Source: a virus
Virus record (IMG/VR): IMGVR_UViG_3300042894_002259
Location: 1 to 53,866 of that record
Reading direction: 5' to 3' (one strand)
DNA length: 53,866 nt
The translations under genes and the position numbers were made by a program. Each line of letters opens with the position of its first letter. Position 1 is the stretch's first letter. The notes beneath the pieces were generated by a model. That model had not been told where the DNA came from, searched no databases, and saw only the letters and a list, made by a program, of their open reading frames with translations. Of this stretch, positions 1 through 53,866 are shown piece after piece.

Positions 1-478
1 AATTCTCAATCCAATCTCTTGGTTTTGGTTTTTTAGAAGTCTTAAAGTCTATGATGGCAAGTTCTCCATCAAACTCGGCAATACAGTCAGTAGTACCGGC
101 AACACCAAGTTGTTTACTATATAGAGCTCCTTCCAGACAGTAGATATTATTAATCCTATTCAGTTCTGATTTTGCAATCTTAAAAAGAAAATCTGATATG
201 GGTTGAACCGGAGGAAGGTCTCTATTGTAAAGATAGTTCTCAACCAGGGTGTGCATATCAGTTCCACGACTGGTTGCTGCCTTGGTGATTTTATCTGCCT
301 CTTCTACACCAACTCTCTTACGCCACTTGACAAAGATTTCCTTATTAAAATGACTGGTTACCGAAGTGATGGAGACCAACTTCAGCAGTTGGTCCTCATC
401 TGGCACAGAATAATATCGGACTCCATCAATCGTTTCTCTTTCAAGTTGAGGAAGTACATTATCAAGATGATTAAACAT
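1..478 (-). CDS. PD-(D/E)XK family nuclease, C-terminus cut by window edge
   Basis: An open frame of 159 codons runs from an ATG at 478 off the left edge without a stop. The ATG overlaps the phoH stop as TAATG, so the two are translationally coupled. A motif RGTDMHTLVE near residue 72, followed by GTTDCIAEF and IDFKTSKKP, matches the RecB-like PD-(D/E)XK exonuclease fold: a helix with R-x3-MH, then the core acidic residues and the D-x-K strand. Homologues in T4-like cyanophages are annotated as putative exonucleases. The role is probably DNA processing or host DNA degradation. The fold assignment is from motifs only, and the C-terminal part is not visible. Confidence 0.75.
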   Translation of the reverse strand, partial: MFNHLDNVLPQLERETIDGVRYYSVPDEDQLLKLVSITSVTSHFNKEIFVKWRKRVGVEEADKITKAATSRGTDMHTLVENYLYNRDLPPVQPISDFLFKIAKSELNRINNIYCLEGALYSKQLGVAGTTDCIAEFDGELAIIDFKTSKKPKPRDWIEN

Positions 479-1230
479 TAAAAACCTGCTTCTAGTTTAG
501 CAATAATGTATTCTTTGACAAGTCCGGAACGAACAATATCATCTACACCAAACTCAATTATATCAAAAGATGGCATTTTACGCAATACTGTCATAAAATC
601 AACGATTCCATTACGCTCATTTGTTTTTTGAAGGTCACTCTGAGACGCATCTCCACAGAACATAATCTTTGAGTTCTCACCAACACGAGTGATAATAGAA
701 TCTAGTTCGTGATATGACATATTTTGGAACTCATCCACAATAATAATAGAATTATCAAGCGTGGTTCCTCTGAGGAATGAAGTACTCCAGAACTTAATGG
801 TTTCTTGAGACTTAAGATTGCCATAAAGCATCTCAAATTCAACATCATTTGAAAGTTGGAACATATACTTCACCATATTCTTATAAGGAATCTGGTAAAT
901 ATCCGACTTGTCATCATAAGAACCGGGAAGAAATCCAATTTCTCTTGTGGCAACTAATGACCTAACAAGATAGATTTTTTCAAAAGGTGTTTTTTCATCT
1001 AAGACTTCACGAAGAGCATTATAAAGGGTGATAAAAGTTTTACCAGTACCGGCACACCCGTAGGCAACTAAATGTTTTTGATTGGCATAAGAATCAAAAA
1101 GTTTCTTTTGATTTTCGGTAAGTGGATCAATATCTACTAGATATTCACCACTTAACGGTTTTTTACGCTTTGCTTGACGAGTAGTAAGATCAACACCGAT
1201 TGGTTGCTCTGCTCTTTTTCTTCTTGCCAT
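478..1230 (-). CDS. phoH: PhoH-like P-loop ATPase
   Basis: The 250-residue protein carries a Walker A motif (GCAGTGKT, about residue 58) and a Walker B motif (IIIVDEFQNM, about residue 160), in the order and spacing of the PhoH family. A basic N-terminal tail of about 30 residues precedes the domain. PhoH is near-universal in marine T4-like phages; its biochemical role there is unsettled (a predicted RNA-associated ATPase, or phosphate-stress-linked by name only). The stop overlaps the start of the downstream nuclease gene by one base, and the FmdB-like small gene ends 6 nt upstream, so this is a tight operon. Confidence 0.93.
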   Translation of the reverse strand: MARRKRAEQPIGVDLTTRQAKRKKPLSGEYLVDIDPLTENQKKLFDSYANQKHLVAYGCAGTGKTFITLYNALREVLDEKTPFEKIYLVRSLVATREIGFLPGSYDDKSDIYQIPYKNMVKYMFQLSNDVEFEMLYGNLKSQETIKFWSTSFLRGTTLDNSIIIVDEFQNMSYHELDSIITRVGENSKIMFCGDASQSDLQKTNERNGIVDFMTVLRKMPSFDIIEFGVDDIVRSGLVKEYIIAKLEAGF

Positions 1231-1236
1231 AAGTGT

Positions 1237-1479
1237 TTAGAGTTTTTGTACTTTTGATCCGGGCATCTTTTGGGCACGACCTAGGACATCGTTCCACGAA
1301 GGGTGCTTGGAGGTTAGTTTATTCCGCCAATCACCTACTTCACCAACATTCATTTGTGTTGGAATAAGTGGTTTGATGTGAGGATTTTCTTTGAGATATG
1401 GGTCTTTGTCCGCCATATACATCCATTTCTCAAAGATTTCACCCGTTTCCGTATTCTCAAATCTATAAGTAGGGCACAT
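1237..1479 (-). CDS. Small FmdB-like conserved phage protein
   Basis: The 80-residue product begins MCPTYRFENTETGE, which resembles the N-terminal strand of FmdB-type putative regulatory proteins. It then departs from that family: only Cys2 is present, so the usual zinc-ribbon cysteine pairs are missing. The remainder is polar, with a conserved-looking VGDWRNK segment and a basic C-terminus. It ends 6 nt before phoH, suggesting co-transcription. A late-promoter-like CCTAAATA lies 23 nt upstream of the ATG. The function is unknown; the family link rests on the first 15 residues only. Confidence 0.75.
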   Translation of the reverse strand: MCPTYRFENTETGEIFEKWMYMADKDPYLKENPHIKPLIPTQMNVGEVGDWRNKLTSKHPSWNDVLGRAQKMPGSKVQKL

Positions 1480-1501
1480 AAGTTATAATAATTTACAAAA
1501 A

Positions 1502-1509
1502 TATTTAGG
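1502..1509 (-). promoter_or_regulatory. Late-promoter-like box CCTAAATA
   Basis: The minus strand reads CCTAAATA, 23 nt before the ATG of the FmdB-like gene and just after the endonuclease stop. It differs by one base from the T4-type ATAAATA core. The same CTAAATA form recurs at 5029, 16484 and 2341, again at gene boundaries. Confidence 0.45.
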
Positions 1510-1515
1510 GGTATA

Positions 1516-2250
1516 TTAATTTATTTTTTTTCTTTCTTCCCATCTTTTTCTATTTGCTTCACCTATTTTTCTTTTATGTTCTTCGCTCATTTTTTTACCT
1601 TTATTAGGAGATGTTCTACCTTTTGCCGTTTCTTTTAATTTTTGTTTATGTTCTTCACTTCTATTTTTTGCATATTCGCTCAGTTTTCTTCGATGTTCTT
1701 CACTGAAAGGATCCATTTTTTTACCTCTATTCCAAGAACAAGAACTATTTCCCGTATTTGCTTCACTTATTTTTTGTTTATGTTCTTCACTCATTTCTTT
1801 TCCATACATAGGATTATTTTTACCAGTCTTTGATGCACTTAATTTTTTTCTAGTTTCTTCACTACAAACTCTATTTTTACTTGCTTTACTTAATTTTTTT
1901 CTAGTTTCATCTTTACATTTTCTACCTTTACTAAGTTCTCCAATTTTTTTTCTAGTCTCCTCAGAATGTTTATATCCACACATTCCCTCACCACCATCAG
2001 TTCTATTATGAAGAATACCAGTTCCTAAATCTAGTCTACCAAAGACAGCAATCATATACTTCTCGTGCTTGAACGCTTCTTCCTCTGTTATGTTTTGTTT
2101 CAGGAAGATTATTCTGGATTTATCTTTAGGAGCATTAACCCCCTTTAATCTTTTTCTATAAACCCTATCACCATTTCCCTTACCGACATAATAAGGAGTT
2201 CTATCTTCACGCAAATAAGCATAAGTATAAAATCTGTTAAGATTTACCAT
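1516..2250 (-). CDS. GIY-YIG homing endonuclease with NUMOD3 repeats (Seg-like)
   Basis: The 244-residue protein has an N-terminal GIY-YIG nuclease domain (about residues 8-95). It shows a TYAYLRED strand, the YYVGKG turn with following Arg residues, a helix with the likely catalytic Glu in FKHEKYM, and Asn-Arg in LHNRTDGGEG. Residues 96-240 are at least five NUMOD3-type DNA-binding modules (SEETRKKI/SEEHKQK patterns), typical of free-standing Seg endonucleases of T4-like phages. It lies between thyX and the FmdB-like gene and is probably a mobile insertion. An exact TATAAATA late promoter and a nested hairpin precede it (2262-2329). Confidence 0.92.
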   Translation of the reverse strand: MVNLNRFYTYAYLREDRTPYYVGKGNGDRVYRKRLKGVNAPKDKSRIIFLKQNITEEEAFKHEKYMIAVFGRLDLGTGILHNRTDGGEGMCGYKHSEETRKKIGELSKGRKCKDETRKKLSKASKNRVCSEETRKKLSASKTGKNNPMYGKEMSEEHKQKISEANTGNSSCSWNRGKKMDPFSEEHRRKLSEYAKNRSEEHKQKLKETAKGRTSPNKGKKMSEEHKRKIGEANRKRWEERKKIN

Positions 2251-2259
2251 AACTGCTCT

Positions 2260-2337
2260 TTAGTTGACTGCATTAATATTTATAAGGGAGAAGTTTAACC
2301 TCTCCCACCTGTAGAGATTGCAGTCAACTTCAGGCAT
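2260..2337 (-). CDS. Possible 25-codon leader ORF before the GIY-YIG gene
   Basis: ATG at 2337 to TAA at 2260 encodes a 25-residue peptide (begins MPEVDCNLYRWER) that ends 9 nt before the endonuclease ATG. It has no clear Shine-Dalgarno. It lies within the nested hairpin region, so the frame may be fortuitous; if translated, ribosomes would melt the hairpin. Weakly supported. Confidence 0.2.
   Translation of the reverse strand: MPEVDCNLYRWERLNFSLININAVN
2262..2329 (-). promoter_or_regulatory. Nested inverted repeats blocking the endonuclease translation start
   Basis: A perfect 11-bp inverted repeat pairs 2262-2272 (agttgactgca) with 2319-2329. Inside it, gggaga (2286-2291) pairs with tctccc (2301-2306). 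The inner edge of the long stem abuts the Shine-Dalgarno AAGAG (2255-2260) of the GIY-YIG gene. Transcripts reading in from thyX would contain both arms. Confidence 0.7.
2277..2284 (-). promoter_or_regulatory. T4-type late promoter TATAAATA for the GIY-YIG gene
   Basis: The minus strand carries an exact TATAAATA within the loop of the nested hairpin. With T4 late spacing (motif about -13 to -6), transcription would start near 2271. That is inside the downstream arm, so the late mRNA would lack the blocking stem. Confidence 0.7.
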
Positions 2338-2340
2338 TTT

Positions 2341-2348
2341 TATTTAGG
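2341..2348 (-). promoter_or_regulatory. Late-promoter-like box CCTAAATA behind thyX
   Basis: CCTAAATA lies 6 nt after the thyX stop on the minus strand and 3 nt before the possible leader ORF. It has the same form as the boxes at 1502 and 16484. No other support. Confidence 0.3.
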
Positions 2349-2354
2349 TTTTGT

Positions 2355-3110
2355 TTAAGGTGAAAGTTTTGCTTTTCTAAGCCTCTTTTCCTCATAATAA
2401 CTGAAGATTTCAGGAACCCATTCTTTCATTACAGGAACCATTCCTTCACAGAGAGCCTGAATTTCTACCTGAGCATCCAGTTTAGCACGAAGGTCAAGAA
2501 AGTGAAGTGCGGCACGAAGAGAGAATGAAACTACAAAGTTCTGGCGGATATTCTGAGGAAGATAATCACGGAGATGTTCCTCTGCCATACCACGCTGTTC
2601 GTAACCCTCAGCATACCTCTCAGATGCTGCCAGACAGAACTTTAACTGCCTTTCGTAGTCTTCCCTAGTCCACTCATACTTGTGCCCTTTACGGTCCAGG
2701 TAGAGACCTTCTGGACGCACATAATAAACTTCTTCAGGTTTCAGTTCACCCTTGGCAACTTTAAGTACACGACGACCGGTATAACGCTGCGACTGAACAT
2801 CAAAACTTACACCAACACGATGAGTTCGTGCCTGTACGATGACATTATGAACGAATCCAACACAGTCCAGAGAAATGGCAGGGTGCTCCAGCGGTCCCCA
2901 GTGCCCTCTTTCATTTGCCAGGAGTTGTTCAATCACCCACTTACCACAGTCCTTCTCACTTGGAGGAAACTTAGTATGAATGGGGTCTTCACTATAATCA
3001 TTCTTACCTCCCTGATAAACCAGAGTTTGAGGAAGTTGTGTCTGACGAAGCATCACAACTTTCATATGTTGGTCAAGTTCAAGAAGGTCTTTTGCTTTAA
3101 TTGGTTTCAT
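2355..3110 (-). CDS. thyX: Flavin-dependent thymidylate synthase ThyX
   Basis: The 251-residue protein contains the ThyX signature R-T-H-R-V-G-V-S-F-x4-S-Q-R-Y at about residues 95-110, the nucleotide/flavin-binding RHR-x7-S motif. ThyX makes dTMP from dUMP using FADH2 and methylene-tetrahydrofolate, supplying DNA synthesis; cyanophages commonly encode it. The ATG at 3110 overlaps the stop of the preceding 54-codon gene as ATGA, which supports this start over Met16. It belongs to a run of genes served by the sigma-70-like promoter at 3440-3468. Confidence 0.95.
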   Translation of the reverse strand: MKPIKAKDLLELDQHMKVVMLRQTQLPQTLVYQGGKNDYSEDPIHTKFPPSEKDCGKWVIEQLLANERGHWGPLEHPAISLDCVGFVHNVIVQARTHRVGVSFDVQSQRYTGRRVLKVAKGELKPEEVYYVRPEGLYLDRKGHKYEWTREDYERQLKFCLAASERYAEGYEQRGMAEEHLRDYLPQNIRQNFVVSFSLRAALHFLDLRAKLDAQVEIQALCEGMVPVMKEWVPEIFSYYEEKRLRKAKLSP

Positions 3111-3271
3111 TTTCCAAATCCTTTTGATGTTTTTGCTTCTAGTTCCGCAAGTTCTTCTTTTACAACTCGCAGTTGTGATTTCATTTGCTTAAGTTGTTCA
3201 TCGGAATATAGGTGGTCCTGCCTAATCAATCTTTCCAACAATTTTACAAGTTTTTTTGCTCTTAAAGACAT
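3107..3271 (-). CDS. 54-residue coiled-coil-like micro-protein
   Basis: ATG at 3271, stop TGA overlapping the thyX ATG. The product (begins MSLRAKKLVKLLERL) is highly charged, with a heptad-like Leu/Ile pattern across residues 8-45, suggesting a helical hairpin or short coiled coil. It has no cysteines or membrane segment. It is coupled on both sides: two codons after the 47-residue gene and overlapping thyX. Function not recognised. Support is the overlap architecture and a protein-like composition. Confidence 0.65.
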   Translation of the reverse strand: MSLRAKKLVKLLERLIRQDHLYSDEQLKQMKSQLRVVKEELAELEAKTSKGFGK

Positions 3272-3274
3272 TAG

Positions 3275-3418
3275 TTAAAAAACCTCATCATAGTCAACTT
3301 CTTCTGGACGAATATCATCATACTTATATTGCTGAGTATCTGGATATACTTCTGCCTTGAGTGCGTCCAAGAGCAGTTCCATATTCCGAATAATTAATTT
3401 AAGTTTGTCCTTATCCAT
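3275..3418 (-). CDS. 47-residue acidic micro-protein
   Basis: ATG at 3418 to TAA at 3275. The product has a helical N-terminal half (begins MDKDKLKLIIRNME) and a strongly acidic, tyrosine-containing C-terminal half. It is the first gene after the TTGACA-N17-TATAAT promoter (3440-3468), with its ATG 22 nt downstream of the -10 box. It is therefore the likely leader cistron of an early thyX transcript. Not assigned to any family. Confidence 0.65.
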   Translation of the reverse strand: MDKDKLKLIIRNMELLLDALKAEVYPDTQQYKYDDIRPEEVDYDEVF

Positions 3419-3439
3419 TTAGATTAATATTCTGTTTTG

Positions 3440-3468
3440 ATTATACAAAAAAAGAGAGGACTTGTCAA
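3440..3468 (-). promoter_or_regulatory. Consensus sigma-70 promoter (TTGACA-N17-TATAAT)
   Basis: The minus strand carries a perfect -35 TTGACA at 3463-3468, a 17-nt spacer and a perfect -10 TATAAT at 3440-3445. The -35 lies in the loop of the terminator at 3451-3478, and the terminator's T-tract forms part of the spacer. It would serve the 47- and 54-residue genes and thyX early, using host polymerase. Confidence 0.85.
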
Positions 3469-3478
3469 TCCTCTCTTT
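3451..3478 (-). terminator. Intrinsic terminator (10-bp stem plus T-tract)
   Basis: aaagagagga (3451-3460) pairs perfectly with tcctctcttt (3469-3478) around an 8-nt loop. On the minus strand the stem runs straight into a T-rich tract. It ends the transcript carrying the 28-, 32- and 44-residue genes. Confidence 0.85.
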
Positions 3479-3487
3479 AGAAAAATA

Positions 3488-3574
3488 TCACTTATAAAGC
3501 CACTGAATATACATTGATAAAATAATAGTCAAAAGAACTATTCCGGCACTCATTGAGACTATGAGATTTGCCAT
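3488..3574 (-). CDS. 28-residue single-span membrane micro-protein
   Basis: ATG at 3574, overlapping the preceding gene's stop as TAATG; stop TGA at 3488. The product is almost wholly one hydrophobic helix (about residues 3-24; GIVLLTIILSM) ending in the polar WLYK. Small membrane peptides are frequent in cyanophage accessory runs, but no function is known. The coupled start and the position directly before a strong terminator support a real gene. Confidence 0.55.
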   Translation of the reverse strand: MANLIVSMSAGIVLLTIILSMYIQWLYK

Positions 3575-3672
3575 TATTTTGCTCCGATTAGTTGTGCTAA
3601 TTGTGCTAAATGACGACGCTGTTCTTTTTGTTTTTGTTCTTTGATAAGTTGTAGGAAGTTGAGTTTTTTCAT
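3574..3672 (-). CDS. 32-residue basic micro-protein
   Basis: ATG at 3672 preceded by a strong Shine-Dalgarno (GGAGG, 6-7 nt spacing). The stop overlaps the ATG of the next micro-gene, and the start overlaps the stop of the 44-residue gene. The product (begins MKKLNFLQLIKEQ) is a Lys/Gln/Arg-rich amphipathic helix. No family recognised; the excellent ribosome binding site is the main evidence. Confidence 0.55.
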   Translation of the reverse strand: MKKLNFLQLIKEQKQKEQRRHLAQLAQLIGAK

Positions 3673-3806
3673 CACTTCGCCTCCTTTACAAACTTAACCC
3701 CACGATAAGTCTCATTATACTGTTGGGGTTGCTGTTGCGCCTGCTGTTGTTGCTGGCGACGAACTTCGGTGTCATAAGAGACACCACGATATACGACTTG
3801 TGACAT
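3672..3806 (-). CDS. 44-residue DUF4278-like protein
   Basis: ATG at 3806 with Shine-Dalgarno AGGAGA; stop coupled to the next gene. The product contains two YRGV motifs (VVYRGVSYD near the N-terminus, TYRGVKF near the C-terminus) around a Gln-rich linker. Paired YRG motifs are the hallmark of the small cyanobacterial DUF4278 family, also found in cyanophages. It is the first cistron after the structured leader at 3840-3939, which may control it. Function unknown. Confidence 0.7.
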   Translation of the reverse strand: MSQVVYRGVSYDTEVRRQQQQQAQQQPQQYNETYRGVKFVKEAK

Positions 3807-3839
3807 TAGGTTTTCTCCTTAGTTTTTAGGTTAAAGAGC

Positions 3840-3939
3840 GTTCCTTCAGTCGGCGTTTGCGTTCGCTATTTGCGAATAGCGAATGAACGATCCGTTCCGC
3901 GTCGGCTTACTTCCGTCTGGATTATTCCAGATGAACGAT
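3840..3939 (-). ncRNA. Structured 5' leader made of two similar hairpin units
   Basis: Two units lie in tandem: 3901-3939 and 3849-3891. On the minus strand each begins ATCGTTCAT, has an inner hairpin (6-bp TCTGGA/TCCAGA at 3916-3931; 9-bp at 3862-3883), then a GCCGAC segment, then GGAACG. CGTTC can pair with GAACG to enclose each unit. Inner stem sequences differ while flanks are kept, as expected for structured RNA. It lies between the promoter at 3947-3975 and the DUF4278-like gene. Confidence 0.6.
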
Positions 3940-3946
3940 ACAATAT

Positions 3947-3975
3947 ATATTACCACAAAATCAAAAAAGTAGCAA
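3947..3975 (-). promoter_or_regulatory. Sigma-70-like promoter (TTGCTA-N17-TAATAT)
   Basis: -35 TTGCTA at 3970-3975, 17-nt spacer, -10 TAATAT at 3947-3952 on the minus strand. The -35 is the final part of the terminator stem at 3970-4003, and the spacer contains its T-tract. It would drive the structured leader and the micro-gene run. Confidence 0.6.
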
Positions 3976-4003
3976 CCGATACTAAAAATGTATCAGTACG
4001 CTA
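3964..4003 (-). terminator. Intrinsic terminator behind the 100-residue gene
   Basis: On the minus strand, TAGC and ACTGATAC pair with GTATCGGT and GCTA (12 bp with one G-U and a small internal loop) across 3970-4003, followed by a run of T at 3964-3969. The loop is ATTTTTA. Confidence 0.7.
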
Positions 4004-4064
4004 CTGTTTTAAAAACCTTAAGGAGCAAAAATTTTGGGGGAATTTTTTTGCCCGATATGGGAAA

Positions 4065-4367
4065 TCACTTTCTCTTTTTCTTTTCGGGTGCTCTGTATCC
4101 CCAAATCTTAGGAGACACTCTTCCATATCCCCAATCAATTTTTGTAACTACATCTGGGCCGAACTTATCATAATACATATCAAAGATTTTAACTCTTGTA
4201 CCACGACACAAATCCATATAAGAGTTTCCCTTTAATGTATAAGATACGATATATGCATCATTAGGAAAAGAAGGATCTTTAACCTGAGCAAGTGATGCGT
4301 TTTCAATCAGAATCTCACACCCATAACGAGGAGGAATATCTTTCTTTTCTTCCGGAGTCCATTCCAT
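4065..4367 (-). CDS. Conserved hypothetical cyanophage protein (100 aa)
   Basis: The frame extends upstream to 4433, but the ATG at 4367 has a strong GAGGAG Shine-Dalgarno about 9 nt ahead and removes a 19-nt overlap with the preceding gene, so I choose it. The product (begins MEWTPEEKKDIPPRYG) is mixed, with a DPSFPNDAYIVSY segment and a Lys/Arg-rich C-terminal tail. No domain recognised. It lies behind a DUF6433-like gene and is followed by the terminator at 3964-4003, so it ends this transcription unit. Confidence 0.75.
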   Translation of the reverse strand: MEWTPEEKKDIPPRYGCEILIENASLAQVKDPSFPNDAYIVSYTLKGNSYMDLCRGTRVKIFDMYYDKFGPDVVTKIDWGYGRVSPKIWGYRAPEKKKRK

Positions 4368-4414
4368 AGTAGTTTTCTCCTCGGTGATATTGCTTTCTAC
4401 ATTACGAACTCTAC

Positions 4415-4996
4415 TCACGAACGACCTCCCCACACAATTTCTGGATATGCCTGAGCAACAATTTCTTTTGTAATCTTATATTTAGTTTGAAGTTTCTTAT
4501 CCTTTACTAGGCATAGAATTTCTGCCTCTAGAGGATGAAGACCCTCCAGTACATTAATAAACATTGTTTCTCTACGAAGAGAACTCAGTCCATCATTTCC
4601 ACCTCTTACAAAATTATAAAATCTAGTGTACTCTTTACGAATTGAAGAAAATCCTTGGTCTTGAGAACCAAGTGAATTAGAACCCATTTCACTCATTTTA
4701 CCCACGGCATCTTCTATTTTTTCACTTAGAGTTCCGCTGAATGAATTTTGCTCCCCAACACTTGAGTATGGAACAATTCCTTCTGGAAGAGCAGATATTA
4801 CGCTCTCATCAAAGTTCCAAATAAAAATTGCTTTGAGTGATGGATCTGCATATTTTTTCAGAATCTCAACTTTTTTAATGTTGGTCCTCTGCTTGGATAC
4901 AAGATTTAAAATCTCAAATACAAAAGGATTTGCCGGTAAATCTTCGTTTACTGAGGCGGTTGTTTTTGGTTTTGCTTTTGCCTTTGTCGCTGTCAT
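4415..4996 (-). CDS. DUF6433-like cyanophage protein
   Basis: The 193-residue protein has a Lys/Ala-rich N-terminal tail, then PFVFEILNLVSKQ, a middle DESVISALPEGIVPY segment, and a C-terminal RRETMFINVLEGLHPLEAE block followed by VKDKKLQTKYKI. This order matches the DUF6433 family of T4-like marine phages as I recall it (helical, function unknown). It is preceded by a TCTAAATA box at 5029-5036. No catalytic motif is evident. Confidence 0.75.
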   Translation of the reverse strand: MTATKAKAKPKTTASVNEDLPANPFVFEILNLVSKQRTNIKKVEILKKYADPSLKAIFIWNFDESVISALPEGIVPYSSVGEQNSFSGTLSEKIEDAVGKMSEMGSNSLGSQDQGFSSIRKEYTRFYNFVRGGNDGLSSLRRETMFINVLEGLHPLEAEILCLVKDKKLQTKYKITKEIVAQAYPEIVWGGRS

Positions 4997-5028
4997 AATT
5001 GTTTAATATGTAATTATAATTGTAATGA

Positions 5029-5036
5029 TATTTAGA
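5029..5036 (-). promoter_or_regulatory. Late-promoter-like box TCTAAATA
   Basis: Lies 33 nt upstream of the DUF6433-like ATG, in the only gap between that gene and the membrane protein gene. Same CTAAATA variant as at 1502 and 16484. Confidence 0.4.
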
Positions 5037-5038
5037 GT

Positions 5039-5284
5039 TTATTCTTCATCGTCGTCAAGATCTTCATCTCCATCATCAAAATATCCTGGCTCAAATCTTA
5101 CAGAAACAATTTCTTCATCAATAAGATCTCCGTCCTTATTATAAAACTCCGGATGATAGGCAATTTGCTTTGGTCCTTCCTGATGAGTCATCATATATTC
5201 TCTACTGACCCAACCTAACAATAGACCCATTACAAAAAATAGTACGGTTAAGAATGAACCTATAACTAAACTAGTTGCCAACAT
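5039..5284 (-). CDS. Small membrane protein with acidic cytoplasmic tail
   Basis: 81 residues with one N-terminal transmembrane helix (about residues 3-26; SFLTVLFFVMGLLLG), then a soluble segment ending in a run of Asp/Glu. The Shine-Dalgarno AGGAGA lies 7 nt before the ATG at 5284, 18 nt after the stop of the 58-residue gene. It probably sits in the host inner or thylakoid membrane. No family with known function recognised. Confidence 0.8.
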   Translation of the reverse strand: MLATSLVIGSFLTVLFFVMGLLLGWVSREYMMTHQEGPKQIAYHPEFYNKDGDLIDEEIVSVRFEPGYFDDGDEDLDDDEE

Positions 5285-5302
5285 TTTTGTTCTCCTGGGA
5301 AA

Positions 5303-5479
5303 CTACTCGACTTTCCTTGACTTTATCGAAAATTCAAGATAGATGGTTACTTCTCGTTTGAAAAAGGAAATTATCTTCTCGAATATAAGATGAAAAAGTT
5401 TAGGTTGTTTTCTTTTTCCTCCAGTAAGTATAAGTTCTACACCACGATTGGGTGTTATGCTATTATTTATGTCTGGCAT
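5303..5479 (-). CDS. 58-residue conserved small protein next to glutaredoxin
   Basis: ATG at 5479 overlaps the glutaredoxin stop as TAATG; stop TAG at 5303. The product (begins MPDINNSITPNRG) has a hydrophobic middle (LFHLIFEKIISFF) and a basic C-terminus with a predicted strand (VTIYLEFSI). It fills what would otherwise be a 190-nt gap. The stop/start coupling argues for a real gene. Function unknown. Confidence 0.7.
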   Translation of the reverse strand: MPDINNSITPNRGVELILTGGKRKQPKLFHLIFEKIISFFKREVTIYLEFSIKSRKVE

Positions 5480-5715
5480 TATACAATCTGTTGTTCCTTC
5501 AGAAATTTAACAGTATCAGTACATCCGCCAAGTTTTTTATCATCACAAATAACTTGTGGGAATGTAGAACCTTCCCCAAACTCCGCATAGAACTCTTGTT
5601 TAGTGAAGTCATCTCCCAAATTATACACCACAAAGTTCTTTCCTGTCAACTCTAGTACCTGTTTGACTTTATAGCAATATGGGCAATCATTCTTAGTATA
5701 TACGGCAAAGTTCAT
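5479..5715 (-). CDS. nrdC: Glutaredoxin
   Basis: 78 residues with the dithiol active site CPYC at about residues 11-14 (NDCPYCYK) and the cis-proline and glutathione-binding segments (STFPQVIC, GGCTDT), so a complete glutaredoxin fold. It donates electrons to ribonucleotide reductase and other thiol targets; T4 NrdC is the functional analogue. Shine-Dalgarno AGAGG precedes the ATG at 5715. It is the first non-glycan gene after the island and is coupled to the 58-residue gene. Confidence 0.9.
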   Translation of the reverse strand: MNFAVYTKNDCPYCYKVKQVLELTGKNFVVYNLGDDFTKQEFYAEFGEGSTFPQVICDDKKLGGCTDTVKFLKEQQIV

Positions 5716-5751
5716 TTTATTTTCCTCTTTAGTAAGTATATTTAATTTATA

Positions 5752-8631
5752 TTAAAAACCATCTTCGTGCCAAGAACAGACATCCAGATATGATTGAATT
5801 GTAAATCCCGGTTTGCAGGTCCAATCAAAATCTATACATTTTCTTGAAAAAGATTTAAAAATTAAAGGAGTTATTCTATCACTAAAATCCTTAGCATATT
5901 GCCAATTAATTGCATCATCATAAAGGTATTTCTCAGGTTCAATCAGCATTTTCTTAACACAGTCATCAAATTTAGCACAGTAATGTGCTCCAATATAAGT
6001 CTCAGGTCGTGTCAAATAGTTTGAATATTCTGCAAGTTCATATTTTCCAATACGAACTTTATCAATAAGACTATTATACTCCAAAGGAATATCAAACAAG
6101 CAATAAAGATCCTTTGTTTCTCCCCAATAAATGTGATCTCTTGGATGAAAAAGTAATGAAGGAAACATTCCTGCAACAAAAATATTATCATTTGTATGAT
6201 TTTTCATAAAAAATTCATACATACTCATCATACTATTGTAATTATATTTTTGATCGGATCTCATCTTTACAGAAAACTTTGTTTCGCAGAGTTTAATTCC
6301 GGCAAAAGATGTTGTAATCTGTAAATTTTTATTGCAAGTTCCCGGAGTTAATGGATATACACTTCTAACATATTTAACTTTTGGTGAGCGATAATGGTCG
6401 GGCCTATCATCCCCCCAACAAGAAACGATTATATTATTTACAAAAGGTACTCTTAAATACTCATCAATAATCTCATCAGTGTATTCAGTATATTTACCTT
6501 GAAGAATAATGTCTATTTTCTCACTTTCACTGACTTCAACAACATCTACACTATCTTCGGTTGAATTATTAAAGGTAAAGTAGATAATAAACTGTCCAAG
6601 ATAAGTATCTTTCCAATATTCTCTGAATCCGTAGAGGTAGGTATCATCAAAGATGTGTTCGGTAACTTCCTTACCGCTTCTTTCATAAACGTGAAGTAAG
6701 TTACATTTGGTGAGATATAAATCTCGGAATTCAATGAACCTCTCTATTGCATCTTTATGGTCATTAATGTGCCATTCTCCAGCACAGTGCTTGACATTTT
6801 TAATAATAAAATCGTAGTTTTCTTTCGTAAAAATAGAATACTCTCCACCTTCACAATCAATCTTTAAAAAATCAACTTGGGTAATGTTGTTTTCTTCAAT
6901 AATCTTTTTAAATGTTGTTGTGGAATATTCATTTCCATTATTTTCATAGATGTAGACACCCCTATCAGCAATCACAACACTATCACTTTCAAAGTCTGAA
7001 ATTGCCTTATTAATGAAAGTTACTGGACCATGCCCAACATTCTTTTTCAGAGAATGAATAAGAGTATTGGAAGGTTCAACACAATATACTTGCTTGGGAT
7101 TTTTACCTAAAATTGAATATGTAAATGAACCGCAGTTTGCACCGGCATCAATTACAATGTCTCCCGTCTTAATACGACAATGTTTCTCATATGTTCTCTC
7201 AATAAAATTCTCATTGGTAAACATCTGAGCATATTCTGGATCTGTTCCTCCCCAATCAAAATTGTCCGGAACCAAATAACTTGGAAAATACTTTTTAAGA
7301 TTGTCCAAAACCGAACCACGATACTCATTTTGCATATCGTGGTTCTCATACAAATCCTTAAAGATTAAACCAGACTCTTCGTTTTTACCCCACCACCAAC
7401 CAGAAACTGCTTTTTCAAACAGAAGACCATAAGTTCCAGGATATCCAACATCATGTTTAAGTGGAGGTAAATCCTTTTCTGTTAAATTCAAACCCTGAGT
7501 TGCTATAATATAAGCATCAGTCCACTGCTCTCTCTTACTATGAAACTTAGCAAGAAGATAATATGCTTCTGGACGATTTGGTAAGGTGTATACTGCATGT
7601 TGAAGTAAACCACGGGAAGTCAAATCTCTTGTTCCTTGCATTTCATAGCAAAAATGAGCCCATAATAGTGCCTCATAAGCAAGATTTGGATCTTCTGCTC
7701 TTTCTGCACATCTTAAAAAGTATGAAAGTGCAGGTGCAGTATGCCTTTGATTCCAATACCAAGCACCCACTTTGAGATTATTTTCGGCATTTTCTGGGTC
7801 ATTAGTATATTGTGTAAGAAGATACTCAATCTGATTCATCGTAAAATCTTGAGGTTCTTCTTCTTTTTCTTCTACTTTCTCAACTGCAAATGATTTCATT
7901 TGTTCTTTGTTTTTCCAATAATTTAGAACAGTTTCTCTTGACTCATAATGACCTCTTTTTTGATTATTTTCAACTTCCCCATCTTCCTCTGGGGAAAATG
8001 TAGTAGCAAACTTGATATCTTCTACAAATAAAGGAATTACGGAACCACCTTTATTAATTGTTTCAAATAAAATATTTTCAACCAGAGGAACTGCATAATT
8101 ATTAACACCGGGAATTTCAAGATGAAACTTTTTTTCGCCCCGACAATAGCTATCAATCAAGAGTTTTGCATAATCTCGTGTAAGAATATATGCAGTTGCC
8201 GCCCAATCATCCCATAATTTTTTTCTTATTTCAAATGTTTCATAGTTATCTCTGATTACTAGTAACTGCACATATAAGGAATCTTCGGGAATTGTTTCAA
8301 TAAACTCTTCCCATGTAAAGTCCCAATATTGAATGGTTTCAAGACTTAAATCGTCTTCACAAAAGAATCCATAATCTTCATCGGTTTCTTCGTACCATCT
8401 ACGAATTGCCTTAATGTGAGAGACTGCACAACCAATTGTCCCTCCATTCATTTGGTCTAAAAATTTTCCGGTAATTTCATCATCAGACTCAGAATATCTT
8501 TTGGATATAACTGCCTTTGGAGTAATTCCATATTCGGCAAACTGCTTCTCTAAATTTTGCTGCCTATCTACGCTTTCTTCTAATGAAACATAGTAGACTG
8601 ATGGAAAGTTTTCAAGTTTGTTATTTTTCAT
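5752..8631 (-). CDS. Four-part glycan enzyme: GT25 + TPR + FkbM methyltransferase + WavE-like
   Basis: The 959-residue protein contains four recognisable parts. Residues about 8-250 form a GT25-family glycosyltransferase (VYYVSLEESVDRQ start, FFCEDDLSL acidic motif). Residues about 265-400 are TPR-like helices. Residues about 480-690 form an FkbM-type SAM methyltransferase (VIDAGANCGSFTY motif I, FLKIDCEGGEY). Residues about 740-950 resemble WavE-type LPS synthesis proteins (ILQGKYTEYT, VSCWGDD, KMRSDQK). It lies 46 nt after the methyltransferase-GT25 gene, at the end of the island. Building and methylating a surface glycan is the likely role; the acceptor is unknown. Confidence 0.82.
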   Translation of the reverse strand: MKNNKLENFPSVYYVSLEESVDRQQNLEKQFAEYGITPKAVISKRYSESDDEITGKFLDQMNGGTIGCAVSHIKAIRRWYEETDEDYGFFCEDDLSLETIQYWDFTWEEFIETIPEDSLYVQLLVIRDNYETFEIRKKLWDDWAATAYILTRDYAKLLIDSYCRGEKKFHLEIPGVNNYAVPLVENILFETINKGGSVIPLFVEDIKFATTFSPEEDGEVENNQKRGHYESRETVLNYWKNKEQMKSFAVEKVEEKEEEPQDFTMNQIEYLLTQYTNDPENAENNLKVGAWYWNQRHTAPALSYFLRCAERAEDPNLAYEALLWAHFCYEMQGTRDLTSRGLLQHAVYTLPNRPEAYYLLAKFHSKREQWTDAYIIATQGLNLTEKDLPPLKHDVGYPGTYGLLFEKAVSGWWWGKNEESGLIFKDLYENHDMQNEYRGSVLDNLKKYFPSYLVPDNFDWGGTDPEYAQMFTNENFIERTYEKHCRIKTGDIVIDAGANCGSFTYSILGKNPKQVYCVEPSNTLIHSLKKNVGHGPVTFINKAISDFESDSVVIADRGVYIYENNGNEYSTTTFKKIIEENNITQVDFLKIDCEGGEYSIFTKENYDFIIKNVKHCAGEWHINDHKDAIERFIEFRDLYLTKCNLLHVYERSGKEVTEHIFDDTYLYGFREYWKDTYLGQFIIYFTFNNSTEDSVDVVEVSESEKIDIILQGKYTEYTDEIIDEYLRVPFVNNIIVSCWGDDRPDHYRSPKVKYVRSVYPLTPGTCNKNLQITTSFAGIKLCETKFSVKMRSDQKYNYNSMMSMYEFFMKNHTNDNIFVAGMFPSLLFHPRDHIYWGETKDLYCLFDIPLEYNSLIDKVRIGKYELAEYSNYLTRPETYIGAHYCAKFDDCVKKMLIEPEKYLYDDAINWQYAKDFSDRITPLIFKSFSRKCIDFDWTCKPGFTIQSYLDVCSWHEDGF

Positions 8632-8677
8632 TATTTTATGCGATTAGTAATTTTGTTCATTTTTATTAGTTTATTAA

Positions 8678-10021
8678 TCATTCCCTCATAAATTCTTCAA
8701 TTGTTTGAGTAGAACCAATATTTCTCCACCAATCTACATTATTGTCATAAGATTCATAATGAGCCTCGTGAATTGGTTGTTTCTTTCCCTCCTCTGTATT
8801 TGGGTCTAGATATGAAGGTAGGAAACTCAAATCTTCAGTGAATAAGGGAGCAGTATAGACTTTACCTAATGCTGAGAATATAATTGTTTCAATTACAGGA
8901 ACCTTTGCCCAATCTTCTCTAAGATGAATATCCTCACCTTTTACATCTAGATGAAACTTACCATCATAATAATATGTATCAATTAGTTTTTTGACAAATC
9001 CTCTTTTAATAAGATACGCACAACCAGACCAATCGCACCAACAACGATTGCGGAAACCAATCTTAAATGTATTAAACTCATACCTCAACCAAGCAAGTTG
9101 AACAATCTCCCAGTCATCAGGAAGACTATTATAAAAATCATCCCAAGTAAAGTTCCAATATTGGATTAAGTCCATACTTAAATCATCTTCACAGAAGAAA
9201 GCAACTTCCTCCTTAGTATTATCATACCATTCTTTAATTGCCTTCAGGTGTGAAGTAACAGGACCTCTACTACCGATAGTCAGATAATCAATATAATCTG
9301 ATATAATTTCGTGCTGAGTATCATCATACTTTTGAAAAATGTGACCTGTAATATTCTCAATACCAAACTGAGCAAACTTTTGATGTAGTTTTTCTCTTCT
9401 TTCGGTACAATACTCAACACTAATATAATGAACTGGAGGTAGATTTTTCAGTTTAGATGGATCTGGTTTATAGTGAATCCAGCACTTTTCATCGGAAATA
9501 AATTCAGTCAGCAATTCATTAACTGCTCGTTTTACACCTGGAAACCAATCGTATTCTTCGTGATAATAATCATGACCAGCAATAATTCCACCTGGTTTGA
9601 CTTTAGGATACCAAGCAATAATATCATCTCTAACATCCTCATACTCATGAGAAGCATCAATGAAAACAAAGTCAAGAGAATTATCCTTGAATTTATTTAC
9701 TGCCTCAAGAGAAGTCATCTTGAGAGGAAAATAATATTGCTCAACAGGTCTCATGTTGTCAATAAAAATATCATAGAGTTTTGGCAACTCTTTCATTCCT
9801 TCGTGCTCAACACTTCCTTCCCAAGTATCTACACAGAAGAACTCAATGTCCTTATTGGAATTGGCAATCTCAACGCACATATATGCTGCCGATTTACCTT
9901 TCCAACAACCAACTTCTACGAAACGACTTCCCGAAGGAAATCGTTTTGCAACTCTAGAGTAAAGATTGGGATAAGAAAACCAACCTTCACCAAAATTATC
10001 ACTTCCGCAAATATGTTCCAT
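8678..10021 (-). CDS. Class I methyltransferase fused to GT25 glycosyltransferase
   Basis: 447 residues. Residues about 10-190 are a class I SAM methyltransferase (FVEVGCWKGKSAAYM motif I, FVFIDASHEYED, GGIIAGHDYY), of the type found in sugar-modifying proteins. Residues about 200-430 form a GT25 domain (VHYISVEYCTERR, FFCEDDLSM), similar to the N-terminus of the next gene's product, so the two domains are probably duplicates. The ATG overlaps the upstream stop as TAATG. GT25 includes LPS galactosyltransferases and eukaryotic collagen galactosyltransferases. Confidence 0.85.
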   Translation of the reverse strand: MEHICGSDNFGEGWFSYPNLYSRVAKRFPSGSRFVEVGCWKGKSAAYMCVEIANSNKDIEFFCVDTWEGSVEHEGMKELPKLYDIFIDNMRPVEQYYFPLKMTSLEAVNKFKDNSLDFVFIDASHEYEDVRDDIIAWYPKVKPGGIIAGHDYYHEEYDWFPGVKRAVNELLTEFISDEKCWIHYKPDPSKLKNLPPVHYISVEYCTERREKLHQKFAQFGIENITGHIFQKYDDTQHEIISDYIDYLTIGSRGPVTSHLKAIKEWYDNTKEEVAFFCEDDLSMDLIQYWNFTWDDFYNSLPDDWEIVQLAWLRYEFNTFKIGFRNRCWCDWSGCAYLIKRGFVKKLIDTYYYDGKFHLDVKGEDIHLREDWAKVPVIETIIFSALGKVYTAPLFTEDLSFLPSYLDPNTEEGKKQPIHEAHYESYDNNVDWWRNIGSTQTIEEFMRE

Positions 10022-11679
10022 TATTTCAATTCAAGCAATACTGATTCTGGGTTTCCATACAATCTACCATCCACCGCAATCTTATGAGTGGGAATATATT
10101 TCTCAACCAATTCTGGCCAAGTACTTCCCATTTCATCGTGGAATTCAATTGCAATATATTTGAAGTCTACAAAACAACTTGCATTTTCTAGTATATTTCT
10201 TTCGGCACCTTCAATATCAATCTTAAGGAAATCGTATTTCGGAAGATTCTCTAAAGTCGTTGTAGGAATGTCGTTGAACTGTACATTATGATTATCGGAA
10301 TGCATATTATATCCACCTACATTTCCATCAGATTGACCCAATGAAATGAAGTCAGCACCATAATAAAGTGCTTTATTAATTACTTTAATACGATATTCGT
10401 TCTTAAATCTATCTTGAATAAAATTAAAGTTTACTGATACTGGTTCAAGAATCAAAGCAGTCTCCAATGATGAAATTTTATCAAACATAATTTTAGGAAC
10501 TTCCCCAGTGCATCCACCTACATCTAGAACTGATTTGATTTGTCTTTCTTTGAGAAATTCAATAATGTTGACATAAAAAGGTCGTGAAGTCCATTCTTCA
10601 TTTGTATAATAGATATGACCTTCTAATGATTCTGTAGGATATCCAGTGAATGGCGGAAATGATTCTGGTTGAGATTCTGATGTATTTTCAATCCCAATAA
10701 AATCCAATACAAATTCTTTGGATACCTTAACCAAATATGCTGCATTATCTTGATACCCAAAAGTAATCAGATAATTACCTTTATATTCTACCATACCAAC
10801 GGCAAATTCAATCTCGGCATTCATAAATGAGAATTGCCTTGATACTTTAACAATATTCCATTCCTTGTCCCAGACAATGAAACGATGACGATACACACCA
10901 TCTTTTCTTCCAGCGGCACTTTGAGTCAGATAAGTTTCGTGAGTCAAACAGAATCTATAATTGTCACCCAGAGGAATAATCTGAGAACCACCACGAAGAT
11001 CAGTGGTTCCAAAATCTTTCCAATCTCTTCTTAGAACAGTCTCTGTAGTATTCGTATCAATATTATATCTAACAATTTCAGTACCATTTGTCCATTTCAC
11101 ATAATGATATGGCATATCAAGAATAGGCATCCAGTTCTTGTTGCAATACTCTTGGTCTGGAGGTGGGGCAGGAATACGATGTTGACTTACTTCCTTTACA
11201 CCATTTTCGGTAAATTCAATTTCGGAAAGTTCCATACGACCCGTTCCAATCGTATCCAGATCCCTCCTTACTCCAGTCATATAGAGTTTATTGTTCCAAC
11301 GAACAATACGGCAATCTTCTAATCCCACAAAATCCCAAAGTTCTTTATCGGGAAAACTTGAGGTGTCTATACGATGATAAGATTTGATTCTCATATTATC
11401 ATCCATTTCGCACAGATAATTCCAAGTGCGAAGACGCCAATCGTTTTCTGGATGAATATAAACGAGAGGGCCCCAAGGATGTTCAAATTTTCTTTTTTCT
11501 GAATGATAAAGAGTGTAATTAATGTTTCTAAGATTAACTAGTAACTTATCTCCATCAAGATAAATTGAAGGGTTTGTGAGTGCTGGTCCCTTAAGTTCTT
11601 CGTGTGGAAGAATAAGTGGATGAATTGATCCTCCATTCTCTAAAGCAAGTTTTACAAAGTTCAGTTCATCTACTGCCAT
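10021..11679 (-). CDS. Beta-propeller glycosidase-like domain fused to FkbM methyltransferase
   Basis: 552 residues. The N-terminal ~340 residues show five-bladed glycoside-hydrolase-like features (ALTNPSIYLDGD; VGLEDCRIVRWNNKLYMTG; EIEFAVGMVEYKGNYLITFG), reminiscent of GH43/GH130-type propellers, but catalytic residues cannot be assigned by eye. Residues about 380-550 form an FkbM methyltransferase (VLDVGGCTGEVPK; FLKIDIEGAER). It has its own sigma-70-like and late promoters upstream (11701-11744). The role is probably processing and methylating a glycan; the propeller could also be a binding module. Confidence 0.75.
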   Translation of the reverse strand: MAVDELNFVKLALENGGSIHPLILPHEELKGPALTNPSIYLDGDKLLVNLRNINYTLYHSEKRKFEHPWGPLVYIHPENDWRLRTWNYLCEMDDNMRIKSYHRIDTSSFPDKELWDFVGLEDCRIVRWNNKLYMTGVRRDLDTIGTGRMELSEIEFTENGVKEVSQHRIPAPPPDQEYCNKNWMPILDMPYHYVKWTNGTEIVRYNIDTNTTETVLRRDWKDFGTTDLRGGSQIIPLGDNYRFCLTHETYLTQSAAGRKDGVYRHRFIVWDKEWNIVKVSRQFSFMNAEIEFAVGMVEYKGNYLITFGYQDNAAYLVKVSKEFVLDFIGIENTSESQPESFPPFTGYPTESLEGHIYYTNEEWTSRPFYVNIIEFLKERQIKSVLDVGGCTGEVPKIMFDKISSLETALILEPVSVNFNFIQDRFKNEYRIKVINKALYYGADFISLGQSDGNVGGYNMHSDNHNVQFNDIPTTTLENLPKYDFLKIDIEGAERNILENASCFVDFKYIAIEFHDEMGSTWPELVEKYIPTHKIAVDGRLYGNPESVLLELK

Positions 11680-11700
11680 AAAAATATGAATGATTTGGAT

Positions 11701-11708
11701 TATTTATT
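11701..11708 (-). promoter_or_regulatory. Late promoter AATAAATA
   Basis: Lies 21 nt upstream of the 552-residue gene's ATG on the minus strand, just downstream of a sigma-70-like promoter. The pair would allow early and late expression. Confidence 0.6.
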
Positions 11709-11715
11709 ACTTAGC

Positions 11716-11744
11716 ATTATAACTGATTTTTATATAAAAATCAA
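11716..11744 (-). promoter_or_regulatory. Sigma-70-like promoter (TTGATT-N17-TATAAT)
   Basis: -10 TATAAT at 11716-11721 (perfect), 17-nt spacer, -35 TTGATT at 11739-11744. The -35 overlaps the palindrome at 11724-11743. Confidence 0.6.
11724..11743. repeat. 20-nt perfect AT-rich palindrome
   Basis: A perfect 20-nt palindrome centred on ATAT lies between the DUF6165-like gene and the next gene. It may act as a weak terminator or a protein site, and it overlaps the -35 of the adjacent promoter. Confidence 0.5.
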
Positions 11745-11747
11745 GTT

Positions 11748-12104
11748 TCAATAAATCTTAATTTCTTTATAGTTTGAATTAGTCAGTTCATTTATTTCTT
11801 TTTTTATCTGTGCTCTTCGGTCATTTAATTTATAAACACTACGAGCAAGTTCAACGAACTCTTCATCAAATCTTTGTTCTTTCTCCAACTTTCTCAACTG
11901 ATCCTCTATTTTCCAAAGTTTTTCATTAACTTTCTTCAATCTCACTTCATATTCTAAAGTGTATTGAGTAAGAGTACTTTTAATTCTATAAAGTTCTTCC
12001 AATTCCTTTTGAACATATTCATCGTCGGTGAATAAAGATTTAATTTGTAAAATAGTAATCTTATCTAATAATTCACCGACTGATACTGGAATTGTAATCT
12101 TCAT
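11748..12104 (-). CDS. DUF6165-like coiled-coil protein
   Basis: 118 residues beginning MKITIPVSVGELLDKITIL, with the conserved SVGELLDKITILQIK block of DUF6165, followed by long charged helices (about residues 30-105) likely to form a coiled coil. DUF6165 members occur in glycan-biosynthesis neighbourhoods, which fits here, but no activity is known. The ATG overlaps the preceding stop (ATGA). It is the last gene before the palindrome and the 11716-11744 promoter. Confidence 0.8.
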   Translation of the reverse strand: MKITIPVSVGELLDKITILQIKSLFTDDEYVQKELEELYRIKSTLTQYTLEYEVRLKKVNEKLWKIEDQLRKLEKEQRFDEEFVELARSVYKLNDRRAQIKKEINELTNSNYKEIKIY

Positions 12105-13633
12105 AGATTAAATTGGTTTTTAATAGTTTCAATTAATTGTGCATTTTTAGAAACAACACCAAGACCAAAGCAATGAGTAAAGGTTACTTTAGGTAAATCA
12201 ATCTCTTCAAAAAATCTTTTTACTCCATATTCATTTCCATTATAATTTTCTACACAAGTATCGTGCATTAAAATTACACCATCATCATTTAAAAATTTAC
12301 TCCAGGTTTCAAAATCTTGTTTAATATCTTCATACTTATGACTTCCATCAATGTGAAGAATATCAATTTTTTTATCCCAGGTTTCTGCAACTTCGTTAAA
12401 GTCACCTTCAATAAGAGTTAGATTATCCTGAAGATGAAGTTTTTCTCTTTTTGTCGTTACAAACTGGTACTTAAGTCTTTGTTCATCGGTTCCAACAAAG
12501 GAATCACCAACAAAGTTATCAATACCATATACTTTACCAATTCTAGGAATTGCTAGTGAAAATGTGGAAAATCCCCAATCAACACCAAGGTCAACAGTAA
12601 CTTCTGGTTTCATATAAGAAACTAACCATTCGGCAAACTGACGATGGCCAGACCAAGCAGTTGCTGGAGTATCATCTAGATTAGTCAGGAAAAGTTTATC
12701 AATGGCATCCATTCTTTCCTTAAGTCTTAAAGTCTCTGGATTAAATCCCGAAGCAAAGACAATAATGTTTGGGTTCTGTGTGAGTTTACCGATGTTAAGT
12801 AGATGAGTAAATGCCTTACCCATAACATCTCCACCAACATTCATTGCCTCACTTACTGCATGAAAGGCATAGTTGGATGCTTGCTGAATATTTTGAGTGC
12901 TAATGAGAGCAATACTACACATCATAAACACATCAATTCTGGTGGGGTCAAAGTATGCTCTAGAAAGATTTAGATACTCCTGACCAAGTTCAAGTGCCTT
13001 ATTGAGGTTCTTGACTTCAAAATAATGCTTGAAAATAAACCAAAGGTAATAAGTGTTTGACTTATCTTTTTCAAACTCTCTTTCGCAAATAGACAGATAG
13101 AAGAGTTGCTTGTCTACAGTGTTATGAACATTTTTAGTAATCTTAATTGTAGTATCAACTGCACTCTCATTCAAATGTTCTTCAGTTGGAATGAAGACTG
13201 GACTTTCATGAACGGCATTTACCCAAGTATAGTTCTTGGTTCTATGAAACCGAGTATGAGCAGTTTGACCTGGAGTTGGTTCTTGGTCTCCTACCTTATC
13301 ATATCGTTCGTGCCTGAATGCTGTGAACTCTTCAGCAATCACATCAAGACCTTCTGGAAAGAACTCATCAACATCCTCATTAAAGTCTAAAGAAAATGCC
13401 CAGTCAGTCTTCACATAAGACAGTGCCAGATTTCTTACTTTGGAGAAATCAAATTCATCTCTCGTTTGTGGATGCTCATAGACTTCAATGCCTGCTTCCT
13501 TCAGTAGTTTTACTGTATTATCTGTGCTTCCAGTATCAACTACAACGGTATTTATAAACTTCTTGGAGATTTCAATAAATCTCCCAATGTTCTTCTCTTC
13601 GTTTTTAGAGATAGCATATAGTGTAATGTTCAT
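12101..13633 (-). CDS. GT2 glycosyltransferase fused to class I methyltransferase
   Basis: 510 residues from the ATG at 13633, which overlaps the upstream stop as ATGA; an upstream in-frame ATG at 13645 would give four more residues and a larger overlap. The N-terminal ~110 residues form a family 2 glycosyltransferase (LYAISKNEEKNIGRF; VVVDTGSTDNT; SLDFNEDVDEF). The middle is TPR-like. Residues about 320-505 are a class I methyltransferase (VTVDLGVDWGFSTF; DILHIDGSHKYED; ILMHDTC). It would transfer a nucleotide-sugar-derived residue and then methylate it. Confidence 0.85.
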   Translation of the reverse strand: MNITLYAISKNEEKNIGRFIEISKKFINTVVVDTGSTDNTVKLLKEAGIEVYEHPQTRDEFDFSKVRNLALSYVKTDWAFSLDFNEDVDEFFPEGLDVIAEEFTAFRHERYDKVGDQEPTPGQTAHTRFHRTKNYTWVNAVHESPVFIPTEEHLNESAVDTTIKITKNVHNTVDKQLFYLSICEREFEKDKSNTYYLWFIFKHYFEVKNLNKALELGQEYLNLSRAYFDPTRIDVFMMCSIALISTQNIQQASNYAFHAVSEAMNVGGDVMGKAFTHLLNIGKLTQNPNIIVFASGFNPETLRLKERMDAIDKLFLTNLDDTPATAWSGHRQFAEWLVSYMKPEVTVDLGVDWGFSTFSLAIPRIGKVYGIDNFVGDSFVGTDEQRLKYQFVTTKREKLHLQDNLTLIEGDFNEVAETWDKKIDILHIDGSHKYEDIKQDFETWSKFLNDDGVILMHDTCVENYNGNEYGVKRFFEEIDLPKVTFTHCFGLGVVSKNAQLIETIKNQFNL

Positions 13634-14202
13634 AATTTTTCCCAAGCAACATCGTATTTTTTATCAAGAGATTCAACTTGAGCATAACCAAGTTGTTTAA
13701 ATAAATTTTCAATCTCTTTTTCGTGAGAACCTAAATGCAGTTTCTCATACTCTATTTTGTTAATATCGTATTTAGTCCAATCTGTAGTTAATAATATCTC
13801 AGCATCAATACCTTCAATATCAAGAAGTAACCAATCTAATGTTGTAATCTCATATTTGTGAAATAATTGTTCAAGTGTTATACAAGGAATATCAAAACTT
13901 CTTAATCCTTCTGGGAAATAATACACTAATATATGTTCTTTAACTAATGATGCAACATGATACATTGGACCATCATTTTCATGATAATATAGTTTTACTT
14001 TATCATCAGGATATGATGGAACTTTTATCGCAATATTCTCTACAATAACATTCTCATAACAAGAATAGCAGTTTAGTAAACTACCAATATGAAGAGGATT
14101 TGCTTCTACAAATAAACCAAAATCTAATTCTTTATAGTTGTCTTTAAGATATTTTGATAGATGGTCGTCGCCTTTGTTAGACCCTATCTGCATCACTTTC
14201 AT
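13630..14202 (-). CDS. FkbM-family methyltransferase
   Basis: 190 residues from the ATG at 14202 (ATGA overlap); the longer frame to 14217 is less likely. The SAM-binding start MQIGSNKGDDHLSKYL replaces the usual D-x-G loop with QIGSNKG, and the FkbM-type segment LDWLLLDIEGIDAEIL is present. FkbM enzymes O-methylate sugars and related groups. It is tightly coupled on both sides within the glycan operon. The acceptor is unknown. Confidence 0.85.
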   Translation of the reverse strand: MKVMQIGSNKGDDHLSKYLKDNYKELDFGLFVEANPLHIGSLLNCYSCYENVIVENIAIKVPSYPDDKVKLYYHENDGPMYHVASLVKEHILVYYFPEGLRSFDIPCITLEQLFHKYEITTLDWLLLDIEGIDAEILLTTDWTKYDINKIEYEKLHLGSHEKEIENLFKQLGYAQVESLDKKYDVAWEKL

Positions 14203-14894
14203 AAAAATTCTTTCCAATCAATACAGGGAGATAATAAATCTGCTTGACAGTGTGTAGAATAACCGGGAATTGAAGATATAAGAACTCTTCCCTTTTGTGC
14301 TAATTCTAAAAACTTTTGGTGGTCTGCTGATGGTTCCACTCCTGTAGAATATTTATGATGAACCGAAAAGTCCTTCATAAGAGTTGAAAACTTCACAGCA
14401 AAAGTATTTGTGGTGGAAGGAGTTGCCATCCAGTGAGATGATTTTGAGTGTAAGACCTTGGTTCTAAACTCACTATAAAACTCCATATACTTATCACCGT
14501 GGTCATAAAGAGTTACATAATCAACACCAAGTTCAAATCCTTCCATCAAAATCTTATCCCAGTTTGGACGATGAACATAATCATCTTCAAGAAAATAAAT
14601 GATATCTTCTGCTGAATGATTTTGAGTTTGAATATACTTCAAAGTCTCAATAAAACTCTTTGCTTCTCCACCAGCATTTATAATATGAACATTCTCTTCT
14701 TGTGATAGGAAAGTATCTTCTATCTTACCATAGTGTTCATCGTAAATGAGTGTATAGTTTGTGGTTTCTGGATTGAGAGTGTTCTTGAAGTTTTGAAATA
14801 CCTTTTCCTTATCCCACCATTCTGGTCTTTGTTTTCCCGGACTTTCCTGTATCTTAGAATAATAACAGTGCCTTAGATATACATTAATTTTCAT
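14199..14894 (-). CDS. Putative glycosyltransferase (GT-A-like)
   Basis: 231 residues. IIYFLEDDYVHRP (about residue 98) is a DxD-like motif after a Rossmann-type N-terminus (INVYLRHCYYS), and VDYVTLYDHGDKYM plus SSHWMATPSTTNTF resemble acceptor-side segments of GT-A enzymes. The ATG lies in an 11-nt overlap with the upstream gene, with a GGAG Shine-Dalgarno. No GT family number can be given with confidence. Confidence 0.72.
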   Translation of the reverse strand: MKINVYLRHCYYSKIQESPGKQRPEWWDKEKVFQNFKNTLNPETTNYTLIYDEHYGKIEDTFLSQEENVHIINAGGEAKSFIETLKYIQTQNHSAEDIIYFLEDDYVHRPNWDKILMEGFELGVDYVTLYDHGDKYMEFYSEFRTKVLHSKSSHWMATPSTTNTFAVKFSTLMKDFSVHHKYSTGVEPSADHQKFLELAQKGRVLISSIPGYSTHCQADLLSPCIDWKEFL

Positions 14895-15684
14895 TCAGTT
14901 TCTCCAAATCGTATTCGTTCCACCAAGACTTCCAATCAAGGAAGAAATCCTTATCCCATTCTGTTTGCATATGAAGTGCTAGTGAGGGAATAGGAGTAAA
15001 GCAATAATATCCTCTTTCATAATAGATTTTATCTATACTCTCCATTTCCATCGTTTCACTCACTTCACTTGTTCCCATTTTATAAAACAAGTCCCAGTGA
15101 AGTTTTATAATACTACTATGGGTCATCAAAGTCACTGCTGGATGAATGTTGGTTCTCCAGTAACGGTCTTTCCCAACAACAAGATTACAGGGAACAGCAG
15201 TATTTTGAGGATCGTGATACTCTGCTGGTTTATTAAATGGAAAGATACTCGCAGGTTTTCCTAGATTACAACTAAACTGATTAATAGCATCTATCATCAA
15301 CTCAACAGAGTTTTGTTGATGAAGAAAGTCATCCTGAATAAAGTAGACCCAATCTTTTCCATAATCTCTGCCGTGTTCATAGCAACGAAGTATAGAAGGC
15401 ATTATACCATAAGTTTCAAGATGGGTCAAATTAACTTTGAACTTTGCCGTATCAATCAATCTTTGAAGAATATCTAGAAACTCTTGGTCTGAATGGTCGT
15501 CAAAAATTTGGAGTTCTATTTCATAATCTGGATATTGTTCTTGAGCATAGTTAAGACTATCAATTACAGAAAAAATACATCTTGATGATACTTCTATCTT
15601 TGGTGCTTCACAATATCTTTCGTGACTATCATCTCGGTTTCCTTTTGAATGAGACTGAAGAACAACTAACAAATGAGTTTTCAT
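14884..15684 (-). CDS. Putative glycosyltransferase
   Basis: 266 residues. An N-terminal VVLQSHSKGN strand, LQIFDDHSDQEFLD, and WVYFIQDDFLHQQN (a DD motif at about residue 117) indicate a GT-A nucleotide-sugar fold. Similar proteins occur in cyanophage glycan clusters. It overlaps the sulfotransferase gene upstream by ATGA and the next glycosyltransferase by 11 nt. Donor and acceptor unknown. Confidence 0.75.
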   Translation of the reverse strand: MKTHLLVVLQSHSKGNRDDSHERYCEAPKIEVSSRCIFSVIDSLNYAQEQYPDYEIELQIFDDHSDQEFLDILQRLIDTAKFKVNLTHLETYGIMPSILRCYEHGRDYGKDWVYFIQDDFLHQQNSVELMIDAINQFSCNLGKPASIFPFNKPAEYHDPQNTAVPCNLVVGKDRYWRTNIHPAVTLMTHSSIIKLHWDLFYKMGTSEVSETMEMESIDKIYYERGYYCFTPIPSLALHMQTEWDKDFFLDWKSWWNEYDLEKLNEN

Positions 15685-16463
15685 AAATCAAACTTGGAAT
15701 ATAGTTTTACATTTTCTTCTCCTATTATATCAATAGGATTTTGTGAGATTTTAGATAACTTTGGACGAATGGTATGAAGGTCTTTTAGTCCCCAGGCTTC
15801 GTCTTTCTGTTCTCCACAAGCATTCTCAATCTCATTGAAGTTATTGTCTTGAGGAGAAACTTCTAAAAACTCATAGACCTTATTGAGTTCTTCTTGTGGA
15901 TTAGAAATGAGTTGACTATATTCTACCAGATGAACCCAGTCTGGATACTTTGTGAGACCATATACCATACTCTCATAAGATGGAGCAACATAATATCTCC
16001 AAATATAATCAGCACGATTGTTATTTGTGATTGGAAGATTGTCTCGTCTCAAATGATTATCAATAAAATTATCTTCGTGCTTGGTTCTTTCTATCAGTGA
16101 GATATAAGATGTAAGAACTTCTGGAATAGAACGATAAGTTGCTACAATCTTTGGTTTGTTTGAAAGAAACATTTGAACCGTATCAAGGTTCTTACCCCAA
16201 AATCTGTGCTTGTCTAGGATTGTTGACTTTGGAATATGATTATAAAAGTTCGCAAGAACTGCCTTGTAGACATTATAAGATATTGCTTTACGGTCAAAGG
16301 TAAACTGCTGGTCTACTTTATTGAATGATTGCTCAATATCAGTCACCACATCACCTAATGGAGATGTTGGTGATACATAAATGTCTGGATGTTGATTGAG
16401 TATAGACCCTAATAATGTAGAACCACTTCTTGGAAGTCCTCCAAGAAAATATAATGTCTTCAT
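15681..16463 (-). CDS. Sulfotransferase family protein
   Basis: 260 residues. The N-terminal YFLGGLPRSGSTLLGSIL is the PAPS 5'-phosphosulfate-binding loop, and VATYRSIPEVLTSYI matches the 3'-phosphate-binding region (Arg and Ser). It would transfer sulfate from PAPS to a carbohydrate or protein, which is plausible for decorating a phage or host surface polymer in seawater. A TCTAAATA late-like box lies 20 nt upstream, so it may start a late sub-operon of glycosyltransferases. Confidence 0.85.
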   Translation of the reverse strand: MKTLYFLGGLPRSGSTLLGSILNQHPDIYVSPTSPLGDVVTDIEQSFNKVDQQFTFDRKAISYNVYKAVLANFYNHIPKSTILDKHRFWGKNLDTVQMFLSNKPKIVATYRSIPEVLTSYISLIERTKHEDNFIDNHLRRDNLPITNNNRADYIWRYYVAPSYESMVYGLTKYPDWVHLVEYSQLISNPQEELNKVYEFLEVSPQDNNFNEIENACGEQKDEAWGLKDLHTIRPKLSKISQNPIDIIGEENVKLYSKFDL

Positions 16464-16483
16464 AATATTTTGATTGTTATGAG

Positions 16484-16491
16484 TATTTAGA
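16484..16491 (-). promoter_or_regulatory. Late-promoter-like box TCTAAATA at RCC1 gene end
   Basis: Overlaps the TAA stop of the RCC1-like gene and lies 20 nt before the sulfotransferase ATG. The same stop-overlapping arrangement occurs at 21300 and 23209 behind the other two RCC1-like genes. Confidence 0.45.
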
Positions 16492-17665
16492 TGCCTGGGT
16501 CTTGGTAGGTGAGTGCTGCTGTATGAGCACTATCTCCAGAACTCACTTGTTTCCAGTTGGTTCCTCCGGCAAATGTGGTGACTGGAGTGGATACATCAGT
16601 TGTTGCTGCGTTTCCAAGTCTTCCATTAGCACCATAACCCCAAGTCCATAAGGTTCCATCGGTCTTGATTGCTGTTGTGTGATTAAATCCAGAACTGACT
16701 TGTTTCCAATTGGTTCCTCCAGCGAATGTGGTGACTGGTGTGAATTTAGTGGTAAATGGCGGCTCACCAGTTCCAAGTCTTCCACTAAAAGAAAACCCCC
16801 AAACCCATAGAGTTCCATCGGTTTTGATTGCTGCTGGAGAGTATCCAGCAGCACCCACTTGTTTCCAGTTGGTTCCTCCAGCGAATGTGGTGACTGGAGT
16901 AGATATATCGCCATTACTATTGTTTCCAAGTTGACCACTAGATCCTTTACCCCAAAGCCAAAGAGTTCCATCGGTCTTGATTGCTGCTGTAAACTCAAAT
17001 CCAGAACTCACTTGTTTCCAGTTGGTTCCTCCAGCAAATGTGGTGACTGGAGTGGATCTACTAGTTGTGCCAGCATTTCCAAGTTGTCCACTAGCATTAT
17101 TACCCCAAACCCATAAAGTTCCATCGGTCTTGATTGCTGCTGTCAAACCATTTCCAGCACTTACCTGTTTCCAGTTGGTTCCTCCAGCAGATGTGGTGAC
17201 TGGAGTGGATCTATCGGTTGTTGCTGCGTTTCCAAGTCTTCCATTAGCACCATAACCCCAAGTCCATAAGGTTCCATCGGTCTTGATTGCTGCTGTCAAA
17301 CCATTTCCAGCACTTACCTGTTTCCAGTTGGTTCCTCCAGCAAATGTGGTGACTGGAGTGGATCTATTGGTTGTTGATGCATTTCCAAGTCTTCCATAAG
17401 TTCCCGAACCCCAAACCCATAAAGTTCCATCGGTTTTTATTGCTGCTGTATGCGCGGCCCCACCACTGACTTGTTTCCAGTTGGTTCCTCCAGCAGATGT
17501 GGTGACTGGAGTGGATCTATCGGTTGTTGCTGCATTTCCAAGTATTCCAGTACCTCCAGCACCCCAAGTGAATAAGTTCCCATCACGAAACAAATCAGCA
17601 GGCACAAAGACATCATCAAAACTATAGACAACTCCATTTTCCGTAAAGTTATAAAATGTAGGCAT
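16487..17665 (-). CDS. RCC1-like seven-repeat beta-propeller protein (copy 1)
   Basis: 392 residues: a short N-terminal lead (MPTFYNFTENG) and seven tandem repeats of about 51 residues, each running TDGTLW-WG...LGN...STPVTT.AGGTNWKQV...TAAIK. That is the RCC1/BLIP-II repeat, and seven copies fit a closed seven-bladed propeller. Such proteins in cyanophages are probably virion adhesins, but no activity is proven. It lies inside the glycan island, between the YkgJ-like and sulfotransferase genes, unlike the other two copies in the fibre region. Confidence 0.85.
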   Translation of the reverse strand: MPTFYNFTENGVVYSFDDVFVPADLFRDGNLFTWGAGGTGILGNAATTDRSTPVTTSAGGTNWKQVSGGAAHTAAIKTDGTLWVWGSGTYGRLGNASTTNRSTPVTTFAGGTNWKQVSAGNGLTAAIKTDGTLWTWGYGANGRLGNAATTDRSTPVTTSAGGTNWKQVSAGNGLTAAIKTDGTLWVWGNNASGQLGNAGTTSRSTPVTTFAGGTNWKQVSSGFEFTAAIKTDGTLWLWGKGSSGQLGNNSNGDISTPVTTFAGGTNWKQVGAAGYSPAAIKTDGTLWVWGFSFSGRLGTGEPPFTTKFTPVTTFAGGTNWKQVSSGFNHTTAIKTDGTLWTWGYGANGRLGNAATTDVSTPVTTFAGGTNWKQVSSGDSAHTAALTYQDPGI

Positions 17666-17689
17666 TAGGGACCTCTAAAGACTTGGAAA

Positions 17690-18043
17690 CTACTCTGATA
17701 TCATAATTGGAGTATTCATTTTCTCTCCCCACTTTATAAACCAATCTTTTACATCAGCAGATATCTTTTTATTATTTATTCCAACTGCCTTTAGATACTG
17801 CCCGTTCTCATTTTGTTCTACAGAGACCAATACATTACACTTATCAGGTCTCATTTCTTCTGGAAGTAAATGTTGAGACCAAGCACACTGATAATTCCTA
17901 CAGACTTCTGGTCGTGCCTTATGAACTCCACAACCACCTTCTTCTAGAAATCTACAAGATTGACTACACCCAAACTTCCATCCAAAAGCATCGCCCACCA
18001 ACCAAGAACAGCAGGCAGTACATTCTCCACACTCACGAAACAT
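17690..18043 (-). CDS. YkgJ-like cysteine-cluster protein
   Basis: 117 residues from the ATG at 18043, chosen because AAGGAGG lies 7 nt upstream; the longer frame to 18151 is mostly the overlapping gene. The N-terminus has C-x2-C-x2-CC (ECGECTACC) and further Cys in CSQSC, GGCGVH and VCRNYQC: eight or more cysteines matching the YkgJ/UPF0153 family of predicted Zn- or Fe-S-binding proteins. Its role inside a glycan cluster is unknown. Confidence 0.82.
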   Translation of the reverse strand: MFRECGECTACCSWLVGDAFGWKFGCSQSCRFLEEGGCGVHKARPEVCRNYQCAWSQHLLPEEMRPDKCNVLVSVEQNENGQYLKAVGINNKKISADVKDWFIKWGEKMNTPIMISE

Positions 18044-18713
18044 AATCACCCTCCTTAAAATAATAACTATAATTATTAAACTCAAAAGGATTTTCTTCAA
18101 ATAATACATCATTATATAAAGTCTTTGGATAGCAACTATCACTATCACCAATCCATCTTTCCTTTTCCATTCTACACTCAGAGTTTAAGTATCGTGATTT
18201 GATTGTATTAATATAGGAAGCATTTGCCCACCAAAAATTTCCCATATAAGCATAAGTCTTATCATTTGGTATTAAAGAACCATCGGCACAAATACTTGGC
18301 CCAATAGTTCCCAAATGAGAACCAACACAAGTATAAGTATCTAGATACTTTATACATTCCTTCCATTTATCAATCACAAAATATTCCATCATTAATCTCC
18401 AAGATTGAACCGAAAGTTCATTCTTTGTTGCTCCTTTGGTATGAAAATAAAGAACCTTATAATCTGGATTATTCTTACAGAAATCATTAAGTGCTAATAA
18501 GGTGGTTTTTTCAGTTCCCCAATCTTCCTCCTTATTATACTTAACTATTACTTTATCAGGAACATTAAAAAGTTCTTGACTTCCATTTACACTAAAATAA
18601 GTATAATCAGCATTTTGAAGTAATCCTGAAGCATATAATCTATGTAATTGTTGCTGGTAAATGAAAGCACCTATTCCCATTTGTCCTATATGATAAAAGA
18701 TTGCTAGTTTCAC
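18033..18713 (-). CDS. Putative glycosyltransferase-like protein
   Basis: 226 residues from a GTG start at 18713 that overlaps the preceding stop (GTGA). IFYHIGQMGIG at the N-terminus, VLYFHTKGATKN, and YMGNFWWANASYI resemble proteins annotated as glycosyltransferases in giant-virus and phage glycan clusters. No DxD motif is firmly visible. Its coupling into the operon supports a glycan role. Confidence 0.6.
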   Translation of the reverse strand: MKLAIFYHIGQMGIGAFIYQQQLHRLYASGLLQNADYTYFSVNGSQELFNVPDKVIVKYNKEEDWGTEKTTLLALNDFCKNNPDYKVLYFHTKGATKNELSVQSWRLMMEYFVIDKWKECIKYLDTYTCVGSHLGTIGPSICADGSLIPNDKTYAYMGNFWWANASYINTIKSRYLNSECRMEKERWIGDSDSCYPKTLYNDVLFEENPFEFNNYSYYFKEGDYVS

Positions 18714-19495
18714 GAATGATACACTCCACCATTTTCACCGGACATTCCTTTGACCATCGTAAGACCAAGATTAGGAATATCAATAACATTCTTCTTATTG
18801 ATAAAACGATAAAGTGAATGTTCTACATCAGTTCCGGCAGTAAACTGTATCATTTTTTCCATATAAGTAAATGCTTTTTCAAGTGCTTCTATAGTATCAG
18901 TAAATAACATTCTATCAAAAGACCAAAGACCCGTAATCATCATACCCTTTGCTCCATAGAGATAAGCATAAACATTCTCAAGTTCTTTTTCATAGTTTTC
19001 CATTTCTTGTGAAAGGTAGTCATACTTTTTAATTACATACTTATTCTCAAGGAACTTACTTTGATAATCTTGAATATCAAAATCATCATTCAGTAAATAT
19101 CTACCAGTCAATTTGAATACTCTTTGACTATCATTAAAAATATTATGCTTTTGTATTACATAAAGAGTATTCAGTAATCCTCTTGTTTCTAATAGTGATT
19201 TGCCGTATGTAATCAGTTCTGGTCTTGCCTCAAGATTTTCATAGATTTGTTTGAGAACTGGTTCATCATAAAACTCCAGAAACAAATCCGTTTTTTCTTT
19301 GAGAATATCTTTTTGGTTTTCATCAATTGATTTAGAAGAACACTCAAATAAAACCACATAAGAATTATGAACTTTCTTACGAATACACTCAATCGTTTCT
19401 AAGGTTTGCTCAAATCTTTGTTGCTCATCATAGGCACTAAAATCTTTCTCTTGAAAGTGTTTGAGTGCCGAACCAACTAAAAATAAAAATTTCAT
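18710..19495 (-). CDS. Uncharacterised glycan-island protein (possible glycosyltransferase)
   Basis: 261 residues. The KLTGRYLLNDDFD segment (about residue 128) resembles the K-x-(S/T)-GRY motif seen in some surface-polysaccharide proteins, and the N-terminal FLFLVGSALKHF strand is Rossmann-like. I do not recognise a named family. It is coupled by 4-nt overlaps on both sides (to the oxygenase gene upstream and the GTG-start gene downstream), so it is part of the same translational unit. Confidence 0.6.
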   Translation of the reverse strand: MKFLFLVGSALKHFQEKDFSAYDEQQRFEQTLETIECIRKKVHNSYVVLFECSSKSIDENQKDILKEKTDLFLEFYDEPVLKQIYENLEARPELITYGKSLLETRGLLNTLYVIQKHNIFNDSQRVFKLTGRYLLNDDFDIQDYQSKFLENKYVIKKYDYLSQEMENYEKELENVYAYLYGAKGMMITGLWSFDRMLFTDTIEALEKAFTYMEKMIQFTAGTDVEHSLYRFINKKNVIDIPNLGLTMVKGMSGENGGVYHS

Positions 19496-19950
19496 AAGTA
19501 ATCCGTGTTAAAACTAATAATAATTCGTTCTTCAGTTTCTTCTTCTGTATAATGAACCAAATCACTTGAAAAGATAACCAATAGTCCTGGATAAGGATGA
19601 ATTGAAGTATCTGGAAATATCAAAGGAGTGCTTCCAGAAATATAAAATGCTCCACTTACAATACTTTCTTCGTGCTTATGTGCCTTGAGTTTATTTCCTG
19701 CTTGTGAGATATTGAACCAACTATTGATAAACTTGAGTGGAGGAATATCATACTTATTACAATATAATCTAACATATTGTTTGAAAATATTCCGCAATCC
19801 AGTCAGTTCTGGATACATTAGAATAGGCATTCCATAATTATAAGTGGAAAACCCTTTAGTGACAAGTCCGTGAGAACTTGCTTCTATCTGTAAAAGTGTG
19901 TTCTTAATCGTATTTAGATTGAGAAAGGATAAGTTATATTCCTCTATCAT
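19492..19950 (-). CDS. 2OG-Fe(II) oxygenase family protein
   Basis: 152 residues. INSWFNISQAG, then HKHEESIVSGAFYISG (His91 and His93), PGLLVIFSSDLVHY (His133) and ERIIISFN (Arg142) reproduce the putative 2OG-Fe(II) oxygenase pattern common in cyanophages: metal-binding His residues, then the Arg that binds 2-oxoglutarate. It would hydroxylate a substrate using O2 and 2-oxoglutarate. The ATG lies in a 17-nt overlap with the upstream gene and has a GGAG Shine-Dalgarno. The substrate is unknown; a role in decorating fibres is only inference. Confidence 0.83.
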   Translation of the reverse strand: MIEEYNLSFLNLNTIKNTLLQIEASSHGLVTKGFSTYNYGMPILMYPELTGLRNIFKQYVRLYCNKYDIPPLKFINSWFNISQAGNKLKAHKHEESIVSGAFYISGSTPLIFPDTSIHPYPGLLVIFSSDLVHYTEEETEERIIISFNTDYL

Positions 19951-21274
19951 TTAGAAACTCTCCCAATTGCTTCAAAGGTTCGTCCCAGTTTCTTGGTTTC
20001 TTTTGCTTGAAGAGATGAACATTATCACCATACCACCAAGACTTTCCTGTTGAACTTGTCCATACATAATATTCCATAATTGGCACAAACACACAAACTT
20101 TCTTACCTTGTGCTGCTGCGATATGAGCAATAGAAGTACACGAAGTAATCACCAAGTCCATTTGAGATACAATTGAAAATGTATCCGTAAAGTCACGATT
20201 TGGAATATCAAAAGTCTTTACATCATAACCTTCTGGTGGTACTTGGTCTGGTAGTTGTAGGGAATATAAAGATGCTGGAGTTTTAGAAAGAATATCAAAC
20301 AAAGGTTCTGGTTGAATAGAACGAAAATGTGCCTGCTCAAATCCAGAACCAGAGTTCCAAAACATTCCAATCTTATAGTTTTGGTCTTCTTGTAGATAAG
20401 AGTATTGCTTTTGTTTTTCTGGTAATGGGTTTAGATAAGGAGTTTGACCCAAATCTTCTACTTTTAGATTGAGATAATAAGGTAGAGCAAGAGCATAAAC
20501 CCAGCAGGCATCTTCTGGAAACTCTGGTTTATCGTAGATACACACAGAGTGAAACCCATTATAGTTGAAGAGTTTCACCAGTTCTTTTCTTGTAGAAGTC
20601 CAGATTGGTTTCATACCAAGTTCTTTCAGGTGCTTCATAAAACGAATATGAATAACCTCATCACCAGCACCACACTGACTGTCTATGATAATCGTTCTTC
20701 CAGGCTCTGGTGTTCCGTCCCACTTTGGAAATGGTGGAAGTTGTCGGTTCTTATATGCTTCCACTTCTCCTGCCTTGAGAAAGTGTTGAAGTCCTGTGCG
20801 AATATCATCCTTCCTGAAGTAATGACCCGATAAGTTGTGATATGCTTTTCTTTCTATCTCAGGTGGCAGTTTCTTTTTGAGTAAATCAAATAAAAGTTTC
20901 TCTGCTTTATTATTTTGACCTAAAGCAGAATATGAAAATGTTTCCTCTAAAAGAAGTTCGGTATCTTGAGGATTTTGTGATTTGATTTTTGATATTTGAG
21001 TGATTGCTTTTTCTGGATAGTTATTTTGATTGTATGCGTTGATAAGATTTTTTGATGTTGTATATTTTTCTTCTTTGGTCTTTGTGAGTTTGAGTGCTTT
21101 CTCGCCATAAGTAATCGCATTTGAGAAATCTTTAATCTCAAAGAAAATCTTTGCTACATCATCATATTGCTGAAAAGTTTCTGCTCTCTTTCCAAATGCC
21201 GAAAGAACTTGTGTTGTGAGTTCTTTTTCGTTGAATGAATACAGTGTTTTTGTGACCAACTCAAGGGGGTTCAT
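19934..21274 (-). CDS. TPR protein with GT9/GT41-like glycosyltransferase domain
   Basis: 446 residues. Residues about 1-170 are TPR-like helical repeats (DFSNAITYGEKALKL; NNYPEKAITQISK; GQNNKAEKLLFDLL). Residues about 185-440 are a GT-B-type domain (IIIDSQCGAGDEVIHIRF; KIGMFWNSGSGFEQ; DLVITSCTSIAHIAAAQGK), resembling heptosyltransferase and O-GlcNAc-transferase-like enzymes. TPR plus GT41-like domains often act on proteins, so protein glycosylation is possible. It is the first gene of the island, with a late promoter 26 nt upstream. Confidence 0.82.
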   Translation of the reverse strand: MNPLELVTKTLYSFNEKELTTQVLSAFGKRAETFQQYDDVAKIFFEIKDFSNAITYGEKALKLTKTKEEKYTTSKNLINAYNQNNYPEKAITQISKIKSQNPQDTELLLEETFSYSALGQNNKAEKLLFDLLKKKLPPEIERKAYHNLSGHYFRKDDIRTGLQHFLKAGEVEAYKNRQLPPFPKWDGTPEPGRTIIIDSQCGAGDEVIHIRFMKHLKELGMKPIWTSTRKELVKLFNYNGFHSVCIYDKPEFPEDACWVYALALPYYLNLKVEDLGQTPYLNPLPEKQKQYSYLQEDQNYKIGMFWNSGSGFEQAHFRSIQPEPLFDILSKTPASLYSLQLPDQVPPEGYDVKTFDIPNRDFTDTFSIVSQMDLVITSCTSIAHIAAAQGKKVCVFVPIMEYYVWTSSTGKSWWYGDNVHLFKQKKPRNWDEPLKQLGEFLNDRGI

Positions 21275-21299
21275 AAAGAATATTGAATGTATCTTGAGG

Positions 21300-21307
21300 T
21301 ATTTATT
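21300..21307 (-). promoter_or_regulatory. Late promoter AATAAATA at RCC1 gene end
   Basis: Overlaps the stop codon of the RCC1-like copy 2 gene and lies 26 nt before the TPR-glycosyltransferase ATG. Confidence 0.6.
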
Positions 21308-22532
21308 AGAAACTTGCGAAGTCTACTGATTTTATTACTGCTGTATGAGCACCTCCAGCAGCCACTTGTTTCCAGTTGGTTCCTCCGGCAAAGGTGGTGA
21401 CTGGAGTGGATGTGCTGGTTATTGTTGCGTTTCCAAGTTGTCCATTAGTTCCAGAACCCCAAGTCCATAAGGTTCCATCGGTCTTGATTGCCGATGTATG
21501 ACTAGTTCCACAAGTTACTTGTTTCCAGTTAGTTCCTCCGGCAAATGTGGTGATTGGAGTGGATCTATTACCTGTAGCATTATTACCAAGTTGTAAATTA
21601 GCATTATATCCCCAAGTCCATAAAGTTCCATCAGTTTTGATTGCTGCTGTATGAGCACCTCCAGCAGCCACTTGTTTCCAGTTGGTTCCTCCGGCAAAGG
21701 TGGTGACTGGAGTAGATCTACTACCGACAACACCATTTCCAAGTGATCCAGTAGTTCCCCCCCAAGTCCATAGAGTTCCATCGGTCTTGATTGCTGCCGT
21801 ATGAGAACCTCCACCACTCACTTGTTTCCAGTTGGTTCCTCCGGCAAATGTGGTGATTGGAGTGGATCTATTACCTGTAGCATTATTACCAAGTTGTAAA
21901 TTAGCATTATATCCCCAAGTCCATAAAGTTCCATCAGTTTTGATTGCTACTGTATGGTTAGAAAAGGAAGTAGTACTAACTTGTTTCCAGTTGGTTCCAC
22001 CGGCAAAGGTGGTGACTGGAGTGGATATATTGCCTGTTATTACTGCGTTTCCAAGTCTTCCATCACCACTAAAACCCCAAGTCCATAAGGTTCCATCAGT
22101 CTTAATTGCTGCTGTATGTGAGTATCCACAACTTATTTGTTTCCAGTTGGTTCCACCGGCAAAGGTGGTGACTGGAGTGGATATATTACCTGTTGTTACT
22201 CCATTTCCAAGTCGTCCACTAGCACCTAAACCCCAAGTCCATAAGGTTCCATCAGTCTTAATTGCTGCTGTATGAGATCCACCAGCACTCACTTGTTTCC
22301 AGTTGGTTCCACCGGCAGAAGTAGTAACTGGAGTGGATATATTCCCTGTTGTTGCTCCATTTCCAAGTCTTGCATTAGCTCCAGCACCCCAAGTCCAAAG
22401 TTCTGGAGGAATTCCAATCCGTTGACCAATCTCAGGATAAACACTCATCAAATAATCTTTGGTGATTAACTTAGTACCTAAATCAACACTATTACTATCC
22501 CTAAAATTGGTTGTAACTCTTAAAGAACTCAT
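21306..22532 (-). CDS. RCC1-like seven-repeat beta-propeller protein (copy 2)
   Basis: 408 residues: about 45 N-terminal residues (MSSLRVTTNFRDS) followed by seven RCC1-type repeats. Repeats 4 and 6 share an identical stretch of about 40 residues (WGYNANLQLGNN onward), as expected from recent duplication or gene conversion. The N-terminal segment differs from the other two copies and may attach the propeller to a fibre. It is co-transcribed with the DUF4376-like gene just upstream (9-nt gap). Confidence 0.85.
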   Translation of the reverse strand: MSSLRVTTNFRDSNSVDLGTKLITKDYLMSVYPEIGQRIGIPPELWTWGAGANARLGNGATTGNISTPVTTSAGGTNWKQVSAGGSHTAAIKTDGTLWTWGLGASGRLGNGVTTGNISTPVTTFAGGTNWKQISCGYSHTAAIKTDGTLWTWGFSGDGRLGNAVITGNISTPVTTFAGGTNWKQVSTTSFSNHTVAIKTDGTLWTWGYNANLQLGNNATGNRSTPITTFAGGTNWKQVSGGGSHTAAIKTDGTLWTWGGTTGSLGNGVVGSRSTPVTTFAGGTNWKQVAAGGAHTAAIKTDGTLWTWGYNANLQLGNNATGNRSTPITTFAGGTNWKQVTCGTSHTSAIKTDGTLWTWGSGTNGQLGNATITSTSTPVTTFAGGTNWKQVAAGGAHTAVIKSVDFASF

Positions 22533-22541
22533 TTTACTTTA

Positions 22542-23195
22542 CTATGGTGTTTGTGGTTGTTCTCTAATCACAACAGCATAAACATCATCAATCGTATTAC
22601 AGGCATCAATCTCTTGAAGTTTTGCTAATTCCCAATCAAATGCTTCTTGAACTTTTATATCAATTTGATTGAGAATATATTGAAGTTCTGTTGTGGTAAT
22701 CTCTAACCAAGTATTCTGGAACTTAAAGTTATGAGGACCTGGAGATGCTGCTAACTTACTTGCTAATAGAAGTCTCTCATCTCTTGAGGTTGATACTTCT
22801 ACCTCGGTTCCATTTATTGTAAGTGTGAGTATAGTATTTTCCTTTTCTCTTCTATATGGGGCAACTTCTTGCTTACGAAGTGTTTTGACTTCTTCTAAAG
22901 TCTTATCGGTAATTGGATATGTTAATAGGACTTTAGTGGGAACTCCATTTTCTTCAATAATTTCCCAAGAAAAGTTTCCTACATTATGATACTTGGGGTC
23001 ATTCTCTGGAATTACTCTTTCTGTTGGAACAAGATGAGTAAGTCCATCACTAAAATGAATAGGAAGTTGAGTAAAAGATTGATTTGATATTCTTTCTACC
23101 ACTTCAAGTTCTTCTAATTCTTCATTAATATAACGAACATTTGCTCCAAAAGGACCAAGTTCTAATGCGTTGTTATGAATAAGTGCTATTTCCAT
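22542..23195 (-). CDS. DUF4376-like tail-fibre-associated protein
   Basis: 217 residues from the ATG at 23195 (MEIALIHNNALELGPFG); an extended frame to 23267 would run into the RCC1 gene and across the late promoter. The C-terminal half (DERLLLASKLAASPG through WELAKLQEIDACNT) resembles DUF4376, found in phage fibre and assembly proteins. A VGNFSWEII-type segment in the middle is common in cyanophage fibre clusters. It lies between two RCC1 propeller genes and might be a chaperone or adaptor for them. Confidence 0.75.
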   Translation of the reverse strand: MEIALIHNNALELGPFGANVRYINEELEELEVVERISNQSFTQLPIHFSDGLTHLVPTERVIPENDPKYHNVGNFSWEIIEENGVPTKVLLTYPITDKTLEEVKTLRKQEVAPYRREKENTILTLTINGTEVEVSTSRDERLLLASKLAASPGPHNFKFQNTWLEITTTELQYILNQIDIKVQEAFDWELAKLQEIDACNTIDDVYAVVIREQPQTP

Positions 23196-23208
23196 CGGTC
23201 TTTTTAGG

Positions 23209-23216
23209 TATTTATG
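23209..23216 (-). promoter_or_regulatory. Late promoter CATAAATA at RCC1 gene end
   Basis: Overlaps the TAA stop of RCC1 copy 3 and lies 13 nt before the DUF4376-like ATG. Confidence 0.6.
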
Positions 23217-24402
23217 AGAATGGGAGATCTGCTGAGGTTCCTGCTTGGACTGCTGATATAGTACCACCTCCAGAACTCACTTGTTTCCAGTTGGTTCCAC
23301 CGGCAAAGGTGGTGACTGGAGTGAGTTTATTGGTTGTAGTATTGTCTCCAAGTCTTCCAAAACTTCCAAAACCCCAAGTCCATAAGGTTCCATCGGTCTT
23401 AATTGCTGCTGTATGAGAATCACCACAATCTACTTGTTTCCAGTTGGTTCCACCGGCAAATGTGGTGACTGGAGTGGATCTAAAGGTTGTTGATGCGTTT
23501 CCAAGTCGTCCAGAATCTCCACCACCCCAAGTCCATAAAGTTCCATCGGTCTTAATTGCTGCTGTATGAGCATTTCCACCACTCACTTGTTTCCAGTTGT
23601 TTCCACCGGCAAAGGTAGTGACTGGAGTGGATGTGTTTGTTGTTGTTGCATTTCCAAGTTGTCCAGAACTTCCACTACCCCAAGTCCATAAGGTTCCATC
23701 AGTTTTAATTGCTGCTGTATATTGATTACCAACACTCACTTGTTTCCAGTTGGTTCCACCGGCAAATGTGGTGACTGGAGTAGATATACTACCTGTTGTT
23801 ACTGCATTTCCAAGTCGTCCTTGACCTCCATTACCCCAAATCCATAAGGTTCCATCGGTCTTGATTGCTGCGGCATGAAGTTCTCCACAACTCACTTGTT
23901 TCCAGTTGGTTCCACCGGCAAAGGTGGTGACTGGAGTGGATCTATTGGTTCCATCATTAGTTCCAAGTCGTCCAAATCCCCCATTACCCCAAGTCCATAA
24001 AGTTCCATCAGTCTTAATTGCTGCTGTATAAAGACCATCACAACTCACTTGTTTCCAATTGATTCCTCCGGCAAAAGTGGTGACTGGAGTGGATCTAGTG
24101 ATTGTATCATTAGTTCCAAGTAGAGGTGATAGGCTATTTCCAAGACCCCAAGTCCATAAGGTTCCATCGGTCTTGATTGCTGCCGTACCCTCATCTCCAC
24201 CACTCACTTGTTTCCAGTTGGTTCCTCCAGCAAATGTGGTAATTGGAGTGGATCTATCGGTTGCAGCATTGTTTCCAAGTTTTCCATATTGTCCACTACC
24301 CCAAGCCCACAAAGCATCACCAACATACTGGTCAATCAACCAGTACTCGGTTACAAAATAATTCTCTAAGTCTCCTTCCGGTGAAAAAAATTGATTAGGC
24401 AT
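23212..24402 (-). CDS. RCC1-like seven-repeat beta-propeller protein (copy 3)
   Basis: 396 residues: a distinct N-terminus (MPNQFFSPEGDLENYF) of about 30 residues, then seven RCC1-type repeats; the second is slightly longer (LGNSLSPLLGTND). A 25-residue unrelated C-terminal tail follows. The ATG lies within the last codons of the S74-type collagen fibre gene (8-nt overlap), so the two products are made together. It could be the distal receptor-binding partner of that fibre (inference). Confidence 0.85.
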   Translation of the reverse strand: MPNQFFSPEGDLENYFVTEYWLIDQYVGDALWAWGSGQYGKLGNNAATDRSTPITTFAGGTNWKQVSGGDEGTAAIKTDGTLWTWGLGNSLSPLLGTNDTITRSTPVTTFAGGINWKQVSCDGLYTAAIKTDGTLWTWGNGGFGRLGTNDGTNRSTPVTTFAGGTNWKQVSCGELHAAAIKTDGTLWIWGNGGQGRLGNAVTTGSISTPVTTFAGGTNWKQVSVGNQYTAAIKTDGTLWTWGSGSSGQLGNATTTNTSTPVTTFAGGNNWKQVSGGNAHTAAIKTDGTLWTWGGGDSGRLGNASTTFRSTPVTTFAGGTNWKQVDCGDSHTAAIKTDGTLWTWGFGSFGRLGDNTTTNKLTPVTTFAGGTNWKQVSSGGGTISAVQAGTSADLPFS

Positions 24403-25282
24403 CTAACTTTCTTTCCAGTTCTTCAATTCTAATTTGCTGTTCTTTGATTGCTTCAATCAATACACCAACAAGGTTTCCATAAGAAACTGTTTTCAATCCT
24501 CTATCATTAGTGCTTACAACTTCTGGAATAATTCTTTCCATTTCTTGTGCAATTACACCAATAGAACCCGTATTGTGTCCATCTGTCCAGTCATAACGAA
24601 CACCATTCATTTGCATTACTAAATCAAGAGCATTTGCAATTGGTGTTATGTTGGTTTTTTGAGTTTCATCAGAGAGTGATGTGAATACTGTTGCCGATAA
24701 TGTTCCTGTAGATGGGTTAAATGTAAGTTTAGTTGAAGCAACATTAATAGTGCTACTAGTTCCAGAAGTTACATCTTCAAATACTGGATATCTTGTAGCA
24801 TTTGTTGAATTATCGTCACTAACAGTAATAGAACCTCCTCCACCGGCAGCAGCACCTTGAACACCTTGGTTACTTATACCTTGTACACCTTGTTGTCCTT
24901 GTCTTCCTTGAAGTCCTTGAACACCTTGATTAGAAAGACCTTGTAGACCTTGTGTACCTTGAGAACCTAAAGTACCCTGAAGACCTTGAGTACCTTGAGT
25001 TCCCTGAAGTCCTTGTCTACCCTGTAATCCTTGATTACCCTGAAGACCTTGAGTTCCCTGAAGACCTTGAGTTCCCTGAAGACCCTGAGTTCCTTGGAGT
25101 CCTTGTCTACCTTGGAGTCCTTGAGCACCTTGAGCACCTCCAGACCCAGTTGTCCAAGCAATACCAACTCCGGTAGATATTAATACAGAACCACCGATGC
25201 CAATTTGATTGGAACTATCATAAATTCCACCATCAATCTTAATATCACCATATATTCTTGTACCACCTTTGAGTTTTGCCAT
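24395..25282 (-). CDS. Collagen-like fibre with C-terminal S74 intramolecular chaperone
   Basis: 295 residues. The N-terminal head has IYGDIKIDGGIYDSS. Gly-X-Y repeats rich in Gln/Leu (about residues 47-145) follow, then a short beta-rich segment. The C-terminal S74 domain runs from SDETQKTNITPI (catalytic Ser at the start) through IGVIAQEMERIIPEVV to a leucine-rich helix. S74 domains trimerise fibres and then cut themselves off. This argues for a trimeric collagen-like spike. Confidence 0.88.
   Translation of the reverse strand: MAKLKGGTRIYGDIKIDGGIYDSSNQIGIGGSVLISTGVGIAWTTGSGGAQGAQGLQGRQGLQGTQGLQGTQGLQGTQGLQGNQGLQGRQGLQGTQGTQGLQGTLGSQGTQGLQGLSNQGVQGLQGRQGQQGVQGISNQGVQGAAAGGGGSITVSDDNSTNATRYPVFEDVTSGTSSTINVASTKLTFNPSTGTLSATVFTSLSDETQKTNITPIANALDLVMQMNGVRYDWTDGHNTGSIGVIAQEMERIIPEVVSTNDRGLKTVSYGNLVGVLIEAIKEQQIRIEELERKLDA
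24855..25140 (-). repeat. Collagen-like Gly-X-Y repeat block (S74 fibre)
   Basis: Tandem 9- and 18-nt units encoding GLQGTQ/GRQ triplets on the minus strand. The opposite strand shows spurious open frames because the units are multiples of three. Confidence 0.85.
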
Positions 25283-25285
25283 TTC

Positions 25286-28111
25286 TTATGCCTGTGCCTC
25301 CGTCCAAGAAAGTCTTGCATTGATTGTTTGAGAAGTTCCCGCAAGATTAGTTGCAACAATAGTCACCATATCAGGTCCATCCGGATAAACATTATTTACG
25401 GTTGTCGGAACAGTCAATACAGTTCCTCCACCTAAAATAGAATTTCCAAGGTCACGAACAAGATTGAGTTCTTTTGAGTTAACTCCATTTGGAACGAAGA
25501 ATGAATAAATTTGTTCTCCACCAGTCACAGTTGTAGTTCCGGTATGTACGCAAATCTGAGAAAGAGATGAACCACCAGCGGAAGCGAAAGTTCCGGCACT
25601 TACTCTTCCATTTAAAATCAGAGCAATTCTAAAGTTAGCACTTGCAACCGCTCCAATTTCTCGAAGAGTTAATTGCATTCGGTTAATTAAATCTCTTGCT
25701 CCCAGTACTCCAGTCAGACCAGAATCAACACTCGGAGAAAGACGAAGAGAAATAAGAGCATTTGTTGCTCCAGCAGCAATACTTAGTGCGGTATTCATAC
25801 CCGAAGTAAATATGAACGATTTATCATCATCAAATCCTCCATCCATAATGACCGAAGAACCCCAGTGTGCAATTGTTGCAGATGTTTGAGGTGCATGAAG
25901 TTCAACTGAAACTGGTGCTGTTGCACTAAAGGTAAATGTGGTTGCAGATGCGGTTCCACCACCACCAGTAAGACCACCAGGACCAGTTAGGTTGGTGACA
26001 TTTCTCGTTAGAGTTGTAAATGTAGTTGCGGTTTTACCAGTATAATTAATGTATTCTACTGCTGCTCCAGTTCCTCCTGCCGCTCTTACTACAAGAGTTC
26101 CAGAAGATGGGAATAATGAAGTATCATTTACCGACATAGATGCGGTAACACCAGATGTTAATGTTGCAGTCAAATACGTAATTGGTGGAATTGTATTACA
26201 CTCATATCTTGATGGAAGGTTTCCAGAACGCATATATGCTTCGGTTCTGAAGTTTGCATTTGGTGTTCTATGACAATAAATGACTTCACCTCTTTGGTTC
26301 TTGAATCCATAACGAATTGCTCCTGCACCATACCAGGAATAATCCATATAAATCATCTGCATCTTGTTCAAATCCAGATTAAATCCTGATGGTCCAGTTC
26401 CATCACACTTATCAATATTGAATTGAGATTGAGCAACTCGTGTATCAATTCTCTTTGTTATAATTATGGCACCACTTGAAATCGTAGTTCCTCTGTATTC
26501 TGGAGAAACAAACATAGAAGTGTCACTAGCAATCGTGAGAACTAGATATGACATTCCACGAATAACTACATAATCTCCTGGTTTGAGTTGAGAAGAAAAC
26601 TTGGTATTTGTTCCAGTAATTGTTGCAGAACCTGCAGTAACTGATACTCCACCTGATAGTTGTTCTGTACTTGAACGTCTTACTGCGTATAAAGTTTGAC
26701 CATCGTGCTCAAAGAAAAATCCATTTTGCTCATCAAACATTCCAATACGAATTCTGGAACCATACCAGGCGAATGGCGAAACATTAATGGGAAATCCTGT
26801 TGCTGGAGATGATGCTGGTGTTGAACCAGCGGTGTAAGTAAATGTTAAATCAGTTGGAACTGTTGCTACGGTAAATGTTCCGTTATATGCCGCTTGGTCA
26901 GCACCAGATACAATAACAGATGCTCCCGGACCTAAGTTATGTGGAAACTTACAGGTTACAGTAACAGTAGTTCCAGATGAAGTAACATTATCAACAGAAA
27001 ATCCTGCTTTGAGGTTTGTACCAGTACTGAACTGAACACCTTTACCAGACTGATAACGGAAGTATCTTCTTGTCTGACGAATCAGTTGATTATTATGATA
27101 TGGAGTTCCCGAACTAAAACTTACACCACCATCATAAGGTCTGTGAATAGATGAAGTGTAAGGTCTTGCATAAAGATTTTGTGTCCCGCCAGTTGCTGTG
27201 ATTTGTCCTGATGGTGCAACATCGGCAATAAAAGTGAAGGTATTTGATGTTGGTATGGTAGCAACAAAAAATGCTCCATTCGGTGGATTAGATGTTGCTG
27301 CTGTTGTATTTCTTACAAAAATACCATCACCAATAGAAAAACCATGAGGACCAGTAGTTGTACAAGTAACTGTGGTTCCAGAGTTAGTAAATGCAGCACC
27401 ACCAGTTGCACTTACTGGAATTGCAGAACCAGTAAAGAAACTTCCAGAATAAACATAAGTCTTTGAGGCATCAAAAATTGTTGCGTTTACTACGTTTGCT
27501 CTGGCAACATAAGTAAAGTTTCCTGCGGCACTTGTTTCTGTAAGTTGCCAACCATTTGCAATTGGGTCTGTTGCGTCCTGAACAAAGATAGGAACACCAA
27601 CACCTGGGTTTGCGGTTGATGTTACCGTAACAGTTCTAGTTCCTGCTCCTGCGATGTTAGTAATTGTAATAGGTGATGTTGCATCATAAAAAGCACTTGG
27701 GCGATTGCTTAATAGTGTGGTAGTTTCCCATTTGGTGGGTTGAGTTCCATACTCAAAGTCAGTATCAATTAGTGACTGTGGATTAGAAATTCTCATCTTA
27801 CCCACAGGGTCCATCAGAGTTTCTGATGGAGTTATATATTGCTCGTGGTCATCTACAACAAACTGGAGTTTATGAGTTGATAGCATTCCAGTAGTATTAT
27901 AATTCAAAACTACTGTCGTAGTATCGGCATTTCCATCAATTGTATAAGAAGTTGCCGTCAGATTTGAGTCTGAAAAGTTATAAATTACCTGATTAGTTGT
28001 TACATTCGTAATCAGTATCAATCGTTCTCTCGGAGTTGCACGAGGAATAACTACAGTCTTTGTAGCAGGAGTAAATGTATATCCAGTTTCAAGTAATACC
28101 TGTCTTGCCAT
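25286..28111 (-). CDS. Conserved virion structural protein (941 aa)
   Basis: A large beta-rich protein (begins MARQVLLETGYTFTP) with repeated Thr/Ser/Val-rich segments such as VTVTCKFPHNLGPG and TCTTTGPHGFSIGDG, two copies of an Ig-like or fibre-type strand pattern, and a conserved YRYQSGKG-type region (RYFRYQSGKGVQFS). Similar proteins are part of T4-like cyanophage virions (tail or baseplate-associated). It has its own late promoter 21 nt upstream, and a 3-nt gap separates it from the S74 fibre gene, consistent with a structural operon. Confidence 0.75.
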   Translation of the reverse strand: MARQVLLETGYTFTPATKTVVIPRATPRERLILITNVTTNQVIYNFSDSNLTATSYTIDGNADTTTVVLNYNTTGMLSTHKLQFVVDDHEQYITPSETLMDPVGKMRISNPQSLIDTDFEYGTQPTKWETTTLLSNRPSAFYDATSPITITNIAGAGTRTVTVTSTANPGVGVPIFVQDATDPIANGWQLTETSAAGNFTYVARANVVNATIFDASKTYVYSGSFFTGSAIPVSATGGAAFTNSGTTVTCTTTGPHGFSIGDGIFVRNTTAATSNPPNGAFFVATIPTSNTFTFIADVAPSGQITATGGTQNLYARPYTSSIHRPYDGGVSFSSGTPYHNNQLIRQTRRYFRYQSGKGVQFSTGTNLKAGFSVDNVTSSGTTVTVTCKFPHNLGPGASVIVSGADQAAYNGTFTVATVPTDLTFTYTAGSTPASSPATGFPINVSPFAWYGSRIRIGMFDEQNGFFFEHDGQTLYAVRRSSTEQLSGGVSVTAGSATITGTNTKFSSQLKPGDYVVIRGMSYLVLTIASDTSMFVSPEYRGTTISSGAIIITKRIDTRVAQSQFNIDKCDGTGPSGFNLDLNKMQMIYMDYSWYGAGAIRYGFKNQRGEVIYCHRTPNANFRTEAYMRSGNLPSRYECNTIPPITYLTATLTSGVTASMSVNDTSLFPSSGTLVVRAAGGTGAAVEYINYTGKTATTFTTLTRNVTNLTGPGGLTGGGGTASATTFTFSATAPVSVELHAPQTSATIAHWGSSVIMDGGFDDDKSFIFTSGMNTALSIAAGATNALISLRLSPSVDSGLTGVLGARDLINRMQLTLREIGAVASANFRIALILNGRVSAGTFASAGGSSLSQICVHTGTTTVTGGEQIYSFFVPNGVNSKELNLVRDLGNSILGGGTVLTVPTTVNNVYPDGPDMVTIVATNLAGTSQTINARLSWTEAQA

Positions 28112-28132
28112 TATTAGCGAATACCTTTTTTA

Positions 28133-28140
28133 TATTTATG
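28133..28140 (-). promoter_or_regulatory. Late promoter CATAAATA
   Basis: Lies 21 nt upstream of the 941-residue structural gene. Confidence 0.65.
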
Positions 28141-28152
28141 AGATAAACTAAA

Positions 28153-30441
28153 CTACAACCAGAAGCGGTTTGTTATAATCTTATATATCTGAAGTATTTC
28201 CAAGTCCGTTAATTGACGATTATAAGTCAGAAATTGTGCCACATTTCCATTCAAATATCCTGGTGCGGCATCCGCAAGAGAAGCACCAAAAGACACATCA
28301 GAACCCGAGACAGTATTAATTGCCGTTGCTCCAGAAGTTACCGTCGTATCAGTTACCAAATAACCATCAATATAAAGTTTAATACTACTTGCAGTTCCAC
28401 TAGCAGGTGCCGATGCCGCAATCATATACCATGCACCATTCGTAACATTAGGAGCACTTGTATTGGCAAGAACACTTCCGGTGGCAATTTCTACTCTTGG
28501 TCTAAATGTTGTCGCATCTAATGATACATTCCATTTACCTCCAGTCGCAGTAGTACCCCAACCAAAAAGACGATACGCAATGTTTGGCACCCTTGCTCTG
28601 AACCAGATGATTGATGTTCTTGCTCCTGTTCCGGTTATTCCTTTATATCCACTGATGGTCATATAATCATTTGTACCATCAAATGCTACTGAACCCTCTC
28701 GTATGATTGAAGAATATGTTGGTTCACCTAAAGGTACAGTACTTGCGGTTCTTCCATTTCCACTTAAGTCTGCTATGGTGAAATAAGCAGGTGAAGATTG
28801 ATCGGTGACATTAGTTGAAGGATAAGACCTACCAGCACCATAGATAATTCTTACGGCACCATTTGCACCACTACCTGGAGTATCTCCACCGGCAGCACCG
28901 GCACCACCACCACCATAAGCACCACCAGCACCATTAAGTGTACCAGAGTTACTACCATTAGTGCCACTAGAACCGGCAAGACCTCCGGTTCCAGCTCCAC
29001 TTCCATTCCCACTAGTACCAGCACCAAGTATACCTACACCTCCACCACCGGCATTTTGTCCACCACCGCCACCGCCTCCGCCAGAACCATTAGTAGAAGC
29101 AGGAGTTAAGTCACCATCTTGACCTGTTCCGCCAGTTCCAGAATAACCACCGGCACCACCACCGCCAGCACCTTGAGTATTTCCATCAGCAGTTGCCCCG
29201 CCAGCACCACCGGCACCTCCAGTACCAACAACTACAGTTCCTCCAGTACCACCGGCATTTCCATTGTCTGGACTTTGCCCGGCGCCACCTCCATTTGCGG
29301 CAACTAAATTTGTTCCACTCCTATGAATTCTAGATTGCCCACCAGCAGTATTGGAACCTCCACCAGAACCAACCACAACTGTAAGACTTTCTCCGGGAGT
29401 AACGGCAATAGATGCTTGATATGCAAGCCCGCCGCCGCCGCCACCAGAACCTGGTTCTTCTGGGTCAGTATCATTTCCACCTCCACCACCTCCACCGACA
29501 CAAACGGCAGAGATTGAAGTATAACCGGCAGGTACAACAAAGGTATAAGTTCCCGGTGTAGTATATAATTCCTGACTTACTGCGGCAATTTGAGTAACAC
29601 TTGTAGAAATTCCGGCATCAATATACAGTTGCATTCCACTAGTAGTAACATCAGTTACAAATAAATCCATCTCATTAATTTCATTATAAACAATCACAGA
29701 CTTATCAGTATTTTGTCTCATATATCTTCCTTGCCCCGCACCAAAGAAAGTTCCTCCAAACTCATCATATACTAAGTCATAAGGTGGAAAGACATTTGCG
29801 GTGAGTGTAGTTGCAGCACCTACATTTTCACTAAATCCAGAACTATAATATGTTCCAAGTCCTGTGATGTTTGTGTTGGTTGTTGATGCCAGAACTCTAC
29901 TAATTGCTGTGCCTGATGTTGGGGTATAATCAGTTACCAATGAACTTTTTTCTAATTGAACTCCCCAAAAATCTAAAACATAATTTGTATTATTGTCGGA
30001 AAACAAATCTAAGAAAGTTTTTGCAGTTGCTGTTGGAACTCCACTTACAGTCACTCTTACCCATTGATTAGTAACTAATTGTGATGAATAATCCGCAGAG
30101 GGATTTCCATCACCCAAATCTGTAAAAGCACTACCTGTTCCACTAATTTTTCTTACATAAAAACTTGTTATATAAGTATCAGTTCCATTAGGAGTAAGTG
30201 AAGGTATATTTACTCTCAACAATGCATTTGTTGTATTGTTGCAAGTAAATCTAACTGCAGTAGTTGTTCCATCAGGTGCATCAATTCCTGTAGTTAATGT
30301 TGCTCCTGCAGGAAAATTATTAACCCAAGTAGCTGTATTGTATGTAGAGTATGAAACTAAATTCTCACTCATAGAGTAATCATCAAACTCATATGCGACT
30401 ATAGATGCGTATTGGTCTAATCTTCCTACAATATCTGGCAT
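28153..30441 (-). CDS. Polyglycine-rich fibre/adhesin with LamG-like C-terminus
   Basis: 762 residues. About 290 N-terminal residues are beta-rich (carbohydrate-binding-like, NFPAGATLTTG). Then comes PGTYTFVVPAGYTSI leading into about 200 residues of polyglycine-rich sequence with many G runs, similar in style to T-even gp38-type adhesins. The C-terminal ~200 residues form a LamG/concanavalin-like domain (GSVAFDGTNDYMTIS, GYLNGNVAQFLTYNRQLTD). It likely contributes to host recognition. It starts 4 nt after the 1447-residue collagen-like gene, so the two are expressed together. Confidence 0.8.
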   Translation of the reverse strand: MPDIVGRLDQYASIVAYEFDDYSMSENLVSYSTYNTATWVNNFPAGATLTTGIDAPDGTTTAVRFTCNNTTNALLRVNIPSLTPNGTDTYITSFYVRKISGTGSAFTDLGDGNPSADYSSQLVTNQWVRVTVSGVPTATAKTFLDLFSDNNTNYVLDFWGVQLEKSSLVTDYTPTSGTAISRVLASTTNTNITGLGTYYSSGFSENVGAATTLTANVFPPYDLVYDEFGGTFFGAGQGRYMRQNTDKSVIVYNEINEMDLFVTDVTTSGMQLYIDAGISTSVTQIAAVSQELYTTPGTYTFVVPAGYTSISAVCVGGGGGGGNDTDPEEPGSGGGGGGLAYQASIAVTPGESLTVVVGSGGGSNTAGGQSRIHRSGTNLVAANGGGAGQSPDNGNAGGTGGTVVVGTGGAGGAGGATADGNTQGAGGGGAGGYSGTGGTGQDGDLTPASTNGSGGGGGGGGQNAGGGGVGILGAGTSGNGSGAGTGGLAGSSGTNGSNSGTLNGAGGAYGGGGAGAAGGDTPGSGANGAVRIIYGAGRSYPSTNVTDQSSPAYFTIADLSGNGRTASTVPLGEPTYSSIIREGSVAFDGTNDYMTISGYKGITGTGARTSIIWFRARVPNIAYRLFGWGTTATGGKWNVSLDATTFRPRVEIATGSVLANTSAPNVTNGAWYMIAASAPASGTASSIKLYIDGYLVTDTTVTSGATAINTVSGSDVSFGASLADAAPGYLNGNVAQFLTYNRQLTDLEILQIYKIITNRFWL

Positions 30442-30445
30442 AATA

Positions 30446-33400
30446 TTATCCTGCCACGAAGTCTAAACTGTTAGTCGTGGAATTATACTGTATATAGAAG
30501 TTAGTGGTTCCTGAAGTTCCACCAAATCTCATCTTGTTTGTTGAGGTTACTCTTGCATCACCAGCAATATCTGCCGTGAATGATGGACTTGCGGTTCCTA
30601 TACCAACATTACCAGTACTCAGAATCGTAACTCTTTCTGTATTATTTGAAGCAACTTTAACATTATATGCTCCCTGAGAACCTAGTGTAAGAGTTCCTCC
30701 GGAAGAATATAGATAAGTACCATCAGGGTCTCCGAATGGTCCACCACCGGCAAATGTGGTTCCATTAATTCCAAAGTCACCGAAATAAGTTGTTCCTGCG
30801 GCACGGTCATTATTAACAATAACATCTGCAGAAGATGTAGATCCACTATTTTTATTCTGAACAACTACTTGTGCATAACTATTGACACTATGAACAAAAT
30901 TAGCAATAATATCAGTATCAGAGAAGTTAAGTTGACCTATACCTAAGAGACCATTTGTGCCACTTGAACTAGTTGGAGTACCGGATAAGTAAAGAACAGA
31001 ATCACTTGCAGTTCCACTAGCACTTAAATCTATCTGAGTAGCAGTTAAAGTAGTACCATTAAAAGTAAGATTAGCAGAACCGGTTGCAGTATTAGTACCA
31101 TCCTTATAGACGACTTGATTGGCAGAACCAGCTACTGGACCTGTTAGACCTTGTAATCCTTGAGTTCCCTGAGAACCTAAAGTACCCTGGAGACCTTGAG
31201 TTCCCTGAAGTCCTTGTGTACCTTGAGAACCTAAAGTACCTTGTAATCCTTGAGTACCTTGAGAACCTAAAGTACCCTGAAGACCTTGCCTACCCTGCAA
31301 TCCTTGATTACCTTGTAATCCCTGAGTACCTTGAGAACCTAAAGTACCTTGGAGACCTTGAGTACCCTGAGAACCTAAAGTACCTTGTAATCCCTGAGTA
31401 CCTTGAGAACCTAAAGTACCCTGTAATCCCTGAGTACCTTGAGAACCTAAAGTACCTTGGAGACCTTGAGTACCCTGAGAACCTAAAGTACCTTGTAATC
31501 CTTGAGTTCCCTGAGAACCTAAAGTACCTTGTAATCCCTGAGTACCCTGAGAACCTAAAGTACCTTGTAATCCCTGAGTACCCTGAGAACCTAAAGTACC
31601 TTGTAATCCCTGAGTACCCTGAGAACCTAAAGTGCCCTGAAGTCCTTGTCTACCCTGCAATCCTTGATTACCTTGAAGTCCTTGTGTACCCTGAGAACCT
31701 AAAGTACCCTGTAATCCCTGAGTACCCTGAGAACCTAAAGTACCCTGAAGTCCTTGAGTACCTTGTAATCCTTGAAGTCCTTGAAGTCCTTGTGTACCTT
31801 GAGTACCCTGAAGACCTTGAAGTCCTTGTGTACCTTGAGAACCTAAAGTACCTTGTAATCCCTGAGAACCTAAAGTACCCTGAAGACCTTGAGTTCCCTG
31901 AAGTCCTTGTCTACCCTGCAATCCTTGATTACCTTGTAATCCTTGATTACCTTGTAATCCTTGTAATCCAGCAGCAAATGGAGTAGTCCAACTAACTCCG
32001 GCACCAGTAGAAATAAAGACACTACCAGCGGCACCTATATTTCCATAAAAATCTCTTAAGGATGAATCAAGTTCAATTAATCCAACAAAAGTAGAAGCAC
32101 CAGAAACTCTTACATCACCCTGAACTGTGAGTTTTGATGTTGGAAGTGTGGTTCCAATACCTACTTTTTCATTAATTCCATAAGGTGCTAATTGAATAGT
32201 TCCATCGGCATTTACATCAATACTTGGAATACCAGAAACATCATTAACTGAGAAGATAGAACCAGTAGTTAGATTATTTGTAATACTAAAGAGTTGCCCA
32301 GCAGAACCCTCAAAAGAAAGTGTTCCAGAGTTTAAAGTATCATAAGGAACAACATCAATGACAGTTCCAATTCCAAGTGCCCCTGTTGAAGGATTAATTT
32401 GAAGTCTTGTAGATGAAACTCTTAATGTGGTTTGAATACCTGAAGTTACACTTGATATTGCCACATACCAATTTGAATTTGTGGTAGTATCATCAAGTAT
32501 TGTTACTCCACCATTATTTCCACCCTGAAGACCCTGAAGTCCTTGAGTACCTTGTAGTCCTTGAGCACCTTGTAATCCTTGAGTACCTTGAAGTCCTTGT
32601 CTACCCTGCAATCCTTGATTACCCTGAAGACCTTGAGTACCCTGCAATCCTTGATTACCCTGAAGACCTTGAGTGCCTTGAGAACCTAAAGTACCTTGAA
32701 GACCTTGAGTACCCTGAGAACCTAAAGTACCTTGGAGTCCTTGAGTACCCTGAAGTCCTTGAGTACCCTGAAGACCTTGAGTTCCCTGAAGACCTTGAGT
32801 TCCCTGAAGTCCTTGTGTACCTTGAAGTCCTTGTCTACCCTGCAATCCTTGATTACCCTGAAGTCCCTGAGTTCCTTGGAGTCCTTGAGTACCCTGAAGA
32901 CCTTGCAAACCAGCCGCAAATGGAGCAGTCCAACTTACTCCTGTACCAGTAGAACTGAGAACACTACCAGCAGCCCCTACATTTCCATAAAAATCTCTTA
33001 ATCCAGCGTCTAGTTCAACAGTTTGAACAAATGTAGAGAGACCAGTAATTCTTAATTGCGGAGAAGTTACGGTTAAATCAGTAACTTGAATTCCACCAGC
33101 GGCAAGTCTCACCCCATTAGGAACTTGATTAGTGCCGACACCAACCGCATAATTAAATAACCAGGCATCAGTATTCAGTCCAGTAAAAGTACCAGACTTA
33201 ATCCACATAATTTGTTTATATGTAGATGGAACGTCATCAGTACCAACACCAGCATTAATATCAAATAATGGACTTCCCTCTGTTGAAGCAACCGCAATAC
33301 CACCGTGATTTGCTGTAGTATCATTTGAAATAACGGCACCACCAGCAGTAGTAGCAAGACCTACAATAATATCTTTATCTTTTACTGTTAAAGTGGTAGA

Positions 33401-34789
33401 AGCAATAAGAACCGATGTTCCGCCAATCGTTACATTACCACCAACATAAAGATTAGTACCATCAAAAGTTAGATTACCAGAACCGGTTGGATTATTAGAC
33501 CCATCCTTATAAACAATTTGATTAGCAGATCCTGCTACCGGACCTGTTAGACCCTGTAGTCCTTGAGCACCTTGTAATCCTTGAGTTCCCTGAAGTCCTT
33601 GTCTACCCTGCAATCCTTGATTACCCTGAAGACCTTGAGTACCTTGAGAACCTAAAGTACCCTGGAGACCTTGAGTACCTTGAGAACCTAAAGTACCCTG
33701 CAATCCTTGAGTACCTTGAGAACCTAAAGTACCCTGCAATCCTTGAGTACCTTGAGAACCTAAAGTACCCTGCAATCCTTGAGTACCTTGAGAACCTAAA
33801 GTACCCTGCAATCCTTGAGTACCCTGAAGACCTTGAGTACCCTGAAGACCTTGAGTACCCTGAAGTCCTTGAGTACCCTGAGAACCTAAAGTACCCTGCA
33901 ATCCTTGAGTACCTTGAGAACCTAAAGTACCCTGCAATCCTTGAGTACCTTGAGAACCTAAAGTACCTTGAAGACCTTGAGTACCCTGAAGACCTTGAGT
34001 ACCCTGAAGTCCTTGAGTACCTTGAAGTCCTTGAGTACCCTGAGAACCTAAAGTACCCTGGAGACCTTGAGTACCTTGAGAACCTAAAGTACCTTGTAAT
34101 CCCTGAGTACCTTGAGAACCTAAAGTACCCTGAAGACCTTGGGTGCCTTGAGAACCTAAAGTACCCTGAAGACCTTGTGTACCTTGAGAACCTAAAGTAC
34201 CTTGAAGACCTTGTGTACCTTGAGTTCCCTGAAGTCCTTGTCTACCCTGTAATCCTTGATTACCCTGAGTACCTTGTAATCCTTGGAGTCCTTGCAAACC
34301 AGCCGCAAATGGAGTAGTCCAACTTACTCCGGCACCTGTAGAAATAAAGACACTACCAGCGGCACCTATATTTCCATAAAAATCTCTTAATCCGGCATCT
34401 AATTCTAGAGTTCCACCAAAAGTAGAGGCACCAGATACTCTTACATCACCGACAACATCTAACTTTGCTCTTGGACTTGTGGAACCAATACCAGTATTTC
34501 CACCAAAAGGATTTAGTGCAATTGTTCTGTCAGCATTAACGTCAATAATCGGAATACCAGAGATTGGATTGACGCTAAAGATTGAACCAGAAGATAAGAT
34601 ATTACTAATAGAAAATAGAGTTCCTTCACTTCCTTGAAAACTTAGAGTGCCATTATTCGTCGGATATACAACCGCAGTAATAGTAGAAGGTCCAGTATTT
34701 GTACTTGCTCCTACAAAATCTATTTTTGGATCCGTATTAGTAGATCCTATACTTGGGGTTATAAGAATATCTTTATCCGAATTTGCCAT
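30446..34789 (-). CDS. Collagen-like tail-fibre protein (1447 aa)
   Basis: Three long Gly-X-Y blocks alternate with beta-rich modules. The collagen units are GLQGTLGSQGTQ and GLQGTQ types, almost without proline. Globular modules include [16 protein letters not shown]...YKQIMWIK (also found twice in the 3233-residue protein) and repeated IGTTLPTSKLTVQGDVRV segments. The C-terminus (TERVTILSTGNVGIGTASP...) ends in a short fibre tip. A late promoter lies 22 nt upstream. It is a probable long, flexible virion fibre; assembly partners are unknown. Confidence 0.85.
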   Translation of the reverse strand: MANSDKDILITPSIGSTNTDPKIDFVGASTNTGPSTITAVVYPTNNGTLSFQGSEGTLFSISNILSSGSIFSVNPISGIPIIDVNADRTIALNPFGGNTGIGSTSPRAKLDVVGDVRVSGASTFGGTLELDAGLRDFYGNIGAAGSVFISTGAGVSWTTPFAAGLQGLQGLQGTQGNQGLQGRQGLQGTQGTQGLQGTLGSQGTQGLQGTLGSQGTQGLQGTLGSQGTQGLQGTLGSQGTQGLQGTLGSQGTQGLQGTQGLQGTQGLQGTQGLQGTLGSQGTQGLQGTLGSQGTQGLQGTLGSQGTQGLQGTQGLQGTQGLQGTQGLQGTLGSQGTQGLQGTLGSQGTQGLQGTLGSQGTQGLQGTLGSQGTQGLQGTLGSQGTQGLQGNQGLQGRQGLQGTQGLQGAQGLQGLTGPVAGSANQIVYKDGSNNPTGSGNLTFDGTNLYVGGNVTIGGTSVLIASTTLTVKDKDIIVGLATTAGGAVISNDTTANHGGIAVASTEGSPLFDINAGVGTDDVPSTYKQIMWIKSGTFTGLNTDAWLFNYAVGVGTNQVPNGVRLAAGGIQVTDLTVTSPQLRITGLSTFVQTVELDAGLRDFYGNVGAAGSVLSSTGTGVSWTAPFAAGLQGLQGTQGLQGTQGLQGNQGLQGRQGLQGTQGLQGTQGLQGTQGLQGTQGLQGTQGLQGTLGSQGTQGLQGTLGSQGTQGLQGNQGLQGTQGLQGNQGLQGRQGLQGTQGLQGAQGLQGTQGLQGLQGGNNGGVTILDDTTTNSNWYVAISSVTSGIQTTLRVSSTRLQINPSTGALGIGTVIDVVPYDTLNSGTLSFEGSAGQLFSITNNLTTGSIFSVNDVSGIPSIDVNADGTIQLAPYGINEKVGIGTTLPTSKLTVQGDVRVSGASTFVGLIELDSSLRDFYGNIGAAGSVFISTGAGVSWTTPFAAGLQGLQGNQGLQGNQGLQGRQGLQGTQGLQGTLGSQGLQGTLGSQGTQGLQGLQGTQGTQGLQGLQGLQGTQGLQGTLGSQGTQGLQGTLGSQGTQGLQGNQGLQGRQGLQGTLGSQGTQGLQGTLGSQGTQGLQGTLGSQGTQGLQGTLGSQGTQGLQGTLGSQGTQGLQGTLGSQGTQGLQGTLGSQGTQGLQGTLGSQGTQGLQGTLGSQGTQGLQGNQGLQGRQGLQGTLGSQGTQGLQGTLGSQGTQGLQGTQGLQGTLGSQGTQGLQGLTGPVAGSANQVVYKDGTNTATGSANLTFNGTTLTATQIDLSASGTASDSVLYLSGTPTSSSGTNGLLGIGQLNFSDTDIIANFVHSVNSYAQVVVQNKNSGSTSSADVIVNNDRAAGTTYFGDFGINGTTFAGGGPFGDPDGTYLYSSGGTLTLGSQGAYNVKVASNNTERVTILSTGNVGIGTASPSFTADIAGDARVTSTNKMRFGGTSGTTNFYIQYNSTTNSLDFVAG
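31140..34305 (-). repeat. Three collagen-like repeat blocks in the 1447-aa fibre
   Basis: Gly-X-Y-coding repeats occupy about 31140-31975, 32520-32910 and 33545-34305. The dominant 36-nt unit encodes GLQGTLGSQGTQ and is often repeated almost identically in a row. Confidence 0.85.
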
Positions 34790-34811
34790 CCCCTATATTC
34801 CTTTTGTTAAG

Positions 34812-34819
34812 TATTTATT
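34812..34819 (-). promoter_or_regulatory. Late promoter AATAAATA
   Basis: Lies 22 nt upstream of the 1447-residue collagen-like gene and within the 54-nt gap after the LamG gene. Confidence 0.65.
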
Positions 34820-34843
34820 AGACATTAAAGTGAGTAACATTTT

Positions 34844-35596
34844 TTAAATACCAAACCTACTGCGAGTTGCGTTGAAGTTTTGTGAGACTTCTGATGCTGT
34901 GAGTGCTCGTGTATACATTTTTAAAGTGGCAAAATTAAGATTTGAATGCCAACTATAATCTCCACCATAATTTGCAGTAGCAATTCTTATACGGTTATCA
35001 CTTGGAGTTCCTTCAGTTCCAGAAGTTATAGTTCCACTTGTTTGAGACACTCCATTTTTATATAAAGTTAAAGTCGTTCCATTTCTTACGGCAACTAACT
35101 GCGTCCAAACTCCAGAAGATGTATCCGAAAAAGAAAGTTCATAAACATTATTAACCCCAGAGGTTCTTCCCCATATCACATATCTATAAGATATCGAATC
35201 ATAGTACCACATATTATGAAATCCAGTATATGTTGCTATTACACTTACATTTTCCGTTCCATTATAATTTGTGGGATTTCTATCATTTGATTTAAACCAC
35301 ACTTCTGTTGTATGATTATTATGTAAATAATTTGCTGCTGTTAAAATTCCAGAAGTGTTTAATGTGGCATATCCACCATCTTCTGCTGTTGGTGGTAATG
35401 TTCTTGTAAATGCTATTGAACCACTATTTGATGAACTATAGGAATAATATGATGGATTAACAAGAGTAAAATTATTCCCATTACCACTCAAATCAGTCCA
35501 AGTCGTTCCAGAACCAGGATATGAGTTTCTATCTGCCGCATCAAGTGCTAGAACTAATCCACTATCTACAATATCAGGACCTGAAGACGCTGCCAT
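34844..35596 (-). CDS. LamG-like virion protein (paralogue 1)
   Basis: 250 residues. The N-terminus PDIVDSGLVLALDAADRNSYPGSG is shared almost exactly with the next two genes; then come a LamG/concanavalin-like beta sandwich (TTEVWFKSND; LTLYKNGVSQTSG) and the C-terminal motif MYTRALTASEVSQNFNATR. Such small LamG proteins are common in T4-like cyanophages, probably as carbohydrate-binding fibre tips. It is the most diverged of the three in the middle. Confidence 0.85.
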   Translation of the reverse strand: MAASSGPDIVDSGLVLALDAADRNSYPGSGTTWTDLSGNGNNFTLVNPSYYSYSSSNSGSIAFTRTLPPTAEDGGYATLNTSGILTAANYLHNNHTTEVWFKSNDRNPTNYNGTENVSVIATYTGFHNMWYYDSISYRYVIWGRTSGVNNVYELSFSDTSSGVWTQLVAVRNGTTLTLYKNGVSQTSGTITSGTEGTPSDNRIRIATANYGGDYSWHSNLNFATLKMYTRALTASEVSQNFNATRSRFGI

Positions 35597-35608
35597 TTTC
35601 TCTACCTC

Positions 35609-36280
35609 TTAGATATTAAATCTGCCTCTAAGGGCATTAAAGTTTTGTGAGACTTCTGATGCTGTGAGTGCTCTATTGTAGATGGAAACTTGTGCTATGT
35701 TTCCGTTCAAGTAATCAGGTCCATTAGGTCTTCTTCCAATTTCTATGGTATAAGATGGTTCTATAATAGAAGCAGGTATTGAAGTTGTATTTGTACTGTC
35801 TAATACTCCATTTCGGTACATTCTTATAGAAGTTGAAGGAGTCCAGGTTCCTACTAAATTAATCCAGGCACCAGTAGTAATAACAGCAGAAGTACTTGCA
35901 CCTGCATTATTTACAGCAAATCCTGCCAACCCAGCACCACTAACATTAAGGGCATATCCATTTACAGTAGAAGAACTCGTTTTAGTTACTATCCATCTAT
36001 CAGCAACAGTAGTCTTTATCCAAGCAGAAACTGTTAGTCCTGCTGTTGGAAGTAAATTGGAGTCTGAAGTAAAATCAATAAAGTCATCAGTACCATCAAA
36101 AACAATAGATCCACCATTAGAACTACTAAAAGTCGGTCCAGTTGTAAGAGTTCCATTATTACCTCTACCACTCAAATCAGTCCAGGTGGTTCCAGAACCT
36201 GGATATGAGTTTCTATCTGCCGCATCAAGTGCTAATACTAAACCATTCGTAACTATCGGTGGTCCGTGAGAAAGTGCCAT
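35609..36280 (-). CDS. LamG-like virion protein (paralogue 2)
   Basis: 223 residues with the same N-terminal NGLVLALDAADRNSYPGSG block, a LamG fold (GSIVFDGTDDFIDFTS; MYRNGVLDSTN) and the terminal YNRALTASEVSQNFNALR motif. It is separated by 12 nt from paralogue 1 and 2 nt from paralogue 3, so the set arose by tandem duplication. The ligand-binding middle varies most. Confidence 0.85.
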   Translation of the reverse strand: MALSHGPPIVTNGLVLALDAADRNSYPGSGTTWTDLSGRGNNGTLTTGPTFSSSNGGSIVFDGTDDFIDFTSDSNLLPTAGLTVSAWIKTTVADRWIVTKTSSSTVNGYALNVSGAGLAGFAVNNAGASTSAVITTGAWINLVGTWTPSTSIRMYRNGVLDSTNTTSIPASIIEPSYTIEIGRRPNGPDYLNGNIAQVSIYNRALTASEVSQNFNALRGRFNI

Positions 36281-36282
36281 TT

Positions 36283-36981
36283 TTAGATACCAAACCTACT
36301 ACGAGTTGCGTTGAAGTTTTGTTGGATTTCTGATGCTGTGAGTGCTCTGTTGTATACAGAGACTTGTGATATGTTTCCGGGAAAGTAGTATGTATTAATT
36401 CCACCTACTGGTCTGAATCCTATCTGAAATGCAGCATTAGATTCAAATGAACCAGTTATAGAAGTTGTATTAGATCCAATATTAATACTATCCGCATAAG
36501 CATTTATTCTATTTGAACCATTCCAAGTAAGTGTAAAATTATGCCAAGCACCATTATTATATCCAGAACCAAACTGAACACTATCAATTGCCCCTGTTGC
36601 TGCCATATAAACTTCAAATCTTCCTCCATCAATTCTTAAACTTATGTCTATATTAACATTACCATTATAGTTGTCAAACAAATAATATTCAAGAGTTCCA
36701 GTTGTTTTAAACCAAACACTAATAGTAAAAGAAGTAGATGCTGAATTGATACCTAACGAAGTTGCTGTAACAGTATTCACATAATCATTCGTCCCATCAA
36801 AAACAATAGACCCACCATTAGAACTACTATAAGTCGGTCCATTCGTTAAAGTTCCATTATTTCCACGACCAGTCAAATCAGTCCAAGTGGTTCCAGAACC
36901 AGGATATGAGTTTCTATCTGCTGCGTCTAGAGCAAGAACTAATCCTGAAGTAACTATTGAGGGACCATAACCAATCGTCAT
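36283..36981 (-). CDS. LamG-like virion protein (paralogue 3)
   Basis: 232 residues: SGLVLALDAADRNSYPGSG, a LamG fold (GSIVFDGTNDYVNTV; SISVWFKTTG) and terminal YNRALTASEIQQNFNATR. It follows the 3233-residue collagen-like gene by 1 nt and is probably co-translated. Together the three paralogues could offer alternative or multiple receptor-binding surfaces. Confidence 0.85.
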   Translation of the reverse strand: MTIGYGPSIVTSGLVLALDAADRNSYPGSGTTWTDLTGRGNNGTLTNGPTYSSSNGGSIVFDGTNDYVNTVTATSLGINSASTSFTISVWFKTTGTLEYYLFDNYNGNVNIDISLRIDGGRFEVYMAATGAIDSVQFGSGYNNGAWHNFTLTWNGSNRINAYADSINIGSNTTSITGSFESNAAFQIGFRPVGGINTYYFPGNISQVSVYNRALTASEIQQNFNATRSRFGI

Positions 36982-36982
36982 A

Positions 36983-39900
36983 TCAAATCTCCACTTCTAG
37001 GTCAGCAACGTCTTTTCTGATTGCGGTGAAGTCCCAATAGAACTCATAAGTTCCTCTGGTTCTCTTCGTTTGAATAGTGAAGTTGTTGTTTGCAACATCA
37101 ATCTCTTCTACCCAAAGAACTTCTCCGTGCTTGATATTTGTGATATGAATATTCACTCCATCTTCCTTGACGAAAGCAGAGATATAATCAGGAAGTTTCA
37201 CAACGCACTTACCATTCTCAATCGTTCCTTTTCCAGTCAGGCGAATACCGTGATAAGGGCTTTCAAGAGAACCGTACTGGAGCGTTTTACCTGGTTTTGT
37301 TGGGTGAGGAACGACGAAGGACTTGGTTGTGGCACCGAAGGAACCAACAACGTGTAGTTTGTAGGATGGGTTTGTGGTTCCAATACCAACAGAACCAGAA
37401 ACATAAGCACCCAAAGCAGTAGTAGCAGAACCAACTTGAAGTGCTTGTGATGAGGTTCCAGTAGAACTTGTTCTTCCAATAAAAAGTGCTGCTGCAGTGT
37501 GGTCCCATCTATATCTTTCTGCACCCAGAGTTTGGAATATAATTGGTGAATTATCATTATGATTTAATACAAATCCACTACCACTTGATGATAATTGGGT
37601 TCTTCCACCAACATTCGTTGAATTACCTGATTCAGAAATTCCAACAGTACCAAGAACAGAAAGTTTACTAGTTCCTGGATTTGTGGTTCCTATTCCCAAA
37701 TTGCCAGAATTATTAAATCTTGCTGCTTCAACTCCAGATGGAAGAAATGCTAAAAATCCAAGTCCAGTATTATTATCTCTTCCTACTATTCTACTAACAA
37801 GATTTGTACCAAATCCAATATGTGCAGAAGTATTTACTGTAGCAGATGTACCATTGTCTAATAAAATACTACCACCAGAAACTTGTAGTTTATTTGCTGG
37901 ATTTGTGGTTCCTACACCAACATTACCAGTTGAAGGATTAAAGGTCAGTTTGGTGCTGGAAACTCCAACATTTGTGGAAACTCCAGAAGTTACATCTTCA
38001 AATACAATATAACGAAGAGCATTTGTAGAAACATCATTAACAACAGTTACTCCACCATTATTATTTCCTTGAACACCCTGTAATCCCTGAAGACCTTGAG
38101 CACCCTGAAGACCTTGGGTTCCTTGAGTACTTTGAGTACCCTGAAGACCTTGAGTACCTTGAAGACCTTGGGTACCTTGGAGACCCTGAGTTCCCTGAAG
38201 ACCTTGTGTACCTTGTGTCCCCTGAGTACCCTGTAATCCTTGAGTACCTTGGAGACCTTGAGTACCCTGTAATCCTTGAGTTCCCTGTAGACCTTGAGTA
38301 CCCTGTAATCCTTGGGTTCCTTGGAGTCCTTGTGTACCCTGAAGACCCTGAGTACCTTGTGTTCCCTGTGTACCCTGAAGACCTTGAGTACCCTGGAGTC
38401 CTTGGGTTCCTTGAAGACCTTGGGTTCCTTGAAGACCTTGGGTTCCTTGAAGACCTTGGGTTCCTTGAAGACCTTGAGTTCCTTGAGTACCTTGAGTACC
38501 CTGAAGACCTTGGGTTCCTTGAGTGCCTTGAGTACCCTGGAGACCTTGAGTTCCCTGAGTACCTTGAGTACCTTGAGTACCTTGAGTTCCTTGAAGACCT
38601 TGGCGACCCTGAATACCCTGTGTTCCCTGGAGACCTTGTAGGGCGGCATTCTGTATTGTTGCTTTCTTTAACTGACCATCACTTACATCATAAAGCAATA
38701 AGTAATCTCCAGACTGAACTTCTGGTGCAGTAAGTTCTACTCTGTCTGAAATAATTTGAGGAGCAACTTTTCTAAGTGAAGAATCAGTAACTCCAGAACC
38801 GAGTGTTGTTGCGTTGAGAACTGATGTTCCATTAATCTCATAAGACTTACCAGATGCAAGATTCCAATCTTCACTTGAAGTTAATGCTTGTGCAGTATGA
38901 TTCCAAAGGATTGTCTTGACTATATTTGCAGAACCAATACCAATACCACCACCATCAAGAAGTAGACTTGTTCCTATAGTAGTCGCAATACCAACTCTTA
39001 GGTCCGCTAGTTCAATTGTGGTGGAGTTTATAATAGTTTGTGTTCCATCTACATATAAATCACCTTTGATTCTTACCACTCCAGTATCATTTCCAATTGC
39101 TGCTGGATCAATAATTAATTCTGCAGGTCCAGTAATAGTGTTAGTATTAATTCCAATACCAGTACCACTTACTCCACCAATTTGAACTGTTGAAGTGTTT
39201 TTATTGAATGTAAAGTTTGCGGAGGCACCAGAAACTCCATTATCATTAAAGATTACTTGAGTATTAGAACCTGCTACTGGACCAGTGATTCCTTGAGTTC
39301 CTTGAGTTCCCTGAAGACCTTGAGTTCCCTGAGTACCTTGAGTGCCTTGAGTTCCTTGAGTACCTTGAGTACCCTGTAGACCTTGAGTGCCTTGAGTACC
39401 CTGTAGACCTTGGCGTCCTTGAATACCCTGAGTACCCTGAAGACCTTGAGTTCCCTGAGTACCTTGAGTTCCTTGTAATCCTTGAGTACCTTGTGTACCT
39501 TGTGTACCTTGTGTACCTTGTGTGCCCTGAGTACCTTGAGTACCCTGTAGACCCTGAGTACCCTGTAGACCTTGAGTTCCTTGAGTTCCCTGAAGACCTT
39601 GAGTTCCTTGAGTTCCTTGAGTTCCCTGAAGACCTTGAGTTCCCTGAGTACCTTGAGTGCCTTGAGTACCCTGTAGACCTTGGCGTCCTTGAATACCCTG
39701 AGTACCCTGAAGACCTTGAGCTCCCTGAGTACCTTGAGTTCCTTGTAATCCTTGAGTACCTTGTGTACCTTGTGTGCCCTGAGTACCCTGAAGACCTTGA
39801 ATTCCAGCAGCAAAAGGCGTAGTCCAAGAAACTCCAGCACCAGTAGAAACTAAAATAGAACCAGCAGCACCTACATTATTATAAATGTCCTTTAATGTAG

Positions 39901-42900
39901 AATTTAATTCAATAGGACTCTCAAAAACAAAGTTTCCAGAACCATCAATTTGAGCTCTTACTGCCGCATTACTAACATCAACAAAACGAAGATTTGGTGT
40001 TGAAGTATTACCATAAACATCAATATACCAAGCAGTTGCATTATCAGTTGCTCTACCAAAACTTAACTGACCACCTTCATTAGATGTATCAACTCTACCT
40101 GCCTTGATTTCTCCACCAACAACATCAAGTTTAATTCCTGCTCCTGGACTTACTGTTCCAATACCAACACTCTGATTTACTGCATCATATACAAAGTTAG
40201 TAGCACCCGCAGATACATTATTGTTGTTAAAAATAACTTGTTTGTCAGTACCAGCAACTGGTCCCGTTAAACCTTGAGTTCCTTGAGTACCCTGAAGACC
40301 TTGAGTACCTTGAGTACCCTGAGTACCTTGTGTTCCCTGAAGACCTTGAGTACCTTGAGTTCCCTGAGTACCCTGAAGACCTTGTCTTCCCTGAGTTCCC
40401 TGAAGTCCCTGAGTTCCTTGTAAACCTTGGGTTCCCTGAAGTCCCTGAGTACCTTGTAGACCTTGTGTACCTTGGAGTCCCTGAGTTCCTTGTAATCCTT
40501 GAGTACCTTGGAGTCCCTGAGTTCCTTGTAAACCTTGGGTTCCTTGAGTACCCTGAGTACCTTGAAGACCTTGAGTACCCTGTAATCCTTGAGTACCTTG
40601 GGTTCCTTGAGTACCCTGTAATCCTTGAGTACCTTGGTTTCCTTGAGTACCCTGAAGTCCTTGAGTTCCTTGTGCTCCTTGAGTACCCTGAAGACCCTGA
40701 GTTCCTTGTGCTCCTTGAGTACCCTGAAGACCCTGAGTACCTTGTGTACCCTGAGTACCTTGGAGTCCTTGAGTACCTTGTGTACCTTGGGTTCCCTGAA
40801 GACCTTGAGTACCTTGTCTTCCCTGAGTACCCTGAAGACCCTGAGTTCCTTGTAATCCTTGAGTACCTTGGAGTCCCTGAAGAGCGGCATTCTGTATCGT
40901 TGCCTTTCCTACAACAGTTCCACTTACATCATAAAGTGCAATAAAGTCACCACTTTGAGGGTCTGTAACGGTAGGTAATCCATTAATATCAAGATTACTA
41001 GCAGTTCCATTAAATCTGGTTGCGGTAATTTGACTATCGGTAATATGAACTCCACCGACTGCCAAACGAACTCCATTTGGTACTTGAGTGCTTCCAATAC
41101 CAACACCATAGTTGAATAACCATGCATCAGTAGTACCGGCACCCAAAGTACCACCCTTAATCCACATAATTTGCTTATATGTGGAAGCAATACTATCAAT
41201 ACCAACGACACTAATATCAACTAGTGGAGTACCTTCGGTAGAAGCAATAGCAATACCACCGTGATTTGCCGTAGTGTCTGTAGAAACATCCTGATTGAGG
41301 GCATTTGTTGTAAATCCTAATATAATATCTTTATCTCTAACAACTAGTTCATTAACAGAAATAAATGCCGTAGTACCACCGACAGTTATGTTTCCACTAA
41401 CATTTAAATTTGAATTAATATTGGTAGTACCATTAACAGTAAGACCAGTAAATGTAGGAGTATCAGTTAGGGCGATTGTTGCGCCTACTCCGGTTGCGGT
41501 TGCGGTTAGATTTCCACTTACAAAGTTAATGGAATTAACACTATCCGGAGTTCCTACAACAGAACCTTCTTCACGAATTGTAATACCAGTAATTGCGCCA
41601 GCGGCAGCGGCAGGAACCCAAGTAGGTGCGGCACCAACTCCATTTGATTGAAGAACATACCCAGATGTGCCATTTGCCAAGAATACAGTATTATCAGGTG
41701 AAGACTGATAAGGTATATTACCAGTAGCACCGCCTTTTAGATTTGTGGCGATACCGGCATTAGAAACATAATCGGCAATTGTGATAGTTGCGCCAGCACC
41801 AGATGCTGTTGCAGTTACATTTGGTCCTACAAAATTAACAGAATTAACACTATCTGTAGTTCCTACAACAGAACCTTCCTCACGAATTGTAATACCAGTA
41901 ATTGCGCCAGCAGCGGCGGCAGCAACCCAATCTACTCCAGAACCAGTTGATGCGAGAACTTGCCCTGGTGCTCCAGGTTCATTATCCTTATCAAAGAGAG
42001 AACCACGAAGTCTAATACCACCATTTACATCTAAGTTTGTTGTTGGAACTGTGGTTCCAATACCAACTCTTTGATTTACAGCATCATATACAAAGTTAGT
42101 AGCTCCGGCAGAAACATTATTATTGTTAAAAATAACTTGAGAGTTAGAACCTGCTATTGGTCCCGTTAAACCTTGAGTTCCCTGAAGACCTTGAGTACCT
42201 TGAGTACCTTGGGTTCCTTGTAATCCTTGAGTTCCCTGAGTACCTTGGGTTCCTTGGAGACCTTGAGTACCCTGAAGACCTTGAGTACCTTGTGCTCCTT
42301 GAGTACCCTGAAGACCTTGAGTACCTTGTAGACCTTGAGTACCCTGAGTGCCTTGGGTTCCTTGTAATCCTTGAGTACCCTGTAATCCTTGAGTACCCTG
42401 AAGACCTTGAGTACCCTGAAGACCTTGAGTACCCTGAAGACCTTGAGTACCCTGAGTACCTTGGGTTCCTTGTAATCCTTGAGTACCCTGAGTACCTTGT
42501 GCTCCTTGAGTACCCTGAAGACCTTGAGTACCCTGAGTGCCTTGGGTTCCTTGTAATCCTTGAGTACCCTGTAATCCTTGAGTACCCTGAAGACCTTGAG
42601 TACCCTGAAGACCTTGAGTACCCTGAAGACCTTGAGTACCTTGTGCTCCTTGAGTACCCTGAAGACCTTGAGTACCCTGAAGACCTTGAGTACCCTGAAG
42701 ACCTTGAGTACCCTGAAGACCTTGAGTACCCTGAGTACCTTGGGTTCCTTGTAATCCTTGAGTACCTTGTGCTCCTTGAGTACCCTGAAGACCTTGAGTA
42801 CCTTGTGCTCCTTGAGTACCCTGAAGACCTTGAGTACCTTGTGCTCCTTGAGTACCCTGAAGACCTTGAGTACCCTGAGTGCCTTGGGTTCCTTGGAGAC

Positions 42901-45900
42901 CTTGAGTACCCTGAGTGCCTTGGGTTCCCTGAAGACCTTGGGTTCCTTGAAGACCTTGAGTACCCTGAAGTCCTTGAGTACCTTGAACACCCTGAAGGGC
43001 GGCATTTTGAATTGTGGACTTCTTCAGAGTTCCATCAAGATTATCATAATAAAGAATATAATCATCGGCAGTTGCTGATACTTCAGGTCTATCGGAAATT
43101 AAACCTGGTGATACACTTCTAATACTTGATATTGTAACTCCTGTTCCTAGAGTAGTTGAAGAAAGTACTTCAACTTCATTAATTTTATAAACTTTATTAT
43201 TTTCTAAATCAAAGTTTTCACTTGATTTTAATGAATCACTTGAGAAATCATAGGTTAAAGTCTTACGAATATTAGTAGACCCAATACCGATTCCGGCACC
43301 ATCAAGAAGTAAATTGGTTCCTACTGTTGTTGCTATGCCTATTTGAGCATCAGCAATCTCTACAATGGTAGAATTAATTGTGGTTGTGGTTCCGTCTACA
43401 TATAAGTCACCTTTAATTCTTACGACACCAGTATCAACACCTACACCAGCAGGGTCAATAATCAGTTCGGAAGGACCAGTAATTGTATTGGTGTTAATGC
43501 CAATTCCAGTACCAGAAACTCCTCCAATTTGAACGGTTGAGGTATTTTTATTGAACGTAAAGTTAGAAGAAGCTCCAGAAACTCCTGCATCATTAAAAAT
43601 TACCTCAGTATCAGAACCGGCAATAGGACCAATCAGACCCTGAAGACCTTGAGTTCCTTGAGTTCCTTGAGTACCCTGAAGACCCTGAGTTCCTTGAGTA
43701 CCCTGAAGACCTTGAGTACCTTGTGTACCCTGTAGACCTTGAGTACCCTGCTCACCTTGAATTCCTTGAGTTCCTTGAGTTCCTTGAGTACCCTGAAGAC
43801 CCTGAGTTCCTTGAGTACCCTGAAGACCTTGAGTACCTTGTGTACCCTGTAGACCTTGAGTACCCTGCTCACCTTGAATTCCTTGAGTACCTTGAATACC
43901 TTGCTGTCCTTGAATACCTTGAGTACCCTGAAGACCCTGTGTACCTTGAGTACCCTGAAGACCTTGAGTACCTTGAGTACCTTGCGTACCCTGAAGACCC
44001 TGAGTTCCCTGCTCACCTTGAATTCCTTGAGTTCCTTGCGTACCCTGAAGACCCTGAAGACCCTGAGTTCCTTGAGTACCCTGAAGACCTTGGGTTCCTT
44101 GAGTACCCTGAAGACCCTGAGTTCCCTGCTCACCTTGAATTCCTTGAGTTCCTTGCGTACCCTGTAGACCCTGAGTACCCTGCTCACCTTGGATTCCTTG
44201 AGTACCTTGCGTACCCTGAAGACCTTGAGTTCCCTGAGTTCCCTGCTCACCTTGAATTCCTTGAGTTCCTTGCGTACCCTGAAGACCCTGAGTTCCTTGC
44301 GTACCCTGAAGACCCTGTGTACCTTGAGTACCCTGAAGACCTTGAGTACCTTGTGTACCCTGAAGACCCTGAAGACCCTGTGTACCTTGAGTACCCTGAA
44401 GACCTTGAGTTCCCTGCTCACCTTGAATTCCCTGAGTTCCTTGAGTACCCTGAAGACCCTGTGTACCTTGAGTACCCTGAAGACCTTGAGTACCTTGTGT
44501 ACCCTGAAGACCTTGAGTTCCCTGCTCACCTTGAATTCCCTGAGTTCCTTGAGTACCCTGAAGACCTTGAGTTCCTTGAGTACCCTGAAGACCTTGGGTT
44601 CCCTGAGTACCCTGAAGACCTTGAGTTCCCTGAGTACCCTGAAGACCTTGAGTTCCCTGCTCACCTTGAATTCCCTGAGTTCCTTGAGTACCCTGAAGAC
44701 CTTGAGTTCCCTGAGTACCCTGAAGACCCTGAGTGCCCTGAGTTCCCTGAAGACCCTGAGTGCCCTGAGTTCCCTGAAGACCCTGAGTTCCTTGAGTACC
44801 CTGAAGACCCTGAATACCTTGTCTACCCTGAAGAGCGGCATCCTGAATTGTTGATTTATAAATTTGATCAGTTGTGTTATCATAGATCAAAATCAAATCA
44901 TCAGAAGTTACACTACTTGTAGATATTTGACCCTTAATTGCCTGTTTTGTAACAATACCATCAAAGTATGGAGAAGTTACTGTGGTATCAGTAACCTGCA
45001 TACCACCAGCGGAAAGTCTTACTCCATTAGGTACTTGAGTAGAACCAATACCAACACCATAGTTGAATAACCAAGCATCGGTGGTTCCTGCTCCCAAAGT
45101 ACCACCCTTAATCCACATAATTTGTTTGTATGTGGATGGAATACTATCAATACCAACGATACTAATGTCAATTAATGGACTTCCTTCCGTAGAAGCAATT
45201 GCAATACCACCATGATTTGCGGTTATATCGGTAGAAATATCATTATCAAAAGCATCGGTGGTAATACCAAGTATAATATCTTTATCATTAACTTTAAGTT
45301 CATTAACAGCAAGGAATGCCGTAGTACCACCAACGGTAATGTTCCCACCAACATATAAGTTAGAACCATCAAAGGTTAGGTTATTGGAACCGACAGGATT
45401 ATTGGAACCATCTTTATAGATAACTTGGCCTGATGAACCCGCTACTGGACCTTCAATTCCTTGAGTTCCTTGTAATCCTTGAGTACCTTGAGTACCCTGA
45501 AGACCTTGGGTTCCTTGAGTTCCTTGAAGACCCTGAGTACCTTGAGTACCCTGAAGACCTTGGGTTCCTTGAGTTCCCTGAAGACCTTGAGTTCCTTGAG
45601 TACCCTGAAGACCTTGAGTTCCTTGAGTACCCTGAAGACCTTGAGTTCCCTGCTCACCTTGAATTCCCTGAGTTCCTTGAGTACCCTGAAGACCTTGAGT
45701 TCCTTGAGTACCCTGAAGACCTTGAGTACCCTGCTCACCTTGGATTCCCTGAGTTCCTTGAGTACCCTGAAGACCTTGAGTACCCTGCTCACCTTGGATT
45801 CCCTGAGTTCCTTGAGTACCCTGAAGACCTTGAGTACCTTGTGTACCCTGTAGACCTTGGGTTCCTTGAGTACCCTGAAGACCTTGAGTACCCTGCTCAC

Positions 45901-46684
45901 CTTGGATTCCCTGAGTTCCTTGAGTACCCTGAAGACCTTGAGTACCTTGAAGACCGGCAGCAAAAGGAGAAACCCAACTAACTCCAGCACCAGTAGAAAT
46001 TAAAATAGAACCAGCAATACCTACATTACCATATACGTCTACTACCGAAGATCCTAATCCAACAGGTCCACTGAAAGTAGATATACCAGAAACATAAAGA
46101 TTGGTTAAAGAACCACCAGTACCAACTAATTCACCATTAACATAAAAGTTAGAGGAAGTTACAACACCAGTAAAATATCCATCACCAGTTACCCAGAGTT
46201 TTGATGTAGGATTAACAGACCCTACACCAATATTTCCCGATACAGTTAGATTATCATCAATATTAGTTCTTCCGCTGTCAGAATTTAATTCTAAATTTCC
46301 AGAAGTACTATAAATTAAATTCGCAGCACCTACACCAATTTCAATATCATGAGCATCTACACCAGCATTAAATGTACCCTTTCCAAGAAAATTAGCATCT
46401 TTCCAACGATTTGCTCCAGAACCAATTTGAGGAGCTCTACCAATATCATAAACACCATCGCTAGATGGATATAAATTTGAAGAGATTCTTCCAGGAATAT
46501 TAATTAAATTAGAACTATTAGCACCAAGATTTGTATTGCCACGAACGTCTAAGTCATACTGGGCATCAAAGACTGTAGAACCAATACCTACACGTCCAAT
46601 TACTTCTACTACCTGAGTTCCTTCACTATAAGAAGATAAACCTACTTGGAGTTTCCTTTGTCTGCCGCTGACGTACTTATCCAT
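36983..46684 (-). CDS. Giant collagen-like tail-fibre protein (3233 aa)
   Basis: Six long Gly-X-Y blocks ([22 protein letters not shown] types) alternate with beta-rich modules, several of them repeated: the [22 protein letters not shown] module twice, the [19 protein letters not shown] module twice, the [12 protein letters not shown] module twice. The C-terminal ~120 residues ([17 protein letters not shown] through [10 protein letters not shown]) form a capping domain found on other cyanophage fibres. Triplets contain almost no proline or lysine. It is the largest gene in the window and probably an extended side or tail fibre. It belongs to the late operon starting at 49442-49449. Confidence 0.88.
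38062..45955 (-). repeat. Six collagen-like repeat blocks in the 3233-aa fibre
   Basis: Gly-X-Y-coding blocks at about 38062-38640, 39287-39800, 40270-40890, 42170-43000, 43635-44840 and 45450-45955. Base units are 9 and 18 nt (GLQ, GTQ), with GEQ/GIQ units concentrated in the two blocks nearest the N-terminus. Confidence 0.85.
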
Positions 46685-46687
46685 TTG

Positions 46688-47035
46688 TTAGTTAAGAGTT
46701 TCTAGAATGCTTGCTATGAACTTAATATCAGTATTATTACTTGCGGAAAATCTAAGGACATCACTTGATTCCAGAACTAACTTTCCTGCTAACAAATTTG
46801 CCGTATCATTTCCAGAGATAGGATAAGATAAAATAATTTCAGTTGTAACCGCAATTCCTGTTCTTTTATTGGTTCTTTGATGTGCGAATGAAACTGTTTG
46901 TGTTTGTGCTCCAATATTCGTTGCCTGTGCTAGAAGTACAACTCCAGTATATCCAACTGGAGCAGTATAAATGCCGACATTATTAGTATTACCAACAGTA
47001 GTAATCGTCTTGAATACATTAAGTGCTAATGCCAT
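46688..47035 (-). CDS. Small conserved virion-region protein
   Basis: 115 residues (begins MALALNVFKTITTVG), beta-rich and soluble: GIYTAPVGYTGVVLLAQATN, SFAHQRTNKRTG, LVLESSDVLRFSAS. Similar small proteins sit next to fibre genes in T4-like cyanophages, but I know no function. Gaps of 3 nt on both sides place it firmly in the fibre operon. A fibre cap, collar or assembly factor are all possible. Confidence 0.75.
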   Translation of the reverse strand: MALALNVFKTITTVGNTNNVGIYTAPVGYTGVVLLAQATNIGAQTQTVSFAHQRTNKRTGIAVTTEIILSYPISGNDTANLLAGKLVLESSDVLRFSASNNTDIKFIASILETLN

Positions 47036-47038
47036 TAT

Positions 47039-49393
47039 TTAATCTCCTCCTAGTGCTAGAATAAATGGTGTAATGGTAGAAAATAAACTCTTAGAATAAA
47101 ATGTACCAGATATAGTACCCGTCTGCTGATCAATTACAACGCCATCACCAATTCTAAAGTTTCCTGATTGGTCCGTACTCGTGAATACAACCAATCCACC
47201 ATTACGAACATCGGTCTCATTCTCTTGAATTGGAACCCCACCTAATGAGGGAAGAGCAGTGTCAATATTTGTACCAGAACCAATATATTCCAAAGAATGC
47301 CCTGATGCCAAAATACGACTCTGTTTAAAAAATGGAACCTGTGTTCCAATTCCAACCTCATAAGGAACATTATCATTTACCGTAATAGTACAAATACCGG
47401 CAGAAATTGGAGTAGAACTTAATATTGAATAATAAGTTGGAACCATTAAAGGAACCGCTACTGCTGTATTTATTCCAACTTCAGGACCGGTTAATGTGAC
47501 TGTTGGTGTATAAGTATATCCTCTACCCGTAGAAACCATATCAATTGCAACAACAGTACCATCTTTAACTTCCGCAACTGCCTGTGCAACAACTCCAAAA
47601 TCAGTTTCTGGATCAGATATAGTAATTTCCGGAGAAAGAGAATATCCAGATCCACCATTAGTTATTAATATCTTTCCTACTGTATAGTAAAGTTTGTTAA
47701 AATATACGACCTGACCATCAAAGGGTCTTATGACATTAATTTTTGCCGTGCCGCTACCTACATAAGTATGAGGTAATGTAGAAACTCCAACATTACAAGT
47801 AAACACCGTACTTGCCATAGACACTTGTGGAAGTGAAAGGATATTCCCGGCACCAATACTAGTCGTAATAATTCCGACAAGATTATCAATAAAAGACCGA
47901 ACATCGGCACAAGAAGCAGGACTCGTATTACTTCCGGTGAGTGGATCCGCAACAACATTCAAGTCTTTAACTGTTAGATTATTAGTAATTGCCAGTTTCA
48001 TTAGTTCTCTGGCAGAAGTAAATCCAACTATTGTTTGTATCTCTTCTCCAACAAGACCATTATTTAAGGGAAGACCATTTTCTCCAAAATAAGCTTTTGT
48101 TGCTTCAATAGAGTTTTCACTTGTAAAATCTCTTACATCTAGTGATACGGCATCTACAATATATCCAATATCTCTCTTACACTTATCTGGACTTGGATTT
48201 ACAAAAGATGGGAATTGTGTGGTTATTTGATTATAAGAACTATCAATAATTTCTTGTCTATTTGCCCGAATTAAATTATACGAATCAACATATCTTCCCG
48301 GAGCAACAGTTTTTGTTTCAAATATATATCCCTTTTTTCCGCTTGGGTATGTAACAATTCCGGGACCAGAAGGGCAACTAAATTCAAGTCCAGAAAGAGA
48401 AATACCCATACCAACCGAGAACTTATGAGCACTATCAGTATAGGCAGTTAAAAGTCCCGTCGTATTATCATAAAGAGCATTTACTATATTTAAAGTTGGT
48501 ACATTTAAATCAAGAACAAAAGTATCAGCATTTTCTGCTGCAGCACTTGTGACTATTCCCGTATATTTTTTTGCTCCAACACCATCAGCAACAAGAGCAT
48601 AGTTTCCAAAAGATGAGTTTGAGTTTGTAAGATCACAAGCACCACCAGATCCACAATAAACCGCTATGTCATTACAAATTGTAAAGAGAGAAACTAACTG
48701 AGCATACCCCCCATTTGTGATTGAAACTCCAATTCCACCCTGATTATATTGAGTGAAGGAATCCGTAACCATACTCCTAGTTGGACCTATGGCATCATTA
48801 CCATCAATTTTCATTCCAATACTATTTGGAATGAAATTAGTACAGTTACGAATATATGCCGACTGACTTGAAAATCCAATCGTATTTGGATTAAAAGCAA
48901 AAACTGCCTTACCAGGATTCAAAGATCCTGTATAAGACATTTCCGTTACATAATTTCCTTCTGTAACGTGAAATAAATCTTGATTTGAATTTTGTGGAGA
49001 TATTGATACTTCTCTTAAACTATCTCCAACAATTGAGACCTGTTTTGACAAAACTAAAGGATTATTTTCTATATAAGATCCAGAAGCAACTCTAATAACG
49101 GATCCTTCTGTTGCGATTGAGAGGGCTGCTCCAACAGTTGCTTTTGCGTCTCCGAGTTTTTTTCCTGTGTTCGTATCGTTTCCGTCTTTTGTGACATATA
49201 AAATATTAGTAACTGTTGCACCCGCACCGAGTCTAACAACTTCCGTAGAAATTCCAGTCTGCGAAAATCTATCTCTTAAAGTATAGACTTCTGCATCAAA
49301 CGTATTTAAAGCTAATTCACCTGTTCTTAAATCAGAAACCGCAGGTCTTTTGCCGGGTACAGCAGACCTTTTAATACGAATCGGAGTTGCCAT
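47039..49393 (-). CDS. Virion structural protein, right-handed beta-helix-like
   Basis: 784 residues. The N-terminus (TPIRIKRSAVPGKRPAVSDLRTGELALNT) is the conserved attachment segment of many cyanophage tail-fibre proteins. YVTKDGNDTNTGKKLGDAKATVGAAL through VIRVASGSYIENNPL begins a pectate-lyase-like beta-helix, and the later part has YPSGKKG, ITNGGSGYS and TSTDQSGNFRIGDG repeats. It is the first gene of the fibre operon, behind a late promoter and a hairpin. Probably a baseplate- or fibre-proximal component. Confidence 0.82.
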   Translation of the reverse strand: MATPIRIKRSAVPGKRPAVSDLRTGELALNTFDAEVYTLRDRFSQTGISTEVVRLGAGATVTNILYVTKDGNDTNTGKKLGDAKATVGAALSIATEGSVIRVASGSYIENNPLVLSKQVSIVGDSLREVSISPQNSNQDLFHVTEGNYVTEMSYTGSLNPGKAVFAFNPNTIGFSSQSAYIRNCTNFIPNSIGMKIDGNDAIGPTRSMVTDSFTQYNQGGIGVSITNGGYAQLVSLFTICNDIAVYCGSGGACDLTNSNSSFGNYALVADGVGAKKYTGIVTSAAAENADTFVLDLNVPTLNIVNALYDNTTGLLTAYTDSAHKFSVGMGISLSGLEFSCPSGPGIVTYPSGKKGYIFETKTVAPGRYVDSYNLIRANRQEIIDSSYNQITTQFPSFVNPSPDKCKRDIGYIVDAVSLDVRDFTSENSIEATKAYFGENGLPLNNGLVGEEIQTIVGFTSARELMKLAITNNLTVKDLNVVADPLTGSNTSPASCADVRSFIDNLVGIITTSIGAGNILSLPQVSMASTVFTCNVGVSTLPHTYVGSGTAKINVIRPFDGQVVYFNKLYYTVGKILITNGGSGYSLSPEITISDPETDFGVVAQAVAEVKDGTVVAIDMVSTGRGYTYTPTVTLTGPEVGINTAVAVPLMVPTYYSILSSTPISAGICTITVNDNVPYEVGIGTQVPFFKQSRILASGHSLEYIGSGTNIDTALPSLGGVPIQENETDVRNGGLVVFTSTDQSGNFRIGDGVVIDQQTGTISGTFYSKSLFSTITPFILALGGD

Positions 49394-49420
49394 TTATTAC
49401 ATTCGGTATTTACCAAAAAA

Positions 49421-49434
49421 GCAATATATATTGC
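49421..49434 (-). terminator. Palindrome followed by T-tract (weak terminator or 5' hairpin)
   Basis: GCAATATATATTGC is a perfect 14-nt palindrome and on the minus strand is followed by TTTTTT (49415-49420). It could end the HNH transcript. The late promoter just upstream would start near 49436, putting this hairpin at the extreme 5' end of the fibre mRNA. Confidence 0.5.
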
Positions 49435-49441
49435 CTTGATT

Positions 49442-49449
49442 TATTTATT
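49442..49449 (-). promoter_or_regulatory. Late promoter AATAAATA for the fibre operon
   Basis: Lies 48 nt upstream of the 784-residue structural gene and overlaps the HNH gene stop. It probably serves the long 49393-34844 operon. Confidence 0.6.
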
Positions 49450-49820
49450 CAAGAAATATTATTACGTCTTGGGCGATAAGAATATAGATTTGTTGGTGCC
49501 TCTGGTTTCATCCATTCTTGTATTTTATCAAATCTCTCTTCACTATAAAAATCTTGCTGGACATACCATAGTTTCCAGTGCTCGTGCCCCTTGGATTGAT
49601 TGCAGGAATGACAACAGGAAATTACATTCGTCTTTACATCAAGTCCACCCTTACATTGCGGAATGATGTGGTCCAGCGTGATATTCTCTTCCGAATCACA
49701 ATAGGCACACTTGTGTTCCCATTGCTCTTTTATATTTTTCCTCCACATTCGTTTTGCTTCTGCTTTACTGGTCGTTTCTAGATTAAACAGATAGTCCTTA
49801 AACGAGTGTAGAGGAACCAT
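49449..49820 (-). CDS. HNH homing endonuclease
   Basis: 123 residues from the ATG at 49820; the frame extends to a TTG at 49832, but the ATG is preferred. The HNH zinc-finger nuclease core reads CAYCDSEENITLDHIIP then GGLDVKTNVISCCHSCNQSKG, with the Cys pairs, catalytic His and Asn. Such free-standing HNH enzymes are common mobile genes in T4-like phages. It sits between a 38-codon gene and the fibre operon, with its start codon inside a hairpin and a late promoter just upstream. Confidence 0.9.
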   Translation of the reverse strand: MVPLHSFKDYLFNLETTSKAEAKRMWRKNIKEQWEHKCAYCDSEENITLDHIIPQCKGGLDVKTNVISCCHSCNQSKGHEHWKLWYVQQDFYSEERFDKIQEWMKPEAPTNLYSYRPRRNNIS

Positions 49821-49838
49821 AAGTATTTGCAACTTATG
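49818..49838 (-). promoter_or_regulatory. Hairpin containing the HNH start codon
   Basis: CATAAGT and ACTTATG (7 bp perfect) pair around a 7-nt loop; the downstream arm contains the HNH ATG. A late transcript starting near 49835 would lack most of the upstream arm. Confidence 0.6.
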
Positions 49839-49839
49839 A

Positions 49840-49956
49840 TTATTTATTCTTTGTTCTTATAACTTCTACGAGTTCTTTGAGTGTAATATAAATGTAATGA
49901 AACTCATCATAGTAAGTGATGTCAGAGTCTCTCTCAAAAAAGTTAAGTAGATTCAT
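49840..49956 (-). CDS. 38-residue micro-protein
   Basis: ATG at 49956 overlaps the upstream stop (ATGA); TAA at 49840, inside the HNH late-promoter region. The product (begins MNLLNFFERDSDITYY) is aromatic-rich, then LKELVEVIRTK. Its final codons contain the AATAAATA promoter sequence, so the coding frame and the promoter share bases. Function unknown; the coupling supports a real gene. Confidence 0.55.
   Translation of the reverse strand: MNLLNFFERDSDITYYDEFHYIYITLKELVEVIRTKNK
49841..49848 (-). promoter_or_regulatory. Late promoter AATAAATA for the HNH gene
   Basis: Lies 20 nt upstream of the HNH ATG; the predicted start near 49835 falls in the upstream hairpin arm. Confidence 0.6.
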
Positions 49957-50273
49957 ACAACAAAAGGTTCTTGTTGTCTTTCTGGTAGTTTGATTTGTGG
50001 CAATGGTTCTCCAGGTCCATTGGCACCAGTTGCAGTTGGAATATCATAAGAACTACCAACACCACCTTGAACTATCTCATTTGTTGGAAGTGCTTTAGGC
50101 ATTTCTACATCAATTACTTGACCCATCAGAAACTTATTCCTTGTGATTTGTCGATTATGTGGGTCAAAATCAAACATCAACATTGCATCTGACCACTCGG
50201 CACAATCTACAATTTTTCTTCCAGTTCTTTTATCAATCACTGAAAAATATTCTTCACTATTATACTTTTTCAT
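49953..50273 (-). CDS. Conserved hypothetical cyanophage protein (106 aa)
   Basis: Begins [18 protein letters not shown]; a compact N-terminal domain (SDAMLMFDFDPHNRQI, NKFLMGQVIDVEM) is followed by a Pro/Gly/Gln-rich, probably disordered C-terminal half (GANGPGEPLPQIKLPE). The ATG lies within the final codons of the upstream gene (14-nt overlap) and the stop is coupled to the 38-residue gene. No family recognised. Confidence 0.75.
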   Translation of the reverse strand: MKKYNSEEYFSVIDKRTGRKIVDCAEWSDAMLMFDFDPHNRQITRNKFLMGQVIDVEMPKALPTNEIVQGGVGSSYDIPTATGANGPGEPLPQIKLPERQQEPFVV

Positions 50274-50505
50274 TATTTGGTTGCGAAGGTACTACAGGAT
50301 TGCGATTTACATTCTTAATCACAATAAAAGCATCGTTTTGATATGTGACAGTACCATAAGGTTTTGCCCATTTTGGATTTGCATCGGGATTTGTTTCAGT
50401 GCCAGTTGCGGCAACACCACCGACTTGTACTACAATCTCATCCGTTGGTTCCCATCCAAGATTTTGAATGGCAACGGCAAGTTGTCCGAGCATTTCGGAA
50501 CTCAC
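50260..50505 (-). CDS. Conserved small protein, GTG start coupled to ferredoxin
   Basis: 81 residues if it starts at the GTG at 50505, which overlaps the ferredoxin stop as GTGA and has GGAGG 6-7 nt upstream; I prefer this to the longer frame from 50538. The product has an N-terminal helix ([18 protein letters not shown]) and an [12 protein letters not shown] segment. Not recognised. The coupling suggests dose linkage with ferredoxin. Confidence 0.7.
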
Positions 50506-50792
50506 AGGTTCTCCTCCTGTTCGGTAAGAATGACACAATCAGACTTGGGATATGCCACACAAAGAAGTGCCCATCCATCTGCCATTTGGTCATCATCAAG
50601 GAAAGATTGGTCTTCATTATCAATCTCACCAGAGACAACCTTACCGGCACAGGCAGAGCAGGCACCTGCCTTACAAGAGAAAGGAAGATCAATTCCTGCC
50701 TCATCTGCTGCTTCTAGAATATATTGGTCTGCGGGACATTGAATAGTTTGTTCGGTTCCATCGGCGGAACGAAGAGTAACATTAAAAGTCAT
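50502..50792 (-). CDS. petF: Plant-type [2Fe-2S] ferredoxin
   Basis: 96 residues with the [2Fe-2S] signature [13 protein letters not shown] (C-x4-C-x2-C) at about residues 39-51 and the fourth Cys in LLCVAYP, a standard photosynthetic ferredoxin. Phage ferredoxins are thought to route electrons from photosystem I to ribonucleotide reductase or bilin reductases during infection. The stop is coupled to the small GTG-start gene. The acidic C-terminal region is typical. Confidence 0.93.
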
Positions 50793-50816
50793 AAAAGTTG
50801 TAGTGACTATGAGTAA

Positions 50817-50948
50817 TTATACCACTTTTTTATCTGTGGTGGAAGTGTTTGTTGGAAAATCCTTACGGTCTTGTACAGGTCTGTAAAGTCCAGGCCAAGT
50901 ATCTTGAATAATCTCTGCGAGTTTATATGGAGTTGTTGAGGATATCAT
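50817..50948 (-). CDS. 43-residue micro-protein
   Basis: ATG at 50948 overlaps the metallophosphoesterase stop as TGATG; TAA at 50817. The product (begins MISSTTPYKLAEII) contains WPGLYRPVQDRKD and a polar tail. I prefer this start over a longer frame to 51023 that overlaps the preceding gene. Function unknown. Confidence 0.65.
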   Translation of the reverse strand: MISSTTPYKLAEIIQDTWPGLYRPVQDRKDFPTNTSTTDKKVV

Positions 50949-51652
50949 CAGTACTTTTCCAAACAATATACACCGTTCTTTTCTAAGATGGCAGAACAAG
51001 TATCCACAAAATCTCCACAACACATATAAGTGATTTTGCCAAAATTGCGAATATTTGCCGAATGTATGTGTCCGCAGATTACACCAGAATATTTCTTATC
51101 TCTTTGAGCACAATAAGAAGCAATATCAGTCTCATATTGATTGATATAGTTCTTACCACGCACACTATTCTTCAAAGCATAAACCAAAGAGAAACGGAAG
51201 AACCTCTCAAAAAATAAACTGAGTGGTGTAATGAATTCATATCCTTTATTAAAGATGAGTTGTTTCCAAGACCCAGAAGAATACTCAGAATACTTATCTC
51301 CGTGAATACAAAGAAACTTATTTCCCTTTGAATCCTTGTGCGTATATTCATCAACCATCTTAAAGTTCTTGTGTTCAAAATCAGTATAACGACGAATCAT
51401 TCCTTCGTGATTTCCAAGAATATAAACAATCTCGGTTCCTTTCTTTGCGAGATTGAGAATCTGATGAACACATTCGGTGTGCTCTTTTTTCCAACGAGTA
51501 TTATATTTTTCCATACAGTAGATGTCTATAATATCACCTACCAGAACTAACTTTTTGGTTTTGAGTTCTTTCAGAAACTTGAGAAACTTTTCAGTATTAC
51601 ATCGCGGAGTTCCCAAGTGAACATCAGATATGAAGACTGTATCGTAAGTCAT
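50948..51652 (-). CDS. Metallophosphoesterase
   Basis: 234 residues with the calcineurin-like phosphoesterase motifs in order: DVHLG (residue ~10, D-x-H), GDIID (~40, GD), GNHEG (~80, GNHE), and later HGDK (~116) and GHIHSA (~196, GHxH). It resembles UDP-2,3-diacylglucosamine hydrolase (LpxH)-type enzymes, which would act on lipid A precursors, but general phosphoesterase is the safer call. It starts 2 nt after the upstream 53-residue gene's stop. Confidence 0.88.
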   Translation of the reverse strand: MTYDTVFISDVHLGTPRCNTEKFLKFLKELKTKKLVLVGDIIDIYCMEKYNTRWKKEHTECVHQILNLAKKGTEIVYILGNHEGMIRRYTDFEHKNFKMVDEYTHKDSKGNKFLCIHGDKYSEYSSGSWKQLIFNKGYEFITPLSLFFERFFRFSLVYALKNSVRGKNYINQYETDIASYCAQRDKKYSGVICGHIHSANIRNFGKITYMCCGDFVDTCSAILEKNGVYCLEKY

Positions 51653-51654
51653 AT

Positions 51655-51816
51655 TCAGAATCTTTTTGGAGTGTATTCAATTCCTTCAAGAAGTGTATCT
51701 AACATCGCACCATATTCTTTGAATCTTTTGTCTCCTGCGATAAAGCATCTTTGACGCATCCAAAGAGCATCCGCAAGAAGTTTAATTTGCTCTTCGGAAA
51801 GTGATAGGTCTTTCAT
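51655..51816 (-). CDS. 53-residue small protein
   Basis: ATG at 51816, TGA at 51655. The product (begins MKDLSLSEEQIKLL) is helical and acidic-basic mixed (ALWMRQRCFIAGDKRFKEYG). It lies 25 nt after the extended -10 promoter at 51841-51846 and 2 nt before the metallophosphoesterase. Function unknown. Confidence 0.65.
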   Translation of the reverse strand: MKDLSLSEEQIKLLADALWMRQRCFIAGDKRFKEYGAMLDTLLEGIEYTPKRF

Positions 51817-51840
51817 TAGTAAGAAGTAACTGTTGTATGT

Positions 51841-51846
51841 ATTATA
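51841..51846 (-). promoter_or_regulatory. Possible extended -10 promoter (TGC-TATAAT)
   Basis: TATAAT with an upstream TGN on the minus strand, 24 nt before the 53-residue gene. The -35 is weak (TTGTTC at 19 nt). It overlaps the end of the 21-residue membrane peptide gene. Confidence 0.4.
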
Positions 51847-51907
51847 GCAGAGACATTATGAAAAGGAACAATCCAAATAACTGGAAGAGCAGGAGGATGA
51901 GGAGCAT
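51842..51907 (-). CDS. 21-residue hydrophobic micro-peptide
   Basis: ATG at 51907, TAA at 51842. The product is a single Leu/Phe/Ile-rich helix (MLLILLLFQLFG start). It overlaps the promoter candidate at 51841-51846 and lacks a clear Shine-Dalgarno, so it may be a non-gene. Confidence 0.3.
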   Translation of the reverse strand: MLLILLLFQLFGLFLFIMSLL

Positions 51908-51908
51908 T

Positions 51909-52064
51909 TTATTGGTGCTTTTGTAAGTATGCAACCAAATCTTTAAGGTAGTCAGATGCTTTATCCCAATCCCCATTAAACCTATCATTAAGTTCTTGAT
52001 AAATTTTTTCTGCGTTTTCAGGTGCTAGATTGGTTGCCTCAATAAATCCTTCTTTAGTAATCAT
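51909..52064 (-). CDS. 51-residue small protein
   Basis: ATG at 52064 lies inside the end of the endonuclease gene (11-nt overlap); TAA at 51909. The product (begins MITKEGFIEATNLA) is helical, with a Trp/Asp motif (FNGDWDKASDYLKDL). Its position makes it likely to be translated with the endonuclease or from its late promoter. Function unknown. Confidence 0.65.
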   Translation of the reverse strand: MITKEGFIEATNLAPENAEKIYQELNDRFNGDWDKASDYLKDLVAYLQKHQ

Positions 52065-52668
52065 AATGTTTTAATGTTTTTTCTGTAAGGTTAATGATTT
52101 CAGTTATGGGTAATTCTACCACATAACACTCCGTATATCCACTGTCCGTGGTCTCAAAATCAATTTTATAATCTTGGTATTTTTGATGGATGAACTTTTC
52201 AAGATGATGAACTTGATAATGAATTCCTTTCCATATTTTAATTACACTATGTAATTTATTTTTGGTGTGATTTGCTAATTTATTGAAACTTCTACCAACC
52301 TTATAAACCAGTTTACCTTCAAGATAAACAATAACCAAATACAAATAATCAGTATCAAAATATCTTTCTTTCCAAGGGTTTTGACAATTATTGCCCTTTA
52401 TTTTTTCTCCATATTTTTTGACTCTTTCATCAGTTTCTTTGGTTAATCCTTTATTCCAAACTTTTTGACCTGTTTTCTTTCCTTTATTCCAAGGTTCTTT
52501 ACCTATTTGCCATTCAGAAAAGTTTCTTGTTATGCCAATTGTTTTAAGATACTTATATACAGAAACTCTTGGTATGTTTAGTTGTCTTCCAATCTCGTGG
52601 GAGGATAAACCAGACAAATACATTTGCTTCCAAATCTCCCTATCCTTATCAGTATATCTTACATTCAT
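52054..52668 (-). CDS. Homing-type endonuclease with HTH, NUMOD3 and GIY-YIG-like domains
   Basis: 204 residues from the ATG at 52668; a GTG at 52683 would add five, but the late promoter would then leave only a ~4-nt leader. The N-terminal HTH (GLSSHEIGRQLNIPRVSVYKYL) binds DNA. Then NUMOD3-like repeats (WNKGKKTGQKVWNKGL), then a GIY-YIG/T5orf172-like nuclease (YLYLVIVYLEGKLVYKVGRS, catalytic Glu in GYTECY). It lies directly behind intron-bearing psbA, the position of the free-standing endonuclease (F-CphI) reported for psbA-intron cyanophages. It may promote homing of that intron. Confidence 0.78.
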   Translation of the reverse strand: MNVRYTDKDREIWKQMYLSGLSSHEIGRQLNIPRVSVYKYLKTIGITRNFSEWQIGKEPWNKGKKTGQKVWNKGLTKETDERVKKYGEKIKGNNCQNPWKERYFDTDYLYLVIVYLEGKLVYKVGRSFNKLANHTKNKLHSVIKIWKGIHYQVHHLEKFIHQKYQDYKIDFETTDSGYTECYVVELPITEIINLTEKTLKHYDY

Positions 52669-52692
52669 TTGTGGTCTGCTCACGGATATTAT

Positions 52693-52700
52693 TATTTATA
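52693..52700 (-). promoter_or_regulatory. Late promoter TATAAATA for the psbA-linked endonuclease
   Basis: Exact T4-type TATAAATA on the minus strand, merged with the T-tract of the psbA terminator. The predicted start is near 52687, giving a ~19-nt leader before the ATG at 52668. Confidence 0.7.
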
Positions 52701-52726
52701 AAAAAAGAGACCTTTACAGGTCTCTT
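52701..52726 (-). terminator. psbA intrinsic terminator
   Basis: aagagacc (52705-52712) pairs perfectly with ggtctctt (52719-52726) around a 6-nt loop, followed on the minus strand by a run of seven T. It ends psbA transcription, 27 nt after the stop. Confidence 0.85.
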
Positions 52727-52727
52727 C

Positions 52728-53291
<564 letters not shown>

Positions 53292-53866
53292 AGCCACGAT
53301 GTTATAGGTCTCTTCTTCTTGACCGAACTTATAACCATAATTCTGCGATTCAGTTTCAGTAGTTTCACGAACCAGTGAAGAAGTCACCAGTGAACCGTGC
53401 ATCGCAGAGAACAGTGAACCACCGAAGACACCAGCAACACCAAGCATATGGAAGGGGTGCATCAGGATATTGTGTTCTGCCTGGAAGACAAGCATGTAGT
53501 TGAAGGTTCCAGAGATACCCAGAGGCATTGCATCAGAGAAAGAACCTTGACCGAAAGGATAGACCAGGAATACAGCAGAAGCAGCAGCAACAGGTGCTGA
53601 ATAAGCAACACAGATCCAAGGACGCATACCTAGACGGTAAGAGAGTTCCCATTCACGTCCCATATAAGCATAGATGCCGATGAGGAAGTGGAATACAACG
53701 AGTTGGAAAGGTCCACCGTTATAAAGCCATTCATCAAGTGAAGCAGCTTCCCAGATAGGATAGAAGTGAAGTCCGATAGCATTAGAAGAAGGAACAACGG
53801 CACCAGAGATGATGTTGTTTCCGTACATTAGAGAACCAGCAACGGGTTCACGAATGCCGTCAATGT
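53292..53866 (-). CDS. psbA: psbA exon 1 (photosystem II D1), N-terminus beyond window
   Basis: 191 codons, open to the right edge: [17 protein letters not shown], then the D1 core with [34 protein letters not shown] (His ligands of the P680 and non-haem iron sites) and [18 protein letters not shown]. It agrees with cyanobacterial D1, and about 58-60 N-terminal residues are missing off the window. The frame reads into the intron TGA directly after the exon, so splicing is needed for full-length D1. Confidence 0.96.

Follow-up and report, generated by a model that had tools for sequence, protein, structure and literature searches.

A putative timed control leader of free-standing homing endonuclease genes in T4-like cyanophages

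The homing endonuclease gene that follows thyX in a fragment of a T4-like cyanophage is preceded by an RNA leader, which we read, with a probability of about 0.8, as a timed control element of this free-standing gene that would be closed in the early RNA and open in the late RNA. The leader belongs to a large, apparently undescribed family that is common to several unrelated nucleases. In Rfam 15, no family reached its gathering threshold for the leader, and positions 2200-2400 gave chance-level scores only. A description of the leader was not found in the open literature, to which the search was confined (subscription papers were outside its scope).

The fragment (IMGVR_UViG_3300042894_002259) was analysed over its whole length of 53.9 kb, referred to here as the window, and its closest named relative in a phage collection is the T4-like cyanophage Synechococcus phage S-SRM01. 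The nuclease ORF (2250-1516) matches NUMOD3 in Pfam (E 4e-29), the homing endonuclease family PHROG 314 (E 7e-23) and, below the family cut-off, the group I intron endonuclease family TIGR01453 (E 1.5e-12). PF01541 was absent from the ORF in the Pfam search, a PDB profile search gave an E-value of 0.06, and the top Foldseek matches were UvrC GIY-YIG domains (probability 0.95-0.98, E 0.03, model pLDDT 64). The GIY-YIG catalytic domain of the protein is recognised weakly; its family is annotated as homing endonuclease. Since thyX directly adjoins a relative of the next small gene in Sf-CH5 and SynMITS9220M01, with no nuclease gene between them, the nuclease gene is, judging from these gene orders, best read as an insertion downstream of thyX. 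It is free-standing, with thyX intact and the sole intron detected in the window located at 53090-53362. A different GIY-YIG-type gene (gp023, 14565-15116) occupies the same thyX slot in S-SRM01; it lacks a hairpin leader and appears to be expressed from the promoter and leader that natively belong to the next gene. The features of the region are as follows:

478-1230, minus strand: phoH
1237-1479, minus strand: small gene
1516-2250, minus strand: GIY-YIG/NUMOD3-type homing endonuclease gene, 244 aa (NUMOD3, PHROG 314)
2248-2348, minus strand: whole class 1 leader, comprising upstream box, arm 1, inner hairpin, putative inner late promoter, arm 2, Shine-Dalgarno region and ATG (covariance model R1)
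2254-2261, minus strand: Shine-Dalgarno region AAAGAGCA, whose AG and GCA pair with CU and UGC of arm 1, with one bulged A
2262-2272, minus strand: arm 2 of the outer stem, TGCAGTCAACT
2277-2284, minus strand: putative inner late promoter TATAAATA, predicted start near 2271
2286-2306, minus strand: inner hairpin GGGAGAGGTTAAACTTCTCCC, terminator-like, sequence differing among relatives
2307-2335, minus strand: alternative small hairpin, GCCTG (2335-2331) with CAGGT (2311-2307)
2319-2329, minus strand: arm 1 of the outer stem, AGTTGACTGCA, extended on the 5' side by UGCCU (2336-2332), the pairing partner of the Shine-Dalgarno region
2341-2347, minus strand: upstream late-promoter-like box CTAAATA, just outside the stem
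2355-3110, minus strand: thyX, intact, upstream neighbour of the nuclease gene (Pfam Thy1, E 6e-34)
3440-3468, minus strand: perfect sigma-70 type promoter TTGACA-17-TATAAT (12 of 12 matches), candidate source of early read-through

A preliminary description of this DNA, made from the letters alone, had pointed to a perfect 11-bp stem with an exact late-promoter sequence inside it, and both are indeed present on the minus strand (2262-2272/2319-2329 and 2284-2277, respectively). The stem had also been said to abut the Shine-Dalgarno; the two do adjoin, but this understates the pairing. Past a 2x2 internal loop, the stem resumes as CU/AG and UGC/GCA with one bulged A and thus extends into the Shine-Dalgarno, so that AAAGAG (2261-2256) is partly paired. 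The alternative small hairpin (-5.9 kcal/mol for matched vs -2.3 for mismatched partners) uses the same bases as this Shine-Dalgarno pairing, and the two exclude each other. Absent from the preliminary description were the inner hairpin (2306-2286), which is enclosed by the outer stem, and the second late-promoter-like box (2347-2341). By itself, a perfect 11-bp inverted repeat is not unusual here, as the window holds four separate ones with arms within 80 nt, next to three occurrences of TATAAATA; weight must therefore come from comparison. What goes beyond chance is the combination together with its conservation.

With the nuclease protein as query, we obtained 79 related loci, mostly from metagenomic contigs, and most of them have the same upstream layout, with arm sequences that are quite different yet still complementary. 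Relatives from all sources together yielded 62 distinct leaders of this kind, termed class 1, in the order promoter-like box, arm 1, inner hairpin, late promoter, arm 2 with Shine-Dalgarno, and ATG. They fall into about 16 arm families, and matched arms pair with -22.4 ± 2.2 kcal/mol as compared to -7.8 ± 3.4 kcal/mol for mismatched arms. In an alignment of 39 leaders, the outer stem comprises 17 pairs including the Shine-Dalgarno region (alignment pairs 13-122 to 17-117), 92% of the cells are paired, and double changes occur at 14 of the 17 pairs; the covariation score is 0.543 vs 0.212 in shuffles (reached in 0 of 500) and at most 0.085 for slid versions. The motif ATAAATA is found in 62 of 62 aligned class 1 leaders; because the promoter motif was required in collecting the first set, its invariance there is not evidence alone. 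The inner box and arm 2 are so spaced that transcription starting 5-6 nt below the box would set in where arm 2 begins. In 40 of 42 distinct leaders, another TAAATA box is found 62-76 nt upstream of the inner one. The gene before the leader appears to end on a stop codon contributed by this upstream box in 31 of the 62 leaders, and five of these cases agree with annotated gene ends in S-SRM01 and Synechococcus phage B23.

The covariance model R1 matches the window once, at 2248..2348 (75.8 bits, E 8e-12), where the leader was itself among the training sequences (identical to L002). Matches were found in 25 of 30 virus records, most of which are the same records that supplied the loci, with one in the window, six in S-SRM01 and two in B23. 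Phage S-B68, whose host is Synechococcus WH 7803, also has a class 1 leader, flanked by the DNA polymerase gene and the gene that precedes uvsX.

Since the first loci had come mostly through one protein family, a second, blind scan of viral contigs was run with the 17-mer CTTTTCTTGTATAAATA, which covers the terminator tail and promoter only and is blind to both stem and protein; some of the contigs overlap the first locus set. Among the matches listed, 92 distinct leaders had an open frame below; the outer stem was present in 89 of these and the upstream box in 88. The three leaders without a stem precede genes unlike nucleases. Genes behind class 1 leaders fall into at least six nuclease groups, which were built from the first 85 residues and, where a family match was missing, named by motifs seen by eye. 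All six leader copies of S-SRM01 precede genes with a nuclease annotation, family match or similarity, including HNH/NUMOD3, endonuclease VII-like, GIY-YIG-type and other homing types; gp091 is without a family match and resembles the group represented by B23 gp294. The layout, the pairing, its covariation and the presence of the leader before several nuclease types can be read directly from these sequences. From this comparison we conclude that the earlier reading is raised from plausible to strongly supported.

Several annotations are touched by the leader. The GIY-YIG-type gene gp114 of S-SRM01 (NC_070963.1) is annotated as 'translation initiation factor 2', as is B23 gp45. Since the annotated starts of S-SRM01 gp075 and gp297 fall inside the leader, the true starts are probably its final ATG, near 51348 and 192520, respectively. 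Leaders or leader-like matches without a long open frame behind them (L201, L210, L228 and L046, the last at 2981-3086, minus strand) probably mark the remains of nuclease genes that have decayed.

Two of the original loci carry a different leader, termed class 2 (L016, L023 and L262-L348), of which a pattern scan found 52 distinct cases. Its layout is GGGCAGCAA, arm 1 in the loop and TTGCGTAAGTCCC, nearly always followed by [AC]TAAATA, arm 2 and ATG, and the downstream frames encode mostly the same nuclease types as in class 1. Matched arms pair with -24.5 ± 3.8 kcal/mol vs -9.1 ± 3.7 kcal/mol for mismatched arms (48 cases with a usable start). Two different folds therefore share the logic of a promoter between two arms.

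The minus-strand region 2360-2230 (131 nt) folds with -38.8 kcal/mol as compared to -20.0 ± 3.1 kcal/mol for shuffled sequences (z = -6.1; as good in 0 of 200), and the predicted late RNA is unfolded in the leader region. For the 62 class 1 leaders, the late RNA was taken to start 5 nt after the inner box; the computed unpaired fraction of the Shine-Dalgarno then averages 0.20 in the long and 0.64 in the late RNA, and exposure is higher in the late RNA in 62 of 62 cases. When the upstream half was exchanged for that of another leader, exposure in the long RNA rose to 0.51. The AUG is on average equally exposed in both RNAs (0.45, computed). For the window leader, computed exposure changes from 0.30 to 0.65 with a start at 2271 and just from 0.31 to 0.37 with a start one base before it, i.e. 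the computed change depends on the exact transcription start. By computation and covariation, the ribosome site would be paired in the long RNA, and it would become accessible in the late one.

By motif and position, boxes of the TAAATA type resemble genuine late promoters: the coding strand of the window has 21 copies of [AC]TAAATA, often 13-26 nt above start codons, the other strand has 0, and a late promoter of the sequence NATAAATA has been described in cyanophage S-PM2 (PMC2984593). A T4-type start 6 nt below the inner box would lie at about 2271, one base into arm 2, which agrees in position with the start proposed in the preliminary description. The sigma-70 type promoter at 3468-3440 could feed early read-through across thyX. 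Its -35 element lies inside a 12-pair terminator-like hairpin that is followed by T-rich sequence (3440-3478, minus strand).

We infer from this arrangement that the inner box is active as a late promoter, that transcription is terminated by the inner hairpin and that the leader times nuclease synthesis. RNA entering from thyX would carry both arms, and some of this RNA may end at the inner hairpin. RNA passing this hairpin would fold, and the early message would yield little nuclease because its Shine-Dalgarno is paired. After the late switch, RNA polymerase would start at TATAAATA in the loop, near 2271; the resulting RNA would be without arm 1 and its ribosome site open, such that the nuclease would be made late. 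The proposal that read-through RNA hides the ribosome site and that the late RNA lacks the upstream arm, which had already been put forward in the preliminary description, is thus supported by covariation, the independent sample and the computed exposure.

The upstream box, if active late, would give a late RNA that still has arm 1, and the closed/open model neither needs nor explains it. With an active upstream box and a terminating inner hairpin, a short RNA of about 60 nt with arm 1 would arise, comprising a small 5' hairpin that shows arm 1 and then the inner terminator, which could pair in trans with arm 2 and would provide each nuclease with its own antisense regulator. We consider this unlikely: arms are alike in 10% of the comparisons within genomes vs 13% between genomes, i.e. 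there is no signal of the avoidance of equal arms within genomes that trans action would lead one to expect, class 2 leaders mostly lack the box (present in 14 of 52, mostly as GTAAATA), and the T-tracts of class 1 are often weak. The low number in class 2 also ruled out the box as a general feature of that class. A reading of the box as a target-site duplication was rejected as not general, because TAAATA follows the nuclease gene at the thyX site of the window and at few other sites, where sigma-70-like promoters are often found instead.

It is improbable that the leader acts chiefly on transcription, with the inner hairpin as a terminator that shields the nuclease gene from upstream reading and the outer stem in a secondary role, e.g. 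in RNA stability or processing. Class 1 leaders do contain an inner hairpin (mean of -15.8 kcal/mol over the 45 nt preceding the promoter), and T-rich tails are found in many of them, e.g. CCTTTTCTTGT, and after the conserved hairpin of 42 of the 52 class 2 leaders. However, the best 8-nt window has at least 5 T in only 31 of the 62 class 1 leaders, the inner hairpin of the window failed the terminator scan, and insulation alone would not select for an outer stem that covaries through the Shine-Dalgarno. We find it very improbable that the inverted repeat is a DNA site, either an operator or a copy of the homing site, to which the endonuclease would bind at the promoter of its own gene. I-TevI does repress its own late promoter from a homing-site-like operator (PMC2988022), and the arms flank a promoter here as well; against this, one leader serves unrelated nuclease families, for which reason the arms were rejected as nuclease binding sites, and the G-U pairs (52 of about 1050, 45 of them with G in arm 1 and U in arm 2) are not favoured by a DNA repeat. 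Repression by the nuclease at a DNA site could coexist with RNA control. That a chance stem merely lies beside an ordinary thyX terminator and a late promoter hardly deserves credence: the four perfect repeats in the window and the three stemless terminator-plus-promoter sites among the 17-mer matches listed speak for it, but covariation and the independent sample refute it.

The timed control leader proposed here had been said to mirror that of T4 I-TevI, in which the read-through RNA is closed and the late RNA lacks the upstream arm (PMC2988022, PMC3014915). The closed/open logic is the same, but the promoter lies in the loop here and in the 5' arm of the T4 hairpin. As with I-TevI, and also I-TevII and I-TevIII, a homing endonuclease is encoded downstream, the Shine-Dalgarno is paired in the long RNA and, by sequence and position, a late promoter would give a transcript without the 5' arm. 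I-TevI differs in that it is encoded in a group I intron and has one short hairpin with the promoter in its 5' arm, as checked in the T4 sequence, whereas the cyanophage gene is free-standing and its promoter lies in a 46-nt loop beside a terminator-like hairpin and next to arm 2, with an extra upstream box outside the stem and a competing small alternative hairpin. In T4, the stretch containing I-TevI, I-TevIII and mobE gave no R1 match. The promoter in the loop, the terminator-like hairpin, the upstream box, the alternative hairpin and this lack of a match set the leader apart from the T4 kind; it would work like the I-TevI leader, and the likeness is one of mechanism rather than of demonstrated homology to the I-TevI RNA family.

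Early-closed and late-open control has also been shown or implicated for mobE and segB (PMC2988022, PMC3014915). The leaders of Aeh1 mobE and T4 segB, which are set beside the cyanophage leader here by their description, likewise belong to free-standing homing endonucleases and have an RNA structure that hides the ribosome site and a similar promoter arrangement (PMC2988022), but they were described as single cases. Aeromonas phage 25 seg43 has a stable hairpin with its base directly before the ribosome site (PMC2988022), which is described as not sequestered, whereas the cyanophage stem extends into the site and covaries there. The lysozyme gene e of T4 also has a closed long early RNA and an open late RNA, with the late promoter TATAAATA in the region encoding the 5' strand (PMC3014915), but it is not a homing endonuclease gene and its geometry is another one.

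Further elements were observed elsewhere in the window. At 52054-53866 (minus strand), a psbA-like gene is split by a group I intron (RF00028, 53090-53362) and followed by a free-standing endonuclease-like gene (52054-52668/52683, PHROG 681). This resembles the arrangement of a psbA intron and a separate homing endonuclease reported for cyanophages (Zeng et al. 2009, as cited by PMC3037559 and PMC10448857). The PHROG 681 gene is preceded by a terminator-like hairpin and TATAAATA (52700), where R1 was without a match. At 3835-3939 (minus strand) there are two glutamine-riboswitch-like aptamers in tandem (RF01739, 33.1 and 26.9 bits; gathering threshold 35), and S-CREM1 and S-PM2 share parts of this region at 94-96% identity.

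So far, homing endonucleases with a timed hairpin leader had been described one by one, in T4 and a few relatives. Here, such leaders appear as a family whose distinct members, from cyanophages and related viral contigs, number well over 100 and which have been swapped among at least six nuclease types and are joined by a second class with the same logic and a different fold. A large, swapped family together with a second class argues that the restriction of nucleases to late infection is under steady selection. The R1 covariance model can be used to find misannotated homing genes and to assign their correct starts. With its six copies, the cultured phage S-SRM01 would make the long-standing question of why the nuclease is delayed testable in a new host system.

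Follow-up and report, generated by a model that had tools for sequence, protein, structure and literature searches.

Locus of the leader in a T4-like cyanophage

The window, by which we mean the whole stretch of DNA analysed, is a virus record of 53,866 bases that encodes PhoH and ThyX and belongs to a T4-like cyanophage. On its minus strand, a structured leader lies 31 nt upstream of the start of a gene for a 44-aa DUF4278-like protein (Table 1). This protein matched PF14105 with 20.1 bits (E 8.7e-4, residues 5–38), which is below the Pfam gathering cut-off of 25.3, and matched phrog_5049 with an E value of 7.9e-14. The relatives of the window are T4-like cyanophages of Kyanoviridae. Homologues of the 44-aa gene stand behind the same type of leader in S-SRM01 (83% identity to the window locus, with 80% of the query covered) and DSL-LC02, and further small YRG-motif genes follow it in S-PM2, S-CREM1, P-TIM68, S-CAM7 and others. 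A glnA riboswitch is annotated at the homologous place in the S-CREM1 record (PMC9964418).

Elsewhere in the window, the ORF at 1516–2250 (minus strand), between phoH and thyX, has by eye the look of a GIY-YIG endonuclease and carries repeated EEHKxKI motifs. A group I intron (53090–53362, minus strand; RF00028, 94.6 bits) splits a reading frame resembling psbA, with a possible homing-endonuclease ORF at 52054–52683.

Two units matching the glutamine riboswitch family

Read on the minus strand from 3938 to 3838, which is the element proper, the leader contains two units with the same order of motifs: ATCGTTCAT occurs at 3939–3931 and 3891–3883, and CGUUCAU, GCCGAC and GGAACG each have one copy per unit. 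This agrees with the initial annotation, which described two units with common flanks at 3840–3939 and inner hairpins whose arms differ yet remain complementary; the hairpins (UCUGGA-AUAA-UCCAGA and UUCGCUAUU-CGCA-AAUAGCGAA) indeed differ in sequence and have fully complementary arms in each case.

The same annotation could match the element to no named family, but both units match the glutamine riboswitch RF01739. In a 551-base search (3600–4150), cmscan gave 33.1 and 26.9 bits (E values of 2.2e-5 and 1.2e-3). A separate cmsearch gave 36.8 bits (3889–3939) and 33.1 bits; relative to the RF01739 gathering cut-off of 35 bits, cmscan puts both halves below and cmsearch puts one half above. The element had looked unnamed because the whole-window Rfam scan at the gathering threshold recovered neither match. 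More than 200 homologous elements were found on other viral contigs, which, together with the two RF01739 matches, places the two-unit pattern far from chance. Taken alone, the wider leader has an ordinary folding energy (z −1.70), which by itself is therefore no proof of an element. The glutamine-II model RF01704 gave no match in 3600–4150 up to E 10, though some relatives have weak RF01704 matches. Two further hits were rejected as chance, namely the freshwater-2 RNA (RF02980, 17.3 bits, E 4), whose score comes from a hairpin together with the AAGGAGAAAA...AUG context, and PreQ1 (E 6.3), which rests on a stretch near the Shine–Dalgarno sequence.

The RF01739 matches and the covarying homologues described below support a structured, probably metabolite-sensing leader before the DUF4278-like gene, as first proposed. 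A stable small RNA, for which the analysis gave no support, or a protein-binding leader unrelated to metabolites might be read from the P2b hairpin, which is very stable in the window, but is hardly credible for an element that matches a family of validated glutamine aptamers, retains the contacts of that family and stands before DUF4278-like genes with a Shine–Dalgarno sequence.

Comparison with RF01739 revealed that (i) the conserved core of the family (the CGUUC/GAACG P1, G18, the 19:41 pair, and the AAGUA and GAA loop-E strands) is provided by the 5′ half of unit 1 and the 3′ half of unit 2; (ii) in place of a simple short P3 hairpin, 44 nt separate the two P3 strands, with a second core between them; and (iii) neither unit by itself possesses a 19:41 pair and the full set of loop-E strands, as independent tandem aptamers would, the within-unit 19:41 bases of the window being G-G and C-C and the loop-E strands being split, with AAGUA in unit 1 only and GAA in unit 2 only. 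The composite model R1, whose training set includes the window, scores the window element at 99 bits.

Table 1. Features of the leader and the downstream gene in the window
Feature	Position	Strand	Basis or remark
Whole composite aptamer, proposed glutamine riboswitch, 101 nt	3838–3938	−	RF01739 matches, model R1
s1 CGUUC, 5′ strand of outer P1, partner s4	3933–3937	−	Invariant in A1
P2a hairpin UCUGGAAUAAUCCAGA	3916–3931	−	Compensatory changes across homologues
J1 ACGGAAGUA, outer linking strand (G18 = 3914, G19 = 3913) and 5′ loop-E strand	3908–3916	−	3913:3838 covariation
P3a AGCCGACG, 5′ strand of shared helix P3	3900–3907	−	Cross-unit covariation
s2 GAACG, inner P1 strand, partner s3	3893–3897	−	G3892 = inner position 41
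s3 CGUUC, inner P1 strand, partner s2	3885–3889	−	
P2b hairpin UUCGCUAUUCGCAAAUAGCGAA; in relatives, often an ORF in this loop	3862–3883	−	
J2 ACGCAAA, inner linking strand, C19 = 3859	3856–3862	−	Inner pair 3859:3892
P3b CGCCGACU, 3′ strand of shared helix P3	3848–3855	−	Cross-unit covariation
GAAG (3′ loop-E strand) and s4 GAACG (3839–3843), 3′ strand of outer P1	3839–3847	−	
C41 of outer core	3838	−	Pairs with G3913, or alternatively forms the first base of the Shine–Dalgarno-masking hairpin
Predicted expression platform, CUCUUUA (3832–3838) / UAAGGAG (3815–3821, Shine–Dalgarno)	3815–3838	−	−4.5 kcal/mol
Regulated gene (proposed)	3672–3806	−	44-aa DUF4278-like protein, two YRGV motifs

Pairing between the two units

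The crystal structure of glutamine-II shows a pair between linking-strand position 19 and position 41, the base right after GGAACG (PMC6698751), and for RF01739 an extra pseudoknot is reported that has covariation support and agrees with the 3D structure (PMC7657543). Pattern scans of viral contigs, together with the phage records, yielded at least 243 homologues with unit 1, at least 223 of which have a recognisable unit 2. Among the 223 matches listed, position 19 of unit 1 and the base after the unit 2 GGAACG (the outer pair, 3913:3838 in the window) are C-G in 164 and G-C in 59, with 0 exceptions. Position 19 of unit 2 and the base after the unit 1 GGAACG (the inner pair, 3859:3892) are complementary in 221 of the 223 matches listed (C-G in 218, G-C in 2, G-U in 1; 2 exceptions). 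When positions 19 and 41 of one unit are set against each other, 57 elements, about one-quarter of the 223 matches listed, have G-G or C-C, and the window is one of these. The outcome was the same for 114 distinct cores, and in L017 and L045 the inner pair changed independently of the outer pair. The outer-pair bases are absent from two of the patterns used to scan the viral contigs; therefore, the outer-pair agreement does not stem from the way in which the elements were searched for.

The P3 helix also runs across the units, with AGCCGACX of unit 1 facing YGCCGACU of unit 2. Among the matches listed, X:Y is T-A in 93, G-C in 24, A-T in 24, and T-G in 1, and it is always complementary between true partners; the sole T-T comes from the L095 triplet, in which unit 1 was set against unit 3, a non-partner. 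The first P3 pair is mostly A-U or G-C and is C-G in S-SRM01, and some elements have divergent but complementary P3 strands (GGACGG/CCGCCC, AGTCA/TGACT, and GGTTAACG/CGTTAATT). Two A-C mismatches (C-A and A-C) are present in the P3 of the window and likewise in that of most relatives. On supported branches of the downstream-gene tree, the independent contrasts of X:Y ran in the right direction by 10:0 (p 0.002) and 9:0 (p 0.004), and those of the outer 19:41 pair, only 3 in number, by 3:0.

When RNAalifold was given the alignment without a hint, s1 closed with s4 and s2 with s3. Written out, the nested structure has 15 two-sided pairs, with both 19:41 pairs at 100%, and the tandem structure has 10, with 19:41 at 77.8%; the window copy of the element scores −24.4 kcal/mol nested versus −20.1 kcal/mol tandem. 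P1 itself is invariant in the alignment, and the scans found no P1 variants at the two positions meant as a direct test of its topology; because P1 never varies, the evidence for placing it in the nested form comes from P3 and from the neighbouring 19:41 pairs. Because the covariation pairs the halves across the units, they are not two stand-alone units: the two units first described are real, but one aptamer is most likely nested in the other.

That the leader consists of two ordinary tandem glutamine aptamers, each folding alone, with pseudo-cooperative control as in other doublets, is distinctly unlikely. Rfam calls each unit separately, published doublets are interpreted in this way (PMC9481103, PMC2864571), and the identical P1 strands make a within-unit P1 possible, but the G-G or C-C combinations within units occur while the cross-unit pairs are intact, the two loop-E strands are divided between the units, and the P3 covariation runs across them. 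The identical P1 strands would also allow strand exchange, and in its crystal, glutamine-II RNA was a strand-swapped dimer (PMC6698751); a kissing or pseudoknotted P3 between two aptamers, or between two transcripts in trans, with alternating tandem and nested forms, is nevertheless very improbable, for the 19:41 data favour a single fixed topology.

Two relatives have unusual arrangements. The L095 triplet (L095:6504–6830) has three units with a P2 ORF in the middle one; units 2 and 3 share a perfect short P3 (AGUCA/UGACU), and unit 1 is left without an obvious partner. In L074 (reverse strand, near 3600–4100), an ORF of approximately 200 codons between s2 and s3, with the look of a GIY-YIG homing endonuclease by eye, breaks the composite aptamer.

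Two putative glutamine pockets on one P3 helix

We interpret the leader as a composite glutamine riboswitch with two pockets sharing P3 and acting as a glutamine ON switch, with a probability of roughly three in four. Because the 19:41 pairs and P3 join the units, the leader is best read as a single glutamine-I aptamer whose P3 contains a second core in circularly permuted form; in the 223 matches listed, the pairing runs between the halves and not inside them. The outer aptamer, of the glutamine-I type, would be formed by the 5′ half of unit 1 and the 3′ half of unit 2 and would comprise P1 (3933–3937 with 3839–3843), P2a, the AAGUA and GAA loop-E strands flanking P3, and P3 itself. The inner core, located between the P3 strands, would follow the permuted order of GGAACGG, a short loop, CGUUCA, P2b, and ACGCAAA. 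Two complete glutamine pockets would then be placed on one shared P3 helix.

The residues that hold glutamine in the glutamine-II crystal, C1, G18, C39, and G40 (PMC6698751), have counterparts in both cores at the sequence level. The inner core lacks the AAGUA strand, and among the elements its s2–s3 loop can be as short as 3 nt, a tight fit. The permuted order, the tight loop and the lack of an AAGUA loop-E strand would fit an outer aptamer that alone binds glutamine, the inner core being a structural insert or a docking module that tunes it; this is unlikely, as the inner core retains every published ligand contact (PMC6698751) and an independently covarying 19:41 pair. A fuller form of the composite-riboswitch reading, in which the two pockets are joined head to head via the shared P3, the inner one is permuted, binding is cooperative, and translation of the P2-loop genes in sister phages competes with ligand binding, is a tentative proposal to which we give somewhat less than even odds.

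The P2b hairpin TTCGCTATTYGCRAATAGCGAA (window 3862–3883) is near-identical in distant phages, and in DSL-LC03 it is found at P2a, as if swapped as a cassette. A dispersed repeat was considered and rejected; all occurrences lie inside the element, and those apparently elsewhere are the palindrome read from the other strand. Many relatives also have palindromes 0–5 nt upstream of s1 (for example, AGGTCTATAATGACCT and TGTGTTAGTATTAACACA), which are commoner and longer than in shuffled sequences, with arms that differ yet remain complementary, often around a −10-like TATAAT. Their counterpart in the window is a weak AATATATATT near 3945. These palindromes could serve as operators or belong to an atypical promoter.

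Predicted expression platform and proposed switching

From C3838 onward, the window sequence CUCUUUA is complementary to UAAGGAG, and the resulting hairpin would mask the Shine–Dalgarno sequence. Among C41-type leaders, this hairpin starts at C41 in 37 of 43, and the Shine–Dalgarno sequence is paired in 38 of 43, versus 33% with shuffled upstream sequence. Marine G41-type leaders have a paired Shine–Dalgarno sequence in 30 of 123; as they mostly lack the hairpin, they must use another platform. The hairpin and the aptamer compete over one base only, C3838. Because C3838 is both outer position 41 and the start of the hairpin, glutamine binding and masking would compete, and because the hairpin starting at C41 masks the Shine–Dalgarno sequence, glutamine probably turns translation on.

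In the proposed mechanism, both pockets would bind L-glutamine, and binding may be cooperative because the pockets share P3. Binding would fix the outer pair G3913:C3838, C3838 would then be withdrawn from the CUCUUUA/UAAGGAG hairpin, and the Shine–Dalgarno sequence would be freed. The DUF4278-like protein would consequently be made when glutamine is abundant and may act on host nitrogen metabolism. DUF4278 proteins are encoded behind glutamine riboswitches in cyanobacteria, such as gifB/IF17 in Synechocystis, and type 2 glutamine riboswitches in marine picocyanobacteria are ON switches in which glutamine activates DUF4278 gene expression (PMC6316151).

Genes within the P2 loops of relatives

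The window copy has hairpins at both P2a and P2b and contains no loop ORF. Among the relatives listed, a long loop, mostly of 138–249 nt, replaces the hairpin at P2b in 82 of 221 and at P2a in 72 of 239. The P2 stem is kept around these loops, with a mean of 6.6 bp at P2b (3.9 bp for shuffled partners) and 5.6 bp at P2a (4.2 bp). Of the 82 long P2b loops listed, 76 hold an ORF whose start lies within or next to the P2 stem; S-SRM01, for example, has an ORF in place of the P2b hairpin. The P2b ORFs stop at a common place within the 3′ half of the aptamer, usually with the ending DAKAD or a near variant, and those at P2a terminate either with GRK inside GACGCAAGUAA or just before P2 closes. Substitutions in the P2b ORFs at codon positions 1, 2, and 3 number 2102, 900, and 4007, respectively; because third positions take most of them, the loop ORFs are translated genes. 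The P2 loop of either pocket in sister phages would host a small gene with its start codon in or beside the P2 stem. The tested ORFs matched phrog_504, 6471, and 13397, to which no function is assigned, and one type had no match. On a weakly supported tree, changes between the ORF and hairpin states number at least 39 at P2b and at least 33 at P2a. The loop ORFs of L001, L002, L007, L009–L012, and many viral contigs are conserved; their N-terminus is hydrophobic, and they usually contain two cysteines.

Distribution in phages and hosts

Among 201 host-family genomes, RF01739 was found in 72 and the composite model R1 in 1, under strict filters that ORF-bearing forms would escape. The single composite match is on a contig of 189,106 bases (L303), which is of phage size and equal in length to one of the virus records in IMG/VR. 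When bacterial and archaeal genomes were scanned with the composite pattern, 11 matches appeared, three of which R1 strongly supports (L295, L303, and L298); as the pattern is so loose, we estimate that several of the 11 are chance matches. The host glutamine-I RNAs inspected have an ordinary short P3 hairpin. Within the sample of 201 host-family genomes, the composite form belongs to phages, and with a composite match in one genome of the 201, its origin in hosts finds no support.

Relation to known riboswitches

Glutamine riboswitches, their tandem doublets, their occurrence in cyanophages, and their link with DUF4278 are already known: 157 doublets and 4 triplets have been published (PMC9481103), and cyanophage examples have been reported (PMC9964418, PMC9602691, PMC9004378). 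The published doublets (PMC9481103) resemble the phage element in having two glutamine-aptamer-like units per leader, but there the aptamers are separate and pseudo-cooperative, whereas here one P3 and strand exchange join the units. Glutamine-I (glnA RNA, RF01739) shares the CGUUC/GAACG P1, P2, the ACGGAAGUA and GAAGGAACGC strands, and the position upstream of a DUF4278-type gene; by contrast, the P3 helix of the phage element encloses a second, permuted core in its loop instead of forming a short hairpin. Glutamine-II (Downstream-peptide, RF01704) shares the ligand-binding residues, has a CGCA linking strand and AACGG as do the inner core and the marine outer cores, and precedes small DUF4278 genes in picocyanobacteria; its H-type pseudoknot order is not found in the phage element, and the window leader does not match its model.

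The tandem glycine riboswitch likewise combines, in a single RNA, two related ligand sites that contact each other, but its aptamers are sequential, neither nested nor permuted. Group I introns carry ORFs in peripheral loops, where a structured helix encloses an entire reading frame, as the P2 helix of ORF-bearing relatives closes around a whole ORF; the phage element, however, is no ribozyme, and its loop ORFs encode small proteins and are absent from the window copy. In the literature searched, whose scope stopped short of Ames and Breaker 2011, Klahn 2018, and Ren 2015, neither nesting by pairing between units nor the presence of ORFs within P2 was found described.

Apparent tandem glutamine riboswitches in cyanophages would need to be redrawn as nested double aptamers, and a composite RNA of this kind can stay concealed when a family model scores local pairing. 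The covariation yields a nested double aptamer that is open to a direct test of two-site cooperative binding. Relatives with P2 genes are a natural experiment in which an ORF is placed within an aptamer helix, and they suggest that ribosome and ligand compete directly. The switch would tie phage gene expression to the host glutamine level, via a protein family that in hosts is linked to the control of glutamine synthetase.

Follow-up and report, generated by a model that had tools for sequence, protein, structure and literature searches.

A conserved cyanophage tail-locus cassette with a proposed role in decorating RCC1 beta-propellers

The analysed window (the whole stretch of 53,866 nucleotides, IMG/VR record IMGVR_UViG_3300042894_002259) comes, to judge from its sequence, from a freshwater cyanophage. 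The cyanophage setting assumed in the original prediction is supported by a split psbA gene (52753-53864) that is ~90-95% identical to psbA of S-SRM01. Positions 5752-21274 form a compact block of 15 genes, rather than the 14 counted originally, all of them on the minus strand. Neighboring genes overlap or are at most 68 bp apart, in agreement with the predicted close packing. The conserved unit runs past the edge of this island, as far as 24402 (Table 1).

Table 1. Genes of the island and its upstream neighbors in the window
Gene	Coordinates	Strand	Product	Basis	Remarks
A	5752..8631	-	GT25 + FkbM methyltransferase + WavE-like, 959 aa	Pfam, PHROG 2835/8156	
B	8678..10021	-	Methyltransf_24 + GT25, 447 aa		variable
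C	10021..11679	-	N-terminal domain, fold not assigned; C-terminal FkbM methyltransferase	Pfam (FkbM)	variable
D	11748..12104	-	DUF6165	Pfam above cut-off	
E	12101..13645	-	GT2 + Methyltransf_24, 514 aa	Pfam	core
F	13630..14217	-	FkbM methyltransferase	Pfam	accessory
G	14199..14894	-	conserved 231-aa protein, invariant EDDY motif	alignment	core
H	14884..15684	-	GT2-like	Pfam	
I	15681..16463	-	sulfotransferase	Pfam	core; adjoins RCC1 gene J
J	16487..17665	-	7-repeat RCC1 propeller	Pfam	within enzyme operon
K	17690..18043	-	CxxCxxCC (YkgJ-like) cysteine-cluster protein		
L	18033..18713	-	conserved fast-evolving protein	alignment	core
M	18710..19495	-	GT-A-fold protein	AlphaFold + Foldseek	core
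N	19492..19950	-	2OG-Fe(II) oxygenase	2OG-FeII_Oxy_5 (PF13759) above cut-off	usually present
O	19934..21274	-	TPR + GT-B glycosyltransferase		31 bp after RCC1 gene P
P	21306..22532	-	7-repeat RCC1 propeller		directly upstream of O
Q	22542..23267	-	DUF4376-like / tail-fibre-associated		between RCC1 genes
R	23212..24402	-	third RCC1 propeller		
S	24395..25282	-	collagen-like tail fibre + Peptidase_S74 chaperone		upstream neighbor of cassette

Domains were assigned using Pfam at curated cut-offs, PHROGs, and AlphaFold models searched by Foldseek. Profile searches, proposed with the original prediction as a check, recovered most of the claimed domains. All five methyltransferase domains were found, namely FkbM (Methyltransf_21) in A, C and F, and Methyltransf_24 in B and E. 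About eight glycosyltransferase domains had been claimed and seven are supported: the two predicted GT25 domains (in A by Pfam, in B by PHROGs only; phrog_2835, 2.7e-35), WavE in A and GT2 in E and H, all three above the Pfam cut-offs, and the folds of O and M, which were obtained from AlphaFold and Foldseek and have no Pfam call. The predicted sulfotransferase, 2OG-Fe(II) oxygenase and DUF6165-like protein all exceed the Pfam cut-offs (I, N and D, respectively); I matches the PF13469/PF00685 profiles and has a conserved N-terminal G-L-P-R-S-G-S-T-L motif. The YkgJ-like protein K has the CxxCxxCC motif but matches PF03692 below the cut-off (E 0.004, 18.2 bits versus 23). Its start was placed at 18043, an internal ATG, from the start codon and the beginning of homology; K therefore covers 17690-18043. 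Three RCC1 genes were counted where one had been reported, J inside the island and P and R just outside, each with seven RCC1 stretches above the cut-off (PF00415/PF25390). Q matches PF14301 below the cut-off and phrog_1141, annotated as 'tail fiber protein'.

The remaining core proteins are more divergent. The AlphaFold model of M (pLDDT 85.9) matches alpha-1,3-galactosyltransferase and glycogenin in Foldseek (E 1e-6, TM ~0.5). Profiles of M and G compared with PDB sequences gave chance matches only, and M was settled by structure. G is possibly a GT-A glycosyltransferase; a Pfam search gave no firm match. L, with a median identity of 60% among close relatives, is a possible glycosyltransferase to which a Pfam search assigned no family. 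Assignment of G and L to known Pfam glycosyltransferases is not supported. A by-eye guess that the N-terminal domain of C is GH130/GT108-like was dropped after a PDB sequence search without a match.

According to the original prediction, the gene set would suffice for making, methylating and sulfating a surface polymer, either of the virion or of the host. Such polymer synthesis is not supported. Among the 15 island proteins Pfam detected no polymerase, flippase, ABC exporter or lipid-carrier initiating transferase, which argues against a surface-polymer, capsule or O-antigen synthesis island. Moreover, the core genes are individually linked to RCC1 propeller genes of the tail-fibre locus, and the central enzyme O resembles protein O-glycosyltransferases. 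The variable distal third, A-C (5752-11679), could serve some other role. Few nucleotide-sugar synthesis genes had been noticed originally, and Pfam found none of these families in the 15 proteins; the suggested reliance on host donors cannot be generalized, because the S-SRM01 islands include genes annotated as NDP-sugar synthase and epimerase.

The gene order fibre, RCC1-Q-RCC1-O-N-M-L-K-RCC1-I-(H)-G-(F)-E-D is shared by ~70 freshwater contigs. On this comparative evidence the gene set goes far beyond what chance would give, because the order recurs in these contigs, and the island with the RCC1 genes can be regarded as one conserved tail-locus cassette. As the original prediction anticipated, a decoration island lies within a phage genome, given the confirmed domains and the recurring order. 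Comparison over related cyanophages, the second proposed check, showed that the core order is kept, at identities as low as 50-60%, while the A-C end is variable. A is missing or much shrunken in most relatives, including S-SRM01, and F is patchily present. S-SRM01 (PMC8557907), the closest named relative, has the common core order R/Q/P/O/N/M/L/K/J/I/G/E/D, with 64% identity in E and 84% in N. It lacks H, F, C, B and A at this place and has an epimerase at the end of the island and other genes instead; further glycosyltransferase genes are found elsewhere in its genome. Neither RCC1 nor sulfotransferase turned up in a term search of the S-SRM01 paper.

Parts of the core reappear in marine and non-cyanophage settings. 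Relatives of G were found in marine AG-345-E08 (47% identity) and in Microcystis phage Mel-JY01 (38%), and the K-L pair is also present in AG-345-E08. H relatives occur near O in the AG-345 clade, in 27 BUCT-clade loci and in MAGs L399 and L401, and a DUF6165 copy lies near O in L399. Relatives of I lie beside RCC1 or O genes in the AG-345 and BUCT clades and at locus L431 of the Bdellovibrionales order.

The AlphaFold model of O (pLDDT 88.6) has a TPR superhelix followed by a GT-B domain, as predicted, and TPR profile matches were found in the O family. SPINDLY and O-GlcNAc transferase (OGT) glycosylate proteins. The best PDB matches of O in Foldseek are AtSPY (SPINDLY) and OGTs, with GT9/WaaC also found; TM-scores against SPY/OGT are low (~0.3), perhaps due to domain arrangement. 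The GT9 structures 3tov and 2gt1 (E ~1e-4, TM 0.36-0.40) fall behind SPY/OGT by E-value. Matches to PF01075 (GT9) stayed below the cut-off and came from single relatives (E 0.003-0.006). O shares the domain order of the GT41 enzymes and differs from them in a shorter TPR region (~five helical pairs), ~14% identity, the lack of a PF13844 (GT41) match in the window O and any of 22 relatives, and an apparent dedication to the adjoining propeller. From this model and the gene neighborhoods we propose that O is a protein glycosyltransferase acting on RCC1 propellers. The proposed mode would be analogous to that of the autotransporter heptosyltransferases TibC/AAH, in which a cytoplasmic GT-B enzyme glycosylates one partner adhesin (PMC4358343). 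The heptosyltransferase WaaC is among the matches of O, and genes of LPS-sugar type lie near some O genes. The TibC/AAH substrate is a beta-helix autotransporter, whereas O includes a TPR domain and is paired with an RCC1 propeller.

The linkage of O to RCC1 extends over large evolutionary distances. With queries that contained no RCC1 information, O relatives (down to ~25% identity) were found to have an RCC1-repeat gene as neighbor in 69 of 74 phage lineages, made non-redundant at 90% identity. O is preceded on its own strand by an RCC1 gene in 75 of 77 loci of the window clade, all 13 of the AG-345 clade and 71 of 80 of the BUCT clade, although O proteins of these clades are just ~25-27% identical to each other. 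RCC1 also adjoins O in four of four genome-contig matches. Three lineages (L352/354, L390/391 and L393) have no RCC1 gene directly upstream, so RCC1 is not the sole possible partner of O; the place is taken by another giant repeat protein in L352/354 and by a Gly-rich protein in L390/391. Many RCC1-containing phages lack O. O is fused to sulfotransferases similar to I in phage loci L340, L386 and L392 and in MAGs L399 and L401. The L401 fusion lies beside RCC1 and includes a GT41/OGT-family domain (PF13844, E 2.5e-62) separate from the O-like domain. MAG copies of O in its phylum (Patescibacteria) may be viral, because O was found in only one of 380 genomes.

In the order of Bdellovibrionales MAG G003, O is present in 11 of 141 genomes and has an adjacent RCC1 gene in nine; one of the other two, G040, has Tat-RCC1 genes elsewhere. 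Judging from gene content, the O-RCC1 pairing of phages appears to be in use in predatory bacteria as well. A Tat signal was called in all eight O-adjacent RCC1 proteins with an intact N-terminus and in none of 27 from O-less genomes (Fisher p = 4e-8), and the frequency of an [S/T][S/T]P loop motif per blade is 0.71 versus 0.17 (p = 2.5e-5); these p-values overstate independence, because the genomes and contigs are phylogenetically related. Tat and lipoprotein calls were made by simple regular expressions. Bacterial RCC1 proteins commonly show a pattern similar to the [S/T][S/T]P motif.

The enzymes could instead modify host lipopolysaccharide or surface glycans, for receptor masking or superinfection exclusion, with RCC1 proteins as lectin-like receptor-binding proteins linked through a common tail and host-interaction locus. 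The WavE and GT25 domains of A and the GT9-like features of O recall LPS enzymes, roughly one quarter of BUCT-clade loci have genes of LPS-sugar type (PfkB plus cytidylyltransferase, epimerase) within 8 kb of O, and the RCC1 genes evolve fast. We consider this unlikely, as it leaves unexplained the pairing of O with RCC1 in very divergent phages and bacterial genomes, the fusions of O to sulfotransferases (with GT41 in one case) and the Tat export of all O-adjacent RCC1 proteins. A reading in which the chief targets of the island are different virion proteins (collagen-like fibres, the baseplate or the capsid), with RCC1 as a bystander or scaffold, is quite improbable. The adjoining collagen-like fibres do contain hundreds of GTQ/GLQ triplets, in which Thr is a possible O-glycosylation site, and RCC1 is replaced by a Gly-rich protein in L390/391; however, upstream fibre types switch while RCC1-O persists. 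Among 727 Gly-X-Y triplets of three fibre proteins none contains Lys and seven contain Pro, which disfavors collagen-type Lys/Pro hydroxylation with GT25 transfer. RCC1 N-terminal regions, considered as anchors common to other virion proteins, are not carried by any non-RCC1 protein in the loci. A heterogeneous auxiliary island, in which host-derived glycan genes without a common substrate were collected in a variable region, would fit the variation of A, B, C and F, the epimerase and additional glycosyltransferases of S-SRM01 and a GC content of ~0.32-0.35 over much of the island versus ~0.40 in tail genes, but has very little probability in view of the conserved core order and its recurrence in marine and non-cyanophage contexts.

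Our main reading, with a probability of roughly 0.6, is that conserved genes D, E, G-I and K-O together with RCC1 genes J, P and R form a dedicated decoration system for tail RCC1 beta-propellers. Decoration of the phage's own adhesins is suggested because the enzyme genes are tied to adjoining RCC1 genes across relatives. Computation established the domains, the conservation of the cassette, the linkage of O to RCC1, the fusions of O with sulfotransferases, the fold class of O, and the Tat and motif correlations in the Bdellovibrionales order; we infer RCC1 as the substrate, the sugar, its linkage and site, the order of steps and the virion location in the studied phage. RCC1 propellers would fold in the host cytoplasm, where O could grip them by its TPR superhelix and add a first sugar to a Ser or Thr residue; the [S/T][S/T]P loop, which recurs in the majority of blades, would be the likeliest site. 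The glycan could then be extended or varied by M, H and E, perhaps also by G and L, and diversified by the variable A-C end. I would sulfate either the glycan or the protein itself, with further modification by the methyltransferases and by oxygenase N. Both glycosylation and sulfation would take place in the cytoplasm prior to virion assembly in phages, where decorated propellers would be built in near fibres as adhesins or shields, or prior to Tat export in the Bdellovibrionales order.

More tentatively, at somewhat less than even odds, we speculate that this is an undescribed system of both phages and predatory bacteria, in which a TPR/GT-B enzyme glycosylates folded RCC1 propellers at [S/T][S/T]P, an often fused sulfotransferase sulfates them, and the products, mounted on fibres or exported by Tat, serve as fast-evolving, sugar-bearing adhesins. 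A search of the available literature for RCC1 with glycosylation in phages or Bdellovibrio gave nothing relevant, and no earlier report was found. Should this reading hold, phages possess cytoplasmic machines dedicated to glycosylating and sulfating their own adhesins, predatory bacteria share the module, and propeller proteins bearing sulfate and sugars could be made on a natural platform. O and RCC1 constitute a named, directly testable candidate enzyme-substrate pair.

RCC1 proteins were detected by mass spectrometry in virions of phages W70 and GAP32 (PMC11370258, PMC5259590), and phAPEC6 encodes eleven of them (PMC7247149). According to the available portions of these papers, these enterobacterial phages, like the studied one, have several RCC1 copies, and no link between RCC1 and glycosyltransferases was found there. 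The W70 and phAPEC6 papers, in the same portions, suggest a role in DNA encapsulation or ordering (PMC11370258, PMC7247149). The evidence presented here points to decorated surface adhesins rather than to condensation of DNA. The predatory bacterium Bdellovibrio has phage-tail-like adhesive fibres, termed MAT fibres (PMC10769870); a text search of that paper gave no hit for RCC1 or glycosyl- terms. Possibly analogous long fibre-like genes flank O-RCC1 in several genomes of the Bdellovibrionales order.

The 53,866-bp window is an IMG/VR virus record from a cyanophage; among named phages, Synechococcus phage S-SRM01 (Kyanoviridae) is the nearest relative. The window's island includes 15 genes (A to O in coordinate order), with neighbours overlapping or at most 68 bp apart. 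Pfam domains are found for GT25 and WavE (gene A), GT2 (E and H), sulfotransferase (I), RCC1 (J), 2OG oxygenase (N), DUF6165 (D), three FkbM and two class I methyltransferase domains; PHROGs add a GT25 part of gene B, and K is a CxxCxxCC protein by a below-threshold match only. Pfam gives no glycosyltransferase call for M or O; the confident AlphaFold models resemble GT-A enzymes for M (glycogenin, alpha-1,3-galactosyltransferase) and TPR + GT-B enzymes for O (SPINDLY, OGT, then GT9). Directly past the island boundary are two more RCC1 genes (P and R) and a tail-associated protein (Q), and beyond them a collagen/S74 fibre (S) and other fibre genes. The unit is larger and more specific than a glycan island, having RCC1 genes in a conserved order.

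Coordinates of the island and of other features discussed in the text (window positions except in the last row)
Position	Strand	Feature	Observations
1516-2250		Probable GIY-YIG-type homing endonuclease, judged by eye	Product 59% identical to an ORF adjoining the other GT island of S-SRM01
5752-21274	minus	Glycan island, genes A to O	
18033-18713	minus	Gene L, family unassigned	Divergence as rapid as in the RCC1 proteins despite conserved neighbours; duplicated in some relatives
19934-21274	minus	Gene O, proposed glycosyltransferase	
34844-36981		Three consecutive proteins	250, 223 and 232 aa; common PHROG matches (phrog_24074/8510)
36983-46684		Collagen-like tail protein	3233 aa; about 475 Gly-X-Y triplets, mostly GTQ/GLQ, no Lys
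52753-53864		psbA in two ORFs about 200 bp apart	90-95% identity to S-SRM01 psbA exons
L354:99-7826		Non-RCC1 repeat protein upstream of O (L354, L352; one lineage)	2575 aa; ILTSSDGVTWT-type repeats, DUF6242

In the 77 viral loci retrieved using O as the sole query, the recurrent order is fibre - RCC1 - Q - RCC1 - O - N - M - L - K - RCC1 - I - (H) - G - (F) - E - D; hence the RCC1 genes are embedded in the enzyme operon. This order is kept down to about 50-60% protein identity, and the core arrangement in S-SRM01 is identical. Genes A, B, C and F vary in presence across these loci, and A-C may have a different target. Among close relatives, taken as those with O identity of at least 80%, sequence change is far slower in O, I, G, N and M (80-87%) than in L, Q, D or the RCC1 proteins (the last at 56-63% median identity).

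Two further, independent queries came from distant O families: those of marine virus AG-345-E08 and Synechococcus phage BUCT-ZZ01, which share about 25-27% identity with the window O. A same-strand RCC1 gene lies upstream of O in 75/77 loci of the window clade, 13/13 of the AG-345 clade and 71/80 of the BUCT clade, with median gaps of 28 bp, about 1.1 kb and 58 bp, respectively; counting one per 90%-identity group, this arrangement holds in 69 of 74 groups. Of the individual exceptions, six begin at the end of a contig or close to it. Three lineages genuinely depart from the rule: they have a different giant repeat protein, a protein rich in Gly, or RCC1 at another place. The repeat protein of L354 and L352 is possibly another propeller partnering O. 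The RCC1 partner in the BUCT clade can have more than 50 repeats; in L325, L333, L336, L338 and L341 the gene directly upstream of O encodes a giant RCC1 protein of at least 50 repeats and more than 2,400 aa, in several cases truncated where the locus ends. RCC1 genes without O are common in other phages; therefore, O depends on RCC1 and not vice versa.

Fusions tie the sulfotransferase to O. An O-like domain and a sulfotransferase form one protein in L340 and L386/L392 (phage loci) and in L399 and L401 (MAGs), the last with additional methyltransferase and GT41 (E 2.5e-62) domains. The window sulfotransferase has a 49% identical counterpart near O in L375 (BUCT clade) and a 38% identical one adjoining RCC1 in a genome of the Bdellovibrionales order; the AG-345 clade, too, has a sulfotransferase after its third RCC1 gene.

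Cellular copies offer an independent check of the O-RCC1 link: about 85,000 species genomes were scanned and yielded four hits, all with RCC1 immediately upstream. Among 141 genomes from the order of the Bdellovibrionales MAG, strong RCC1 matches occur in only 56 and O in 11, nine of which have an adjoining RCC1. All eight RCC1 proteins that adjoin O and have an intact N-terminus carry a twin-arginine signal, vs none of 27 from O-less genomes, where lipoprotein signals prevail. The median number of [S/T][S/T]P motifs per blade is 0.71 in O-adjacent RCC1 proteins and 0.17 in those from O-less genomes; in O-bearing genomes, Tat-type RCC1 proteins distant from O are also high in this motif, and Sec-type ones are low. 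The p-values (4e-8 for Tat, 2.5e-5 for the motif) are indicative only, since signals were called by regular expressions and the genomes are related. Since the Tat pathway exports proteins in the folded state, O or a similar cytoplasmic enzyme could modify the propeller after folding and ahead of export. Very long fibre-like genes, possibly for MAT-type fibres, flank the O-RCC1 pair in the Bdellovibrionales-order genomes L424, L425, L426 and L428.

Most likely, O would add the first sugar to the RCC1 propellers, and the remaining core enzymes would extend, sulfate and methylate it there. Virions of phages W70 (PMC11370258) and GAP32 (PMC5259590) are reported to contain RCC1 proteins by mass spectrometry, and a DNA-ordering role was proposed for those of W70 (PMC11370258) and phAPEC6 (PMC7247149). 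An adhesin role seems more likely from gene context, because RCC1 genes adjoin tail fibres and glycosyltransferases. Autotransporters are already known to have dedicated adhesin glycosylation (TibC/TibA, PMC4358343), so this kind of system has precedent; the enzyme, substrate and setting are different, and the O-RCC1 activity is predicted. ADP-heptose is one candidate donor, to which the GT9-like features of O and genes of LPS-sugar type near some BUCT-clade loci may point. In about 20 of the 80 loci of this clade, genes resembling ADP-heptose synthesis lie no more than 8 kb from O; L374, L375, L347 and L394 have PfkB-cytidylyltransferase, NAD-epimerase and cupin genes of this type.

Elsewhere in the window, the three consecutive proteins at 34844-36981 look like structural paralogues, and psbA is probably interrupted by an intron.
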